A DNA stretch of 64,000 nt, from assembly GCA_922989275.2 (NCBI GenBank), contig OV277864.1:70250158-70314157 (forward strand), read 5' to 3'. Positions 1 through 64,000 of the stretch are shown here, piece after piece. Source of the DNA: Gari tellinella. Taxonomy: Eukaryota > Mollusca > Bivalvia > Cardiida > Psammobiidae. The notes beneath the pieces were generated by a model that was given only the letters and a program-made list of their open reading frames with translations, searched no databases and was not told where the DNA came from. Each line of letters opens with the position of its first letter. Position 1 is the stretch's first letter. A program made the translations under genes and the position numbers.

Positions 1-153
1 TGGGTTTTACGGTACTGCGACAAACAAAACTGGTATTACAGAGCCGATGTTATGTAAATGCACGAGTATGTAGTTAACTCAGTTTGGTGGAGTCTTACAA
101 CTCTGCTAGTAGCAGAGGCGAGAGGGTGCACCCTACATGCAATAATTACTATA

Positions 154-399
154 CAGTGGAGAATCTGTTGTTCTTTCCCGTTTAAACGCAAACGTACGCA
201 AACGCATTGCACTAAAACGTAGAAAAGAACAACTTTTGGACAATTCTGATAATTCTTGTTTATCTTGGTTGCAAACAGTTTGGAGCCTGATCAGACGCCG
301 GGTTACCCGGCGTCTGATCTTGCTCCAAACTGTTTGCACTGCTAATAATAGTTTTAGCGTAAACGCGTTTATTGGGAAAGAATAACAGATTCTCCACTG
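154..399 (-). mobile_element. Family A MITE, near intact
   Basis: Ends CAGTGGAGAA and TTCTCCACTG are flanked by TA on both sides. The length is 246 bp, shared by many copies in the window. The core 1 palindrome occupies 271-337 with a GGGTTACCC centre. Short coding-like frames across it are by-products of the inverted repeats. Confidence 0.85.
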
Positions 400-894
400 T
401 AGTACTAACTTCAATACTTCAACGGGTTAAGCGATTAGAAAAGGTCAGTACATGTATGTCTGTGTGCAGAACAAAACATTAATTATTATTTAATTCTAAA
501 CATCATGTCCAGGAAAGTATTAAAAGCACAACACGTTGCAGTTGCAATATCTTACACGGTTCAATGACCATGGTCTCTCCAATAACCGATATTTTGCGGA
601 TTGTCTAGGTTTTATTGACACACAAAGTACATCCGGTTCCTCGCCTCTAGACGCGTAATTACTGTTACGCATAATGGATGAGCTAACATACATTTAATGC
701 TAGAGCACTGACAGGACGCTTATACAGGATACTTATACAGGATTCGGGAAATGAAGTTAACCTTTCTCCAATAGACACAATTACAAATTACATGTATCCA
801 ACTCATACATAACATTTAGCCCTTTTACAGTTGGGAAGAAACTATTCTATCCAATTTAACCTTTATCATGTTAAGTGCGACTTGGTTGGTATTT

Positions 895-961
895 GCAAAC
901 AGTTTTCATCCAGATCAGACGCCGCGTGACACGGCGTCTGATCTGGATTCAAACTGTATGC
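895..961. repeat. Isolated core 1 palindrome (E-like variant)
   Basis: GCAAACAG, then CAGATCAGACGCCG, then the mirror CGTCTGATCTGG. The right arm carries the GATTC spelling typical of family E. I could not find convincing terminal repeats around it, so it is a decayed element or a core without ends. Confidence 0.55.
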
Positions 962-1275
962 CACTCATATTCATAGTTTCGTCAATTTGATAAATATATA
1001 ATATAATGTTTTACATTTTGCGCAGACGATATATTAAGCGAGACATAGCTTATCAAATACAACCATTACATATTACTATTTGTTTATATACACACTCTTC
1101 ACAACCAAATTGTCTTTGTTACCCATTCATACCCCAACATTGAAATAAACCTTCCCTGTGTTTGGTGAACGATTAATAATATATAGACAATGGCGATAGA
1201 AAAGCAATGTAGTGTTTGTACATGCAGGAGACTATTTTATATGAAATAGCAAACAGTACAGACAAGGACTCTACA

Positions 1276-1452
1276 TAAGGGGAGTATTTTAAAAACTGAA
1301 ATCTGTATTTTTAAATTAAACCCTATGGTGTCACTATTCATTAGAATCGTCTCTTCGAGACGATTCTAATGAGTAGTCACACCATAGGATTTAGTGGAGA
1401 AAAATTGAGAAATTGCTGTATTTGTTCAATTAACTCTTTCTTATCAAGAGCA
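1276..1452. mobile_element. Family G palindromic element, copy 1
   Basis: Begins AAGGGGAGTATTT. A nearly perfect palindrome runs 1318-1392: CCCTATGGTGTCAC, then CGTCTCTTCGAGACG at the centre, then the mirror. Two further copies lie near 18816 and 30072. Confidence 0.65.
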
Positions 1453-1875
1453 ACATGCAGACCCTTATGAGACAACCAAATTTAAGCGTCTTATCAGGGT
1501 CAACACTGTTTGTTGTTGTCTACTTTTCTAGACGATAGGCATCATTGCGTTAATATGTTCATGTATAAACTTACTTTGTCCACAATACATCTGGGTTATT
1601 TACCCCCCAACTCATTATCACACGCAATTTACTTTGATGAAACATGTTACAAGAAAAGTGTCTCACACTAGCATCAAACCGATATTGTCACGACATGTCG
1701 TATGTCTGTCGTCTTCATTCATCCGAAAGTCGCCAATGTCTTGGTAATTTGAAACATGAATGAGGAAAAACTGACATTCTAAGAATAGTTGAATCGCTGG
1801 ACCAGTTGGACAAATTGTACCATGGTGATGGGTATACGCGTCATTTACAAACTGTCTTGTTGATGAGAAAATGTG

Positions 1876-1962
1876 TCATATGCAAACAGTGTAGACACGG
1901 ATCAGATATAGGAGTCCTCTGATTAGGGTACGCACTGTTTGTCATTTTCCTTTATGTTTAAA
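1876..1962. repeat. Decayed family D core
   Basis: GCAAACAGTGTAGAC on the left and GCACTGTTTGTC on the right surround a degraded GATCAGA centre. It is an old family D remnant; its ends are not recognisable. Confidence 0.45.
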
Positions 1963-2241
1963 GAACAACAATAGGTAGTCAAAAAATGGAGTAGTGTTAA
2001 TTGGAAAGTTGAATTGTCCATAGGCCATCTCAGGGACATATGAGTTTAGCAGTGATTGCTTAATGCATGCCATACTAAATGAAAACAAGTTTTTGATTAA
2101 AAGGTGATGGTTTTCAGATAAAGAGTAAATATGTTTACAGTAAAATTCTTAAACTAAAAAAATGGTAAACAAGTACAGTGCTAAAACACATAAGTTCATT
2201 TCATTAAGACAAAAAGAGTCGTATGTATGCTTTGCCTTTAA

Positions 2242-2484
2242 CCCATTACCCCATAAATACGCCTTTTGCGCTTTTAATTTTTTCCTCCACTGAAGAAAAA
2301 ACTTCCATTGTTTACAGTCATGACTATGTAAAATAAGAAATATTTTCTACATTCTAACAAATGGTAGCTTAAAGTAGACTGAAAGTAAAGCAGAATGTGC
2401 CGTAAGGCACATTCTGCTTTACTTTCAACCTGCTTTAAGTGGTCAACTATCTTCAATACTAAAAACAGGATATGGGGTAATGGG
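2242..2484 (+). mobile_element. Family C MITE, intact
   Basis: TTAA direct repeats at 2238-2241 and 2485-2488 flank CCCATTACCCCATA and its mirror TATGGGGTAATGGG. Core 2 palindrome at 2368-2439. A TTAA target plus CCC-beginning termini is typical of piggyBac-like elements. Confidence 0.8.
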
Positions 2485-2883
2485 TTAAACTAAACTATCT
2501 AAAAGTTAAAAGCGGCTTCATTTAGGAGACAAGTAAATCCTACGGCTCTCAGCATTATATTAGTCGTGTCAAGGACAGGTAATGATTGTGTCCTTTTTGT
2601 GCATTTGAACCAATTCTATGTTGAATGTTTTTCTAATGGACTATTTCACTTTCAATACTTTCAATTATATTGTCTGCTAAAAATGTTACCTGCACTCATT
2701 TTCAACAACAGATTGAAGGCAATATGACAGAATAAACGTTAAACATTTTGGATCATGATCCGGGTTAAGCTAAACTGTTTGTAACTATATGATGCTAAAA
2801 CGAATACAGTCATGAGTTCAGCAAAGAAACAATCGATGGCGGCCGTTGGCCATCGATTAAGAGTTGGCTACCGGTCTGGAATA

Positions 2884-3116
2884 CAGTGGAAAAAACGTTA
2901 TTCTATCGTTCAAACGCAAAACATTGCAATGAAATATAGAAAATGACAACTTTTTTGACAATTCTGACTGCCAGTTTTAAATCTGAGTGGCAAGCAGTTT
3001 GGAGCCTGATCAGACGCCGGTTACCCGGCGTCTGATCTGGTTCCAAACCGTTTGCAATGGAGATTATAGTTTTAGCTTAAACGCGTTTATTGGGAAATAA
3101 AACGTTTTCTCTACTC
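2884..3116 (-). mobile_element. Family A MITE, older copy
   Basis: Left end CAGTGGAAAAAACG after TA, decayed right end near TTTTCTCTAC. Core 1 at 2990-3055 with GGAGCC on the left and GGTTCC on the right. It has more mismatches than the copy at 154. Confidence 0.7.
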
Positions 3117-3544
3117 TACTCTGCACGCTACACACGTGGCACAAACTGCTGACCTAAAGCCCAAACAGTGGCAACTAAACTCACCGCAGAATACCTCCTT
3201 TACCCGCGTCCAATGGTTCTATAACGTCCTCTTTAAAAACTCAAACTAAGATAGAAGGTGGCCAGTAACATAAATATAATATCGATACGAATGTCTTTGT
3301 CAAAGAATTTGGATCTTATTTCCCTTCAAAGCGTCTCTCTTTGATTGATGAAATGTTCAAGGCGATATTTGCGTTTTAAAGATTGCTTGGAACAACAGTT
3401 GATTTGTTCATCAGCTGTCATCGGCGTTGTGGTTAAACATCCTATAAGTGATAAAGTTCAACTTATCTCAATACTACTGCGTTAGTCAGAGTCCCATTAC
3501 TGACAGAAAGACAACACTTAATGCCAAACAGATTCTTGTATTAA

Positions 3545-3937
3545 GAATACCCGGCGTCTCGTCAATCTCAAGACTGTTTGCAAATCAGGTAAAACAAAAG
3601 AAAAACTATTTGTGAAAGATTGGTATTTTATACATTTAATTGAATCGCGTTTCCGTTTAGTATCGTTCAACCCTAACTCCATAGCATGTTTCTAGTTTGA
3701 AGGCAGGTGATCATTTAAAGGAGATTGAAAGTAAAACATAACGCGTAAAGCGCATAAAGATGCACCTGCTTTACTGTCAGCGTTTTTTAATCTACCTTCT
3801 AGTAGGATATAGAATATTTCCTTTGATGCATATTTATTTCTGTATAAAGTGGAGTGTTTTTCTTCAGTGAAAGAACAAATCTAAATGTGTTAAAATACGT
3901 ATTTATGGACTGGATAGTATAACCTCCTCTCCACTGT
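3545..3937. mobile_element. Remnant of family A, split by a family C insertion
   Basis: The half-core GACTGTTTGCAAATCAGG near 3572 and the end CTCTCCACTGTA at 3937 fit the right half of a family A copy. The sequence between about 3668 and 3910 is foreign to family A and matches a family C element. Confidence 0.45.
3668..3910 (-). mobile_element. Degenerate family C MITE nested in an A remnant
   Basis: Starts AACCCTAACTCCATAGCATG. It contains GATTGAAAGTAAA and CCTGCTTTACTGTCAG, a damaged core 2. The end TATTTATGGACTGG is also decayed. It appears to have entered the TTAA of the A motif CGTTTAAAC, but decay makes this uncertain. Confidence 0.5.
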
Positions 3938-4004
3938 ACAGCAACGAAGGGGTTTGTATTGCCCCAAACGTATCATATAGGCGGCGTTATATATTACTAA
4001 AATA

Positions 4005-5098
4005 AATTAGAAACGCAACTTTTTTAAACGTAAGATATTCATGTACAAATATGTTCTCAATATTTTGCACGACTTTTCCGTGTGTGCACCGAGACACTCT
4101 TACCCAGTGATGGAAAAACGTCGTCGAACGCCCATTGATATCACGAGTAGCACGGGCTTAGCGTAAACTAAAGGTCACGTGACTACAGGTAATTGTATAG
4201 AGTAAACCTGTTCGGTTACATTACAAAACTCGTCAGTTAGACCAAGTTAGTAAATTTTAAAAGAAAAAAATCTAATCTGATCAAAGATGGCAATGCCGCG
4301 CTTACGCAATGATCAACGTTAAGCAGCCGTTCGGGTGCTGATGAACGGAAGTTCTCAGAGTAACGTTGTAAATCATCTTACTATGCAAAAAGCACTATTT
4401 CCAGGCTGTATGATCGTCTGCGTACCATTGGTACAACGAACGACCGTCTTCGACCTGGCCTACCCCGAGTAACGTCACGTCGTGATTACCGCCAGAAATT
4501 TTAGAGGTCCTAATAACACCAGACCATGCGCACGAATTGTGTCAAACAGGCTCCGGATCGGCGGAATCAGAGCAAGAAAACCATACGTAAGATTACCGTT
4601 AACAAGGCCTCGACGTCAACGTCGTATGAATTGGCTGCAGGTACATCGTCTAGAGTTGATGTTCATACATCGATGGAGGAGTGTGTTGTTCATTGACAAA
4701 TACAGCCCCGATCTTTCGCCCCTTGAACATCTATGGAACGTCTTGCACGGGCGTGTTTTGAGACGTCATCCAACACCGACGACGCATGGCAAATTGAGCC
4801 GTGCATTGCAAGAGGAGTAGGACCAATTTGTCAAATTAAAGGACTCATCTACTCTCTGCATAGGCTTGTCCGCGCTGCCATGGCGGCACATGAGGGTCAT
4901 ACCAGATATTGACCATATCGTTAGGACTTTACACTGGCGCGACTTGCTCAACGTCATCTCTCCATCACACTTTTTAAGTATGCAAAATTTCTTAGGATGC
5001 AAGTTTAACGTTGAAAATGACATATAACTTTTATAACCAAACTATATAAACAAATGCAATATATATCTCCATAGTTCGAGTTGCGTTTCTAAATTCCT
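4005..5098 (+). pseudogene. Dead Tc1/mariner-type transposon with internally deleted transposase
   Basis: The shared terminal repeat TTAGAAACGCAACT starts near 4007, with its mirror near 5079-5092. Between them lies a broken transposase. An N-terminal helix-turn-helix-like stretch (MPRLRNDQR at 4288) hits a stop at once. A second frame from 4482 to 4820 carries a DNA-binding and catalytic-domain-like stretch. In it, VLFIDKYSPDLSPLEHLW joins the second Asp region directly to the YSPDLSP-E motif, so the sequence that normally separates them is missing. Multiple frames and stops show it is non-functional. It could once have supplied transposase to some TA-flanked elements here, but its ends do not match families A, E or F. 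Confidence 0.75.
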
Positions 5099-5129
5099 TT
5101 AGTATATATATATATTAGTAGTGCATGGT

Positions 5130-5358
5130 CAATTTTTTCAGGATATTTTTTTCCCTTCGCCGTTTTATTGCCGTCTGTCTCAATTTTATTGTCTGCAATG
5201 TCGTTTCAAAGTTAAAAAAAAGGCAGTATGACTGAAGAGATTTCAAAACGAGTGTCAAAACAGTTTGGATCCTAATCAGACGCCGCGTTACGCGGCGTCT
5301 GATCAGGATCCAAACTGTTTGCAAACGCGCTTTTAAGTGTCATTGAGAGTGAAAGGGT
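5130..5358 (-). mobile_element. Family B MITE
   Basis: Core 1 at 5257-5322 with GGATCC in both arms and a CGCGTTACGCG centre. The long arm on the left carries the family B stretch TTGTCTGCAATGTCGTTTC. The right end GAGAGTGAAAGGG is followed by TTAA. The left end is slightly damaged. Confidence 0.75.
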
Positions 5359-5964
5359 TAAGTATGTCCTGGTCACCGTGTCCAGACATATAATAAGTAC
5401 TGACCGTAACTAATGGTTAATATAAAGATAATGTTAGGTTTCTGACAGGAAGCTTATCTTGAACTCGTGAAACCATAATCAAAAACAGATTTGGTCCTGG
5501 TGAAGTTTAGGTGCAGGACTTAACCTTTAAGTTTGCTAAGTTCGACTTGAATAGAATCTAACATTTGAAAAACAGTTTTGATCCAGAAAATATGTCATTT
5601 AAACGAGAGGTCTGATCGCAAACCAATCTATTTGACAATCGTATCGGGGTATTTTCGGTTAAAATGTATAGCATCTAAATTTCAGAAATAAAGGAAGTTG
5701 GCAATTTGTTACAGACAATACCCCGGCAATAAAAGTATTAATAACAGGTGGAATATTATTATATCAGCATAGGGAATTATTTGCTTACACAAACAGACAG
5801 GATCATCTATAATATGTCCTTAAATTGATAAAAGTTACATTATAAGAAGACAATAACAATATGTTCGTGAACAGGAAACATGATAACTTGCATCGAGCAT
5901 ACAGAGAATACGCCATACGTTCCCGTTGAAACAAAACTAATTAAAAGTGCCCTCTGATAATGTT

Positions 5965-6120
5965 ATATATTGAAAACAGTGTAAACCCAGATCAGAGGGC
6001 TCCCACATTGTTTGCCATTTGCAATATATTGAAGAAACAAAATCATAAATGGACAGAACTTCATTTGAAACTGGGATTTTCCATTGAAAGTTTTAGGGAT
6101 GATGGAGTTAAAACAAATGG
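5965..6120 (-). mobile_element. Partial family D MITE
   Basis: Core GAAAACAGTGTAAACCCAGA with GATCAGAGGGCTCC, then a shortened mirror ending TTGTTTGCC. The flank AAATGGACAGAACTTCATTT and GGGATTTTCCATTG match the D arm seen near 9340. Most of one core arm is deleted. Confidence 0.6.
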
Positions 6121-6644
6121 GAGTATTTGTAGCGGATTTCGGAACAAAAGGGTCGCAAGTGTCGAAAGAAAATCAGATTTAGATGCCAATAGAATGGAAT
6201 ATACGGCACAAGTCAGAGAGCTTGTGATCGGTAACATTTATATTGTTTTACTTAATTATAGATATATTCTGGTTTGCGCGAGAAAACCTTCTTTATTATA
6301 TTGAAACGGATGAATGAAAGGGATGAGCCACGTAATGCAATTATGTTCTAGCTCACGTGACAACTATCAACTACGACATAGACGTTGCTTGGTATAAGGT
6401 ATAGAAACTCACTTTGTCTAGATTAAATGAGTGTTGTTCACCCCTAGAAACTCATTATCACCAGAAATATACTCTGACGAAAGATGTTATACGACAAATA
6501 CGTCACTCAATAAATAAACAGATATTGTCACGGAATATTGTATGCCTGTCAGTTTCAATCATCCACAGAAGGTATCACATAATTCATACAGTTTCAAGAT
6601 GAACCATTTCAGCCCATTGTCCACTAAAAAGGACATCGACAAAT

Positions 6645-6745
6645 GGCGGAGACCCTAATTAGACGCCACATTATACGCGGCAACGTATCTGGATCCAAAT
6701 TGTTTGCAAAAGGACGATAGCGCCAATGGCAAGGGAAGAGTTAAT
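6645..6745. repeat. Decayed family B core and end
   Basis: TTAGACGCCACATTATACGCGG and GGATCCAAATTGTTTGC recall core 1. It ends GGGAAGAGTTAA, close to the usual family B terminus. The left arm is eroded. Confidence 0.4.
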
Positions 6746-6908
6746 GTAGGTCATAGTTAAATAGAGTGCTCCTATTGGAACTTCTACATCATTTAAGCCA
6801 GTGATCATTTTAGCTGCATATCCCGAGTCCAATACTCATTGAAGTTGGCAGGCACTCATTTTCTGTAAAATTGCAAGTCCTCAGGACCAATATTTTTTCT
6901 TGACCTTT

Positions 6909-7417
6909 ATGAACCTATTACTCCATGATAATGTATTGTTATGCCTTTAATTTATTCTACCACCGAAAAAATAAGTCCCACTTTATATGGTCATAAATAA
7001 GTTACATAATACAAAGTTTCTATATCCTTGCAGATGGTTCATAAGCTTAAAGCAGGTTGAACGTAAAGCAGTATGCACCTGAAGTAGCTTTCTGATTTAT
7101 TTTCAACCTGTTTTACCCCTTTACCCAATAGAAGCGACTTTTAGCGTATTTAATTTATTCCTCCGCTGAAGAAAATGGTTCCAATTTAATCAGTCATGAA
7201 TATATATTATAGGGAAAATTTTCTATATATTTTAGCACAGGATAGCTTAAAGCAGGCTGAAAGTAAAGCAGAATGCGCCTTAAGCGCATTCTGCTTTACT
7301 TTCAACCTGCTTTAAGTAGTAACCTATTTTCAATTCTAGAAATAGGCTATTAGGTAAAGGGTTAAGTGGTCACTCGTCTTCAAAGCTAGAAATAGGTGTA
7401 GGTTAGGGGGTAATGGG
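6909..7417 (+). mobile_element. Family C MITE split by a second family C MITE
   Basis: The left part (6909-7111) contains the C arm and both halves of a worn core 2 (CTTAAAGCAGGTTGAACG ... TTTCAACCTG). The right part (7366-7417) continues with GTGGTCACTCGTCTTC and ends GGGGGTAATGGG, followed by TTAA. The interruption is the younger C copy at 7116-7361. Confidence 0.7.
7116..7361 (+). mobile_element. Young family C MITE nested in an older one
   Basis: Ends CCCTTTACCCAATAGAAG and TTAGGTAAAGGG. The right TTAA is at 7362-7365; the left target copy is mutated to TTTA. Core 2 at about 7248-7317 is nearly perfect (GAATGCGCC, TTAA, GCGCATTC). It is better preserved than its host copy. Confidence 0.8.
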
Positions 7418-7567
7418 TTAATTTAAAACGCAAGGACTCAGTGTTCATCTCAATGACCCTTTGTTTTACAGAATGTGCTTCCTGAGAACCCATTCTTCGG
7501 ATTTTAGAAATTAACCACTGCTTAAGCTTCCCATTATTCACCTAGTAAGACTTATTGAATTGATGTA

Positions 7568-7773
7568 CAGTAAAACCTCTCTATTACGACCACTAAGTTT
7601 TGTTAATTATTAGGGCGTTTACGATAGGTGACCGCTTAAAGCAAGGTGACAGTGAAACAGAAAGCTCCCTTAGGAGCTTTCTGTTTCACTGTCACCTTGC
7701 TTTAAGCTGCCACCTCTCTATTATACAATCAATTAGCCTTCTTTTTAGTGGTCGTAATAGCGAGGTTTTACTG
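7568..7773 (+). mobile_element. Family F MITE carrying a core 2 palindrome
   Basis: Ends CAGTAAAACCTCTCTATTAC and its mirror GTAATAGCGAGGTTTTACTG are flanked by TA. The ends are of the pogo/Tigger CAGT type. The interior palindrome at 7634-7707 is a core 2 relative: CTTAAAGCAAGGTGACAGTG, then AGCTCCC TTA GGAGCT, then the mirror. Confidence 0.8.
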
Positions 7774-7809
7774 TATTTTCATAGCATGGGTTTGCTTGCC
7801 ACATTGAAC

Positions 7810-8025
7810 CTAAGCGATGAAAATACTCGTCCTTTACAAAAAAGTGAGTACATATGTCCTCTGCAAACAGTGAAAACCCAGATCAGATGCCCCCTACAAG
7901 AGCCCTCTTATCAGGGTCTGCATTGTTTGTTATTTGCATTATATTGCAGAGAAAATCCCAAAAAGTTATCATAAATGGACGACTTAATTGTAAACTAGAA
8001 ATGTTCATAATGCAGTTTGGGAGTA
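7810..8025 (-). mobile_element. Family D MITE, damaged
   Basis: TACTCGTCCTTTAC and AGTACATATGTCCTC lead into GCAAACAGTGAAAACCCAGA, then CAAGAGCCCTCT and the mirror GTCTGCATTGTTTG. AAATGGACGACTTAATTG follows, the usual D arm. Confidence 0.6.
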
Positions 8026-8265
8026 CCTGTTGAAATACATGTAGAGAATACCCATTGCGGATTCTGAAATATAGAGGGCGCAACAGCCTAAACACTTTCA
8101 GATTTAGATACCAATAGTAATTCTCAGAACAGATGTACTTTGATCAATGTGGTCAGTTTTGGTATTGCATGACAATCTCAATTATTTATATGATGAGTTT
8201 ATTTAGTGTTATATCAGCTGTGAAAATGTGAATGTTCAACTCAAGCATCATATGTTGTTGTTATA

Positions 8266-8506
8266 CAGTGGATAATACGTTATTCCTTCCAAATAAACAC
8301 GTTTATGCTAAAGCAATTATGTACATTGCAAACGGTTTGAAGCCAGATCAGACACCGGGTAACCCGGTGTCTGATCAGGCTCCAAACAGTTTGCCTACCA
8401 GATCAAATTAAAATGTAGAAAATTTGTAAAAATTGACATTAAATCCATTTTGTTGCAATGTGTTTCATTTGCGTTTAGTCGGGAAAGAATAACGTCTTCT
8501 CCACTG
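8266..8506 (+). mobile_element. Family A MITE
   Basis: CAGTGGATAATACG after TA, CTTCTCCACTG before TA. Core 1 at about 8328-8395 has the paired variant CAGACACCGGG and CCCGGTGTCTG. Both arms carry the same change. Confidence 0.8.
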
Positions 8507-8593
8507 TATGGAGGGTTGCTGTCCTTCCAAGTAGCATTGCTCTATAATCTATAATGGCAGACATTGAGTCTTTCGTATTTATTAGTTATTTAA

Positions 8594-8841
8594 CCCTTTA
8601 CCCCATAGAAGCGACTTTTAGCGTATTTAATTTATTCCTCCGCTGAAGAAAATAGTTCCAATTTAATCTGCCATGAATATATATTATGGGGAATATTTTC
8701 TATATTCTAGCACATGGAAGCTTAAAGCATGCAGGCTGAAAGTAAAGCAGAATGCGCCTTAAGGCGCATTCTGCTTTACTTTCAACCTGCTTAAATTAGC
8801 CACCTATCTTTAATACTATAAATAGGCTATCAGGTAAAGGG
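8594..8841 (+). mobile_element. Family C MITE, intact
   Basis: TTAA at 8590-8593 and 8842-8845 flank CCCTTTACCCCATAGAAG and CTATCAGGTAAAGGG. Core 2 runs about 8710-8791 with a small CATG insertion in the left arm. Confidence 0.85.
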
Positions 8842-8914
8842 TTAAGTGTGTATATTTATTTATTGTTGGGGGGTGCAAGTACGGATACGGATTGCCCTAC
8901 GGTTGGAGAACCAA

Positions 8915-9158
8915 GGGCCAGTTTTATGAAACGTCATACGACAAACACGGTCGTAAGTGAAAACTTTAAAATACATCTTATTTCTGATTTCTTCATCTAA
9001 TTCTGTCTTGTGAAATCTCTTTGGAAAAGTCTTTGCAAGACGATTCCAAAGAGATCTCACAAAATGGGATTAGATGAAGAAATAATTAATTATTGAAAAT
9101 TTTATAATCTGACTTACGATCATTTTTGTCGTACGATCTTTCATAAAACGGGCACCAG
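8915..9158. mobile_element. Family H palindromic element, copy 1
   Basis: Ends GGGCCAGTTTTATGAAAC and TTTCATAAAACGGGC are inverted. Inside, a long palindrome (8990-9077) reads CATCTAATTCTGTCTTGTGA, CTCTTTGGAA, then its mirror. A second copy is at 23750. Confidence 0.7.
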
Positions 9159-9317
9159 TTGTATTGTTTTCTTGCATGGCCTGAATATTGCACTGATACA
9201 TTGGAACTCGGTTGCATTCTAAGGACCACGAGTAAGGCGGTGTAAGATCTGGATTCAAACTGTGTGACACTTGTTTCGAATTGGCCTTAGTCATACTACC
9301 TAAAACCTATCTTTTAA

Positions 9318-9560
9318 CTCATTATCCCCTGAAACTTCCAATGGAAAATTCCAGTTTGCAATAAAGGATCGTCCATTTTAGACTATTTAGGGTTGTTTTT
9401 TGTAATAAATTGAAAAATGACAAACAGTGAAGTCCCTGATCAGAGGGCTCCTGCAGGAGCCCTCTGATCAGGGACTTCACTGTTTGCATAGGACAAGTGT
9501 ACTCTTCACAGGTACACGTTTGATAAAAGACGCGTATATGCGTCACTAGGGCTCAATGTG
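9318..9560 (+). mobile_element. Family D MITE, best copy
   Basis: TTAA at 9314-9317 and 9561-9564 flank CTCATTATCCCCTGAAAC and GGCTCAATGTG. Core at 9420-9486: CAAACAGTGAAGTCCCTGAT, GAGGGCTCCTGCAGGAGCCC, then a perfect mirror. The copy at 50696 is almost the same. Confidence 0.8.
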
Positions 9561-10204
9561 TTAAACGATAATGCAGCGGACACTATTGAAACAGACAATA
9601 TGGCGGTGAAGGGATAAGTTCTGACGATAAATTCATCGATGATAGGTTTAATGCATGACTACGGTACAGCAGAAAGCTCCATTGATCGAAAAAACAAAAT
9701 GCTGCATATACGCTCGTAATTTCAAATCAGCTTTATTTTTATCAGCTTTACAACAATCTCAATTTGTTATTTCTATTGTTGCTCGTTTTTGTGTCAATCA
9801 GCTTGTGTATAATAATACTAATGTAACACGTAAACGCATAACTGGGTATTACCATGTTTTGGCAATATGCCTCACGTATGCCTCAAGTATATTTAGGTGA
9901 AAACATTTACGATTTCAGTGAAATTATTATCAACCATATTAAGAGAAACGAATCAAAACTTTGTTAAAGTATACGAACCAAAAGCACACATATTTACATT
10001 AGGAAACACATTTGCTGTTTTGGAACGAGAAAAGCAATTATGGAACTAGACTTCCTGGATGTGTTCTATACGTAGGGGACACACGTCTTACTTTATTATC
10101 TGTGCTGTTTATTTGTACGAGTATTACCGATATAAAGCGTACGCATAATGCATAGTGTTGATGGCATGTTTAAACATGCTCGGAATATTTCAAACAATTA
10201 GTTA

Positions 10205-10443
10205 ATAAATACAACTTTTTTCTTTAATGTATTCCTCCACAGGAGAAAATAGCTTAAATTCGAACAATCCTGAATATGCATCAAAAGAAATAGTTCCTAA
10301 ATCCTGACAGATGGTAGCTTAAAGTATGCCAAAAGTAAAGCGAAATACGCATTAAAACGCATTTTGCTTTAATTTTAACCTGCTTTAAGTACCGTTATTC
10401 ACATTTCATTTCAACTAGAAACAGCTTAAGGGGTAACGGCTTG
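10205..10443 (+). mobile_element. Old family C MITE
   Basis: ATGTATTCCTCCACAGGAG is the C arm. CTTAAAGTATGCCAAAAGTA and TTTTAACCTGCTTTAAG form a worn core 2 (about 10318-10388). It ends TAAGGGGTAACGG with a lost TTAA. Confidence 0.6.
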
Positions 10444-10449
10444 AGTAAT

Positions 10450-10639
10450 ATGCAGGGATTAGCGGAATTGTTTTGCAGGACATTTTTCTGCAATGCTCCC
10501 TTGCTACATCAATATATTCAAACATACTTTACCCGTAAACTGCTTATTATAGTAACCCTTTCATAGATGCGGAAGGCATATTATAGCGAGTGCCATGTCC
10601 TTCCATTTACCCGTTTATCCATGCGTACGAGGTAAACCA
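10450..10639. other. No feature seen
   Basis: AT-rich unique-looking sequence without recognisable coding frame or inverted repeat. Confidence 0.5.
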
Positions 10640-10920
10640 GTGTTTCGTCTCTTCTAGCATAAATACTGCCAACTCGAATACTTAGATACTTAAACAGCTG
10701 CTACCGATGACCATTCCAACTGCTCTAATAGGACCCTACCACAATTGGAAATTGACACATACCTAATGGGGAATATTTCAAGCTTTGATCTAGAGTCAAC
10801 ATTACCTACCACAATGTTTTGATAGTATTACAGTTGGACCATAACCAATCCACCCATATCACATTACCTCAATTTCACCTCGGCCATGACATAATTTGGA
10901 CTTAGAAAAGATTCAGCATA
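10640..10920 (+). repeat. Two diverged satellite-like units
   Basis: TTTCGTCTCTTCTAGCATAA and TTTGATCTAGAGTCAACATT begin two loosely similar units with TACCACAA, ACAGTTGGACCATAAC and ACATAATTTGGACTTAG. The same words recur in the better-preserved tandem pair at 21263-21565. Confidence 0.5.
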
Positions 10921-11769
10921 TATTGTCGAGGCTGTCGTAAGTGTGTATTAAACGCAGTATTGTCTATATTTATCTATAACATACATGTACGCTCTTGTCA
11001 TTTAAATCAAATTTAGATCAGATGAAATGTCTCTCAATAAACCTGCTACGAGATTAGACTTCTAGAATGGTTTTCTTGTTGGAAAGTTTCCTAATCAAAT
11101 TTTATTAAGGTTGATTTTGTATCCATAGTTCATTAACATTTTGAGATGATAATTTAGATATATCGCCAAATCTAACACAAGCTTAATTCAATAGAATGTT
11201 ACAAAACAGTTGTGCTTGGAACTATTGACGATGTATATTATCTTTGACTTCAGCTGTTGAAAACAGTCGCCGGGTTACTTCCGGGTTTGAGTTTATAAAC
11301 AATTCTTGAATGAAATTATTAATGTTTCCAGAAGTGACCATTTTGTAACATCGACACTTGATGGACATACATGTATATTCAAACATATCCAAAGATATCA
11401 ATTTTTATCATTATTGCATAACGTTTAAAGTATCTGGATAAACAATTTCAGTATTTTACCTTTTTTCGTTTCATGTTAAGTAGATGCAATGGTCATGAAA
11501 AGAAAGTTGCATCCGCAATATATTTTACACCAACAGACAGGTAAAGAATATAAGATAATCAAGCTTTTGTTATTATTCTGGTGGTTATCTGTAGTATAAA
11601 CGGTGTATCATAAAGACGAATAGTTTATTACTAACCCGTTATCTAACTTTTTTGTCTGTTTAAAATGCCAGTTGCAGCTGTTTCAATATTTAATTATCTG
11701 ATCTGATTTCCGACTGTATTTCACGTTACTCTTTCTCACTTCACGAGAACTTTTCGTCCACTATCACGG
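10921..11769. other. No feature seen
   Basis: Unique-looking AT-rich DNA. A short CCGGGTTACTTCCGGG is present near 11272 but lacks the rest of core 1. Confidence 0.5.
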
Positions 11770-11774
11770 CAAGT

Positions 11775-11860
11775 AGCGGGGGACACCAAATGACGTCATT
11801 TGCAATGACGTTACCGTAAACAACGTCAGGTTGTGGTGGAAAATCTATATAGCATGCTTA
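11775..11860 (-). repeat. TGACGTCA-rich dispersed repeat, copy 1
   Basis: Contains the 16-bp perfect palindrome CAAATGACGTCATTTG (11787-11802). Read on the minus strand, GACGTTGTTTACGGTAACGT continues into it. A related stretch is on the plus strand at 13770-13870. TGACGTCA is the classical CRE/ATF site, but function here is not shown. Confidence 0.45.
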
Positions 11861-11865
11861 CTTGC

Positions 11866-12333
11866 TTATTTCGCCAGAGTATGGCGGATGATGCTTTTCC
11901 ATATCTTCCTATCATTCATAGCTGTAGGCAGATCATTTAGTTGCAGTACTGTGTCCTGGCTTAATATATCTATATAGGTGAGCCGGAGTCTACCAATTGT
12001 CCTTGTCCCATGTTTTGGTGTCCATAACACTAGCTGGCTTACTAGTAATTCTGGTTGACGGAAACCATGGCCAGAGAAACGTAGTCTTCTTTTTCGGAGT
12101 TTTGATGAAATGGATGGAGTTTTACCGTAGAGCTCTGCGTTTGTTGTATGCGATGACCAATGAACTTGCTTCACTTCTCTCAGCATTCTTGTATATTTAC
12201 CATCGAGCTTGCGCTCTAACTGCTTTGACAATGTCCAAGCTTCACATCCATTTAAAAGCATATGTAAAGCATAAAGACTACAAACTACGGCTTCGAATGA
12301 TTTAATAGGTGTTTTAAAAATTGTTACATGCAT
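11866..12333 (-). pseudogene. Non-LTR retrotransposon reverse-transcriptase ORF, C-terminal fragment (RTE-like)
   Basis: A 155-codon frame encodes the region after the RT catalytic domain. LLNGCEAWTL is at residues 26-35, RKLDGKYTRMLR at 41-52, HWSSHTTNAELYG at 58-70, RRLRFSGHG at 82-90 and LWTPKHGTRT at 103-112. These blocks are typical of RTE-like endonuclease/reverse-transcriptase proteins of aquatic invertebrates. The endonuclease and the catalytic YxDD part are absent, as expected of a 5'-truncated copy. The stop is followed on the minus strand by GCAAGTAAGC, resembling the short simple tail of RTE elements. Upstream of 12333 the homology fades. It is dead; clade assignment is by motif memory only. 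Confidence 0.75.
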
Positions 12334-12539
12334 GTGTAAAAATTCTCTTATTCGTGCTCATTACTTATCACTTTTGATAAACTCGTTGTATAAAATTAAT
12401 ATGATACTCGCCAAGGCTCGCGTCATATTATTATAGTCAACTCGTTTATTTTTTAAATAATAAATAATGAACACTCATGTACTATCCACTATAAACAACG
12501 ATTCAATAACATAAAGAGTAGGGTGTGTGTATTCTGTGC

Positions 12540-12540
12540 T

Positions 12541-12573
<33 letters not shown>

Positions 12574-12574
12574 T
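12540..12574. repeat. ATA/TAA microsatellite
   Basis: About eleven uninterrupted ATA units. Confidence 0.95.
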
Positions 12575-12658
12575 CTTTATTCAATCAGTAACTTGAATTA
12601 ACAAATTCCTCGTTACTCACAACATATTTACAGATGGCCAAAGTGGCCAAACAAACAT

Positions 12659-12686
12659 GCATATAATAATAATAATAATAATAAAA
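12659..12686. repeat. ATA/TAA microsatellite, second tract
   Basis: About eight ATA units ending in a short A run, 85 bp after the first tract. Confidence 0.9.
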
Positions 12687-12746
12687 AAGTATTTCAAATG
12701 ACGTACCATTATCGAATTCTAGAATGACTCTAACGAGACCTATATA

Positions 12747-12983
12747 CAGTAAAGAAAACGTTATTTTCCCCAAAAACTGCATTTTTGCTAAAATAAATAT
12801 ATACATTGAAAACTATTTTGAGCATGATAAGACACCGGGTGATCCGGTGTCTGATCAGGCTCCTAGCTGTTTACCACTAAGAGAAAAATAAACTAAAAAA
12901 AAAGCTGTCATTGTCTTTATTTTATGTAATTTTGTTTGCGGTTTGTTTAGTTTTAACGGAAAAGAATATCGTCTTCTCCACTG
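12747..12983 (+). mobile_element. Family A MITE, moderately diverged
   Basis: TA, then CAGTAAAGAAAACG; right end CTTCTCCACTG, then TA. Core 1 is shortened and carries paired CACCGGG and CCGGTGTC near 12832-12850. Confidence 0.75.
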
Positions 12984-13548
12984 TACCAGTATTGTTGTCG
13001 CACAGAACTCGTAAGAACACTCCTTGTTCCATGGTTCTACCAGACCTATCTGTCTAAGATTCTATTTTGGAGAAATTAATTACCACCAGTTATTTGTGTG
13101 GGCAACACTAAACGAGTTCTTTTCAGACTGTGTCCTCTTTATAGCGATTTGCAAAATCACTTTCATTCGGAAGTCGTTTGGATCCAGATCAGACTTAGAT
13201 TCATTCTGCGTTTGGTCGGAATCATCACTCTTTTGAAATTCGCATGAATGCATCTTATTATATGTTCTATTGTTTAACAAAAAAAGAAAGAAAAAAACCC
13301 AACAAAAACAAAGACAACATGCCTTGACATAGGCAGATATCATTTAGACAGCAAACGTGCTGACTAAGTGTTAGAAACTTTTTCATACATATCTACGGTA
13401 ACTTACCCTATATTCCATAGCATGCTGCTAGTTCTGAAGATAAGTGGCCACTTAAAGCAGTTCGAAAGTAAAGCAGAATTGCGGCTTTAATTTCAGCCCG
13501 CAGTCAGCTACTATCTGCTAGAATATGAAAAATATTACATATTCATTT

Positions 13549-13672
13549 AAGGAATAATTCGAATATTTATTGTATTCATGGAGGTATGAAAAAAACACTG
13601 GTCATACAAAAGTATGACCAGGTTGTTTTTCATACCTCCATGAATACAATAAATGTTCCGAATTATTCCTTA
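13549..13672. repeat. Long near-perfect hairpin inside the split C element
   Basis: AAGGAATAATTCG and TTTATTGTATTCATGGAGG, then ACTGGTCATAC AAAA GTATGACCAG, then the mirror image. The arms are about 60 bp with few mismatches. No second copy was seen in the window. Confidence 0.8.
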
Positions 13673-13769
13673 TAATTTAATATCACTATTGAATTTAAGA
13701 AAGTAGTTAAATCGAGAATCTGACACGAGTGTTTATTATTTAACACTTTTAAAACGTAGGTTGTAGTCC

Positions 13770-13870
13770 CTCCGCCATCTATATTTCCCGCCAAATCGCG
13801 ACGTTGTTTTGTAGTAACGTCATCGTCAATGACGACATTTGACGTCCTGCTTCATTCAGCGCTTGTGGAG
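13770..13870 (+). repeat. TGACGTCA-rich dispersed repeat, copy 2
   Basis: GACGTTGTTTTGTAGTAACG, TCAATGACGACATTTGACGT align with the minus strand of 11775-11860. The CRE-like sites are partly mutated here. Confidence 0.4.
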
Positions 13871-14069
13871 AGCAGTTGGGCTAAGAGAAAGTAGTCCCGA
13901 CAAGGCGTGGCCTGATTGTTTTTCATGGGGTTATGAAAAAAAGTTCTGCCAATCACTGCTAACAAAAAGTAATGAAAACAAACAATATTAAATTATGAAT
14001 GCATATTTTCTTCATTATAGGAATACATTAAATGCTTAAAATGCTTATTTATGGAGTAATGGGTTACCT

Positions 14070-14680
14070 TAATGTTGATCATTTTACAATTATTATAGAA
14101 TAGCCTACAGTTTTTAATCGATGTCACCGGTGATCAATTAATATCGTCGCTGTACGTTAAAAATCATCAGACTGTACTTTTCCTAAAATATCCGATATTT
14201 GTAGTGAGGTTGATTATGATGACGTTATTCGGTGTAAGATCTAGTTTCAAACTGATTGCATTTTACATAACTGGTACAATGCATGACCCTAGTGCGTTTT
14301 GTTGATAATAAATAAAGACTTCTACACGCTATTTGACAACAAACTGAAATGATCAAATGTTCTTTTTATTGTAAGTATCGAACGTTTTTAATTCTGATTA
14401 GAAGCCTCTTGTCCGGTGTAATGACAAAAAATGCCCGTCCTCTAAGAGTGCCCCACCGCATGACGAAGGAAAGTGTCTTTTGGTCTTGATTTTATATCCC
14501 TAATGCATAGAAAATGACACAGGATGACAACTGTATACGTAAAAGGCACGATTCTGAGGGAGAACACTTTTGGTCATTAAACCGGCTCAAACATGGTTGT
14601 CCATGAGAATCAGTTTTCAAGTGAATAAACGTTTAGTATATAAAAAACGCATCTTAAGAATTTGTAAAATTCAGCTGTGA
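14070..14680. other. No feature seen
   Basis: Unique-looking sequence. GTGTAAGATCTAGTTTCAAA near 14231 recalls an E-type half core, but too little is left to call. Confidence 0.45.
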
Positions 14681-14684
14681 TACT

Positions 14685-14908
14685 TTGGGGGGAAACGTTA
14701 TTCTTTCTCAACATAGGCGTTTATGTAAAAACCTTATGTATATTGCACACCGTTTGGAGTCAGATAAGAACCAAGTAACCTGGTTTCTGATTAAAACTGT
14801 TTGCCACAAAGTTTGAAATATATCATAAGCATTATTTTACAATTTATTGTATTAAGTTTGAGTTCAGTTTCGTTTAAATTTGAAAGAATAACGTCTTCTA
14901 CATTGTAT
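14685..14908 (+). mobile_element. Old family A MITE
   Basis: GGGGAAACGTTATTCTTTC and GGCGTTTATG on the left, GAATAACGTCTTCTACATTG on the right. The core is reduced to CCAAGTAACCTGG with the outer AAACTGTTTGCCAC. Confidence 0.6.
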
Positions 14909-14978
14909 AGTTGCATTTCATTTAGAGATATGTTGGTGTCTCATCTTGTTTGTTACTCAGATTGTATTTGCTTTAAAT

Positions 14979-15394
14979 TCTTTCGCTGCCAAGTTTTATC
15001 GTCTGCTTTAACGCCAATTCCGCCAAAGTACCGTCTGCATTGCTAGTGTCGTCTACAATATTTTTAAAGTCAGCTTTAGGTTTTAGTTCTAACCCTTTTT
15101 TATTTCATAATAAATGCAACGTTTATTAACAATACATGGGTATACATTAAGATGAGAACGAAACCAAAAGCTTATTTGGTACTAGGTGTAGCATAAATAC
15201 TATCACGATTAACATGCGTATTAAAGCAATACATGAAGTCAAATTTAGGGCCGTTTTGACTGATGAAATGTCTATACGAGTGTCAAACAGTTTCAATCCT
15301 GATCAGACGCCGCGTTACGCGGCGTCTGATCAGGATCCAAGCTGTTTGCAAAGTCGCCTTTTGGCACAATTGGCAATGAAAGAGTTATTAAGGA
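14979..15394 (-). mobile_element. Family B MITE with an internal insertion
   Basis: Left end CTTTCGCTGCCAAG, right end GGCAATGAAAGAG followed by TTA. Core 1 at 15284-15351 has a CGCGTTACGCG centre. Compared with the copy at 63614 there are about 160 extra bp between AAGTCAGCTTTAGG (15068) and AAGTCAAATTTAGG (15236). These two near-identical words bracket the insertion. Confidence 0.6.
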
Positions 15395-15459
15395 AATGTC
15401 ACTCTGATAGTTTTGCTATTTAAGAAAAGGGCATACCAATCAGCTTTGGAAAAATTTAC

Positions 15460-16030
15460 AAAAGAAACATTTGTTTGCAGTTTACAGTTACATTATGACA
15501 CAGCACTCTTATGGTAAAGTGTTTCTCTCATTGACTGAAGGAGTTGTAAATATAAACAAAGAGATTGCATGCATCGGTCTCTTGACTTGTCCATATTGTG
15601 CAGTATTATCAGAACGTCTGAAAATGTCTGATGTTTGAAGTATTTTTCCCATGGTAGCCATCTTTGTTGATTAATAGGTAATCAACGTGATTAACTCTCT
15701 TTATAGTTCTAAGTGCCGTATTTGTCCTCACAGATGGCCTCAAAATCATCAAAGGTTCAGTCTAAATCATGTGAACAACAATCAATTGAACAGGATTACG
15801 AACGGATTTTAATCCGGCCTCCTCGTTGACAATCAATATTTTATAGTGGCTGTTTTCTAAAAGCATGTTTGAAGTTAAAACTAGGTAAAGGAACATTAGT
15901 AAGAAAACTAAGGTGACGGATTCCAAAAGAAATATCTGTTTGAGAACAAACAATAAAGTTGATAAAATTACCCACTGGTCAGCCTTAAAGGAGTTAAAAC
16001 GTTAGTAAAAGGGATGGAACATAATTATTA
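15460..16030. other. No feature seen
   Basis: No gene or family member recognised. Only a short inverted pair around TTAATAGGTAATCAACGTGA near 15670. Confidence 0.4.
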
Positions 16031-16044
16031 TTAAAAACAATATA

Positions 16045-16628
16045 CACTCAGTACAAAAAGAAACGCACATTGTACTCAGGCGCAGATTAAGAGACTTTTT
16101 TAAGATACTAAGACCATATCTCAAGATCAATTTAATTCTGCCACAAGTTTAGAAAAACATATACTTAAAATTACTGTGCTGTATTTTAACCCTTTCAATC
16201 TTAATGACGTCAAAAGGCGCGTTTTCAAACAGTTTGGATCCTGATCAGACGCCGCGTAACGCGGCGTCTGATCAGGATCTAAACTGTTTGACACTCGTAT
16301 AGATATACTTTAAGTCATACTACTTTGAATCTTACTTTGAAACGATCTTGCAAACAACAAAATTGAAGCAGACGACAATGAAAAAGTGGTGGGATAAAAA
16401 TCTCACGATTAATTTGGCAGCGAAAGAGTTAACTAGTGCCTGTTGAAAACATCGCACCGATTTGTACAGGTTGTGATGATTCCAATTAAATGATAAACCT
16501 CCCATTTTCAACATTAGTAGCCCAAGACGGAACTACTGACTGTAATGAAAAGAATATTTCACAAATACGTTCCTTCTACATACAGATACTATTGTAATAA
16601 AAGTGTGCGTTTCTTTTTGTACTGAGTG
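16045..16628. mobile_element. Family M MITE (TA-flanked) hosting a family B copy
   Basis: Perfect 25-bp terminal inverted repeats: CACTCAGTACAAAAAGAAAC extends to GCACA, with the mirror ending TTGTACTGAGTG. Each end is flanked by TA. The AGAAACGCA part recalls the Tc1-type end at 4007. Without its nested B element the host would be about 340 bp. Confidence 0.85.
16190..16428 (+). mobile_element. Family B MITE nested in family M
   Basis: TTAA at 16186-16189 and 16429-16432 flank CCCTTTCAATC and GGCAGCGAAAGAG. Core 1 at 16226-16291 is almost perfect with a CGCGTAACGCG centre. GCAGACGACAATG lies in the long arm. Confidence 0.85.
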
Positions 16629-16632
16629 TAAG

Positions 16633-16820
16633 CCCCTTCACTGCCTTACCCCGAGTCCATTTTTTTAACAAACAGCGCATCGTGGCGCCTGATCAGAATT
16701 CACACTCATTCATTGACATTCTATTGCTTTTAATAGTCTCAATGCATAAAATCTAAATTTGAGAAATAAAGGCATACGACAATCGTTTCAAATCGATGAC
16801 GTCATGAAGTGATTGTACTT
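16633..16820 (+). mobile_element. Decayed family B copy (CACTGCCTTACCCC subtype)
   Basis: CCCTTCACTGCCTTACCCC begins right after the M element. The core is reduced to CGCATCGTGGCGCCTGATCA. GAGAAATAAAGGCATACGAC and GATGACGTCATGAAG match the copies at 45918 and 49515. Confidence 0.6.
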
Positions 16821-17265
16821 CAGCATCAGTTGCTGATTAAAATGTACATAGCTGATCGATGTTTAACGGGTACATTAAACAGAAGCTGCAATAATCATGA
16901 TCAAAACTGTTGGCACATGTTATTACAATAGAGCAAGCTAAAGCTTAAGGATACGTCGGTATTTAAATATGTCAATCAGTACAACTGAAAGAGGATTAGA
17001 GAGCTTTTAGTTCTACCATGTCACGATACAGAATCATTAGCAAATATCCCTGCACCATGACAATTTAGAGCTTAATGAGACTGATTTTTTGTTTTTACAG
17101 AGAACCGTTTTGATATGAAAATGTCTTTATAAACACGTATATATATGTTAATGTAGGAAAATGATTTATGTTGGTGATTGAACCCATGTAGAATTGATTT
17201 AAAGTATAAATCAACGCTTTAACCTACATGTTCATTCTTACATGACGGTATATGTTTATTGAGAA

Positions 17266-17720
17266 ATAAACTGAATTTTTCGGCGTTCAAGCGAAATAAA
17301 CGACAGAAAATGATCGGCAAATTCCATGAATCGCGTTAGCGATTCATAATAAATTTGCCGATCATTTTCTGTCGTTTATTTCACTTAAACGCCGAACAAT
17401 TTAGTTTATTTCTTATATTTACATTATATGTGTTGTAACTTCTAAAAATAAATGAACATTTTATTAGTATGCATGTATATTTAATCCATATTATAGGTTG
17501 TTAACACGAATAATGTGTACCCTGAAAGGAACAGCCATTACTGCCATTACCCAGGGAACGCCACAAAAAGATTCGCGGAGAGCAGGTTGATAAAGCCCGC
17601 CTCCACTGCGAGAATATGTACAAGTTCTGTCTCTAGAAAAATTGCGTTTATACGAAATAAACGTCACTTTGTTCAATAGAATGGAATGGGGCGAATGTAA
17701 ATATTCGTTATTGAATTGCA
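17266..17720 (+). repeat. Family I dispersed repeat with perfect hairpin
   Basis: A hairpin at 17290-17397 (GGCGTT, AAATAAACGACAGAAAATGA, TCGGCAAATT, GAATCGC GTTA GCGATTC, then the mirror) is followed by a conserved flank to about 17720. The flank includes GTTGTTAACACGAATAATGT. A second copy at 63120-63560 shares the flank but has a collapsed hairpin. Confidence 0.7.
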
Positions 17721-18064
17721 TGTAGTGAATTTTTAAACAAGATATAAACACGCCAGAGTCAGAGTAGAAAACTAAAGGTAACTACGTTTCAGTGAATGTT
17801 CTTGAGAACATTTTTATAGCTATTATATATTTTATAACGCCATTTACGCGATAATGCCAAATGCCTTTTTGGATTTCAATCTTTTTAAAACAGAGTTGAA
17901 TTGAAGCAAAACTCACAAGATTGAGCTATTTTCTTTAGACATGATTTGAGAAACCACTTATCTTAAACACAGAAAGCAAGCTAAAGGGAAACGGGTAAAC
18001 AATTACTGACATACGGTAGATGTTTAGCTAACTTTTGCTGGGACGATCGGTGCTTTTGAACATA

Positions 18065-18255
18065 CAGTTAAAACCCCATACTTCGAACTCGTTTAAATCG
18101 ATCGTACCAGTATTTTATAAGTTGAATTTCGGGAGACAATTCTACTTAAGTAAAAGACATCCGTATTTCAAAAATAAAACGTGGCTTAGTCACGTTTTAA
18201 CTTTGAATTATGGGTATGTTTGAACTAACGCGAGTTCGTATTATCATTTTCGACT
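18065..18255 (+). mobile_element. Family L MITE
   Basis: TA-flanked CAGTTAAAACCCC and CATTTTCGACTG. Subterminal CTTCGAACTCG pairs with GCGAGTTCG. The central palindrome (18164-18210) contains ACGTGGCTTAGTCACGT. Related copies lie near 38543 and 62683. Confidence 0.65.
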
Positions 18256-18384
18256 GTACCATTATTTGTTTCCTGCGAACAGGTTGATTGACTTACATGT
18301 AACCCATTTGCCACCGTGACGTCATCTGATTCAATGCTATTGTGTTTGTTCAAAATTATATTTCAGGTAATTCAACTGTCGAAA

Positions 18385-18475
18385 CATCGATACGAGTGCT
18401 AAACGGTTTGGATCGTGAAGAGACACCCCGCTACGCGGCGACTGGTCAGGATTTTAGTTGTATACAAATAACAAT
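18385..18475. repeat. Decayed family B core
   Basis: ATACGAGTGCTAAACGGTTT, then CGCTACGCGGCGACTGGTCA. The long-arm words fit family B; the ends are lost. Confidence 0.5.
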
Positions 18476-18569
18476 CATGCTATAGAATGTTTTGCCATTT
18501 AGATTTATACAAAACAGTAACAGTTTCAACAGCCAGCTATTTCCTACATTTTATTGCATTATCTTTGCG

Positions 18570-18768
18570 TTCAGTTTCGTTTGAACGAAGAAGTACATCT
18601 ACCTGTTTTAAACAGTTCATTATTTGATTTAGCGGAGTGGCAAATAGTTTCGAGCCTGATAAGACGCCGGTTTCTTGGTGCCTTGTCGGACTCTAAACTG
18701 TTAGCAGTGGAGAATGGTTTTGGCTTAAAGGCCTTTATATAAATTGCAAAATTGTCTTCTCTAATGTA
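18570..18768 (-). mobile_element. Old family A MITE
   Basis: GAGTGGCAAATAGTTTCGAG, GATAAGACGCCGG, then ACTCTAAACTGTTAGCAGTG and GTTTTGGCTTAAAGGC. It ends TTGTCTTCTCTAATGTA. The left end is eroded. Confidence 0.6.
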
Positions 18769-18815
18769 TACGGTTAGTTTGATAGCATTTGAAAATGAGT
18801 ACCAGAGCTCCAGCT

Positions 18816-18982
18816 AAGGGGAGTATTTCACAAACTAAAATCTTTATTTCTGCAATAAACCCTATGGTGTCACTACTCGTTAGAATCGTCTCTTCGAGAC
18901 GATTCTTATGATTAGTAACACCATAGGATTTGGTACTGAAATTAGTGAGAAAATGTTGGTTTTGTTCAGTTTACTCCCTCTT
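18816..18982. mobile_element. Family G palindromic element, best copy
   Basis: Ends AAGGGGAGTA and TACTCCCTCTT are inverted. Central palindrome 18859-18933: CCCTATGGTGTCACTACTCG, centre CTCTTCGAGAC. The flanks match the copy at 1276. Confidence 0.75.
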
Positions 18983-18984
18983 AT

Positions 18985-20100
18985 CTGGAGCCCTGAGTAC
19001 GTGCAGTGAGAAAATTAAATTTAAACTTTAAAACGCAGCATTATTAATCCCCTGGCGAATGGCATACATTTTATTTAACATATTGTAATGTTTAAAAACA
19101 ATTAAGGACTGCCAAGCCCAGGCTAATTCGCTGGCTGTTTCAAATATAAACATTCTAGAGTTGATTATAAACAAACTGTGTCAGATCAAAGAAATATACA
19201 GTGCCAAGTATTGTTTTACTTGAATATTTATATTGCTTGTACAAATGATAAGCTTGTTTAAGTTTAAAACACAAAATAAAAAAAGAATTGTTTTAGATAT
19301 ATTTCAGTTTTTTCTGATTTGCCTTGGCCAAAATTGAATACAATGAAGCTTAACAATATGGATATTTTGTTTAAGTTTGTGTTCGAGCTTTAAACGTCCT
19401 ATAAATTACCAACTGCTTTAATCCAATCAATTACACTGAAATACGTTGAACCATTGTACTTACTTCTGTTTAAATAGTCTTGGTCGGTGTTTAATAGAGG
19501 CGGCTGCTTCGATCAAGTTGTATGTTTTAACAACATCATTTATATATCAATTAAGGGCAGAGAACACAAATTTATATAGTTTATTTATAAATCATATAAA
19601 GTGTGTCATCTTAAAGGTAGAACATTGTGAATTTTTACAGCCTAGCCTGGTGCAAGACTAAATATCTCACAAAGATACATTCATACACAATTGAAAATTG
19701 AAAGAAGGGGTCATGTGTTATGTAAGAAAATTAGCATGACTTCAATGCTATGTTTGTGTTCTGCTACAGTTTTAGAGAGACAGCTGCCAAAACAGGGACT
19801 TGTCACTTCTGCCCACACAAGTTCTACATAAACCTTTTCTAGGATAACTGGGCAACAGAAATGCATTGTTTCTATAATTTGGCACTCATGTATTACATCA
19901 AAAGCTCAAACAGTGAAGTGAATGTCTAGTGACAAAATGCTATTTTGAGGCAAACATCTTGACACTTTTTCTCGGGGGACCACCATGACAACACTTCCGG
20001 TTTATTTTGTGTTCCGTAACCGTCAGTTGCCGTATTAACATGTCGACGAAAGGATTAAATTATATTACCATTTAATGATGACACACATTAACAGATTAGA
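18985..20100. other. Long stretch without recognised element
   Basis: AT-rich, no long frame, no core 1 or core 2 palindrome. This is one of the larger MITE-free stretches. Confidence 0.5.
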
Positions 20101-20111
20101 GCTCAACATAT

Positions 20112-20578
20112 TCCGGTGGCGAATACGTTATTAGTTCCCTTTTTAACCCTTTACCTCATAGCCTGTTTCTAGTTTTGAAGACAGGTGGCCACTTAAAGCA
20201 AGTTGAAAGTAAGGCAGAATGTGCCTTAAGGCACATTCTGCTTTACTTTCAACCTGTTTGAAGCTAAAATCTGCTAGGCTATATAAAGTATGTGTAATGG
20301 TAGTTCATGAGGGTATAAACGCTAAAATACGCTAAAAGTTGCTTCTATGGGGTAAAGGGTTAAAGAAAAAGACAGTAAAAGCAATATAATAAAATAGAGA
20401 AAATGACAGTTTTTCGATAATTATCATGACCCACTTTTTCACCTGAAAGGCAAATAGTTTGGAACCTGATCAAACTCAGGGCTACTTTGTGTCTGATCTT
20501 GCTTCAAACTGTTTGCAACGGATATTTTTGTTTAATCATAAACAGGTTTATCGGAAAAGAAAAAAAGTATTCTCCTGT
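20112..20578 (-). mobile_element. Family A MITE interrupted by a family C MITE
   Basis: Left end CGGTGGCGAATACGTTATTA, right end TATTCTCCTGTA. The core is degraded (GGAACCTGATCAAACTC ... GTCTGATCTTGCTTC). The C element sits exactly in the TTAA of the A-family word GTTTAAAC. Confidence 0.7.
20147..20359 (-). mobile_element. Family C MITE nested in family A
   Basis: TTAA at 20143-20146 and 20360-20363 flank CCCTTTACCTCATAG and CTATGGGGTAAAGGG. Core 2 at 20193-20264 is nearly perfect (GAATGTGCC TTAA GGCACATTC). Confidence 0.85.
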
Positions 20579-20584
20579 ATAGTA

Positions 20585-21160
20585 TTAAGATTCATTAAAG
20601 AATTAAGTGCATGACCAAAATACAAAACAAAGTCGAAAGAATGTCTTTAAAATGGCATTTTAATGTCTTGAGTTGTTGATAAAAAATAATCTAGAGATTT
20701 GCGATTTCCATTATTGCTGTATTTAAATTAAAAAGTATTATGGTTAACTTTTAGATTAACGTTCAACGTTTGGAAACTATGTCCTTAATAATATCGAATA
20801 AATAAGCAAGCACTATGCATATTCTCGCTGGTTTCTACACATTTCTCATGTTAGAACGATTCAGTGTGCATGTCTTTTTTCACGTATTAACATTTTCAAC
20901 TTAAACTTCAGCACATTTCTACCTTCAACAACTCCCAGAATTGACTCATCTCCAATTTCATTGAGATGAAAGCACCAGTGTATCACACAGTTTGGATTCA
21001 GATGAGATGCTCAGTTATCCCAATCTCAAACGAATCTTAATTACTTACGTCCACGTTATCTATAGAGGCATATAGTAATCGTCATGTTCGTTTGTGTGTC
21101 CGTACGTACGTGGTGAATCAGAATTCACCGTTTGAGCATCAAATCCGTTCTCTCAAACAC
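20585..21160. other. Mostly featureless; trace of a core at 20990
   Basis: CAGTTTGGATTCAGATGAGA at 20988 recalls core 1, but no mirror arm remains. Confidence 0.4.
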
Positions 21161-21262
21161 TTGGATACTTTATAGTTGTTGGAATGGACTATTCCCAATC
21201 CTCAAATTTAACCAAGCCACATTTGAACTTAACGTTGACTTAACGTGGACTTAGGATATTGT

Positions 21263-21565
21263 AAATGGGCTATTTCTTGATTAACCCAATTTACCGTCAT
21301 TTCGTCTAGCGTTAACACTTTTGCCTACCATGTTTTGATACTTATACAGTTGTTGTCTTTAACTGATACCAACCCACCAATATTGTCAATCATTGATTTT
21401 GACCTTGACTTTTACGTAATTTGAACTTACAATATTTAAAATAGACTATTTCTTGGTTATCTAGAATTTACTGTTTCGTCTAGCGTCAATATTACTGACT
21501 ACAATGCTTTCATACATAAACAATTGTTGCCATGGACTTTAACTTTCAGACAATATTGTCAAGGA
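21263..21565 (+). repeat. Tandem pair of about 150-175 bp satellite-like units
   Basis: Each unit has GACTATTTCTTG or GGCTATTTCTTG, TTTCGTCTAGCGTCAA or GTTAA, then ACCATG/ACAATG and an ACAGTTGTTG-type word. The second is truncated by a family D remnant. A diverged relative lies at 10640-10920. Confidence 0.6.
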
Positions 21566-21585
21566 TGCAATTTTACAATTTATTT

Positions 21586-21725
21586 CAAAATGACAAACAG
21601 TGTAGTCCCTGATCAGAGGGCTCCTTAAGGAGCTCTCTGATCAGGGTCTACACTGGTTGCATAGGACAAGGGTAATACTCACAGGTTGTAAATGACGAGT
21701 ACACTCGTCGCTAGGGTTGAATGTG
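21586..21725 (+). mobile_element. Family D MITE, left-truncated
   Basis: Core at 21596-21663 with GATCAGAGGGCTCCTTAAGG at the centre. It ends GCTAGGGTTGAATGTG, then TTAA. The left arm is absent; satellite-like sequence takes its place. Confidence 0.7.
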
Positions 21726-21732
21726 TTAAGAC

Positions 21733-21978
21733 AATGAAGATAACATTTTTCTCCCAAATAAACGTGTTTATGCTAAAAATAAAGTTATTTCAATTGCAAA
21801 CGGTTTGGAGCCAGACCAGACGCCGGATAATCCGGCGTCTCATCAAGTTACAAAATGTTTGTCACTCAGCTAAAATTAAGCGGTCAACATTTTCAAAAAG
21901 TAACTTTCTCCCATTCCATTGCCTTGAATTTGAATTTGATTTCCTTTTAAAGTGGAAATAATGTTTTCTCCTCTGTAT
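21733..21978 (+). mobile_element. Family A MITE, older copy
   Basis: CAATGAAGATAACATT start, AATGTTTTCTCCTCTGTA end. Core 1 at 21796-21864 has GCCGGATAATCCGGC at its centre. It starts a few bases after the family D end. Confidence 0.65.
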
Positions 21979-22434
21979 CAAATGTACAATTACATACAAC
22001 GTTATTTATTTTGTTTCTTCCAAAACAAATGTTTTTAATTAAAGAATACATGTACTTGTTTTCTCTAGCCTGTGTAAATCAAATTAGCCGTTTTAATTAC
22101 TGTAATTAATTTTAAACTTTAGTTCGGTAGACAGTTTTCGTCTGCAAAAAAATCTAAGGTGTTTACCCAAGTTGTGGGTGATTTCGTAAATGTTTTAGTA
22201 ACATGTTAGCTATTATACTTTTAGCAAATGTGTGAGTCTCGCGAAAGTAGCAAACAAAAATGTCTTGCAAAAACAAACCCGTCGAACGGTATAGCCGAAA
22301 TTCTAGCAATCTATTTAATTTATTATCAAAGTGTTTGCAAAAAAACCCGTATACAACATATTTTTAAACTTTTCATCACAGTTTTGTCTGTTTGTTTTGT
22401 TTGTTTTTGATTTTAAGTCGCTTTCAACAATATT

Positions 22435-22640
22435 TCAGTCATATCGCGACGTCCAGCTAATCACAGGTGGAGGAAGACCCCAGAAGTCCTTTATGCACTG
22501 TAACAGGCACAAATCGACAACTAGGTAGAACCACCGACCTTCCGCAAGCCAGCTGGAAGGCTTCCCCACATGAAAAATCCGAACGACCCTACTGGGATTC
22601 GAACTCACCGCGGTCAGGAGCTTAGTGATGTAAATCACAG
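22435..22640 (-). mobile_element. tRNA-derived SINE fragment
   Basis: Read on the minus strand, GGTGAGTTCGAATCCC is a tRNA B box. It is followed by a SINE body containing GTGGGGAAGCC, CCAGCTGGCTTGCGGAAGG and TCGGTGGTTCTACC. The A-box part of the head is missing, and a family A copy begins where it should continue. The body may be one of the conserved SINE central domains, which I cannot name safely. Confidence 0.6.
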
Positions 22641-22648
22641 TGACTATA

Positions 22649-22887
22649 CAGTGGAGACTCTGTTATTCTTTCCCGTTTAAACGCAAGCGTACGCAAACGC
22701 AAAACGCTAAAACGTAGAAAAGAACAACTTTTGGACAATCCTGATATTTCATGTGTATCTTGGTGGCAAACAGTTTGGAGCCTGATCAGACGCCGGGTTA
22801 CCCGGTGTCTGATCTGGCTCCAAACTCTGCAAATAATAGTTTTAGCGTAAACGCGTTTATTGGGAAAGAATAACACATTCTTCACTG
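22649..22887 (-). mobile_element. Family A MITE
   Basis: TA-flanked CAGTGGAGACTCTG and CATTCTTCACTG. Core 1 near 22767-22830 has lost a few bases of the right outer arm (CCAAACTCTGC). Confidence 0.8.
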
Positions 22888-22904
22888 TAACAGTTGAACT
22901 TAAC

Positions 22905-23000
22905 CCATTGAAGCCTAGTGTCTACTAAATATAACTTTGGCAGGCATTGTAGACTCAATGAGACGCGGCGTCTCACCGAGGTCTGCACAGTTTGCTATTC
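22905..23000. repeat. Shortened core resembling families K/D
   Basis: CATTGTAGACTCAATGAGAC, GCGGCGTCTCACC, GTCTGCACAGTTTGC. It is preceded by TTAACCCATTGAAGCC, a possible TTAA-class end. Confidence 0.4.
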
Positions 23001-23101
23001 CATATGAATTGTTCACCTGTATGGGCAAACACTGCATTGTCTTTAGATAAAGCGCAAGAGGAGAGTTCATTACAGTTCATAACAAGGCATAAATGGGTTA
23101 A

Positions 23102-23342
23102 CCCTTTCACTGCCAAATCTTTCGCGAGAATTTTACCCCTTCACCGTTTCATTGTCGTCTGCTTCCATTTTGTTGTCTGCAATGTCGTTTCAAAGTTAAA
23201 AAGATAAAACAGTATGACTGAATAAATTTCAAAACGAGTGTCAAACAATTTGGATCCTGATCAGACGCCGCTTTACGCGGCGTCTGATAAGGATCCAAAA
23301 TGTTTGCAAACGCGCTTCGAAGCGTCATTGAGAGGGAAAGGG
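23102..23342 (-). mobile_element. Family B MITE
   Basis: TTAA at 23098-23101, then CCCTTTCACTGCC. The right end GAGGGAAAGGG has lost its TTAA. Core 1 at 23242-23309 has a GCTTTACGC centre. TTGTCGTCTGC and TTGTCTGCAATGTCG are in the long arm. Confidence 0.8.
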
Positions 23343-23749
23343 TACAGGCAATTTGACTAAAGAAAATAACATCGAATTCTGCATAATTTGGATCCCGGTC
23401 TGTCTGTAATGTGCCTAAATATCGCAATATCAGAGAAAAAGTGTTACAAGACATCATGATAAATACAAGTGGTGAATATTAGTACATCTAACTGTTGTAA
23501 AATCAAAACTATTGAGAGTCTTTGAAACAGCAGCAGCAGTAGATTTTTTTTGCATTTTATCTCAAATCTTTCACATTATGACGTCACAACACTTCCACGA
23601 AATTCAATGACATTTTTGCAGTCTTCTCGTAAAACGCATCGTCAGTTTTTTATCTAGAGTTCTGAATTTAGGCATGTCAATGATTCGTTAAAAGACATCA
23701 ACCTTAGAACAATTTGGATCCTGGTCAGACGCTGTCTTGCTATAGGTCT

Positions 23750-23972
23750 GGGTCCCGTTTCATAAAACCTCGTAAGACAAATGTTGTCGTAGGTCAGATT
23801 TTAAAAGTCTCAATTATTATTTATTTCTCCATCTAATCCTGTCTTGTGACATCTCTTTGGAATCGTCTTGAAAAGACGATTCCAAAGAGATGTCACAAGA
23901 CAGAATTAGATGGAGAAATCCGAAATGTAATTTAAAGGTTTTTGTCGTACGAAGTTGAATGAAACGGGCCCC
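23750..23972. mobile_element. Family H palindromic element, copy 2
   Basis: Ends GGGTCCCGTTTCATAAAAC and GAATGAAACGGGCCCC. Palindrome 23829-23918: CTCCATCTAATCCTGTCTTG, then TCTTTGGAATCGTCTT, centre GAAA, then the mirror. It is preceded by a worn family B half-core (23710-23745). Confidence 0.75.
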
Positions 23973-24040
23973 TAATCTTGATCGAAACGTATTCCAAATG
24001 TTGTTGTTGGACATCTTGGTACCAAAGTGGAAAATGCATT

Positions 24041-24215
24041 TAACCCTAGCAACTAGTAAACTCGTCCTTTATAAACAGGGTACCTGTAAAGAGTACAGTT
24101 TTCCTATGGAAGCAGTTAAGATCCGGATCAGAGAGTTCCTAGAGGTAAACTCTGATAAGGGTCTGTACTGTGGTACCTGGGATTGTTAATTAAAAGTTTC
24201 AGGGTCGAATGATTT
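24041..24215 (-). mobile_element. Decayed family D MITE
   Basis: CCCTAGCAACTAGTAAACTC, GGTACCTGTAAAGAGTACAG, a worn core GATCAGAGAGTTCCTAGAGG, then AAAGTTTCAGGGTCGAATG. Confidence 0.55.
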
Positions 24216-24345
24216 AACTCTCAGCATGCTAGCGGTAAAATCATGATAACCTTTGCAAACAGTTTGGATCCTGATCAGACGGCGCGTGACGCGGCGTTTT
24301 ATCAAGATCCAAATTGTTTGACACTCTGAACCTGTTTTTAAAGGA
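24216..24345 (+). mobile_element. Family B MITE, partial
   Basis: Core 1 at 24254-24321 (GGATCCTGATCAGACGGCGC ... GGCGTTTTATCAAGATCC), then TTTGACACTC. Only one side of the element is recognisable. Confidence 0.55.
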
Positions 24346-24660
24346 AATTTCGAAAAAACAATTTTTAGAACAGTAGCAGATGACAGCTGCTGCAGAGGAA
24401 ACATATTCACAGCATGCAAAGAGTTTACATTTTCTTATACAGCTAGGCTGAACAAAGTAGGCAGACTACAATATAGTTTGATAAAAACTTTATTACAAAT
24501 CATGCAGTATATGTAAATATATATTCAAACTGAAGCGACGAAAAGGAAAAGTATTGAAAATCTACCTAAAATAAGGTATGTCATTTTTATAGAGATTACA
24601 GTTTAGAGTACAGAAGGTGTATTAGTGTACGACAAAAACAAAAATAAATCTACTATAGAC
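24346..24660. other. No feature seen
   Basis: AT-rich, unrecognised. Confidence 0.4.
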
Positions 24661-25155
24661 AGTGGAGGAGTCGTTATTGTTTTCCAATAAATGCGTTCTT
24701 GCTATAAGTCTCATGCCCAATACAAACAGTGTGTAACTTGATATGAAACCATAAAAAATAGCGTCTGTTCAGGTTCTTAACTGTTTGCTATAATTATTAA
24801 GATAAAAAATTCTTATTAAATATTTTTAAAAAGTTTCTAAACGTTTAGTCTTTCCCTCTGTAACAATTGAGAAAACGTTGTCATTTTGTCCTTTTACAGT
24901 AACCGAAAACGCAAATGACAGTTGTTTTGGCAATGCAGATTTATGATTGAATATTAGTATCTAATAGTATGTGCCTTACCAGACACCTAGTAACTGGGCG
25001 TCTGGTCTGGTTTAAAACTATTTGATACGCATTTTGTTGGAAAGAATATCGTTTTATTGATTTTGATTTAAAAGTGTTTACATTCGCGAAGACGCTATTC
25101 TTTATACTTTTAGTTCGGTTTAAATGGACAAGAATAACATCTTTTTAAATGTATC
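24661..25155. mobile_element. Two decayed family A copies in a row
   Basis: The first (about 24661-24865) starts CAGTGGAGGAGTCG and CCAATAAATGCG. The second (about 24866-25155) starts TTGAGAAAACGTTGTC and has CACCTAGTAACTGGGCGTCT as a broken core. Both are heavily mutated. Confidence 0.5.
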
Positions 25156-25450
25156 TTCAAATCACAAATGTACAGTAAGTTGCGGCCTGTAAAATAGTAT
25201 TTGGCACAGCGCAAACAGTATTGCCCAAGATTTATTGAGAACAATGCGTCATCGAGTCTGTTTCTGCATTGTTTGCAGAAAAATAGTCAAGATACACCCG
25301 GCCAGTAATACATGTATGTAATGTAGACTTAATTCACTGATTTCCGATCATGGTCGACAGGATTTGCTATGCACGATAGACTTTTCCCACAACGCAGCTC
25401 ACATGTGTTGTAAAACATATAAATATAACTAAACGTTTTCTACGAAAATG
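25156..25450. other. No feature seen
   Basis: No recognisable element; a lone AGCGCAAACAGTATTGCC lacks a mirror. Confidence 0.4.
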
Positions 25451-25456
25451 CAGTTA

Positions 25457-25702
25457 CAGTGGAGAAAACGTTATTCTTTCCCAATAAACGCGTTTACGCT
25501 CAATCTATTATTTCCATTGCAAACAGTTTGGAGCCAGATCAGACGCCGGGTAACCCGGCGTCTGATCAGGCTCCAAACTGTTTGCCACCAAGATAAACAT
25601 GACATATCAGAATTGTCCAAAAGTTGTTCTTTTCTACGTTTTAGTGCTTTGCGTTTGCGTACGTTTGCGTTTAAACGGGAAAGAATAACAGATTCTCCAC
25701 TG
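25457..25702 (+). mobile_element. Family A MITE, young copy
   Basis: 246 bp, CAGTGGAGAAAACG to GATTCTCCACTG. The left TA is kept and the right TA is changed to AA. Core 1 at 25519-25585 is a perfect palindrome with a GGGTAACCC centre. Confidence 0.9.
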
Positions 25703-25704
25703 AA

Positions 25705-26330
25705 TGTTAGATGAGAGCAAATATTTAATACGATTTCATAGCATATTAATCCATCTAATCCTAGCATCTACGAAAAAGACATTATGCAATTAAGGCAATG
25801 TGCGGCGCCTTACCAGTCTATACTGTTTTACATTATGCATATAAATCCATTTAGCAACATCTCTACGGTAATATCTTATTAACACCGCTATACATGTGCA
25901 TGCAGTTGTTTTAACTTTGAAACACGTGTTCTATTAAAACTAGGTCCAGTTATTGAATTTTGACTGAAGAAATACGAGTTAATGTATATTTCTACTTAAG
26001 CGAGCTCGATTCATGGAATAATAAATGAAGAACTATAGATAATTTTGACTTACTAGAGTTAAAGTTATTGAGGTTCATCTGTATAATAATATCTTCAAAG
26101 TACAAATCCAAGATTTAAGCCGGATTGACAACAAACATTGATCATCTATTTTAATCATAATACTAGCATATCAAAATATTATTTTGCATGCTATAGGACT
26201 CTCAATGATACATGACATGTAGAAATAGGTTGCATTCAGATGGCACGTCGATTGAACGTGTACTTTTGTGTTTTATCTGGATCTACATTCGTTGGTCCAT
26301 TGATAGTGTTTCTTGTGCAACATTGCCAGA
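25705..26330. other. No feature seen between two A copies
   Basis: Unique AT-rich DNA without recognised frame or palindrome. Confidence 0.45.
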
Positions 26331-26332
26331 TA

Positions 26333-26578
26333 CAGTGGAGAATGTGTTATTCTTTCCCAATAAATGCGTTTACGCTAAAACTATTATTTGCAGTGCAAAC
26401 AGTTTGGAGCCAGATCAGACGCCGGGTAACCCGGCGTCTGATCAGGCTCCAAACTGTTTGCCACCAAGATAAACAAGAATTATCAGAATTGTCCAAAAGT
26501 TGTTCTTTTCTACGTTTTAGTGTTTTGCGTTTGCGTACGTTTGCGTTTAAACGGGAAAGAATAACAGATTCTCCACTG
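26333..26578 (+). mobile_element. Family A MITE, young copy
   Basis: 246 bp, TA on both sides, CAGTGGAGAATGTG to GATTCTCCACTG. Perfect core 1 with GGGTAACCC. Near-identical to the copies at 26823 and 32833. Confidence 0.92.
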
Positions 26579-26822
26579 TATAATAATCTGAGAATTGTTG
26601 CAAAACGACAGATTTGGCAGATGAAACCTGCAAACCGTTACATCAAATAAGAAGAATTACTTGTCATTATTTTCTGAAAGTAACACTTAAATGAACTAGT
26701 GTACTGCCAATACATCGTGTGCATACATTGATCCTACTGTGGAGAAAACATTAGTATTTCCATTTTATGCCAGGGTGTTGCAACGAACTCTCCATATGTG
26801 CTTGCTTGGATACTTCCTTATA

Positions 26823-27068
26823 CAGTGGAGAATGTGTTATTCTTTCCCAATAAACGTGTTTACGCTAAAACTATTATTTACTATACAAACAGTTTGGAGC
26901 CAGATCAGACGCCGGGTAACCCGGCGTCTGATCAGGCTCCAAACTGTTTGCCACCAAGATAAACAAGAAATATCAGAATTGTCCAAAAGTTGTTCTTTTC
27001 TACGTTTTAGCGCTTTGCGTTTGCGTACGTTTGCGTTTAAACGGGAAAAAATAACAGATTCTCCACTG
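26823..27068 (+). mobile_element. Family A MITE, young copy
   Basis: 246 bp, TA on both sides, perfect core 1. A stray A-like left end CTGTGGAGAAAACATTAG lies just upstream at about 26737, so an older copy may have been here. Confidence 0.92.
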
Positions 27069-27117
27069 TAGAAAGGCATTGCAGTGGTTTTGCACACATC
27101 AAAGTATTCAATGTGAT

Positions 27118-27225
27118 AAAGCAAACAGTGTAGACCCTGATGAGACACAGTGTCACGCGGCGTATCATCACTGTATACACTGTCTGTCCGTGTCCCCTTT
27201 GAATGTCACTAGGCTTAACAGGGTT
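27118..27225. repeat. Core 1 variant, K/D-like, partial element
   Basis: GCAAACAGTGTAGACCCTGA, TGAGACACAGTGTCACGC, GTATACACTGTCTGTCC. It has no clear ends. Confidence 0.45.
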
Positions 27226-27299
27226 GAACGTAGCTCAAGGAAACCGCAATGCAACAAAATGTGAAAAATGATAGCTTTTTTAATATTCTTACTATTTAT

Positions 27300-27452
27300 T
27301 TCTGAGAGGTAAACAGTTTGGATCCCGATCAGACGTCACTTGAAGCGGCATATGTTTGGGGTCCAAACTGTTTGACACTCATTTCAAAATGTCTTAAGTC
27401 AAAACGCCTACAATTGAGAAATTGTTAAAATTGTTGACGTCACGGTGAAGGG
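27300..27452 (+). mobile_element. Family B MITE, left-truncated
   Basis: Worn core with GGATCCCGATCAGACG and GGTCCAAACTGTTTGACACT. It ends GTTGACGTCACGGTGAAGGGG, then TTAA at 27453. Confidence 0.6.
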
Positions 27453-27621
27453 GTTAACGACAAAAGCTAACGTTTTCTTCACTTTAATGTCTATGCTCTC
27501 GTTTTGAAAGCAAATCCCCGCAGACGATAATTTAAAGCGTACATTTTTATGGCAGTGAAAATGCTAAGCTACATATATAAATATGATTATGTTAATAATA
27601 TTGTATCTTAATGATTTAACC

Positions 27622-27720
27622 CTTTTACTGTGGATAGTTTCAAACAGTTTGGATATTGATTAGACGCCGTCGCGTGGCGCGACGTCGGGTTATGATTCGA
27701 ACGTTTTGTCAAGCGTAACA
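27622..27720 (+). mobile_element. Short family B remnant
   Basis: TTAA, CCCTTTTACTGTGG, then CAAACAGTTTGGATATTGA and a widened centre GCGTGGCGCG. The rest is lost just before the next A copy. Confidence 0.5.
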
Positions 27721-27724
27721 AATA

Positions 27725-27969
27725 CAGTGGAGAAAACGTAATTATTTCCCAATAAACTCGTTTACACTTATAGTATTATTTTCATTGCAAACAGTTTGGA
27801 GCCATATCTGATGCCAGGTTACCCGGTGTCTGATAAGGTTCCAAACTGTTTGCAATCCGGGTTAAAATCAACATTTAGAATTGTGAAAAAGTTATTTTCT
27901 GCGTTTTTTCTGCAATGCGTTTGCGTTTCGTTTGCGTTTAAACGGGAAAGAATAACGTTTTCTCCACTG
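27725..27969 (+). mobile_element. Family A MITE
   Basis: TA, CAGTGGAGAAAACG to ACGTTTTCTCCACTG, TA. 245 bp. Core 1 has the paired forms GATGCCAGG and CCGGTGTC. Confidence 0.85.
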
Positions 27970-28029
27970 TATCTATTGAGTAAGAAGTACCAACATTGCA
28001 GCAGACGGTAACTCGTCTGTCAAAGGGTA

Positions 28030-28256
28030 CAGTGGAGAATGTGTTATTCTTTCCCAATAAATGCGTTTACGCTAAAACTATTATTTGCAGTGCAAACAGT
28101 TTGGAGCCAGATCAGACGCCGGGTTACAAAACTGTTTGCCACCAAGATAAACATGAATTATCAGAATTGTCCAAAAGTTGTTCTTTTCTACGTTTTAGTG
28201 TTTTGCGTTTGCGTACGTTTGCGTTTAAACGGGAAAGAATAACAGATTATCCACTG
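28030..28256 (+). mobile_element. Family A MITE with one core arm deleted
   Basis: Ends and arms are as in the 246-bp copies, but the core runs GACGCCGGGTTAC straight into AAACTGTTTGCC. About 20 bp of the right palindrome arm are gone, giving 227 bp. Confidence 0.88.
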
Positions 28257-28530
28257 TAAAAGCCAACGGAAGAATTTGGGTGTGAAAGGGTTAAATAATA
28301 GGAAAACAGCTAAACTAATATTAGGCGACAACTCTCAAGAAGTATACATATATTTAAAGATCGGAAACTGCCAACCATATCATAAAACAAAAGCAGAAAT
28401 ATCCATAGAATAAATTGTACCTGCATAACTGACCATCTATTTGTATTATTTGGAACAGTCGCCTAATACAAGTTTACTGTTTACATGTATGAAACTTTAA
28501 GCTTGCTTTATCCTAACAAAGCAAACTACA
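28257..28530. other. No feature seen
   Basis: AT-rich spacer between two A copies. Confidence 0.4.
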
Positions 28531-28534
28531 TGTT

Positions 28535-28791
28535 CAGTGGAGAGAATAAATTATCCTGTCCCAATAAACGCACGTGCATATAACCTATTATTTTCATTGC
28601 AAGCAGTTTGGAGCCAGATCAGACGCCGGGTAACCCGGCGTCTGATCAGGCTTCAAATTGTTTGCCACTCATTTTAAATAAATAATCAGAATTGCCGACA
28701 ATATGTTTTTTCCTAAAATTTCTACATTTCTTTTTCAATGCTTTTGCGCCTCGTTTGCCTATAAAGGGAAAGAATAACGCATTCATCACTG
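28535..28791 (+). mobile_element. Family A MITE immediately 3' of the GPCR
   Basis: CAGTGGAGAGAATAAATT to CATTCATCACTG, with core 1 at about 28608-28673 intact. It lies 31 bp beyond the stop codon of the minus-strand GPCR, so the transcript's 3' UTR probably runs through its hairpin. I see no AATAAA on the minus strand between the stop codon and this element. Confidence 0.8.
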
Positions 28792-28822
28792 TACATGTAT
28801 AAGAATAAATATTAGATATCAG

Positions 28823-29980
28823 CTACACATGAGTTTCTCCGCCATTCCCGTTATTGGTGGTCACAGATGTTCCATTTGTGGACAGACGGACAGTCATCTT
28901 TTTCTTCACGCTGTCGCCAAAACTCGTGTGAAGGCTCGTGTACTCCGTGCGTATTTTTTCTGGAAGAGTTCTTTGCAACACCGACCCAAATATATTGATA
29001 AACTCTTTGCGAAACTGCTTACCAGTAATGCAGTAAATATAGAAATTTAAGGCAAAATGGGTCATTCCAATGTCTTCAATAATTTCACGAACTAGTTCAT
29101 ATGTGTAGTATTGTCGCCATGCTGGATGGTGTTCATGGGAAGCACACGCTGGTCCTTCTTTGAAGAACAAGACTGAAACGTACACAATAGACACCGGTAG
29201 TGTAGTAACGATTAGATAGAAGGACACGGCTAAAAGCATGATTGTCGTCGCCGAGGTCTTTTGATGACGCCCAGCAACCTGTCCGGGCTCATATGCTTGC
29301 AAACGTTGCGTCTCGCGGATCACAAAGATATTAAACGTTAAGACACAGAGTGGCATGATAAGAAATATCAACAATTCCGTCGTCATTGACCATATGTTCC
29401 AGAAAGAGCTTGCTCCTCCCGCCAATAATTCTTCTCGTATTCCACATCCATGTTCACCGTACCTCCAGAAATAACCCTGAATTGCACATATTGCTAGGGA
29501 ACCAAGCGCGAGACATACCGATACAAACCTTGCACGTCTCTCCGTACAATACTTTTCTCTTGCAAACGGATGACATATAGAAATATAACGTTCAATAGTG
29601 AACGCTAACACAAGCAAGGGTGCTAGATACTGAAAGGTAAGGAAGATCACGGTGAAACTTTCGCATATTATAGGATGATTTAATGTGTTGATTTGCCACG
29701 ACTCATTCAGATATAATAGCATATGTAGAATGAGAAATATAAAGTCTACAATGGCTAGGGCTGCTAGGTAAACGCCAGACGAGTGGCGCATTTTCGGACG
29801 CATCCACACAGTAAATGCTAAAGCGTTGCCAGGGAAACCTAACACATATATCACGGGTTTGAAGATTCGGTCGAGCATTGTAATGTCGTATAACAGGGAA
29901 GATGCTTCCGGGACACACGCAGTCGCATTGTCACTTGCATTTTGGGTGACCGAAGTCGAATATATCTCTGTCGTGTTCAT
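28823..29980 (-). CDS. Class A (rhodopsin-family) neuropeptide-type GPCR, intronless coding exon
   Basis: A 385-residue seven-helix receptor, presumably in the plasma membrane coupling a peptide ligand to G protein. The N-terminus has glycosylation sites at N2, N14 and N18. TM1 has GFPGN (N52); TM2 has LAIVDF (D79). C106 before TM3 and C179 in the second loop can form the usual disulfide. TM3 ends in ERY (130-132), followed by ISICHPF. TM6 has P262. TM7 has NFYIY (312-316) in place of NPxxY. The TM4 tryptophan seems absent. The last residues ETHV fit a class I PDZ ligand. The pattern recalls FMRFamide-receptor-like or GPR139-like orphan receptors of molluscs; I cannot choose. The start is the ATG at 29978-29980 with G at -3; a GTG one codon earlier is not a credible start. 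Coding sequence has no break. Confidence 0.92.
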   Translation of the reverse strand: MNTTEIYSTSVTQNASDNATACVPEASSLLYDITMLDRIFKPVIYVLGFPGNALAFTVWMRPKMRHSSGVYLAALAIVDFIFLILHMLLYLNESWQINTLNHPIICESFTVIFLTFQYLAPLLVLAFTIERYISICHPFAREKYCTERRARFVSVCLALGSLAICAIQGYFWRYGEHGCGIREELLAGGASSFWNIWSMTTELLIFLIMPLCVLTFNIFVIRETQRLQAYEPGQVAGRHQKTSATTIMLLAVSFYLIVTTLPVSIVYVSVLFFKEGPACASHEHHPAWRQYYTYELVREIIEDIGMTHFALNFYIYCITGKQFRKEFINIFGSVLQRTLPEKIRTEYTSLHTSFGDSVKKKMTVRLSTNGTSVTTNNGNGGETHV

Positions 29981-29989
29981 CACTCCTTT

Positions 29990-30019
29990 CTAAATGGTTG
30001 CAACTTTGGCACAGATCAT
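29990..30019 (-). promoter_or_regulatory. Possible upstream ORF and 3' splice site in the GPCR leader
   Basis: On the minus strand, TATATTTTTCAG is followed by ATGATCTGTGCC. The ten-codon frame (nine residues) ends in TAG nine bases before the receptor ATG. If TTTTTCAG is used as a 3' splice site, the exon begins exactly with this upstream ATG, which could dampen translation. This is inference only. Confidence 0.35.
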
Positions 30020-30071
30020 CTGAAAAATATACAGACATCATTTGTACGTGTAATGACAGGGGTCCTCATAA

Positions 30072-30245
30072 GCGGGGGGTAAATTGAAAACAAATCCAAC
30101 ATTTTCTCACTAATTTAAGTATTAAACCTTATGGTGTTACATGTACGACTCATTAAGAATAGTCTCTTCGAGACGCTTCAAAAAAAAGTTACACCATAGG
30201 GTTTAATGCAGAAATAAAGCTTTTAGTTTTTGAAGCTCTGAATGT
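30072..30245. mobile_element. Family G palindromic element, copy 3 (upstream of the GPCR)
   Basis: AAACCTTATGGTGTTACATG, then GTCTCTTCGAGACG, then GTTACACCATAGGG. About ten bases of the right inner arm are lost and ACATGTA has entered the left. It lies in the likely 5' intron or promoter of the GPCR. Confidence 0.6.
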
Positions 30246-30265
30246 TTTGTAACGTGATCATATAT

Positions 30266-30517
30266 ACAGAGGAGTTCACGTTATCCTTTTCAGTTTAAAA
30301 AAGCAACAACAAAAAAGCAATAAAAGATTAAAAAAAATTAAAAAAGCACTAAAAACTCAACAGAATTAAATGTAGAAAATGACAATATTTTGAACCATTT
30401 CCAAGATTAGTTTTAATCAGAATAGCAAACTCTTTGGATTCTGATCTAGCTCAAACCATTTTTCATTGGAAGTTATTTGATTAGCACAAACGGAGCCGTT
30501 TGATACGGGTTTTGTTA
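30266..30517 (-). mobile_element. Old family A MITE hosting or abutting a young one
   Basis: CAGAGGAGTTCACGTTATCC start, AATGTAGAAAATGACAATAT arm, GGATTCTGATCTAGCTC as a ruined core, then TTAGCACAAACGGAGCCG, which resembles the A arm TTTTAGCGTAAACGCG. The young copy at 30518 sits in its end. Confidence 0.55.
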
Positions 30518-30519
30518 CA
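30484..30519 (+). repeat. 36-bp direct repeat, left copy
   Basis: GCACAAACGGAGCCGTTTGA and the following 16 bases are repeated exactly at 30775-30810 on the other side of the A element. Both copies lie between TA dinucleotides. Confidence 0.95.
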
Positions 30520-30772
30520 GTGGATAATCTGTTATTCTTTCCCGTTTAAACGCAAACGTACGCAAACGCACGCAAACGCAAACACTAAAACGTAGAAAAG
30601 AACAACTTTTGGACAATTCTGATATTTCATGTTTATCTTGGTGGCAAACAGTTTGGAGCCTGATCAGACGCCGGGTTACCCGGCGTCTGATCTGGCTCCA
30701 AACTGTTTGTATTGGAAATAATAGTTTTAGCGTAAACGCGTTTATTGGGAAAGAATAACAGATTCTCCACTG
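30518..30772 (-). mobile_element. Family A MITE, young copy with flanking 36-bp direct repeats
   Basis: CAGTGGATAATCTG to GATTCTCCACTG, perfect core 1 (about 30644-30711). It has one extra CGCAAACGCA-type unit in the left arm, so 255 bp. Confidence 0.9.
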
Positions 30773-30774
30773 TA

Positions 30775-30810
30775 GCACAAACGGAGCCGTTTGATACGGG
30801 TTTTGTTACA
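30775..30810 (+). repeat. 36-bp direct repeat, right copy
   Basis: Identical to 30484-30519; begins directly after the TA that follows the A element. Confidence 0.95.
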
Positions 30811-31084
30811 TGTATTTAACTATACAGTCTAAGTTGGGCTGGACTTAATGGAAACTGGACGTGTCCTTTTGAAGATTCATTGGCGAGTGAATTATTCAAA
30901 AAAACAATAAATAATGACTTTATTTGAGTATTCGTAAACCCATTCAAGGTTACACAGGAGATATCGCCTGACACAAACAATCATGTAAATGGAGGGACAA
31001 ACAGAAAAACAGACATCTCGCGATTACCTAAGTAACAATAGAAAAGACGATATGATATATCAGCTCGTTTAATACATTTTCAAA

Positions 31085-31230
31085 ATTTCTTTTCAAAAGA
31101 GGGTCAGAGTGTCAAACTGTTTGGATCGTGATGAGACGCCGCGTCACGCGGCGTCTCATCAGGATCCAAACTTTTTGCAAAGGGTAATCACTGAGACACA
31201 TGTATCCGCCGCTAGCATGCGAAGAGTTAA
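31085..31230 (-). mobile_element. Family B MITE, core variant GATGAGACG
   Basis: AGAGTGTCAAACTGTTTGG, then GTGATGAGACGCCGCG and the paired GGCGTCTCATCAGG. It ends GCGAAGAG, then TTAA. The left arm is diverged. Confidence 0.65.
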
Positions 31231-31288
31231 AAGAAAACGCATTCACAGTGCAGTAGGTTTTTGAAAATATCTATAAAATATAAAAGGC

Positions 31289-31355
31289 AAACAGTTTTGG
31301 GCCTGGTCAGACGCTGGAATATGATCTGAATATGATCAAAACTGTTTGGCAGTGA
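31289..31355. repeat. Degraded core 1
   Basis: GCAAACAGTTTTGGGCCTGG and GATCAAAACTGTTTGGCA remain; the centre is replaced by an imperfect repeat of AATATGATC. Confidence 0.5.
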
Positions 31356-31570
31356 TACATGTGATTATGTTTTAAAAACGCATAAAATTCCTACTTTGAT
31401 AAATAAAAACAGACGAAACGTATCTAAGCAGATTATGGCAGTGACTGGATTAGCCAGAGTTATGACGTCATACAAGTAATTGCAGTGACCAGATTAAGAA
31501 CACGCGCGTTCATTTGCATAGCATGACCTTGTCATTATACAGTTTTGAAGAGTTTATTCTTTCTCATTAA

Positions 31571-31801
31571 CCCTTTCGTGAGGGTTTTACCCCCTCACCG
31601 CCATATTGTCGTCTGCTTCAAACATTGTTGTATGCAATCTCGTTTCAAAGTTAGATTTAAGGCAGTATAACTGACGTAATTTCAAAACAAGTGACAATCA
31701 GTTTTTATCCTGATCAGACGCCGTTTTTAGCGGCGTCTGATTATGATAAAAAAAACTGTTTGCAATAATTGTGCTTTATGACGTCATTGAGAGTGACAAG
31801 A
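31571..31801 (-). mobile_element. Family B MITE
   Basis: TTAA, CCCTTTCGTGAGGG, TTGTCGTCTGC, AAGTTAGATTTAAGGCAG. Core 1 at 31690-31763 has a GTTTTTAGC centre and TTTTATCC arms. It ends CATTGAGAGTGACAAG near TTAA. Confidence 0.75.
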
Positions 31802-31848
31802 TTAAGAACAAGCGCGTGTATTTGGTTAGAATGACCTATTCATTGTAC

Positions 31849-32034
31849 AGTGAAAAAAATATTATTATTTCCATTAAACACGTTTATGCTCATTAATTAA
31901 TGACCACAGCAAACAGTCGGAGTCTGACCATGTTCCAAACTGTTTGCCACTCAGAATCATTTATATCGCCAGTATATCTATAAAAAGATGTCATTTCCTC
32001 CTGTTTTTATTATATTGCGTTTAGTTTCGTATAA
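31849..32034 (+). mobile_element. Family A remnant truncated by family C
   Basis: CAGTGAAAAAAATATTATT, CACGTTTATGCTC, a short core CAAACAGTCGGAGTCTGACC, then GCGTTTAGTTTCGTATAA, where the C element begins. Confidence 0.55.
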
Positions 32035-32273
32035 CCCTTTATCCCTCTAGATTTGAAGACAGGTGACCACTTTAAGCAGATTGAAAGTAAAGCAGAATGC
32101 ACCATAAGGCGCATTCTGCTTCACTTTCAACCTGCTTTAAGCTACTACCTGCTATTTTATATATAATATTTCTTATTGTACAGTACATGTTCAGGACTGT
32201 TTATATTTGAACTATTTTCTTTGGCGGAGGAATTAATTAAATGCGCTAAAAGGCGCTTATCTCAGGTAAAGGG
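32035..32273 (-). mobile_element. Family C MITE
   Basis: CCCTTTATCCCTCTAG to CTCAGGTAAAGGG with TTAA on the right and ATAA on the left. Core 2 at about 32072-32143 is nearly perfect. Confidence 0.8.
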
Positions 32274-32394
32274 TTAACCTATTTGTGCATTGATATTGCA
32301 ATGAACTCTCCCCGTAAACTTGCTGGACGATTTCATTGTAGATATACAAAGGTGGTCTAAGGGCACTGTATTGACTGTACATTTAGCAGAACAG

Positions 32395-32495
32395 TTCATA
32401 TGCTTTAGTAAACAGTGCGTAACGCGGCGTCTCATCAGGATCTACACTGTTTGCCAATGTCCACTTTAGTTGACACAAGGCTTAAGTGGGTTAAA
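32395..32495. repeat. K-like half element
   Basis: AAACAGTGCGTAACGCGGCG, GGATCTACACTGTTTGCC, then a TGTCCACTTTAGTTGACA stretch. It ends TTAAGTGGG near TTAA. The left core arm is missing. Confidence 0.45.
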
Positions 32496-32516
32496 CGGTA
32501 AACAATAATCGTCTGT

Positions 32517-32812
32517 AGCAACCGTAGATGTAATAAAACAGGAATTGTAATAAGTTTTACAAAACCTGTTGATATTCAAATTCCGGTTGACATAGTCAAC
32601 AAGAAATGTAATCAAATTAAAAATGTTATTTCTTGTTGACTTTGTCAACCAGAGTGTGTGTTTGTTATGATATGACTTTGTGTGTGTTTTGCTTAAGAGT
32701 TGGGTGTATTGTTTGTGTTGCGTTTCCTGCTTGACTCTTTCGTATTTATTTGTAATATCAACAGGTTTTGAAATGATTGTTACAAGTCCTGTTTATTACA
32801 TCTACGGTTGCA
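32517..32812. mobile_element. Foldback element with nested inverted repeats
   Basis: Outer arms of about 60 bp (GCAACCGTAGATGTAATAAA ... TTTATTACATCTACGGTTGC) and inner arms GGTTGACATAGTCAACAAGA and TCTTGTTGACTTTGTCAACC. It lies 20 bp from a young A copy. No second copy was seen. Confidence 0.75.
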
Positions 32813-32832
32813 ACAAACGCCATCTCCACCTA

Positions 32833-33078
32833 CAGTGGAGAATCTGTTATTCTTTCCCAATAAACGCGTTTATGCTAAAACTATTATTTGCAGTTCAAAC
32901 AGTTTGGAGCCAGATCAGACGCCGGGTAACCCGGCGTCTGATCAGGCTCCAAACTGTTTGCCACCAAGATAAACAAGAATTATCAGAATTGTCCAAAAGT
33001 TGTTCTTTTCTACGTTTTAGCGCTTTGCGTTTGCGTACGTTTGCGTTTAAACGGGAAAGAATAACAGATTCTCCACTG
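32833..33078 (+). mobile_element. Family A MITE, young copy
   Basis: 246 bp, TA flanks, perfect core 1 with GGGTAACCC. First of two A copies separated by a 127-bp spacer that is itself duplicated. Confidence 0.92.
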
Positions 33079-33083
33079 TAACT

Positions 33084-33210
33084 ACCAAAGAGAGTGAGTA
33101 AAACACTAACCATATCTTTAAGAATTTTGGCACTTTTCAACAATTGTCTGCTGGCTGACAGACAAAATCGACCTGTGTTGTCGTTGGTAATCTGAAGAAG
33201 AAAAAAGATA
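33084..33210 (+). repeat. 127-bp direct repeat, left copy
   Basis: ACCAAAGAGAGTGAGTAAAA to GAAAAAAGATA. It aligns to 33458-33584 with three mismatches by eye. It ends in the TA that begins the next A copy. Confidence 0.95.
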
Positions 33211-33456
33211 CAGTGGAGAATCTGTTATTCTTTCCCAATAAACGCGTTTACGCTAAAACTATTATTTGCAGTGCAAACAGTTTGGAGCCAGATCAGACGC
33301 CGGGTTACCCGGCGTCTGATCAGGCTCCAAACTGTTTGCCACCATGATAAACATGAAATATCAGAATTGTCCAAAAGTTGTTCTTTTCTACGTTTTAGTG
33401 CTTTGCGTTTGCCTACGTTTGCGTTTAAACGGGAAAGAATAACAGATTCTCCACTG
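33211..33456 (+). mobile_element. Family A MITE flanked by 127-bp direct repeats
   Basis: 246 bp, TA flanks, core 1 with a GGGTTACCC centre. It differs from the copy at 32833 at roughly nine positions, more than its flanking repeats differ from each other. Confidence 0.92.
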
Positions 33457-33457
33457 T

Positions 33458-33584
33458 ACCAAAGAGAGTGAGTAAAACACTAACCATATCTTTAAGAATT
33501 TTGGCACTTTTCAACAATGGTCTGCTGGCGGACAGACAAAATCGACCTGTGTTGTCGTTGGTAATCTGAAGAAGAATAAAGATA
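33458..33584 (+). repeat. 127-bp direct repeat, right copy
   Basis: Second copy of 33084-33210, beginning right at the TA behind the A element. Confidence 0.95.
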
Positions 33585-33714
33585 CATAATAAAATATAAA
33601 ATTCCCATAAATCTTTTTTATTGACTTCTATTTGAAAATGGTATGCAAATATGTTAATCCTTAAACTGTCAGGAATGTAAATGCATATTATATATCGTCT
33701 GTCCATGTTGTACA

Positions 33715-33916
33715 AGGGCTGCCATAAGTCGATCACAAAAGTTCCTTAGATTTCCAAATTTTCTCTTTTGTCAATTGCAATAACTTAAAGCAGATAGAAA
33801 GTAAAGCAGAATGCGCCTTAAGGCGCATTTTGCTTTCATTTCAGCCTGTTTAAGCTACCTTCTGCTATGATAAAAATTCGAAGATTTCGGAAAAAATCCG
33901 GAGAATTGGAAGCCCT
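33715..33916. mobile_element. Family J MITE (hAT-like ends) carrying core 2
   Basis: Flanking 8-bp words GTTGTACA and GTTCTACA differ at one base. Ends AGGGCTGCCATAAG and TTGGAAGCCCT are inverted. The interior is core 2: ACTTAAAGCAGATAGAAAG, GAATGCGCC TTAA GGCGCATT, then the mirror. A second copy is at 48385. Confidence 0.7.
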
Positions 33917-33929
33917 GTTCTACATTAGA

Positions 33930-34060
33930 CATAACACATTTGCACTGAATAACAATCGACACGAATGTCAAACAGTTTAGTCCCTAATTAATCAGACGCC
34001 AAGTTACTCGACGTAAGATCTGGATCCAAACTGTTTGCTGAAGTGTCTTCATACTTGACA
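33930..34060. repeat. Decayed family B copy
   Basis: ACGAATGTCAAACAGTTTAG, CAGACGCCAAGTTACTCGAC, GGATCCAAACTGTTTGC. The arms are only partly paired. Confidence 0.5.
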
Positions 34061-34123
34061 CTAACGAGGTTATCAAGTCTAGTGCCATCTGAATTTACAT
34101 AACAAATATTACATGTATCATCG

Positions 34124-34230
34124 ATGAACAATAAAACTGTCAAATATGATGAAGGCGAAAAAAGGGAAAGTGTATTTGCATATCTCATTGCAATAAAAAA
34201 ACTTGTATTAATAATACGTTATACAATATA
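34124..34230 (+). repeat. Diverged direct repeat left of a family A copy
   Basis: AACAATAAAACTGTCAAATA, GCATATCTCATTGCA and finally ATACAATATA. The same order of words recurs at 34487-34605. It ends exactly at the TA before the A element. Confidence 0.8.
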
Positions 34231-34477
34231 CAGTGGATAAGACGTCACTCTTTCCCGTTGAAAAGCAATCGAAACGCAAAAACAGTGCCATAAAATGTAG
34301 ACATTTGCAAATGTTTTGATAATTCTTATGGTTTATTTTAATTTCAGTGACAAACAGTTTGGAGCCTGATCAGACGCCGGGTTACCCGGTGTCTGATCTG
34401 GCTCCAAACGTTTTGCATTTACAATAATAATTTTAGCGTAAATGCGTTTTTGGGAAAGAATAACGTATTCTCCACTG
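34231..34477 (-). mobile_element. Family A MITE flanked by long direct repeats
   Basis: CAGTGGATAAGACGTC to GTATTCTCCACTG, 247 bp. Core 1 is intact except for the paired-site change GGTGTC. The right TA is altered to CC. Confidence 0.85.
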
Positions 34478-34486
34478 CCTCAGTGC

Positions 34487-34605
34487 TTGACAATAAAACT
34501 GTCAAATATAAAGAGGTCGAAAGAAAGGAAAATGCATTAACATATCTCATTGCAGTGGAAACAGAAATATTTACAACTAATATCAATTCCACATCATACA
34601 ATATA
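34487..34605 (+). repeat. Diverged direct repeat right of the A copy
   Basis: GACAATAAAACTGTCAAATA, ACATATCTCATTGCA and CATACAATATA match 34124-34230 with small indels. It is older than the 36-bp and 127-bp cases. Confidence 0.8.
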
Positions 34606-34728
34606 CGGTTGGATGACGATATTGTTTCCTGTTCCTGTCGGAACTTTCTGTTTTACGTTCAATTTGTTTTATTTCTATCGTGTATTACCCATTATATGCA
34701 AATGTTCGCTTTAACGGTTGATATTGCA

Positions 34729-34974
34729 CAGTTGAGAAAACGTTATTCTTTCCCTATAAACACGTTTACGTTAAAAGTATTATTTCTAGTTCAAGCAGTT
34801 AAGAGCTAGATCAGACGCCGGGTAACCCGGCGTCTGATCAGGCTCTAAACTGGTTACCACTAATATTAAAATTGATAGTCAGAATTGCCAACAAGTTTTC
34901 TTTTCTACGTTTTATTGTAGTGCGTTAACGTTTCGTTTGCGTTAAAACGGGAAAGAATAATGCCTTCTCAACTG
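34729..34974 (+). mobile_element. Family A MITE
   Basis: CAGTTGAGAAAACG to GCCTTCTCAACTG: both ends carry the same GTTGAG variant. Core 1 has paired GAGCTAGATCAGACG and CGTCTGATCAGGCTC. Confidence 0.85.
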
Positions 34975-34984
34975 TACATTTATT

Positions 34985-35194
34985 CGCTCCTATTAAAACT
35001 AAATATATTATGTCCACTACAAACAGTTTGGAGCCTGATTAAATGCCGGGTTACCCTGCGCCTGATAAGGCTAAAAACTCAAATTAAAATAAATCTTCAG
35101 ATATGTTTTATGTCAGTTCTAACAGTTTAATGCGTATCGGTGACGTTTCGTTTCGTTTCGTTTAAACTAGAGAATATAGTGTCGTCTCCACTGT
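34985..35194 (+). mobile_element. Family A MITE, left-truncated
   Basis: The core CAAACAGTTTGGAGCCTGAT is followed by a worn centre. The right arm has four TTTCG units, and it ends GTGTCGTCTCCACTG. The left terminus is missing. Confidence 0.65.
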
Positions 35195-35465
35195 GGCACA
35201 AATCTTTACCAAAACCAATATATCCATGATCTCCCACTAAACACGTATACCTTTATTTTTAAGCATTCACTTTAAATCCATAAACATTCATCGAAGAACA
35301 TAGTTGATTTTGTACTGGCTATGCAAGTTATATTTACAGAAGCTACCGATCCTGTGCAAAAATAATTCTAACAAGGGTAAGAATGTGTCATATTTCCTGT
35401 GTTAATAACTATAATATTTAGGAGTGGAATATCCATGGCGATGTTTATTAATATGTTGGTGTCAG
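35195..35465. other. Mostly featureless, A-arm trace near 35230
   Basis: CTCCCACTAAACACGTATAC recalls an A left arm; nothing else is recognisable. Confidence 0.4.
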
Positions 35466-35470
35466 TTTAA

Positions 35471-35709
35471 CTCTTTCACTATCAATGACGTCATAGAGCG
35501 CATTTGCAAATAGTTTTGATCCTGATCAGACGCCGCGTCACGCGGCGGCTGATCACGATCAAAACTGTTTGCCACTTGTTTTAAAATTACGTCAGTTATA
35601 CTGCCTTAAATCTAACTTTGAAACCATATTGCAGACAACAATATTGAAGAAGATGTCAATATGGCGGTGAAAGGGTAAAACCCTCACGATAAATTTGATC
35701 ATGAAAGGG
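35471..35709 (+). mobile_element. Family B MITE, well preserved
   Basis: TTAA at 35467-35470 and 35710-35713 flank CTCTTTCACTATC and GATCATGAAAGGG. Core 1 at 35504-35571 has TTTTGATCC in place of TTTGGATCC and the mirror GATCAAAAC. The long arm has GCAGACAACAATATTG. Confidence 0.85.
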
Positions 35710-35789
35710 TTAAGCATTTAAACCGTATTTATGCATATACGTATGCGTCATTTGCAAACAGTGTATATATTAATAGTATATTCAGAATT

Positions 35790-35965
35790 CAATGCAACCA
35801 GTGCAGACCCAGATCAGAGGGCTCCTAACGGAGCCCTCTGATTAGGGTCTGCACTGTTTGTCAAAATGTAATACATTGACAACTATTTACCATAAATAGT
35901 CAAAAATGGACTAAACTACTTTGACAACTGGACTTGTGCTTTTGAAGTTTCAGGAAGTAAATGTT
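35790..35965 (-). mobile_element. Family D MITE, partial
   Basis: Core GCAACCAGTGCAGACCCAGA, GAGGGCTCCTAACGGAGCCC, then the mirror. AAATGGACTAAACTACTTTG and GAAGTTTCAGG follow. The outer ends are vague; the left flank at 35730-35760 has TATGCGTCATTTGC. Confidence 0.7.
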
Positions 35966-36335
35966 GAAGGTCAACGGCTAATTAACACTGGGAAGGTTCA
36001 GGGATAAAGATTTAATAAGCAGATGAAATTGATCCGATTATCTAGTAAACTTTTTATCTGAAAACACCTTTGTACTCGGGGTATAGGTTAGTGAATGAAT
36101 GATACAATGCAATATGTTCACCGATGCAATCTTTGTGATGGATGACTCATTTAGTTGTTCTATTGTTTATTTCTATTTCTAAATAAATTTGAACCTACAT
36201 GTACATCCTCCATACCATTCTGGTTTTGAATTTCTTAAAAGACAATAAAAAGTTGTTGTGTGCTTTATATTGTTTCCCGAACGGCTCTAAAATATAATCG
36301 CCTGAGACAAAGATATGTTAACACATCAATGCCTA
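35966..36335. other. No feature seen
   Basis: AT-rich, unrecognised. Confidence 0.4.
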
Positions 36336-36339
36336 TAAT

Positions 36340-36497
36340 GCCAACCGATTTGTAATTTAGTCATTCATCCTGCCTTAAATCTAACTTTGCGGACGAGAAA
36401 TGTAAGAATTTTCAAAACAATTGTATTTTCCTACATTTTATTGCTTTGCGTTTCATTTGCGTTAAACGGTAAAGTAAAATGTCTTCCCCGCTGTATA
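36340..36497. mobile_element. Mixed B-arm/A-right-end fragment
   Basis: CTGCCTTAAATCTAACTTTG is a family B/E arm. It runs into the family A right part: TACATTTTATTGCTTTGCG and AATGTCTTCCCCGCTGTA. There is no core between them. Confidence 0.5.
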
Positions 36498-36911
36498 CTA
36501 AATACATTCTTACATCAGTAACTCCGCGTCTGATCAGACAACAAACCATTTGTCGCACTTGAAATAGTATTTTGAAATGTTATAAGTACAAGTCATGTTC
36601 GACATTTTATTACATATCGTGCACGTCAAGGTTTTTTTTATTCAAACGGGAAATAGCATCTCTTGCTGTGTATAAAACACACATCTTTCGAACTGTACTA
36701 ATTGAATTCGGCGTCCAACAACAACATGCTACCGTTTATATATTTTATACTTTATATGGGCAGATTTGTTACATCGTAAATAATGACCTTCCTTTACTCT
36801 GAAGAAGGTGGTTTTATATTGGTTTTTTTATATTGGGATTTTATTTCGCTCGAACCCATTTAACCTTATAGTGACGCGTAAACACATCTTTCTTTAAACG
36901 TTGTACATGTA

Positions 36912-37265
36912 TAGTGCTCGCTCCCTCCCTACAACGGCCATCCAAACAACGATTTTCTCCTTACAACGACCCTTGCCACTGTTCCCAAAACAAGGCATTT
37001 GTGTCCAGCCTTTTCATGGTTGCAATATCGTCTGCTTAAATTTGTAGTCTGCAATTTTTCTCAAAGTTACATATAAGTGGAAATTATGATAGAATAGATA
37101 TAATTACTAGTGACAAACAACTTTAATCCAGATATGAAGCCGCTGGATTCAATCTGTTTGCAAAAGTAAGCCAACTATTCAGTTAACATCCCTATAACGA
37201 CTCCCTCCGAACAACACACACAATATGTGTCTCCCATTGTGTGTCGTTTTAGAGAGGGAACACTG
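36912..37265 (+). mobile_element. Family E MITE
   Basis: AGTGCTCGCTCCCTCCCTAC to GTCGTTTTAGAGAGGGAACACTG. The internal arm has ATATCGTCTGCTTAAA. The core is reduced to ACTTTAATCCAGATATGAAG and GGATTCAATCTGTTTGC. Confidence 0.75.
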
Positions 37266-37272
37266 TACTTGT

Positions 37273-37455
37273 GTAAAGGTACACTTGTCCTCTGAAAACA
37301 ATGCAGACCCAGATCAGAGTGTTATTCTTGATCAGGGCCTGCACTTAGTCTTTGACGTTTTGTAACACAGTCATTGTAAAACAATTTTAAATAGTCCAAA
37401 AATAGACAAGACTAAATTGGAAACTGAAATTGTCTATATTTGAAGTGTCAATGGT
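37273..37455 (-). mobile_element. Family D MITE, decayed
   Basis: AGGTACACTTGTCCTCTG, then AACAATGCAGACCCAGATCA, a shortened centre, GGGCCTGCAC, then TCCAAAAATAGACAAGACTA. Confidence 0.55.
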
Positions 37456-37539
37456 AGGTAAGTTATTAAACATTATAGTTCAGACTAAACGCCATTTGGT
37501 TATTTCACCTTTTTCCATTATAGATACACAATCTCAAGG

Positions 37540-37612
37540 ACACATATTTTAGATCCTGACAAGACGCCGAGCTACCCGGTGTCTGAACAGGATCAAGATC
37601 GCTTGCAAATTT
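37540..37612. repeat. Worn core 1
   Basis: TTTTAGATCCTGACAAGACG, GCTACCCGGTGTCTGAACAG. No termini found. Confidence 0.45.
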
Positions 37613-37726
37613 CACATATTTGGATTCCCGCACTCAAAAGGTTAAGACGTAAATTCAAGACGCAAGTTTTCGTGTTAAGTCCATATTAACATTTTACAAG
37701 TTGTGGGAGAATGTGAAATAACTCTT

Positions 37727-37880
37727 GAAAACAGTTTGAATCCAGATGAGACGCCGAGTTACTCGGCGTCTCATCTGAATCTAAACTGTTTGACACTCTG
37801 ATTGTAGGTTTTGAAACAAAATGCATTAAAATTAACTTTGGAAATTATTGCAGAAGACACTCTTTGCAGATGTCAATTTT
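37727..37880 (+). mobile_element. Core 1 (GATGAGACGCC variant) with B/E-type arm
   Basis: Perfect palindrome 37727-37793: GTTTGAATCCAGATGAGACG, GAGTTACTC, then the mirror. The right arm has AAAATTAACTTTGGAAATTA and GCAGAAGACAC. It ends GTGCAGAAGGG without TTAA. Confidence 0.65.
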
Positions 37881-37894
37881 GTGACGTGCAGAAG

Positions 37895-38290
37895 GGTAAC
37901 TTCGTTGCAGAGGATGACGTAAACAACAGTGGGAGTAGTTGAACAAAATTCTAAATGAGACACGTCACATGTTCAATAATTTCCAAACTTTATGATACAG
38001 TTAAGACATCTCCTGACGACCTTTTGATCATAACACCTTGCCAGACAGTTTCCTTGCAAAAAGCATGGGTCTTATGAACATGTCATTAGCAAAGAACCAC
38101 TAAAGCTTCTCATGTGAAACCCGACCTTTATATTTGAAAGTTTGGTTAGAAATAACCATTGAAAATCACTAGAGCATGAGTATAATCTGGACCTCACCAG
38201 GTAAACTGAGATTGTGCTGCACGTGATTGACAGTTACATTGACACCTCCAGAACAATGGGCTGGTGGTCCCTCAATGGGCTGAGGAAAAG
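37895..38290. other. No feature seen
   Basis: Unique-looking sequence, no long frame. Confidence 0.4.
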
Positions 38291-38297
38291 TCTTTAA

Positions 38298-38537
38298 CCC
38301 TGTCACTGCCAACTATTTCGTGATAGTTTTACCCCTTCATCGTTTCATTGTCGTCTGTTTCAATTTCGGTGTCTGCAATGTCGTTTCAAAGTTAAAAAAT
38401 AAGGCTGTATGACTGAAGAAATTTCAAAATGAATGTCAAACAGTTTGGATTCTGATCAGTCGCCGCGTTACGCAGCGTCTGATCAGGATCCAAACTGTTT
38501 GTAAACGCGCTTTCAAGCATCATTGACAGCGAAAGGG
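38298..38537 (-). mobile_element. Family B MITE, well preserved
   Basis: TTAA at 38294-38297 and 38538-38541 flank CCCTGTCACTGCC and GACAGCGAAAGGG. Core 1 at about 38435-38502. TTGTCGTCTGTTTC and GTGTCTGCAATGTCG are in the long arm. Confidence 0.85.
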
Positions 38538-38542
38538 TTAAG

Positions 38543-38722
38543 CCTCGATTATTTGAGTACGCTAAAACAATAACCTGTTTTTAAAGCTGAAATTCAAAAT
38601 CAGTCGAGGTCAAAATCAGTATTTCAAACTTGAAATAGAACTACATGTATGTCCGACATAAAGAGTATTTCGAAAAAGAGGTATGGTCGATTTAAGCGAG
38701 TTCGAATTATCGAATCTCGCCG
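38543..38722 (+). mobile_element. Family L-like element, partial
   Basis: CCTCGATTATTTGAGTACG at the start and GCGAGTTCGAATTATCGAAT at the end echo the family L subterminal words. The internal palindrome is diverged (AGTATTTCAAACTTGAAATA). Confidence 0.45.
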
Positions 38723-39181
38723 GTATTTAATTTGCATGAGGATGATAATGTGTATTTTACTTATACCAGTATACGGGGAAGTTAGCGCTACCATTTTGAG
38801 AAAGAAAACAACACAATCTTTTGACATGCATTAAAGTAGTTTCAACCTGTTTTATGCTGTCATCCGCCGCGATACAAATAGGTTGGAACCGGGCAAGACG
38901 CCGGATCTGCTCGGGTCCTTCTTCGTTAAGCTAATATATGGAGTTAAGAGTTATCAAAATGATACCGTGCTATATATTTATTTGGATAAGTATTGTGTTT
39001 CGTTTCATTTAAAAGGGAAGGAAAACTGTTTTCCATAGCAAGAATGCCTGCTGGTATTTCGTAAATAAAACCTAGGTGTGGTAAATATCTTTATCATCTA
39101 TTGATCTATTGTCATTTCAAAACAAGCCTGGTATGCCCACATTGCTTCCGATGGAATTCTTCAATTGCATCTACATTTATA

Positions 39182-39427
39182 TAGTGGAGAAGACGTTATT
39201 CTTTCCCAATAAACGCGTTTCAGCTAAAACTACTATTTCCTTTGCAAACAGTTTGGAGCCTGATCAGACGCCGGGTAACCCGGCGTCTGATCAGGCTCCA
39301 AACTGTTTGCCACTCAGATTAACATGAATAGTCAGACTTATAAAAATGTCCCTTTTTCTAAATTTTATCGTGATGCTTTTGCATTTCGTTTGGGTTTAAA
39401 CGGGAAATGATAACGTTTTCGCCACCG
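39182..39427 (+). mobile_element. Family A MITE
   Basis: AGTGGAGAAGACG (first C changed to T) to GTTTTCGCCACCG, 246 bp. Core 1 at 39243-39310 is perfect with a GGGTAACCC centre. Confidence 0.85.
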
Positions 39428-39429
39428 CT

Positions 39430-39930
39430 AATATCGTTTTCATCCGCTGATCCATTTTTATATCACAAAATGTATATCTACATTACGTCAAATGATTTTT
39501 TTCCCAATTTTATATACATGTATAAGACTACGATGAAGTAAAGATAACATCTTCTCCACAATTAGTCAAATAATATACGATTTACGAGTTTCAGAATTAA
39601 GAGTCCTTACGAAGATAAAAGGGCTCTAATCTCTATCATTACACACTGTCTTGTCGGTATTTAGGTTTATTTTTTTCACAATTTTACCAGTGCAAGGATA
39701 ATATACACCTTGATTGCTTGTAATAAGACAAGTAATTTGTTATTTTAAATCAAAATGTTAGCGAGCAAAAACATATTTCAAAGGGATTTAACTAGCAGAT
39801 GCTGGGTTTTAATGCTGCAAAAATTGTTGATATCAGTATGTTTGTTAGCGATAAGAGGGTTTTTGGCATTTCTAACCGAGAACTGACATTTGACGAACAT
39901 GAAACGTGTTCCTGTCTAATAGACCCTGAT
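39430..39930. other. No feature seen
   Basis: AT-rich, unrecognised. Confidence 0.4.
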
Positions 39931-39939
39931 AACGAAATA

Positions 39940-40305
39940 CAGAGACCTCCCCCTACAACGGCCCTCCGAACAACGGTTCCCTCCTTACAACGATGCTTGT
40001 CGCTGTTCCCCAAACTATACAGCAATATCGTCTGCTTAAAATTGTCATCTTTTTTTTTCTTCTAAGTTACATATTGGAATTTTGGACAGAAAAAAACAAC
40101 AGAATGACGAGCGGCAAACAGCTTGAATCTAGATCAGACTCAGCGTACGCGCGGTATCTGATCTGGATTCAAGCGGTTTGCAATGTAAGCCTAGTCATGG
40201 TCAACCCTCTAAGGGTATAAATGTTCCCTCCCTATAATAGCTCCCTCCGAACTACACACACAATGTTTGTTTCCCATTGGGTGTTATTGTAGAGATGGAC
40301 CACTG
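39940..40305 (+). mobile_element. Family E MITE, full length
   Basis: TA, CAGAGACCTCCCCCTACAAC; right end GTTATTGTAGAGATGGACCACTG, then TA. Core at 40114-40182 with GCTTGAATCTAGATCAGAC and the mirror GTATCTGATCTGGATTCAAG. ATATCGTCTGCTTAAAATTG is in the left arm. Confidence 0.8.
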
Positions 40306-40348
40306 TATATCTAACCTTGGTCATGTTACGGACGAATATGCGATAGGT

Positions 40349-40418
40349 GTTGAAAACGTTGAGATCCAGATGAGACGCCGAGTTACTCGGCGTCTCATCT
40401 GGAACGAAACTGTTGGCA
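40349..40418. repeat. Core 1 (GATGAGACGCC variant) without clear ends
   Basis: GAGATCCAGATGAGACGCCG, GTTACTCGG, CGTCTCATCTGG. It lies between an E and a K element. Confidence 0.7.
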
Positions 40419-40452
40419 ACACTTATATTTGTACAAACCGTTTTTCACCTTC

Positions 40453-40654
40453 ACCCATTTGTGTCCAGTGGATTATTCCATGTTTATATACATGTATTGG
40501 ATTAGTCCATTTTTATCAAAGGAATGCCTGGTCAAAATTTTCATTTTCATTTTGTTTTATATTGAAATTTCCTATCAGCAAACAGTGTAGACTCTGATCA
40601 GACGCCGCATAACTGTTTGCCTATGTCCCATATATGGGACCGTGGGCACAAATG
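40453..40654 (+). mobile_element. Family K MITE with one core arm deleted
   Basis: CCCATTTGTGTCCAGTGG on the left; GGGCACAAATGGG and TTAA on the right. The core starts GCAAACAGTGTAGACTCTGA, reaches GACGCCGCAT and jumps to AACTGTTTGCC. Confidence 0.75.
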
Positions 40655-40849
40655 GGTTAATGTTAATGTTAATTACATGTATCAAGTTGAATGACAAATA
40701 AATGTATTTATAGAATTGCTGCAGACGACAATTTTGCAGACGATAAAAGACCTAGCTCACTGCTGAAGGTTAAAATGCAGTAAAACACGGTTGATAAGCG
40801 ATTTTCGTCTTGAATAATTTATCTTAGTAGATGAGTGCAGACTTATTGG

Positions 40850-41165
40850 TGAATCCTTAACCCTGCTGCACTCATGATCGTCTGCTTAACCCTTTCCCCA
40901 ATTGAAGCGCCTTTTAGCGAATATGATTTATTCCTCCGCTGAAGAAAATAGTTCCAATTTTATCAGCCATGAATATATATTATAGGGAATATTTTTCTAT
41001 ATTCTAGCGCATGGCAGCTTAAAGCAGGCTGAAAGTAAAGCATAATGCGCCTTAAGGCGCATTCTGCTTTACTTCCAACCTGCTTTAAGTAGACACCTAT
41101 CTTCAATTCTAGAAATAGGTTATCAGGAAAAGGGTTAACAGTGTTGTCGTCTGCGATTATTTTTG
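40850..41165. mobile_element. B/E-type remnant split by a family C insertion
   Basis: TTAACCCTGCTGCACTCATG, CGTCTGC on the left and CAGTGTTGTCGTCTGCG on the right are separated only by the C element at 40890-41134 and its TTAA copies. Confidence 0.5.
40890..41134 (+). mobile_element. Family C MITE, nested
   Basis: TTAA at 40886-40889 and 41135-41138 flank CCCTTTCCCCAATTG and TATCAGGAAAAGGG. Core 2 at about 41017-41088 is nearly perfect. Confidence 0.85.
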
Positions 41166-41171
41166 GATTTA

Positions 41172-41506
41172 CAGCGTTCCCTCTCTACAACGACATCCAA
41201 TGGTAGACAAAAAATGTGTGCGTTGTTCGGAAGGAGTCGTTACAGGGAGGAAAAATGGCTTATATTTGCAAACAGCTTGAACGCGGCGTCTGATCTGGAT
41301 TCAAGCAGTTTGTCAATCATCATTAAGTTTATTTCTGTCTTAATGCGCATAACGTAACTTTGAGAAAACAGCAGACGACAATTTTAAGCAGACGATATTG
41401 CAGTCGGAATAGGTTGGACATAATTGTTCTGTTTAGGGAACTGCGACAAGAGTCGTTGTGAGGAGGGAGTCGTTGTTGGGAGGGTTGTTGATAGGAGGGA
41501 GCACTG
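41172..41506 (-). mobile_element. Family E MITE with one core arm deleted
   Basis: TA, CAGCGTTCCCTCTCTACAAC; right end GATAGGAGGGAGCACTG, then TA. The core reads GCAAACAGCTTGA straight into ACGCGGCGTCTGATCTGG, so most of the left arm is gone. GCAGACGACAATTTTAAGCA is in the arm. Confidence 0.8.
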
Positions 41507-41574
41507 TATATAATTCTCGCCATTATGATAAACATAATCTAAGGACGAAATGTTGATATACTACTGACTGCGGA

Positions 41575-41750
41575 TAGTTTCTGATAATTATTACAAACAG
41601 ATTTGATCCCGATGAGACCTCTAGTAAATTGGCATATCTGGATCTAAACTGTTTAATTCTCTGGTGACATCATCTAAAAGAAAACGCAGGAGACTTGAAG
41701 TTGTTGCAGACGGCGCCATTTCAAGACGACAAGCAGCGCGCTAAAAGTTT
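41575..41750 (+). mobile_element. Decayed family B/E copy
   Basis: CAAACAGATTTGATCCCGAT, GGATCTAAACTGTTTAAT, GTTGCAGACGGCGCC, AAGACGACAAGCAG. The ends are lost. Confidence 0.5.
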
Positions 41751-41759
41751 TAAATGCCG

Positions 41760-42045
41760 AGCTTATGGAACGTGGCACCTTTGATGCTGGTCATAGGTGC
41801 GGACGGTTTATATAGCAATGTGGGTTCTATTTGAGAGCAATATATTAATACCGGTATAGAATAACTGATAATGGTTTTATATTGCATGTAGATGTGCTAG
41901 ATTGTTGTTTTCAATACTCACATTATAAGTGTGACCGAGTTATTTTTAGATTGGAACATTCTAAAACTTTAAAAGGGATGAGTATCGTACTCGATGACTT
42001 CCCTACAGCAAGCTAGAGATACGGATAGCTGTATTAATTGTGCGT
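41760..42045. other. No feature seen
   Basis: Unrecognised sequence. Confidence 0.4.
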
Positions 42046-42050
42046 AATGT

Positions 42051-42357
42051 ACAAAAGAGAAGACATTATTCTTACCCGTTTAAACGCAAACACAATGGAC
42101 TAAACTGTGGAAATTTACTTTTAGAAATTTCTATTTATAGTCTTAATCTGAGTGGCAAACATGTTGGAGCCTGATCAGACGCCGGGTTACCCGGCGTCTG
42201 ATCAGGATCAAAACCGTTTGTCAGTCAGATAAAAAATGATTCGTCGACTATTTGATAGAAATTGTGACATTTAAGTAATTAAGTGCAATGTGTTTGCGTT
42301 TCGTTGCGTTTCATTTTGTTTAAACAGGAAATAATAGCAGAATTATCCTTAACTGTA
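42051..42357. mobile_element. Family A-derived element with two right arms
   Basis: The left arm CCCGTTTAAACGCAAACAC and the right arm GCGTTTCATTTTGTTTAAAC are both the CGTTTAAACGGG-type arm of family A, in mirror order. The AATAAACGCG arm is absent. The core at 42156-42220 is the usual core 1 with GGGTTACCC. Confidence 0.65.
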
Positions 42358-42438
42358 CTAGAATAGATGGAAATATTAGCCTACAGTTAATAATTAAATG
42401 GTGTACAAGAACAAACAATGGAGAAAACAATATCCATT

Positions 42439-42881
42439 TAAACCTTTCACTCTTAACCCTTTCCCTTATAGAAGCGACTTTTAGCGCATTCATTTTATTC
42501 ATCCGCCAAAGAAAATAGTTCCATTTTATACTGTCATGAATATGTACTATAAGAAATAGTTTCTATATACTAGCAGATAGTAACTTAAAGTAGGCTGAAA
42601 GTAAAGCAGAATGTGCTCTAGGGCACATTCTGCTTTACTTTCAGCCTGCTTTAATAGGTCACATATCTTAACTACTAGAAACAGGCTATGGGATAAAGGG
42701 TTAACGCGTAACGCGGCGTCTGATCAGGACCCAAACATTTGGAGACTCTTATCAATATTTTATCAAGTCATACAATATTAAATCTAACTTTAAAACGTGT
42801 CTTGCAGACGACAGTACTTACGCAGACGACAATAAAGCGGTGAAGGGGTAAACATCTTCCGATAAATTGATCATGAAAGGG
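42439..42881 (+). mobile_element. Family B MITE carrying a family C insertion
   Basis: TTAAACCTTTCACTC on the left. To the right of the insertion, CGCGTAACGCGGCGTCTGAT, ATTAAATCTAACTTTAAAAC, GCAGACGACAATAAAGC, then TCATGAAAGGG and TTAA at 42882-42885. The left core arm was lost at the insertion. Confidence 0.7.
42457..42700 (+). mobile_element. Family C MITE nested in family B
   Basis: TTAA at 42453-42456 and 42701-42704 flank CCCTTTCCCTTATAG and CTATGGGATAAAGGG. Core 2 at 42583-42655 has GAATGTGCTCTAGGGCACATT at its centre, read as two 10-bp arms around one base. Confidence 0.85.
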
Positions 42882-42885
42882 TTAA

Positions 42886-43129
42886 CCCTTTCCCCCATAG
42901 AAGCGACTTTTAGCGTATTTTATTTATTCTTCCGCTAAAGAAAATAGTTCCTGTTTATACCCTCATGAATAATTACCATTACAAATATATTATATAGCCT
43001 AGCAGATTTTAGCTTAAAGCAGGCTGAGAGTAAAGCAGAATGTGCCTTAAGGCACATTCTGCTTTACTTTCAACCTGCTTTAAGTGGTCACCTGTCTTCA
43101 AAACTATAAACATGCTATGAGGTAAAGGG
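42886..43129 (+). mobile_element. Family C MITE sharing a TTAA with the preceding B element
   Basis: The TTAA at 42882-42885 is both the right boundary of the B copy and the left boundary here. Ends CCCTTTCCCCCATAG and CTATGAGGTAAAGGG; right TTAA 43130-43133. Core 2 at about 43011-43084 is nearly perfect. Confidence 0.85.
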
Positions 43130-43189
43130 TTAAGCGTAAATCAAACCGAATTCAGTACAATGTAGACAATGACAACGATTTGTTTCGTT

Positions 43190-43272
43190 ATTAGTGGTTC
43201 AAACTATTTGAAACCAGGTTAGACGCCGAGTTACTCGGCGTCTCGGCTGACATCGAACTGTATATAACTAAC
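43190..43272. repeat. Core 1 remnant (GAGTTACTC centre)
   Basis: CAAACTATTTGAAACCAGGT, GACGCCGAGTTACTCGGCGT, then a worn right arm. It is preceded by an A-like arm (ACAATGTAGACAATGACAAC). Confidence 0.5.
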
Positions 43273-43285
43273 ATCCATCATTTAA

Positions 43286-43533
43286 CCCATTACCCCATAG
43301 CATGTTTCTAGTCTTGAAAATAGGTGATCACTTAAAGCAGGCTGGAAGTACATGTAAAGCAGAATGTGCATTAAGGTACATTCTGCTTTACTTTCAACCT
43401 GTTTAAGCTACATGTACCATCTACTTGGATATATATATTTTTTATAATTATGGTTCATATTCATGACAACATAAATTTTCTTTAGTGGGGGAATAAATTA
43501 GAGGCGCAAAACGCGTATTTATGGGGTAATGGG
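43286..43533 (-). mobile_element. Family C MITE
   Basis: TTAA 43282-43285, CCCATTACCCCATAGCATG to TATGGGGTAATGGG; right TTAA mutated. Core 2 has an ACATGTA-like insertion (GAAGTACATGTAAAGC) in the left arm. Confidence 0.8.
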
Positions 43534-43539
43534 TTTACG

Positions 43540-43780
43540 TTTCGTTGACAATGATAGCATTCCATTCAATGACATAGTAATATACCTTTATTAACCGAGA
43601 ACCAAATTAATAACATCGTATCAAAACAATTACAAAATATAAAAGATGCAAGATTGAGATAAAAGAAACAGAACTGTGTAAATTAGCTGAAGCAGACTGC
43701 AAAATCATTTCGGATCATTATACCATTTGTTACATGTGCGGATCTAGCGATGGTTTTTCTCAGATCTTCTCTTCTCTCCC
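43540..43780. other. No feature seen
   Basis: Spacer between two C copies. Confidence 0.4.
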
Positions 43781-43786
43781 TTTTAA

Positions 43787-44036
43787 ACCATTAGCCCACA
43801 GCCTGTTTCTAGCATTGAAGACAGGTGACCACTTAAAGCAGGTTAAACGTAAATCAGAATGCGCCTTACGGCGCATTCTGCTTTACTTTCAACCTGCTTT
43901 AAGCTACCATCTGCTAGGACATACATGTAGAAACTATTTTTTATGATACACATTCATGACTATATAACGTGGAACAATACTCTTCAGGAGAGGAATAAAA
44001 TTGAGGCGTAAAAGGGCGTATTAATGGCGTAAAGGG
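43787..44036 (-). mobile_element. Family C MITE
   Basis: TTAA 43783-43786 and 44037-44040. Ends ACCATTAGCCCACAGC and TGGCGTAAAGGG. Core 2 at 43832-43904 is almost perfect (GCGCCTTACGGCGC centre). Confidence 0.8.
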
Positions 44037-44049
44037 TTAAGGAATTTCT

Positions 44050-44345
44050 AGGGGGAGGGTCCGGACCCCCGGGTCCAATGTTCCCCTCTAGATCCGCGCA
44101 AAAGGTTATCGTTGTTGCAAATAGCTTGATGATTCATGACAAGTATTTTGCATTAACCAATACACTGCTAATCATGACCTAACCAAAGAGCTTAAACAGT
44201 TTGGACCCTGATCAGACGCCGAGTTACTCGGCGTCTGATCAGGATCTAAACTATTTAACACCAGTATTTTAATTCCTGTTTTGAAAAATGGAACAATTTT
44301 CGATAGTTTGCAGACGACAATTTAAAAGCAGACGATATCAACTCA
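44050..44345 (+). mobile_element. Core 1 element with unusual G/C-rich left end
   Basis: GGGTCCGGACCCCCGGGTCC near 44057 resembles GGGGTCCAATGCCCC at 51472. Core 1 at about 44191-44259 (GGACCC, GAGTTACTC centre). Arm GCAGACGACAATTTAAAAGC. The true ends are not clear. Confidence 0.5.
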
Positions 44346-44632
44346 AGATAATGTTGCCTCCGCGCAAAGGACTGCAGCGCCTGCATCAAATAACACGACT
44401 AAATGATAACAGTCCTATTAAAGACAGCTTGACATTAACAAGGAGGCCATAAAGATGTCAAAAGATAATGTTAAGGATTTATTTAACAATTATAATCACC
44501 CTCTTAAAACAAAAAGTCGCCTGTTTAAATTCGGTAGTGGGTTTTTGCAAACATCTAACGTTGGAGTCAAAACTGTTGTGTCATTCTTACGATAATTACA
44601 AATGTAATCATATTCCTGCTGAATATTCACAT
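44346..44632. other. No feature seen
   Basis: AT-rich, unrecognised. Confidence 0.4.
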
Positions 44633-44636
44633 TTAA

Positions 44637-44828
44637 CCCCTTCACAACCATGACGCCATGTTTTTTAAAAGTTGTCGTCTCCTTTTATATACACGTTGTT
44701 TTGTTTTGTTTTGAATTTCCTTTCAGCAAACAGTGTAGACTCTGATCAGACGCCGCATTATGCGGCGTCTGATCAGAGTCTACACTGTTTGCCTATGTCC
44801 CTTTTACGGGACCCTGGGCACAAATTGG
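44637..44828 (+). mobile_element. Chimeric MITE: family B left end, family K core and right end
   Basis: TTAA 44633-44636, CCCCTTCACAACCATGACG and TTGTCGTCTCC are B-like. Then CTTTCAGCAAACAGTGTAGA opens the perfect K core (about 44725-44793, GCATTATGC centre). It ends CCTGGGCACAAATTGG, TTAA 44829-44832. Confidence 0.7.
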
Positions 44829-44832
44829 TTAA

Positions 44833-44880
44833 AAACAAATGCGTTTATTGGGAATGAATAGAGTATTTCCCCCCCTATGC
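44833..44880 (-). repeat. Family A terminal fragment
   Basis: AAACAAATGCGTTTATTGGG, GAATAGAGTATTTCC is the AATAAACGCG arm of family A read in reverse, directly joined to the chimeric element. Confidence 0.55.
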
Positions 44881-45167
44881 AATTACTCAACATTCAAAGC
44901 GTCATAAGTTAGCTTGCGGTAGGTCGAATCTATATCAATGCCAGTTTGTGCCAGATAAAAAGTAAACTGCGTTGGACAGTTGAAGACAGGTGTCTAAGGG
45001 TTAACAGTTACTGTTCAGGAGCCATTCGTCAAAAGTGTTGGATTTATTGAACCATTAGACGAACAACACTATTCTCATCACTAGAGATCCAAGTGGCAAC
45101 ATATTCAAATAATATTTCCTGAAACAGAACCACGGAGATAAGTTTTTCCAGGTAAATTATAGGTTAG

Positions 45168-45390
45168 CACATTCAATCCTAGCGACGAGTATACTCGTTA
45201 TTAACAAACAGTGTCAATGTCAAGAGTACACTTGTCGTATACAAACAGTGTAGGAGCACTCTGATCATGTTCTGCACGGTTTGTCATTTTGAAGTATATT
45301 TTTAAAAGCAACCCTATATCGTATAAATATTGGCTAGACTTAATTTGAAATTGAAGTGTCCAACAAGTCACTTGAGTCGTCACTGGAGTT
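45168..45390 (-). mobile_element. Decayed family D MITE
   Basis: TCAATCCTAGCGACGAGTAT, AGAGTACACTTGTCGTATAC, CAAACAGTGTAGGAGCACTC, GTTCTGCACGGTTTGTC. The core has lost most of one arm. Confidence 0.55.
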
Positions 45391-45437
45391 CACTTGGTAA
45401 AACTATTCTAAGAATACTTCTTTAAACGCAAGAGATA

Positions 45438-45681
45438 CAGTTGAGAAGACATTATTCTTGTCCATTTAAACGAAAAACGAAACGCGAGCGCATTGCAATA
45501 AAATGTAGAAAATTACAATTTATTTAAAATGTCTATCAATTCATTCTAATGTGAGTGCCAATTAGTTTGGAGCCTGATCAGACGCCGGTTATAACCGGCG
45601 TCTGATCTGGTTCCAAACTGTTTGCATTGGAAATAATAGTTTTAGCGCAAACGCGTTTAAAAAATAACGTCTTTTCCACTG
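45438..45681 (-). mobile_element. Family A MITE
   Basis: TA, CAGTTGAGAAGACATT to CGTCTTTTCCACTG, TA. Core 1 at 45560-45625 has a GCCGGTTATAACCGGC centre. The AATAAACGCG arm is shortened. Confidence 0.85.
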
Positions 45682-45917
45682 TATGTGTTTTCCCAGGTAA
45701 ATCATGGGTTAAAGAATACGTGCTTGGGGCGATTCTGATCAGGTTTCTGCGCCAATACTGACCACCTTTGATGCCACAGATAACAACGTCAACGTTAATT
45801 GAATGTGAATATTTACGACTTGGAGCTCGGGCAGAAATGGACCATATCGTCTATAAATCAATCATACAAGCTATGTTATCGCTTAAAGATATAGTAGAAC
45901 CCCGAATGCCGTCTTGA

Positions 45918-46107
45918 ACTCCTTCACTGCCTTGCCCCAAGTATAATTGGTATTTTTGCAAACAGTTTTGATCCTGATCAGACGCCGCATCAAAACTGTT
46001 TGACGCTCTTTACGGTATTTCTTTACTCAGATTACCTAAAAACTAAATTTGAGAACTAAAAGCAGACGACAATTGCTAAAGCTGATGACGTCATGACAGT
46101 AAAGGGG
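45918..46107 (+). mobile_element. Family B (CACTGCCTTGCCCC subtype) with one core arm deleted
   Basis: CTCCTTCACTGCCTTGCCCC to GACGTCATGACAGTAAAGGGG, TTAA 46108. The core reads GATCCTGATCAGACGCCGCA directly into TCAAAACTGTTTGAC. Confidence 0.75.
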
Positions 46108-46147
46108 TTAACATTCTGCACGTTGTGGACGAGTTTGTGAAGCATGT

Positions 46148-46322
46148 TGCAAACAAAGTTTGGATCCAGATGAGACGCCGAGTAACTCGGCGTCTCACCT
46201 GAATTCAAATTGCTTGTAGATAATGATTGTTTTCTTAATACAATGTATTATGCAGAAAACCATCTCTGATAATTGTTGCATTCGGCAATTTTCGCGGACG
46301 ACAATAACAGCGCGGGTAAAAG
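46148..46322 (+). mobile_element. Core 1 (GATGAGACGCC variant) with B-type right end
   Basis: GGATCCAGATGAGACGCCGA, TAACTCGGCGTCTCACC. The right arm has GCATTCGGCAATTTTCGCGG and ACGACAATAACAGCGCGGG. It ends AAAAGG, then TTAA. Confidence 0.6.
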
Positions 46323-46535
46323 GTTAACTAACGCGCTTTGCCGACTACCCGCATGCATATTAATCTACTCACAGCATCATTTACTCCGTAGGAAATTCTT
46401 TTGTATACAAAAAATGATAAGCATGTTCGTATCAGTTTTGATCCTGATAAAAAGTTATCTTATCCAAAGTGAGAAGAATAGTCTAGCAGGGTTGTGACAT
46501 TTGGATCGAAAAAGAAAATCCAAAAACATTAAACC

Positions 46536-46735
46536 TTATCCGGCAGTAAAATCGTCTGCTTTGAAATTGTCGTCTGCAAAAAAATAAAACATAAAATATA
46601 AGATTTAAACATTTTGTAATTATATAAACCAAATGACAAGTGTCAAACAGTTTGGATGCAGATCAGACGCCGCGTAACGCGGCGTCTGATCTGGATCCAA
46701 ACTGTTTGCAAATATCAATCAAGTCGCGATCGGTA
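46536..46735 (-). mobile_element. Family B/E-type MITE with perfect core 1
   Basis: ATCGTCTGCTTTGAAATTGT, CGTCTGCAAAAAAATAAAAC, then core 46643-46710 with GGATGCAGATCAGACGCC and the mirror GGCGTCTGATCTGGATCC. The GATCTGG spelling is E-like. It ends GGTTAAGGG. Confidence 0.65.
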
Positions 46736-46971
46736 GGTTAAGGGTTAAAGCTCTAATGGACGGGATAAGGTAAAGAGAGGTTGGCAATTTTTCTTATCGT
46801 GCAAAATATTGCCATCATCAGCCAAATATAGGAACATTTTAACCTATGCCACGCACTAATCTGCCCTATTTCTATTTCAAAACTGCAGAAAAAACGGCAA
46901 AAAATCTGATTTATTGTTTTGTACTTAAAACCGGTATAAGCCTGCATGGATGTTCTAACGAACTCTATACG

Positions 46972-47213
46972 ATAGAGAAAACGTTGTTCTTTCCTGATAA
47001 ACGCGTTTACGCTCAAACTATAATTTTCATTGCAAACAGTTTGGAGCCAGATCAGACGCCGGATAAACCGGCGTCTGATCAGGCTCCAAAACGGTTTGTC
47101 ACTCAGCTTAAAACAAAGCGTAAGAAATGTCAAAACGATGCCAATTTCCTAATTTGCTCCGCGTTTGCGTTTCGTTTGCGTTTAAACGGGTAAGAATAAT
47201 GTGTTCTTCTCTT
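46972..47213 (+). mobile_element. Family A MITE, ends worn
   Basis: GAGAAAACGTTGTTC, GATAAACGCGTTTACGC to GTAAGAATAATGTGTTCTTC. Core 1 at 47031-47098 has a GCCGGATAAACCGGC centre. Confidence 0.75.
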
Positions 47214-47428
47214 ATACATATTCTATGGTAATCTAACGACACTGCAGTCTTTGTCCATAAAGCAAAACGTTTCACGTGAAATAGCAAATAGTGTAGCTCT
47301 TGATGAATTGCGGCGTTTCTCTAAGGTCTATATACTGTTTCCTAATGTCTAATTTTGTTAATGACATGAACTAATGGGTGATTTTGTGCATCTTGTAAGT
47401 TAAGTAAACAATTTCGATACATAACGAA

Positions 47429-47620
47429 AGTGTGGAGAAAACGTTTTTCTCTCTCAAACCGCGTGTGTGGTGGTTAAATATTATTGTCCATTTCAAACAG
47501 CTTGGAATTAACGGCACCTCGAGAAAATTAAGTGCTCAAATGGCGGCAAATATTTTGTTGCAAAGCGTTTTCGTTTAGTAACGTTCGAACGGGAAAGAAT
47601 GATTTCATCTACATTAGATC
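47429..47620 (+). mobile_element. Old family A MITE without core
   Basis: GTGTGGAGAAAACG and CTCAAACCGCGTG on the left, AACGGGAAAGAATGATTTC on the right. The core is replaced by CAAACAGCTTGGAATTAACG. Confidence 0.5.
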
Positions 47621-47879
47621 TACATTACGTGCTTAAAGTAAATCCAAAGAGATAATATATTAACGATTGCGTTTATGAGCTGAGTAAGGTGAACAAGAAA
47701 TTGATTACTTTTAGGTCACTTTGACATGTTATGACCTGTGACCTTGGCTGGCTTGATTAGCAATTGTCCTGCGGTAGAGTTAGTCTGCTTCTAAATTGTC
47801 GTCTACAAATGTTCTACCATTTCAACCCTTTCAACCCGTTTTATTTTTGTGTCGCAGGTCCATAATTACATGTACATAT

Positions 47880-48092
47880 GGCAAGCCGTTATTATTTCCC
47901 AAATAATTTGATATGAAACACAAACGCAATTAAATTAGGACAATGGCAGCTTTTATAACACATTTGATTCCTGTCTGAGTGGTAAACAGTCTGGGAGAAA
48001 ATTAAACGCCGGTCATTGCTTGCAATAGAAATGATTGTTTTAGCACAAAACGAGGTAAATGGGAAATAATAGCATCTTTCTCATAATTAGAA
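47880..48092 (-). mobile_element. Old family A MITE
   Basis: GGCAAGCCGTTATTATTTCC, CTGAGTGGTAAACAGTCTGG, AAACGCCGGTCATTGC, TTTTAGCACAAAACGAGG, AATGGGAAATAATAGC. The ends are eroded. Confidence 0.5.
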
Positions 48093-48384
48093 AGCAATCA
48101 GACTTGCTCTGCACCCAATCAATAGATAACTATAGAATATCGTTAATGACAGGATGCTGATTAACACAAGACAATGGGGACGCAGTAAACAGCTAATAGA
48201 AAACGTCTGCACAAAATCTGTTCTGCACATTGGGAATCGACCTGTCTGAGAATAATTTGAATGTTGTTTTGATAAGGTTCGACTTAATACAGAAATAGCC
48301 TGCTTCTCTTGAGAAGGTGATATTCGTTCAAAGTAAGTCTTGTCCATTGTTAAATGATTACAATATAACTGCAATGTATGACAC

Positions 48385-48617
48385 GGGGCTGCCATAAGTT
48401 GATCATAAAAATCCTAAGATATCAAATTTTCAATTTTTCAGGCGCAATTTTACTAATCGTACCTTTATCCCATAGTCTGTTTCTTGTTTTGAAGACACAT
48501 GTCTGCTTAAAACAGGGTGAAAGCAAAGCAGAATGCGCCTTATGGCGCATTCTGCTTTACTTTCAGCCTGTTTTAAGCTACGAATACTTAAGAAAAATAC
48601 GGAGAAATGGCAGCCCT
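48385..48617. mobile_element. Family J MITE (hAT-like ends) carrying core 2
   Basis: Ends GGGGCTGCCATAAG and ATGGCAGCCCT. Flanking 8-bp words TATGACAC and GATGACAA match at six positions. Inside: CTTAAAACAGGGTGAAAG, GAATGCGCC TTA TGGCGCATTC, then the mirror. It is the better-preserved relative of 33715. Confidence 0.7.
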
Positions 48618-48629
48618 GATGACAATAAT

Positions 48630-48695
48630 TAAGATAAACAGTGCTGACCCTGATCAGATGACTTTCTGATAAGGTCCTAAGGTCAATAAGCTTTT
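48630..48695. repeat. Fragment of a family D core
   Basis: AAACAGTGCTGACCCTGATC, TTTCTGATAAGG. There is no mirror arm. Confidence 0.4.
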
Positions 48696-48711
48696 GAATT
48701 AAGCATGTGAT

Positions 48712-48780
48712 CGTTCTCAATCATTTGATCGATCAGATTGGAGCTTTTGCTCTAATCTGACCGATCAAATGCTTGAGAAC
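48712..48780. repeat. Single-copy near-perfect hairpin
   Basis: GTTCTCAATCATTTGATCGA, TCAGATTGGAGC, loop TTT, then GCTCTAATCTGACCGATCAA, ATGCTTGAGAAC. Arms of about 33 bp with few mismatches; not related to core 1 or 2. Confidence 0.75.
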
Positions 48781-48799
48781 GAGCTCAGACTCAACTAAA

Positions 48800-49500
48800 A
48801 ATATTTATAACCTTGAACCCAGGTTTATATTGTTTGCATAGGAGAAAAATACCATTCGATAGTACGTTATTTGTAAATGATACATAAAACTGCAAATATA
48901 TCTTCTATTGAATGAGCGCAAGCAGTTTTATTTACATGTACATAGTTAAATGAGAAATAACACTTGTATTACGGTGATTTCTAATACTGGTTTCTATTTC
49001 CTAGGAAACCTTTATCATTTTGACTGTAACATACATAAATATGTTTTGATTGATTTATCATTTTGAATATCTAATGTTGTATTATATTTAAGAGAGTTAA
49101 TACATTGATTGTACTAGGAGAGGACGCACATGAGCTGGTGCATGTTATGCAATCCCTTTCTTTGAATAAAATATTGTTTATATTTAAAGGCTAAAGGGTC
49201 AAAGAGTTAAACTAAAAATAATAACGGATCGCCTATCGTACGCGTTGACGTTGAGTTATTCCTGGCTAGGTGAAACACATTAGTTTCCCCTTACAAGATA
49301 AACGTGAAACCGATAGCAAAGTATATCCACATTAAGGTGCATTTAAGTATCTACAAAACTGTGAAAAAACACTAAGTGAAGTATTGGCGTGTCAATACTT
49401 AGATAACGAGGGTATCTAGTAAAGAGCAAAAACTTGTAAAAACATATTAATCTTGATTTGACACGGAAAGCTTCCCCGCGGTGAAACGTTTTATTCAATT
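48800..49500. other. No feature seen
   Basis: AT-rich, unrecognised. Confidence 0.45.
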
Positions 49501-49514
49501 TTGTTTTCGACGTG

Positions 49515-49736
49515 CAACCTATCCACTACCCTACCCCGGGTGCATTGGTTATTTGCAAACAGTTTGGATCCTGATCAGACGCCGCTTACATGTAACGCGG
49601 CGTATGATCAGGATCCAAACTGTTTGACGTTCATTTCAATATTTTATAAAGTCAAAATACTTAAAATGATTATTTTGAGAAATAAAGGCAGACGACAATT
49701 ATTTTTAAATAATGACGTCATGTCAGTGAAGGGGTT
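49515..49736 (+). mobile_element. Family B (ACCCTACCCCGGG subtype) MITE
   Basis: CTATCCACTACCCTACCCC to GACGTCATGTCAGTGAAGGGG. Core 1 at 49555-49627 has ACATGTA inserted in its loop (CGCTTACATGTAACGCGG). GCAGACGACAATT is in the arm. Confidence 0.75.
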
Positions 49737-49827
49737 TTAAAAAGTGATAGATATACATAACTACTATCCTTTTAATCAACACATTATTCAGGACAAATGT
49801 GGGTATTGGTATGCATTTTCATAGTGA

Positions 49828-49985
49828 AGACAGAAGACGTTATTGAATATTATATCGGTTAAACGAAAATAAAACGAACGCATTTCGAGTTTAGAAAATG
49901 ACTGGTTGCTAGTCCATTTAACACAGGGTTGCCCGGTGTCTGGTCTGGTCCAAGACTGTTTGTTATAGCAAACACCTTCAATGGA
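49828..49985 (-). mobile_element. Old family A MITE, half copy
   Basis: AGAAGACGTTATTGAATATT, GGTTAAACGAAAATAAAACG, GGGTTGCCCGGTGTCTGGTC, AAGACTGTTTG. The left core arm is deleted. Confidence 0.5.
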
Positions 49986-50043
49986 AAAGAAAAGCGTTTA
50001 GTGCAGAACAACAGGGAAAAAACGTTTAGACAACAGACATAGA

Positions 50044-50270
50044 AAAACTTCTCTAGTACGACCACTAAAATAAAAGTTATTGTATTAAATACATATGACA
50101 GTTTACAGCAAAGTGAAAGTAAAACAGATAACTCCTTAATGTCTACAGTGCAGACCCAGATCAAAAGGCTCGTATAGGAGCCTTACGAACAGGTTCTACA
50201 TTGTCTGTCATTTTGCAATAGATTTTGAATTATATTGTTAAAAACAACCATAAATAGTGAAAGATGGACT
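50044..50270. mobile_element. Chimera of a half family F and a family D copy
   Basis: AACTTCTCTAGTACGACCAC is an F end, and ACAGCAAAGTGAAAGTAAAACAG-like half core 2 (written here in two parts: ACAGCAAAGTGAAAG, TAAAACAG) follows. At about 50140 it switches to TGTCTACAGTGCAGACCCAG with GGCTCGTATAGGAGCC, a D core, and then a D arm. Confidence 0.55.
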
Positions 50271-50274
50271 CAGT

Positions 50275-50640
50275 TGAAAACTGTTTTAATGGTCAATGAA
50301 TAATATTGTACAATGACTTTTTTATTGGCGGTGTTATGACGAGTGACAACATCAGCGTCCAGTTGATAATGTGCAAAATAATTTACGTAATGTATAATTT
50401 AACTACATCTCCTCACGATCTTTACTCATCTTTTAATATACGTCAACAATTAACCTATACTCTTCCACACACGCAACAATTCCTTTTAATATCGAGCCTA
50501 GTCCCTTCTACTAGGAGAATACGTTATTATTTCCTTGTTTGTGCTAGACAAATAATGTCGTTTGTAAATAGTTGGATCAAATGTCTGATAAGAATCCAAT
50601 TTTAATGACTCTCAGATTTAGACGAACATCAATATTTCCG
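50275..50640. other. No feature seen
   Basis: No recognised family; AT-rich. Confidence 0.4.
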
Positions 50641-50695
50641 TATTACTGTCATTTTTACAGTTTATTAGTTCGAGTTTATGTTTAGGTTTGTTTAA

Positions 50696-50940
50696 ATCAT
50701 TATCCCCCGAGACTTCCAATGAACAATTCCAGTTTGCAATAAAGGCTGGTCCATTTTCGACTTAGTGTTTTATTTTTATAATATATTTCAAAATGACAAA
50801 CAGTGAAGACCCTGATCAGAGGGCTCCTACAAGAGCCCTCTGATCAGGGACTTCACTGTTTGCATAGGACAAGTGTACTCTTCACAGGTACACTTTTAGT
50901 TAAGGACGCATTTATATATGCGTCACTAGGACTCAATGAG
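50696..50940 (+). mobile_element. Family D MITE, young, nested in an A remnant
   Basis: TTAA 50692-50695 and 50941-50944; ends ATCATTATCCCCCGAGAC and GGACTCAATGAG. Core 50797-50863 is nearly perfect. Flanks GTTTAGGTTTGTTTAA and TTAAACGGGAAAGAAAATG show it sits in the GTTTAAAC word of a family A right arm. Confidence 0.8.
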
Positions 50941-51048
50941 TTAAACGGGAAAGAAAATGCATGAGATCACTTTTGTATTACACAAAATAAAAAGTATGTA
51001 TCAATAAAACATCCTTGCATTTGTTAGTTCAAGCAGAGTGCCCTTTTA

Positions 51049-51120
51049 ACCCCTTCTCTGTCAATGATGCCAAAAGGCGCAATTGCAAACAGTTTGGAAC
51101 CTGATATGATTGCTATTTTA
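51049..51120 (+). mobile_element. Truncated family B copy
   Basis: TTAA, CCCCTTCTCTGTCAATGATG, CGCAATTGCAAACAGTTTGG, AACCTGATATGATTGC; it stops in the first core arm. Confidence 0.55.
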
Positions 51121-51136
51121 TACATTTCCCGTTTAA

Positions 51137-51374
51137 CTCTTTCACAGCAATTGGCGCCAAAAGACGACTTTGCAAACAGCTTGGATCCTGATCAGACGCC
51201 GCGTAACGCGGCGTCTGATTAGGAGCCAAACTGTTTGACACTCCTATCGACATTTCTTCAGTTAAAACAACCCTAAAGCTGACTTTAAACTATTGCAGAC
51301 AACACTACCAATGCAGACGATATTTTGGCGGTTAGAGCGTTACAGCAGACGATGCAACTTGGCAGCGAAAGAGT
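51137..51374 (+). mobile_element. Family B MITE, well preserved, beside A-arm words
   Basis: TTAA 51133-51136 and 51375-51378; ends CTCTTTCACAGC and GGCAGCGAAAGAG. Core 1 at 51173-51237. The left flank TTTCCCGTTTAA and the right flank ACACAATAACGTCTTCTCC look like a split family A copy. Confidence 0.8.
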
Positions 51375-51522
51375 TTAAATTGAACACAATAACGTCTTCT
51401 CCAACATACAACATGAATTTAGTGTTTTCTTTCTCTTCTTTTCCCTTTTAAAGATATTTTAAAGGGGACTGGGGTCCAATGCCCCCACCCCCTCTTGACC
51501 CATGCATCCAATGTGAACATAC

Positions 51523-51814
51523 CTTGAGTAGATGAACAAGTAGATTAACCGTTTAACAAACACAAACATTCCTCACGCGAATAGACCACATTGTTTTGAA
51601 CTAAAACAGAATATATTTTGATTTCCAGACATATCATCACTAAGTCAAACACAGACGTCGTTTTTGTCTTGTCTTAAGTCCATCTATCCCACTTGCGAAT
51701 GAAAGCTGATTGACATTTCCAAGCTATTTTGATCACGGTATGCCACCTGGTACATTTACACTTTATCTACCGTAAGCCATAACAACGTGTCCATCTATGA
51801 AGAACGCAGCGTGC
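51523..51814 (+). repeat. Direct duplication, copy 1
   Basis: CTTGAGTAGATGAACAAGTA, AACCGTTTAACAAACACAAA, GTCTTGTCTTAAGTCCATCT and GATTGACATTTCCAAGCTAT recur in the same order at 52753-53048. No coding frame. Confidence 0.9.
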
Positions 51815-51822
51815 ATTGTTTA

Positions 51823-52007
51823 ACCTTTTCCCCATAGCATGCTTTCAGTAATGAAGAGAGATTGTTGTTCAAAGCAGAATAACAGTAAATCATAATTGTT
51901 CTACCATGTGCTTGGAAATAGAAAGTGTTTCTTAAGCTATACGTATTCCTTACTCTTCAGTTGAGGAATATATTAAAAGCCATACATCGTATTTACGAAG
52001 TAATTGC
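51823..52007 (-). mobile_element. Old family C MITE without core palindrome
   Basis: TTAA 51819-51822 and 52008-52011; ends CCTTTTCCCCATAGCATG and ACGAAGTAATTG. The core is collapsed to TTCAAAGCAGAATAACAG. Confidence 0.6.
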
Positions 52008-52148
52008 TTAACCTCTACCCCATGGAAGGACCTTTTAGCGCATTTAAATTATTCATCCACTGAATAAAATATTTCCAATTATTGAAGTAATAGATATGTA
52101 TTGATCACTAGAAATAGTTTCTATGTTCTAAAATATCGTACTTTAAAG

Positions 52149-52669
52149 AGGCTCGCAACCGGATTTAGCATTAAAAATGGTAATTTGTAAATATATGTCA
52201 AATGATTATATAAATGGGTAAAATTTAGTTTAGGATAATAAATTCTGTTAAAAAATGCATTTCCAAAAAAAAAAAAAGAAGAAGCTCTGATGGGATTCGA
52301 AACTGTGACCCTCCATTGCGGAGACAAACAAGAAAAATGAGGACACGCCTTTACCCCCTCGACCACGGACGCTCTCTATATATATGGTAGCGAATTAACG
52401 TACTTCACTGGTAGCGCTTAATACTACATTATTCGGCTCCGGTTTATGTCAGAGCCCGTGTAGAGAAGCAACAACAACAGCAAAACCGTCAGCTGACGCT
52501 ATTGAAAAACGATGGAATATATCTAAAAAAACTAAGATTCGGTGACGATTCTTGAGACTTTTTTGGACTGATTTTATTTTTAATGTCAGAAGCCAAATAA
52601 TGCCACACATTTGCTTTTATTTGAGTATTTTATTTTATTTTGACAAGTACACCATCCGGTTGCGAGTCC
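52149..52669. mobile_element. Element U: 521-bp hAT-like insertion
   Basis: Flanked by the exact 8-bp duplication CTTTAAAG (52141-52148 and 52670-52677). Ends AGGCTCGCAACCGGAT and ATCCGGTTGCGAGTCC form a 16-bp inverted repeat with two mismatches. It interrupts core 2 of a C copy. It contains a tRNA-like stretch and has no transposase. Confidence 0.75.
52275..52375 (-). mobile_element. tRNA-like / SINE head inside element U
   Basis: On the minus strand GCGTCCGTGGTCGAGGGGGT gives an A-box-like start and GTTTCGAATCCCATC a B box. A T-rich tail (CTTCTTCTTTTTTTTTTTTT) follows. I cannot fold a convincing anticodon stem, so a SINE head is likelier than a tRNA gene. Confidence 0.45.
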
Positions 52670-52752
52670 CTTTAAAGCAGACTGAAAGTAAAGCAAAATG
52701 CGCCTTAAGAATCCGAGCATCTGTGAAATGTGAACCTACGCATGTACGAGTA

Positions 52753-53048
52753 CTTGAGTAGATGAACTAGTAGGTTAACCGTTTAACAAACACGAACATT
52801 CCTGAAACGAATAGACCACGTTGTTCGGGGCAAAAAGAGGATATGTTTTGTTTCTCAGACATATCATTTGCTAAGTCAAACACAGACGCCGTTTTTGTCT
52901 TGTCTTAAGTCCATCTATCCCACTTGTGAATGAAAGCTGATTGACATTTCCAAGCTATTTTGATCGCCGTTTGCCACCTGGTACACACATTTACACTATC
53001 TACTGTAAACCATAATATTGTGTCTATCAGTAAAGGATGCAGCGCTGC
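52753..53048 (+). repeat. Direct duplication, copy 2
   Basis: Second copy of 51523-51814, offset about 1230 bp. The C and U elements lie only between the copies. Confidence 0.9.
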
Positions 53049-53159
53049 GAATTATAGTCGTTCACGTTTGTATATACGCGTCGTACGTTCTCACTGCCAA
53101 ATTTAAACGTATATTTTAATCCTTTCGCAGACAAAATGTCGTTAATATTTTCCGATATT

Positions 53160-53260
53160 TGATTGCAGAAATATTGATACGGGTGTCAAACAGTAACTGT
53201 TTGGATCCTGATAAGACCCCGTCTGAGAGGATCGGCTACCACTTTCAAACTGTTTTGTTC
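53160..53260 (+). repeat. Decayed family B core
   Basis: GATACGGGTGTCAAACAGTA, GGATCCTGATAAGACCCCG, a ruined right arm ending CAAACTGTTTTG. Confidence 0.5.
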
Positions 53261-53325
53261 GCAATGTATCACCTGGTACAATTACATCTTATCTTCACCA
53301 TAACAACGTCAATGTAGAGTACATG
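53258..53325 (+). repeat. Third partial copy of the local duplication
   Basis: ATCACCTGGTACAATTACAT and CACCATAACAACGTC match the 3' part of 51523-51814. Confidence 0.5.
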
Positions 53326-53344
53326 TACAGTCAAACCTATGAAA

Positions 53345-53645
53345 ACCTATCCCTTCAGTGAAATGTTCGGTGTTGGTAGGTTTTCGGAGTTTTGAGGTTT
53401 ATCAGCCATTTAAAAGAGACAGGTTTTGCCCATTTGTACATTGTACCTAACGTCCTATAAAAATGGACGTAGGCAAACAGTGTTAGACTCTGATTAGACG
53501 CCGCATTATGCGGCGTCTGATCAGAGTCTACACTGTTTGCTGAAAGGAATTTCAATATAAAAACAACAGAAAATGAAGATTGAGACAAGGCTCCCGTTAT
53601 ATTGAAAATGGACTAATCCAATATATAAGCATGGAATAATCCAAA
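53345..53645 (-). mobile_element. Family K MITE
   Basis: CCCATTTGTACATTGTACC, then AATGGACGTAGGC. The core 53472-53541 (GTTAGACTCTGATTAGACGC, GCATTATGC, mirror) is perfect but for two sites. GAAAGGAATTTCAATATAAA and ATATAAGCATGGAATAATCC form the long arm. The first 55 bp (TATCCCTTCAGTG ... GGTAGGTTTTCG) belong to another, unassigned repeat. Confidence 0.65.
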
Positions 53646-53703
53646 GTCCGCTATAAGAAACCTTAAACGAATTTCTACTTTTATTGAATGGTGCTTCTCT
53701 TAA

Positions 53704-54004
53704 CACATTACCCTATGGTCTGGTTTAAGCTTTGAAGAGAGAGGACCACTTAAAACAGGTTGAAAGTATAGCTGAACGCAACATTAATGTACATTATGCT
53801 TTACGTTCAGCCTGCTTTAAGTTACAAATGCTAGGGTATAGAATATTGTATTTTCATAATTGTATTAAGAGGAACTTTTTTCTTAGTGGAGGAATAAACT
53901 AAAGGAGTAAACATGCGTATATGTAGGGCTCCTATCTGATCAAGGTCTACACTGATTGCATATGTAATCAGTAATCTCTACAGAGGGCTGTAGGGTTTAA
54001 AGGG
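53704..54004. mobile_element. Family C MITE continuing into a D half core
   Basis: TTAA, CACATTACCCTATGGTCTGG, core 2 (CTTAAAACAGGTTGAAAG ... TTCAGCCTGCTTTAAG). After CATGCGTATATGTAGGG it changes to CTCCTATCTGATCAAGGTCT and ACACTGATTGCATATG, a D half core. It ends TTTAAAGGG, TTAA. Confidence 0.55.
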
Positions 54005-54034
54005 TTAAGGCAGTTCTTTAAAATATATTGCAAA

Positions 54035-54190
54035 ATGACAGAGAGTTCAAACCCTGATCAGAGGACTCCTTGATGAGTCATTTAATCTTGGTCTTTATTG
54101 TTTGCTTAGAACAAGTATACACGTCACTGGTACACTGTCTTTTAATGTTTTGTATATAGGTTACTATATAGGTCGCTGGGGTTTAAAGGG
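54035..54190 (+). mobile_element. Decayed family D MITE
   Basis: AAAATGACAGAGAGTTCAAA, CCTGATCAGAGGACTCCTTG, TTGTTTGCTTAGAACAAGTA, TACACGTCACTGGTACAC, GGTCGCTGGGGTTTAAAGGG. Confidence 0.6.
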
Positions 54191-54279
54191 TAAAACCGGT
54201 ATTATAATGCTTTCTCCATTGTCATAACAGGGGTTTTATTGTTTATTGCAGAGTGAATGTCTTCTAGATTCTCTTTGAT

Positions 54280-54480
54280 ACAGGTTGTAAGAATTTATAA
54301 TTTCCTGTTTAAACGAAGCTAAAGGCAAACACAATGCAATAAAATGTAAGAAAGAACAGCTTCATGAATTTCACATTGTTTTGAGCCCAATCAGACACCG
54401 AGTTACTGGAATCAAGATATTTGCAAAGGACACTATTTCTCTGAGTACAACCGCTTTTATTGGAAATAAAGCAATAAAAT
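54280..54480 (-). mobile_element. Old family A remnant
   Basis: TTTCCTGTTTAAACG, GCAAACACAATGCAATAAAA, GAGCCCAATCAGACACCGAG, GCTTTTATTGGAAATAAAG. The ends are lost. Confidence 0.45.
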
Positions 54481-54669
54481 AATCCTTATTCCTTTTCTAA
54501 AAATCTGACTGGATATCCGACCTTGGACGGGACATAAGAATCGATTCATATTAATAATATCGTCATGTATTTCAAATGCAAGTATTCCATAAGAATGTCT
54601 TACCAATAAAGATTATTGTCGTCGTTTGAATTAATTGCTTCTCTTAAGGATTATAGTACCGTCCGCAAG

Positions 54670-55110
54670 GAAATTTCACATTTGATCCTAGCGACGGGTA
54701 AACTCGTCGTTTACAAACAGTGTACCTATAAACAGTACACCTTTTCTATGCAAACAATGTATACCCAGACCAGAAGGCTTCTAAAGGAGCCCTCTAATCA
54801 TGGTCCGCAATGTTTTTAATTTTGTATTATCGTACAGAAGGCCCAGGGTGTAGTAACGATAGCGGTGTAGCTTATTTTAGCTTGATAAGTCCATCCATCG
54901 GACACAAACCTACCACTAGGATTTCTTATCAAAAGTGTTATATTTATATAGAGAGATTTGTAATCACTAGAAACTGTAAAGTTTATGTGAAATAAAATTA
55001 TGTTCTGTTCTACTCTGTTCGTAATAAAACGACCCTAAATGTTAAAAAATGGACTAGACTTAATTGGAACCTAGGATTGGTCATTAAAAGTTTCAGGGGT
55101 GAAAGAGTGA
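54670..55110 (-). mobile_element. Family D MITE split by an insertion of about 190 bp
   Basis: TTTGATCCTAGCGACGGGTA, AGTACACCTTTTCTATGC, core GAAGGCTTCTAAAGGAGCCC. After TTATCGTA (54831) about 190 foreign bp begin CAGAAGGCCCAGGG. The D arm resumes at about 55023 (AATAAAACGACC, AAAATGGACTAGACTTAATT). Confidence 0.55.
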
Positions 55111-55316
55111 ACATTTTAGATCGATCAGGGATTATGTTATGTCACCATGTTGATGAACAAAAACATCGCGCTTATTGAATTTCCTTCATCTTAATTATGT
55201 AAAATGTCGAACTCGGCTTTTATTATTCTTTAATGATTTCCCCAGTCTGGAATGCATAAATCTCGTGCACAGACTCTTGTGATCTTGACAAATATGACAA
55301 GCGTGGGAATATTTAA

Positions 55317-55555
55317 CTATTTCACTCTCAATGACGTCACAAAGCACCTTTGCAAACAGTTTGGGTCCTGATCAGACGCCGCGTAACGCGGCGTCTGATC
55401 CGGACCCTAACTGTTTGACACTCGTTTCGAAATTTCGTCAGTCATATTGCCTTAAATCTAACTTTGACACGATATTTCCGACAGCAGTATTGAAGCTGAC
55501 GACACTATGGCGGTCAAGGGGTAAACAACTTTCGACACTTTTGATCATGAAAGGG
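55317..55555 (+). mobile_element. Family B MITE, well preserved
   Basis: TTAA 55313-55316 and 55556-55559; ends CTATTTCACTCTC and GATCATGAAAGGG. Core 1 at 55350-55418 shows paired GGGTCC and GGACCC. CTTAAATCTAACTTTGACAC is in the long arm. Confidence 0.85.
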
Positions 55556-55559
55556 TTAA

Positions 55560-56765
55560 AAACTTTAACCGGTTTACGCCTGGATATTGCAATGAACATA
55601 CTATTATTATTTATTTATTTCTCTTCAGTGTACAATACATCAGTAATAACATAACATACCAATAATCACTTAGTACACTACCACTCTATTCAGAGTTATA
55701 AGAGACTATAATCAAGCAACTTTAAAACAACATATCAACTATCATACACATAAGATAAGATAAGAGTTGAATTTAAATAGCAATTTGCAAGAACTATACT
55801 GAAAAGACACATGTAGAATAAGACCTGAGACTAAAACAGGTCATATGTGTCTTCTCAATACAATTCATGACACATTAACTAAACTGAATCCAAATATCAC
55901 ATATATTATTGCACCACTCATTTAGGGAAAGCTTAGGCAATACTATGTATGCCTGTTTAATATTTTATAATAGTTATACAGTGTTGATCTAAAGACATTT
56001 GAGTGTTTGTTCATATAACAGAACATTTGATACGAAATAGCAACGCGGCCTCCTACCGGGATATCCTTTCCACGCCCATAACGTATTAAAACGTTTTGAC
56101 GTTTATGGCACAATTTGGCTTCCGTAGAATGAAAAGTTAGGATTCGCACATCACGTTGGAAGACTTTTCTGAAAGGCCAGGTTCGGCTCTTCCTATTTCT
56201 AGAATATCAATGGTCTCATGCAAAATGTGACACTTTTAGGCAGCATCGAAAATGGATCCAGACACAAATTTGCAAGATTGGAAAAATGCGAATGCCAGAG
56301 GGGCCGAAACGGTCCATCTTTCTACTTTCGGTTTAAAATGTACGCGACCTTTTTGTCAAAACCCGTTATAAAAGCACTCATCCTGGAATTCAGTAACACT
56401 GACATGTCAACACAAATCTCACAAAGCTCAAACTGAGCTCAATATCCTATTTTTTTTAGTCGTTTGGGTATTGCGTGAACGCGATTTAAATATAGCGCTT
56501 CTAAAATAGATTGTCACTTTCGGTTTCGTGTTGACACGTCAGAGTAGAGTGTAGTGTTTATTCAGAAAATGAGCTCAAAACTAGTCCGGTAGTGTCTGTG
56601 TTATGTGTACAAAATCGGTCAGGCTTGCTAAGGATATGCACTAAGTACTAAATGAATATTTTGGTTAGTTGGCACTAGGTTTTTATATCTCTTCTACTGA
56701 AATAGTTCGTGCTTCAAACGGATCATTTGCTTCTTTCAAGATTAGATCTTATTCATTATAACGAA
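55560..56765. other. Long stretch without recognised element
   Basis: A short imperfect hairpin AAGACACATG ... CATATGTGTCTT lies at about 55803-55853. The rest is unassigned; a 72-codon frame at 56218-56436 has no family likeness I can name. Confidence 0.45.
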
Positions 56766-56769
56766 CTTA

Positions 56770-56870
56770 TTAAGGAAATTTAGATTCGAGTGTCAAATAG
56801 TTTGAATCATAATCAGACCTCAGGTTTTGTGTATTTAAACTCCAAACTTTTTGCGCATTTCAGTTGTTAT
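56770..56870 (-). repeat. Decayed family B core
   Basis: ATTCGAGTGTCAAATAGTTT, GAATCATAATCAGACC, CCAAACTTTTTGCGC. The right arm is only partly paired. Confidence 0.45.
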
Positions 56871-56904
56871 GCGCTCAAAGAATTCGGACGATTAGTATCG
56901 ACTT

Positions 56905-57030
56905 TTAAATCTGAGTGGCAAACCGTTTTGAGCCTGATTAGACACACGGTTACCAGGAATCTGATCTGGCTCCATTCTGTAAGCGATGGAAATAAATGGC
57001 TTTGGAAAGAGCGTATTTGTTGAAATATTG
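56905..57030 (-). mobile_element. Old family A half copy
   Basis: CTGAGTGGCAAACCGTTTTG, GAGCCTGATTAGACACACGG, GATCTGGCTCCATTCTG, CGTATTTGTTGAAATATTGC. Confidence 0.5.
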
Positions 57031-57265
57031 CCTAAAATAGGACATTGGCAAAACATCCAATGGTCCTAATAGCTCATCCTGAGCAGGCATTTGAGCTAAA
57101 CATTTGAAACTCATCTTTCAAAACACAATCAGAGAATAAAAGATTGCGAAAACAACACATTTTATGACTGCACTTTATCACACAAACAAGATTTGAAAAC
57201 TCTTCGCTCTTGTTCGAGTTCTATCAACTACTGAACTAGAGTCGAAAGGGCAACCAAAGGTAGTT

Positions 57266-57455
57266 ATCCCTTTCACTGCTGCAATATCGTCTGCTTAAAA
57301 TTGTCGTCTGCTGGATTTTTTCTCCAAAATTACATATTTGACATTTTGTCAGAAGAAACAAAAGTACGAATGACAAGCAGTTTGAATCCAGATCAGACGC
57401 CGCGTGACGCGGCGTCTGATCTGGATTCAAACTGTTTGCAAATGTAAGCCATGCA
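57266..57455 (+). mobile_element. Chimeric MITE: B-like end with E-type interior
   Basis: TTATCCCTTTCACTGC is the TTAA-class B terminus. The interior ATATCGTCTGCTTAAAATTG, TCGTCTGC and the perfect core 57374-57440 with GAATCC spelling are E-type. TAAGCCATGCAAGTCG continues the E arm. No E terminus is present. Confidence 0.6.
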
Positions 57456-57850
57456 AGTCGTGCTCAGCACCCCTAATGCCAATGCCAAATTGGCACAGTG
57501 AACAATTAGCGAATGTACAATAAAATGAGGGTGGCCATTATTCATCCCTAATTGGCCTATAAATGTCACATTTTTCGGGGATTAGTAGTAAAATTATTTT
57601 ATCCATCTGTCTGTAATGATTATCCACGATGCTAAAAGAGTCAACAATGGGTTGTAGTTGCAAATACTTACTGCCAAACTTGTGTTAATCGACCTTTCAA
57701 AAGAAGACGGTTTGGAAGTATTTAAGACATGCGGTGGTGGTTAAAAACAGAATAGATTAACTAACAAACTCTCTGACAGCTTCATTTAGACAAGCTTGTT
57801 AAAAAATCCAACAAAGAAGCTTTTCGTGATACCTTTGTTTTGCATTAAAC
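57456..57850. other. No feature seen
   Basis: AT-rich, unrecognised. A small inverted AATGCCAAATTGGCA lies near 57480. Confidence 0.4.
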
Positions 57851-57855
57851 GGTTG

Positions 57856-58102
57856 TTTAATCAATTACACAATTTATATGTCTTTTACGACTTTGATTCA
57901 TTCTCCATTGAAGAAATAGTTTCAATTTATATAGTATTGAATATGCAGCATTAGAAATATATTCTATATTCTAGGAGATGGTAGCTTAAAGCTTATTGAA
58001 AGTAAATCAGAATGCGCCTGAGGCGCATACTGGCTTACTTTCAAACTGCTTTAAGTGGTTATCTGTATTTAAAACTAGAAAGAGGTTTCAGAGTAGTCAG
58101 TT
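57856..58102 (+). mobile_element. Old family C MITE
   Basis: ATTCATTCTCCATTGAAG arm, core 2 worn (CTTAAAGCTTATTGAAAG ... CTTTCAAACTGCTTTAAG), end AGAGTAGTCAG, TTAA. Confidence 0.6.
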
Positions 58103-58104
58103 AA

Positions 58105-58760
58105 CATAAGAGGTTATTTTGGCCCTAGTTGAATGATCTATAGATACAGGTAAGTCTTTACGTATGACATATAAAAAGTAAATGTTGTTCAGAACGGCAG
58201 AAGATGGCTTAGAAATACCTTAGACAGTCGGTTCTTTCAAATAAAGTTACAGTCAAATAATAAAGCTGTTTTGACAGCTTAATTTAGAACAAACGTAATG
58301 CAGAAAGTTCCTGGTTATCTGTATAACCTTTGCTCTGAATGAAACTGTCGTCTGTCTTTTCTTTAGAGATGTCCGTGTTTCTTAGGTAAATGTTCATGGA
58401 ATATAAGTCAGGCTGTGCATTGATATTTGATAATATTATAGTAAGTGCATGCGTTTAATTTGCATGCTTTAATACGACTATTCAAACATTTTCCCCGAAT
58501 ATTGTACGCCATTATGCATTATGGAAATGTAATACTAATCGCTTAATTGATTAAATCAGACGTTTAAAGCTAACTGAGACATTTGTCCATACCATAATAC
58601 ATTTTGTAATAAATCAATGCAATATACAAATGTAGAATCTAGAAATACGTGTATACATAATACGTGTGTGTACATGCAATGTAGGCAGAATAAAAATGTG
58701 TTTATTTCTATGCTGGGATCACACCTCAATCTTTTCTAAAACGTATTATGCGTTAACCTA
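58105..58760. other. No feature seen
   Basis: AT-rich, unrecognised. Confidence 0.45.
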
Positions 58761-58765
58761 GCAAA

Positions 58766-58875
58766 TTATATTTGCAAACAGTGTAGACCAATATCAGAGG
58801 GTTCCTTCATGAACCTTCTGACCTGTGTTCGCACTGTTTGCCTTTTGGTTAAATAGTTTGAGGGTGAAGGGTCAA
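58766..58875. mobile_element. Family D MITE, partial
   Basis: Core TTGCAAACAGTGTAGACC, ATCAGAGGGTTCCTTCATGA, GCACTGTTTGCC; a D-like end GAGGGTGAAGGGTCAAC. Confidence 0.6.
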
Positions 58876-58879
58876 CATA

Positions 58880-59495
58880 TTAAACTGATCATTATTTAGA
58901 AAATGGAAGAGTCTATTAAAAAATCAGAAGGTAAAGACTTAATACTTAAACCAACAAAATATGTAATACCAACATACTGTTTAGAATATAAAACTTGTAG
59001 TGCTTGGCGACAGCTTAATTATATTGGCTAATCAGACAGATTAGATCATGAGAGGTCTTCAAATGCAACAAAATGATTTGTTAGCATATAAATATTCATT
59101 AAGTATAATATATTTCGGAAATGAAACGTCTGTTTACTTTATTTTCCTTTGAAGAAATTCAAACATTATACCCAGTCTCGACATTTTCTAAGTGTTCCCA
59201 TGGAGAAATTCTATTTTAATGTTATAAAGGGTGTTCCTATTAGTGTTTCAGCATTGAAGCAATTAAATTCACAACAAGGGGCTAAAGTTGATTGATCGAA
59301 AGAGAATCTTCTCATAATTACGTTTAAAGATTCGATCATTAGTAAATTGCGAAAGGAGATTGAGGGACATGCACTTGTGTCATTGAAATATGGTCAGCCT
59401 CAAACTTTAAGCTAACTCAGCACATTGTGTGCCAACTCTTTGCAGCTGTTCGCAGAATGTATTAACAGTGAAGAAGACACTATTGCCCGTTTAAA
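58880..59495. other. No feature seen
   Basis: AT-rich, unrecognised. Confidence 0.45.
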
Positions 59496-59499
59496 TACT

Positions 59500-59772
59500 A
59501 CCGCAACCGTGGCCTAGTTGTTAGGGCGTCCGCCTCGGAAGCGGGGGGTCGAAGGTTCGAATCCCGGAGCCGGGTAAGGGGTTGGGACTGATATGGCCGG
59601 TTGGTGAGCCGCCAGCTAGTTAAACGAATTGTTACCTTAGGCCCGTCTCTGCCAGTCGCCCGGCAACATGAGAAGAGCTTCGGGAGGTACTGTGCGCGCA
59701 AAAAGGATAGGTGTCTCATAAGGCTGGTCCTTTCAATAGGGGTGACACTATAATAAACAAAGCCTTTACCTT
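59500..59772 (+). mobile_element. tRNA-derived SINE, apparently full length
   Basis: The tRNA-like head at 59503-59575 has an A box (GTGGCCTAGTTGTTAGGGCG). Its anticodon stem is TCCGC/GCGGG around the loop CTCGGAA (CGG at the anticodon position). The B box is AGGTTCGAATCCCGG. The acceptor ends do not pair, so this is not a working tRNA gene. A body of about 185 bp follows, then the tail AAAGCCTTTACCTTTAC, where CCTTTAC repeats. Transcription would be by RNA polymerase III. Partner LINE unknown; the tail differs from the RTE fragment at 11866. Confidence 0.8.
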
Positions 59773-59839
59773 TACATTTTACTACTCAACACAATTACAA
59801 ATGCAATGCAGTATAATTTCATTGTATTCTTTTAAAATA

Positions 59840-60015
59840 AACGAATTTCTCCGAAAACCGCTTTGTCCGTTCAAAACTGTTTAAAAGAAGATCGGACGCC
59901 GAGAGTTTCCAAGCTGTTTTCGGTCCTGATTGAATAAATCACCCGCAGTTCCAAAAGAACCTGACAAACAGTATTTTGTTTTGCGTTTCTCTTAGTTTAA
60001 ACGGAAGAGAAACAC
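59840..60015. mobile_element. Old family A remnant
   Basis: AAATAAACGAATTTCTCCG, GGACGCCGAGAGTTTCCAAG, then TTTTGCGTTTCTC, TTTAAACGGAAGAGAAAC. Confidence 0.45.
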
Positions 60016-60384
60016 CATAGTATTTCTTAAACATTAAAAAATAACAATGTTCCTTACGTGGTCGTTATACTAATAGTATTGTACTGTATGCGTATCCATT
60101 TAGAATATTTACACATAGTAAATATATTACGACATGGCCGCGTGTCCAGTTCAATCAAACGAGAGCCAGAAATGCGTTATAGTAAGGCACTTGTGTTATA
60201 TCTTCAAACAACGAGATGTTTCTCACGAATTATAGCAAATAGATGGCATTGTGGCATCCACAAAGGTCTCATTAAACCAATTCTGGTAGGTTTCTTTCAC
60301 TTGCCTGTATAGTATTATCTCAATCATAGTCAGACAGAGCTAATTACAAGTCTACTTATCCCTTCCTCAAAGACAAGTATGCTA

Positions 60385-60603
60385 CAGTAGATTCTCCCTA
60401 TTACAACCAAGCCAATTTCTGTAAGATGTAAGTTTTTCGATGTTAAATGCAGGTTAAACCTAAAGCAGGATAAAAGTAAAGCAGAAAGCTCCCATAGGAG
60501 CTTTCTGCTTTACTTTCATCCTGCGTTATGTTCTGATATGGGTTTAATTATAATATAGTTAATGGGTGGTCGTTTTTAGTGGGCGTACCAAACAGTTTTA
60601 CTG
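60385..60603 (+). mobile_element. Family F MITE carrying a core 2 relative
   Basis: TA, CAGTAGATTCTCCCTATTAC; right end GTACCAAACAGTTTTACTG. Core 60463-60527: GCAGGATAAAAGTAAAGCAG, AAGCTCCC ATA GGAGCTT, then the mirror. The arm GCAGAAAGCTCC is intermediate between core 2 of family C and that of the F copy at 7568. Confidence 0.75.
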
Positions 60604-61265
60604 TTCGTTTGTATATATTTGAATTCAGAACAGGCGCTTGGTTTTTAGTTTATTTGTATAAACGTTGATGGCATTAACGTCTAATGGACGCTTTTTACAG
60701 AACAAATACAATGTATTCCATAATCGTTTTAATCACTATGTAATTAGCCTGTTCAGTAGGAAAAAGTTTTTGTTCGAAACCTGGTATCTGCCTAGGTTCT
60801 TAAATGTTTGTCAATGGTAAGTGTAAACTATATATGTTTTTGCTAAGTGTGCTATAAAACATTACTAACGCTGATCAGATGCTGTTTTTCAATACAGAAT
60901 TTGATATAAGTATACATATACACTCCTTTCTATCAAATGTTTATTCTACAAATGATACGGCTTATCAATTTATTTATCATTTAAAACGAATTTTTTTTAG
61001 CCTCTTTCCACCATAAGTATTTTACTTGTTTTAGCGTTAAAACAGATTGCTTCTTAAAGGAAAGGGGAAGTATACCAGCATTTTTGCTTTCTAATGATGT
61101 CTATGTACTTTTCCGTTATGTATTTTAAACAGTGGTGTGTGTAGGAAAAACTTCTTTTAATCAAAATAGGGCAGAATCAAGCCATTGCATTTCTGTAATT
61201 ATTCGCACGCCCTCCAATAAACTGCATTTCTGTTAAGGAACACATTATAAAATACGTCGTCACCA
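60604..61265. other. No feature seen
   Basis: AT-rich; a lone GATCAGATGCTGTTTTTC near 60873 has no mirror. Confidence 0.4.
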
Positions 61266-61289
61266 TAAATAGCTAGATAGACGGTATTC

Positions 61290-61755
61290 CTTATCGTTTA
61301 AGTCTTATCAGACGCCTAGTTACTTGGAGTCTAACTTGTCTCTGAAATGCTTGAAATGGACATATAGGATCTGTCATGAGTCGATGTTTAAGACAAGCGG
61401 ATCTCAAACGAGTCTAGAATTGAAATGTTATTAACCTTAGCGAGCTTTATAACTTTTCTATTCTAGACGAGTTTGAGAGTATTAAACATCGACTAGTGAC
61501 ATATTCTTTTTCTCACATAACCAACGATCTTAAGTTATTTTTAAAGCAATAGGCTTTTTTCGGAATCCCCGTGACGTAATCACGTACAATGACGTTATAC
61601 AGTGACGTCATCAAATTGATCTCACACATGTTGGAGACAAGGATATTCGTAATCGTTGTTCGCTGTTGAAAACAGGAGTAGATCTAGTTATGTGAGAAGT
61701 AATTGTTTGAATACACACGAGTTTATCAGAAATACATTACGTCTTCTCCACTATA
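61290..61755 (-). mobile_element. Family A remnant with a large palindromic insertion
   Basis: Half core TTATCAGACGCCTAGTTACT and GAAATGCTTGAAATGG on the left; CACACGAGTTTATCAG, TACGTCTTCTCCACTA on the right. The intervening part contains the hairpin at 61373-61502 and a TGACGTCA-containing stretch (61570-61612). Confidence 0.45.
61373..61502. repeat. Long inverted repeat inside an A remnant
   Basis: GTCATGAGTCGATGTTTAA, CTCAAACGAGTCTAGAAT and the mirror ATTCTAGACGAGTTTGAGAG, TTAAACATCGACTAGTGAC, with a spacer of about 40 bp. Confidence 0.75.
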
Positions 61756-61759
61756 TTAA

Positions 61760-61967
61760 CCCCTTCACTGCCATTACGTCATCAATTTTAAAATATTGTC
61801 GTCTGCTTGTATTCTTAAATTAAATAGTTAGTTATTTTGACTTATGAAATATTGAAATGAGTGTAAAACAGTTTGTATCCTGATCAGACGCCGCCTTACG
61901 CGGCGTCTGATCAGGATCTAAACTGTTTTCAAATTACTTGTGTACTCGGGGTAAGGCTGTGAAGGGG
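61760..61967 (-). mobile_element. Family B MITE, well preserved
   Basis: TTAA 61756-61759 and 61968-61971 flank CCCCTTCACTGCCATTACG and GGTAAGGCTGTGAAGGGG. Core 1 at 61867-61930 has a CCTTACGCGG centre. TTGTCGTCTGC is in the long arm. Confidence 0.85.
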
Positions 61968-62104
61968 TTAATTCGATATACAATTCGGGGTTGTTTTATT
62001 GGAAGCAACGTTTCTTGCGTGGCATAAGTTTGGGGAATATTTCATCTCTTATATACAAATACCGGTATACAAGAGATAAACCACTACTTCAAACAGATTA
62101 TCCC

Positions 62105-62475
62105 GATTACTTAAAGACGTTAATATTTTCGAAACGAAGCGCAAATGCAATGGAATGACGATGGCAACCTTTTGAATTTGTTAAACATTTGTTTAATATG
62201 AATGGCAAACAGTGTAGAATCAAATCCGCTGTTTTCCTCGAAGTTACATAATGGACATTTTGACGGAAAACAAACTTAATGACGAGTGACAAACAGCTTG
62301 AATCCTGATCAGAAGCCGATATACGCGGCGTCTGATCTGGATTAAAGCTGTTTGCAATTGTAAGCCAATTTCCCTCCTTATAACGAATCTCTACGATGAA
62401 CGCACACACTTTTTGTCTCCCATTAGGTGTCGTTGTAGAGAGGGGGCACTGTAATTAAAATCTTCTCCATCGTAA
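62105..62475 (-). mobile_element. Family A remnant interrupted by a family E copy
   Basis: CGAAACGAAGCGCAAATGCA, GAATGACGATGGCAACC on the left and AAAATCTTCTCCATCG on the right bracket E-type sequence. The A core is lost. Confidence 0.5.
62217..62452 (+). mobile_element. Family E MITE, left-truncated
   Basis: AAGTTACATAATGGACATTT, core 62287-62356 (GCTTGAATCCTGATCAGAAG ... GTCTGATCTGGATTAAAGC), GCACACACTTTTTGTCTCCC, right end GTTGTAGAGAGGGGGCACTG, TA. Confidence 0.7.
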
Positions 62476-62479
62476 AGCA

Positions 62480-62680
62480 ATCACATGTCTGTACCAAATA
62501 TACTCAGTGAATCTTAAATTTAGCTACAATGCATTCAGGTGATAAGCAAAATATGTGGTAAGAATGTTAAACAAGACTTTCTCAGGTTTGAAACATTTAT
62601 CACTGAAAAAATCTTTATGTATTCTTTGAACTCCATGACTGTAGACTGTCTACAATGTACTTCAATGATAAAATGCTAAA
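62480..62680. other. No feature seen
   Basis: Short spacer. AAACAAGACTTTCTC here recurs at 62890, hinting at a local repeat. Confidence 0.4.
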
Positions 62681-62682
62681 TA

Positions 62683-62868
62683 CAGTCGAATTTCGATATA
62701 TCTCGAATAAGCTTATCTCGAATTAAGAATTGAATCTGAAATTTATTTATTTATACATCGCTTAAGCCGAACAAATCCATATTTCAAAGTTGAAACTTGG
62801 CTAAGCCACGTTTTAACTTTGAAATACGTATATGTTTGACTTGAGCGGGTTCGAGAAATCGAAGTTTG
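62683..62868 (+). mobile_element. Family L MITE
   Basis: TA, CAGTCGAATTTCGATATATC; right part GCGGGTTCGAGAAATCGAAG. Central hairpin 62777-62828: ATTTCAAAGTTGAAAC, TGGCTAAGCCACG, then the mirror. Related to 18065. Confidence 0.65.
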
Positions 62869-63119
62869 ATTTATGTGATGGGAACGTGAAACAAGACTTT
62901 CTCTTACTTTAGATCATCTATCGATGTAAAAATCTCTGAAGAATTTTCGAACAGTGACTTTAGAGCCAAAATAAGCAGACGGGTCAATTATTTACGTTTT
63001 GATTACTAGAAATTTCAGACAAAGAGTCACAGGCGAGTGATAATGTATTCGCCTGCTTCAACATCGTCTGAATCAAAATCTAATAGTCATAGTATGCTTC
63101 GACTTAAGATTTATTTAAG

Positions 63120-63560
63120 ACATGAACTGGTTTTTTCAGCGTTTAAACGAAATAAACGACAGAAAATGCTCGGCAAATCCAGGCGCGATTCATTGTAAAT
63201 TTGCCGATCATTTTACGTCGAAAAAGAAATCAGTTCATTTCTTATACGAGCGTATTTACATTATATTTGCTGTAATTTCTAACATTAAATCGACATTCTA
63301 TTAGAATGCATGTATGTTTAATCCATATTAGAGGTTGTTAACATGAATAATGTGTACCCTGAAAGTAACAACCATAACCGCATTACTGAAGCAACGCAAC
63401 AAAATGATTCGCGGAGAACAGATCCATAAGCCCCGCATACTCTGCGAAAGATTTTCACAAGTCCAACCCTCTCTTGCTATTGCGTCTTTACGAATTAAAC
63501 GGCTTATTTTTCAATGGAATTGAATGGGATTTGACATTTTCAATAAATATCCACGGTCTA
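63120..63560 (+). repeat. Family I dispersed repeat, collapsed hairpin
   Basis: CGAAATAAACGACAGAAAAT, CGGCAAAT, then a damaged mirror AAATTTGCCGATCATTTTAC. The flank GAGGTTGTTAACATGAATAA and GTGTACCCTGAAAG matches 17500-17530. Confidence 0.65.
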
Positions 63561-63613
63561 CTTTTGATTGTAGTGCGTTATCGTTTCATACAACTCTTCC
63601 ACTGCTGCTTTAA

Positions 63614-63825
63614 CCCTCTTGCCGCCAAAGTGTCGTCTGTATTGGAAATGGCGTCTGCACTATTTTTAAAGTCAACTTAAGGTCTGTTTTGACTGAAGAA
63701 ATGTCGATACAAGTGTCAAACAGTTTGAATCTTGATCAGACGCCGCGTTTAGCGGCGTCTGAACAGGATCCAAACTATTTGGAAAATCGCCTTTTGGCGA
63801 CGTTGACAGCGAAAGTTAAACGGGA
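63614..63825 (-). mobile_element. Family B MITE inserted in an A right arm
   Basis: TTAA 63610-63613 and 63826-63829; ends CCCTCTTGCCGCC and GACAGCGAAAG. Core 1 at 63717-63782 with a GCGTTTAGC centre. The right flank AAACGGGAAGGAATAGCG, TTTTCTCTACCG is a family A end. Confidence 0.8.
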
Positions 63826-64000
63826 AGGAATAGCGTTTTCTCTACCGTAATTCTCTTGCACTACTAAGCGGTTTATTGCGATCAAAATAATTTGGAAGTG
63901 TCAATCAGCGATCATTCAAAACGTGATGGATCTCAGACAAGAAAAAGAAAACGGCGTTTGTGTCTGAGTCTGTAATGTTTGGTCTGTGAAACAAAACACT

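Follow-up and report, generated by a model that had tools for sequence, protein, structure and literature searches.

Palindromic cores and the MITEs that carry them

In the analysed stretch of Gari tellinella DNA (64 kb, hereafter the window), whose sequence looks like that of a heterodont bivalve, MITEs carry near-perfect DNA hairpins of about 66–74 bp that belong to a single family. Core BLAST located 107 core places, covering 10.4% of the window, compared to 0 in each of 20 shuffled sequences. By type, 72 are core 1 (c1), 20 core 2 (c2), 13 the D variant (c3, a core 1 variant) and 2 the F variant (c4, a core 2 variant). A palindrome scan with a score threshold of 16 gave 67 in the window, cores and non-cores together; 20 first-order Markov shuffles gave 0 each.

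Core places were assigned to families by flank clustering. A wide-flank version, in which 76/107 places merged via their neighbours, was dropped. The clusters are mixed: that of C (16 places) includes one J copy (48505) and that of B (20) includes K and T copies. Left out of the family consensuses were 4 A places and, in the other families, many degraded copies. Representative features are listed in Table 1.

The first-pass annotation had described the same two palindromes in families with different termini and target sites: core 1 in A, E, B, D and K, and core 2 in C, F and J. The palindromes are indeed present at the places it listed, D, K and F holding distinct variants of the two cores. 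The termini it assigned stood for A, E and the F copy at 7568–7773 (TA) and for B, C, D and K (TTAA). Inspection by eye revealed a 7-of-8 duplication (GTTGTACA/GTTCTACA) at J 33715 and none in register at J 48385; a TIR pair was not found for 60463, which groups with F by its flanks. From the termini read, related hairpins do occur in elements with TA-, TTAA- and hAT-like ends, as claimed. Such ends belong to different transposases; those of J (GGGCTGCCA) we take to be hAT-like by consensus.

An Rfam scan at the gathering score gave a single match, a tRNA at 59503–59572 outside the cores, and no core matched an Rfam model. Scanning viral contigs for the core 1 and core 2 patterns gave 0 matches each. 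A protein search with an ORF crossing a core returned 10 candidates, none at E 0.001, and no piggyBac match was found among the 8 ORFs scanned of the 11 of at least 110 aa in the window.

Table 1. Representative elements and cores in the window (coordinates in window positions)
Feature	Position	Strand	Basis
Family A representative, TA-flanked, CAGTGGAGAA ends	26333..26578	+	TIR score 23.5, TA both sides, core inside
Core 1, A variant (GGAGCCAGATCAGACGCCGGGTAACC...)	26395..26461	.	Palindrome score 30, one-base loop
Family B element, TTAA-flanked, piggyBac-type ends	16186..16432	+	TTAAC...GTTAA pair enclosing core
Core 1, B variant (GGATCCTGATCAGACGCCGCG...)	16225..16291	.	Palindrome score 30
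T-type TTAA element (kind present inside E)	61756..61971	-	Ends TTAACCCCTTCACTGCC / TTAACCCCTTCACAGCC, core 61866
Core of T-type TTAA element closest to E passenger	57374..57439	-	Tree fork and flank similarity to E
Family C element, TTAA-flanked, with core 2	8590..8845	+	Ends TTAACCCTTTACCCCATAG / TTAACCCTTTACCTGATAG
Core 2 of C element	8720..8795	.	Palindrome scan and core BLAST
Family D, TTAA-flanked, core 1 variant c3	9314..9564	+	Flank and core matches, ends
Family K, TTAA-flanked, own core 1 variant	44633..44832	-	Consensus, flank matches, ends
Family M, TTAA-flanked, degraded core 1	22900..23101	+	Located by ends alone
Family E, CAGCG/CAGTG ends, holds T-type TTAA element	41172..41506	+	T profile 31-223, ends
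E copy (core 40114) keeping passenger's left TTAA-type end	39964..40305 (ends approximate, from flank matches)	-	T profile 5-202
E copy, passenger hairpin with central deletion	36941..37265 (approximate)	-	T profile 30-215
Fourth E copy	62120..62451 (approximate)	-	T profile 30-165
Family J, GGGCTGCCA ends, core 2 and most of C right end	48384..48618	+	C profile 125-247
Second J copy, shorter C remnant	33715..33916	+	C profile 112-204, ends
Family F, TA, CAGTAAAACCTC ends, core 2 variant c4	7568..7773	+	TIR with TA both sides

The TTAA families end alike

TTAA is found at both ends of B, T, C, D, K and M, as read on one representative each, many other copies being degraded. Their termini are TTAACCC-like and similar across the six families (piggyBac-type). 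The terminal motif CC[C/T]T serves as a criterion for piggyBac-type MITEs in the account of coral elements discussed below (PMC2872659). T and C show CCCT or CCCC at both termini and the listed B copies at one; departures from the motif among the TTAA families include CTCT, CTCA, ACAC, CCAA and CCCA. B and T have, in addition, a common right flank. Neither this flank nor the likeness of the ends among the six families had been noticed in the first reading. The core remnant in M lies narrowly above 200 shuffles (15 versus 14). Because the six families end alike, the hairpin was probably inherited within them.

TTAA-element flanks inside elements with other ends

Family E has a TA duplication and CAG-type ends with matching TIRs (41172–41506). 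The flank around its core resembles a TTAA element: all four E copies exceeded every one of their 200 shuffled-flank controls. Scores against the T profile were 77.9 for the copy at 41172 (controls at most 34.9, 0/200), 92.7 for that at 39964 (at most 51.2), 53.3 for that at 36941 (at most 26.6), whose core remnant was reached by 0/200 shuffles, and 92.2 for that at 62120 (at most 68.6). The match begins at profile position 5 in the copy with core 40114 and at position 30 or 31 in the other three, which suggests different stages of erosion. Two E cores share a fork of the core tree with T cores 57374 and 895 (SH-aLRT 82).

Comparable results were obtained with core 2. Both J copies and one of two F copies scored above all 200 shuffled-flank controls with the C profile: 112.2 versus at most 87.4 for J at 48384 (0/200), 77.9 versus at most 74.4 for J at 33715 (0/200, a narrow margin), and 66.9 versus at most 50.7 for F at 7568 (0/200; profile positions 104–225), whose terminus reads TA followed by CAGTAAAACC.... 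For the F copy at 60397, the C-profile score was matched or beaten by 21/200 controls. It had gone unremarked in the first-pass annotation that in E, J and F 7568 the sharing runs past the palindrome into TTAA-element flanks.

Judging from these profile matches, what E and J share with the TTAA families goes beyond the palindrome and amounts to a portion, or even the bulk, of a TTAA element. In E, J and F 7568 the core is thus accompanied by flanks of TTAA elements, a combination that fits a succession of nesting, re-amplification and erosion. We consider it probable, with some reserve, that the hairpin was inherited in one TTAA MITE lineage and then spread to other superfamilies in this way. 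The hairpin would be the inherited inner part of a diverse piggyBac-type TTAA lineage comprising B, T, K, M, D and, at a greater distance, C. Its members would have inserted into MITEs of other superfamilies, whose outer ends re-amplified the composites; the passenger's own ends would then have eroded, leaving the hairpin with a variable flank. Nesting would account for the TTAA flanks of E, J and F 7568, and A may have arisen through the same process longer ago. The matched arms would be maintained either by arm-to-arm copying via hairpin formation or by selection on the hairpin.

Family A shares little beyond the palindrome

A is the largest TA family, with 26 core places by flank clustering, and has a TA duplication and matching TIRs (TA followed by CAGTGGAGAA...). 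One doubtful place (27121) was excluded from later tests, and 28092 was also excluded from the A-flank control. In the 24 copies compared, A flanks scored on average 61.8 against the TTAA element versus 61.5 with shuffled flanks, 441/480 shuffled sequences giving any score. The mean right extension was 18.9 bp versus 12.2 bp in shuffled flanks, a value reached in 1/20 rounds. The motif CACTC, which falls outside the palindrome, was found on one side in 8/25 A copies and 12/21 B/T copies (background 0.0024).

Homology of the A right flank to those of B, T and E was considered and rejected, family profiles giving no signal above shuffles. An impression from six copies that the T profile extends into the A flank was not borne out in 24 copies when compared with shuffled flanks.

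Within the sequences compared, A is the exception to the nesting evidence, with only the palindrome and the one-sided CACTC in common with the TTAA families. Since its flanks resemble a TTAA element no more than shuffled flanks do, A, and A only, may have captured the palindrome itself.

Empty sites and the core tree

The first-pass annotation had proposed the palindrome to be an independent module, to be checked by looking for empty-core versions of the families and for discordance between cores and termini. An empty core site was found in 0/49 elements with both flanks recognised within the window, which speaks against such a module. Three of the 49 have no called core; their gaps hold core remnants, on reading and against shuffles (0/200 each), that at 51862–51902 lying just above the null (14 versus a maximum of 12). 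No empty outer elements of E, J, F or A were seen within the 64-kb window either, a point against the nesting reading.

The core tree and the arm co-change set described below comprised 60/107 places, after removal of cores shorter than 48 bp and of those lacking a family label. The tree is poorly resolved (41/54 inner branches open) and requires 12 family-label changes, compared to a minimum possible of 5 and a shuffled mean of 32.9. A cores (22/23) and D cores (10/10; SH-aLRT 97) form one clade each, and B and T cores are intermixed, neither forming a clade; core variants follow the termini in A and D.

These data bear on the possibility that the palindrome is itself mobile or recombining, as a tiny element or through hairpin-driven template switching, and enters unrelated MITEs without flanks. 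In favour of such mobility are the little that A and the TTAA families have in common, the arm co-change within A, B and T copies (see below) and the 28/107 cores without a recognised family flank. It is nevertheless unlikely given the lack of empty sites, the single clade of A cores, which probably reflects one transfer, the position of the shared CACTC and the fact that E, J and one F copy hold more than the palindrome. The free-standing module of the first reading is thus mostly not supported, though it may apply to A.

Another explanation would derive all TA and TTAA families from one core-bearing ancestor, with termini replaced or diverged and the core inherited everywhere. Core variants do follow termini in A and D, and the arms of the D variant (core 1) and the F variant (core 2) are more alike than shuffles: their likeness was reached by 0/1000 shuffles, or 1/1000 with the first letters trimmed, a hint that both cores go back to a single old hairpin. 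Other core 1–core 2 arm pairs are weaker, however: D–C was reached by 1/1000 shuffles (14/1000 trimmed) and the remaining pairs by 10 to 256 of 1000 (10 to 300 trimmed). Given also the different transposases that use TA, TTAA and hAT-like ends, and the nearly whole TTAA element within the TA ends of E, we regard a common ancestor as very unlikely.

Paired changes in the hairpin arms

Both arms changed jointly between most families, and within copies of A, B and T co-change rose above permutation. We counted 10 compensated pairs in A copies versus 2.9 expected (0/2000 permutations as high), 5 in B versus 1.15 (6/2000) and 9 in T versus 3.4 (3/2000); in D copies co-change stayed within the permutation range (4 versus 2.0, 240/2000). 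These statistics ignore subfamily structure. Such co-change within copies would fit hairpin-templated copying.

Between consensuses, compensated and one-sided pairs numbered 8 and 0 for A–D, 7 and 1 for B–D, and 5 and 0 for B–K. Comparisons with the two-copy E consensus were mostly one-sided (B–E 2 and 6, E–T 2 and 5, A–E 3 and 4), with 5 compensated and 4 one-sided for E–K. Central deletions were observed in several E and A hairpins.

The dominance of compensated pairs in A–D, B–D and B–K would be expected if the hairpin were kept for a function, for instance as a site for the transposase or a host factor, or as a structure raising amplification, and outlasted erosion, a view compatible with nesting. 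The hairpin was also found in every cross-superfamily case examined, a retention that is partly ascertainment because elements were picked by core. The E comparisons, the D copies and the deleted hairpins all count against a function, which we regard as conceivable but rather unlikely. That the hairpin of about 66–74 bp is a selfish module that crosses superfamilies, whose arms stay matched either through hairpin-templated copying or by selection, and that outlives termini and was captured as a bare palindrome by A, seems to us decidedly unlikely.

Relation to known systems

The closest precedent for these clam MITEs is the CMITE group of Acropora corals, TTAA-flanked families with piggyBac-type ends (Wang et al. 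2010, PMC2872659); our literature search on nested MITEs and central palindromes found nothing nearer. As described there, CMITEs differ in their TIRs, which enclose an internal stretch of about 75 bp that is better conserved than the TIRs themselves, and CMITE-IN is a new element formed by CMITE insertion into another element and apparently mobile again. By analogy, coral CMITEs display both behaviours considered here, an inherited interior and nesting (PMC2872659). The ends given there for CMITE family VI (CCCTTTCACTGCCA) resemble those of T. The available sections of the CMITE account contain no description of a palindrome in the internal region (PMC2872659). The cores of the window, in contrast to CMITEs, are carried by TA- and hAT-type elements as well. 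A 60-bp CMITE consensus gave no significant match in the window (best E 0.29).

In MER6, a Tc1/Mariner MITE captured a SINE V domain and then multiplied (Luchetti et al. 2019, PMC6887750). There too, the conserved domain of one element family was taken up by a MITE; the donor differs in being a SINE, and no description of a hairpin was found in the sections available (PMC6887750). REP/REPIN sequences are likewise abundant, short, dispersed palindromes, a likeness by description only, and, unlike the clam cores, they are bacterial (PMC3116915, PMC3733652).

Spread by nesting, if it is the correct reading, would make this window a worked case of how MITEs of different superfamilies gain a common interior by nesting, re-amplification and erosion, with apparent intermediate stages visible within one window. 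With the paired arm changes one can ask whether one arm of a DNA palindrome is rewritten from the other. If A did take the palindrome alone, it would point to a transferable central domain in MITEs, akin to the conserved domains known from SINEs.

Palindromic cores and other features of the window

The palindromic cores reported in the first-pass annotation are real. The window, of which A+T makes up 64%, contains 67 palindromes scoring at least 16, compared with none in any of 20 Markov-shuffled sequences. Four core consensuses used as BLAST queries located 107 core places, covering 10.4% of the window (core 1, 72; core 2, 20; the D variant of core 1, 13; the F variant of core 2, 2), and none in any of 20 shuffles. 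Two long hairpins, at 1317-1393 and 18857-18931, form a closely similar pair with a different centre (GAATCGTCT...AGACGATTC) and are apparently a separate fold-back family; a centre partly like theirs is also found, within other arms, at 8987-9083 and 23823-23919.

The longest ORF (Table) has its best named matches in Mactra antiquata (65% identity), Mercenaria mercenaria (63%) and Mya arenaria (59%), and several of its closest named bivalve relatives are called FMRFamide receptor-like. The best matches make a heterodont bivalve the most probable host.

Table. MITE families obtained by clustering flanks only, with the core masked, and other features of the window
Feature	Position or number of places	Strand	Flanking site	Details
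A	26 places		TA	flank clustering
B-like group	20 places		TTAA	flank clustering; some K and T copies included
C group	16 places		TTAA	flank clustering; core 2; one J copy included
D	12 places		TTAA	flank clustering
T/E group	6 places			flank clustering
F	2 places			flank clustering
Ungrouped	25 further places			flank clustering; each alone
Rhodopsin-type receptor ORF	28823-29983	minus		uninterrupted, 386 aa, Pfam 7tm_1
Possible Tc1-like transposase fragment	4482-4820	plus		weak DDE_3 and HTH_Tnp_Tc3_2 matches, below curated cut-offs
Marginal tRNA match	59503-59572	plus		30.6 bits (gathering 29); possibly a tRNA-derived repeat

Termini of the families

Families A, E and F carry TA and CAG-type ends. 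Those of family J are GGGCTGCCA, which is hAT-like; its 8-bp duplication matches at 7/8 positions at 33715, and at 48385 there was none in register. In representative termini, a TTAAC start is common to B, T, C, K, M and D, and the next bases are similar at most ends. In this they resemble piggyBac-type elements. PMC2872659 describes a CC[C/T]T motif, which T and C carry at each end and the listed B copies at a single end; the other ends deviate.

Search for elements without a core and cores without an element

The palindrome had been proposed to be an independent module moving between MITE families with different ends, and empty-core versions were looked for. With the flanks alone as queries, and each left flank paired with a right flank from its own family, we obtained 49 distinct two-flank elements in the window (51 rows, two duplicates), and no empty-core site was among them. 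A called core lay between the flanks in 46; on reading, the other three (14734-14836, 37112-37164 and 51862-51902) proved to contain what is left of a degraded or deleted core, each exceeding 200 shuffles, the last only just.

As for cores outside any MITE, a recognised flank adjoins 79 of the 107 cores at the threshold used, leaving 28 without. Since CACTC, a B/T-like motif, stands beside several of these, they should not be counted as free cores, and they may or may not lie in a MITE.

For ascertainment, each core ±150 bp and seven further stretches were masked. The remaining 28.5 kb held ten small repeat families (2-3 copies), by construction without a called core nearby and some possibly outer parts of longer elements, and one self-inverted stretch; some repeats in the window are probably without a hairpin. 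A two-copy repeat of >400 bp, partly self-inverted, lies at 17238-17690 and 63110-63528 with no called core nearby.

TTAA elements probably nested in E, J and one F copy

A profile of five T-type TTAA elements, with no E copy included, aligned far beyond the palindrome in E copies 40114 (5-202), 41280 (31-223), 37165 (30-215) and 62290 (30-165), and all four beat all 200 controls carrying the real core with shuffled flanks. E thus has the appearance of a TA element that encloses a T-type one. The left end of this passenger is kept in 40114; in the other three copies the match begins ~25 bp later.

A second profile was built from twelve C copies and contained no J or F sequence. Its positions 125-247, corresponding to the core and most of the C right end, aligned to J 48385, and its positions 112-204 to J 33715. 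Neither J score was reached by any of the 200 controls, the margin for J 33715 being narrow (77.9 versus a maximum of 74.4), and F 7568 likewise exceeded every control (66.9 versus 50.7); F 60397 was not above control, 21 of 200 shuffled-flank sequences scoring as high. The palindrome as the shared unit was drawn too tightly: E, J and F 7568 also share TTAA-element flank. Inheritance within a single TTAA lineage, together with nesting, probably accounts for much of the shared-core pattern.

Precedents are known. The coral CMITEs are TTAA MITE families in which an internal region of ~75 bp is more conserved than the TIRs and one gave a new element by insertion into another (PMC2872659); MER6 is described as domain capture by a Mariner MITE (PMC6887750). 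Among the matches listed from the limited literature searched, none described a palindromic core common to TTAA, TA and hAT-like MITEs. Searched by term, the main text of the Mercenaria genome paper (PMC8905726) gave no word that starts with MITE or palindrom; its single mention of piggyBac is in a table.

Core tree and changes in the hairpin arms

Agreement between cores and termini was checked on a tree of 60 labelled cores out of the 107 places. It requires 12 label changes, where shuffled labels require 32.9 and the fewest possible would be 5. One clade holds 22 of 23 A cores (SH-aLRT 97), the exception being one very diverged copy, and another all ten D cores (SH-aLRT 97). Both K cores are paired, and both E cores group in one fork with the cores T 57374 and T 895 (SH-aLRT 82). 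B and T are intermixed, and 41 of 54 inner branches are open. A single transfer into A and another into E agree with this tree better than free exchange does.

Between most family consensuses the differences are paired (compensated, one-sided: A-D 8, 0; D-T 7, 0; B-D 7, 1; A-K 6, 1; B-K 5, 0; A-B 2, 1). The E consensus, built from two decayed copies, mostly differs from the others without such pairing (B-E 2, 6; E-T 2, 5; A-E 3, 4). Within families, where right arms were permuted among copies (2000 permutations), matched two-arm changes exceeded expectation in A (10 versus 2.9; 0/2000), B (5 versus 1.15; 6/2000) and T (9 versus 3.4; 3/2000); in D the excess was not clear (4 versus 2.0; 240/2000). 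Part of the excess within families is subfamily structure, such as GATGAG...CTCATC cores, which permutation leaves in. One-sided changes greatly outnumbered the matched ones (A 74, B 35, T 45, D 47). Hairpin-forming DNA is prone to one-sided central deletions, and such deletions are seen in cores 28092-28127, 41280-41312, 45958-45988 and 37112-37164.

The arms of D (core 1) and F (core 2) resemble each other more than shuffled sequences do (0/1000; trimmed, 1/1000), so the two cores may go back to a single old hairpin. D-C likeness was reached by 1/1000 shuffles (14 when trimmed), and other cross pairs were weaker.

Family A

Against the T profile, 24 A copies scored a mean of 61.8 with real and 61.5 with shuffled flanks. 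Their mean right extension was 18.9 bp versus 12.2 in controls, matched by one of 20 control rounds; as a positive control, B copies extended 99.3 bp rightward on average (n=10). CACTC lies just right of the palindrome in 8/25 A and 12/21 B/T copies (background 0.0024), so the sequence they have in common extends a little past the palindrome, on that side only. A may be either an old nest that has since eroded or a case in which only the palindrome was captured. Beyond inheritance and nesting, it is family A and the paired arm changes that stay interesting.
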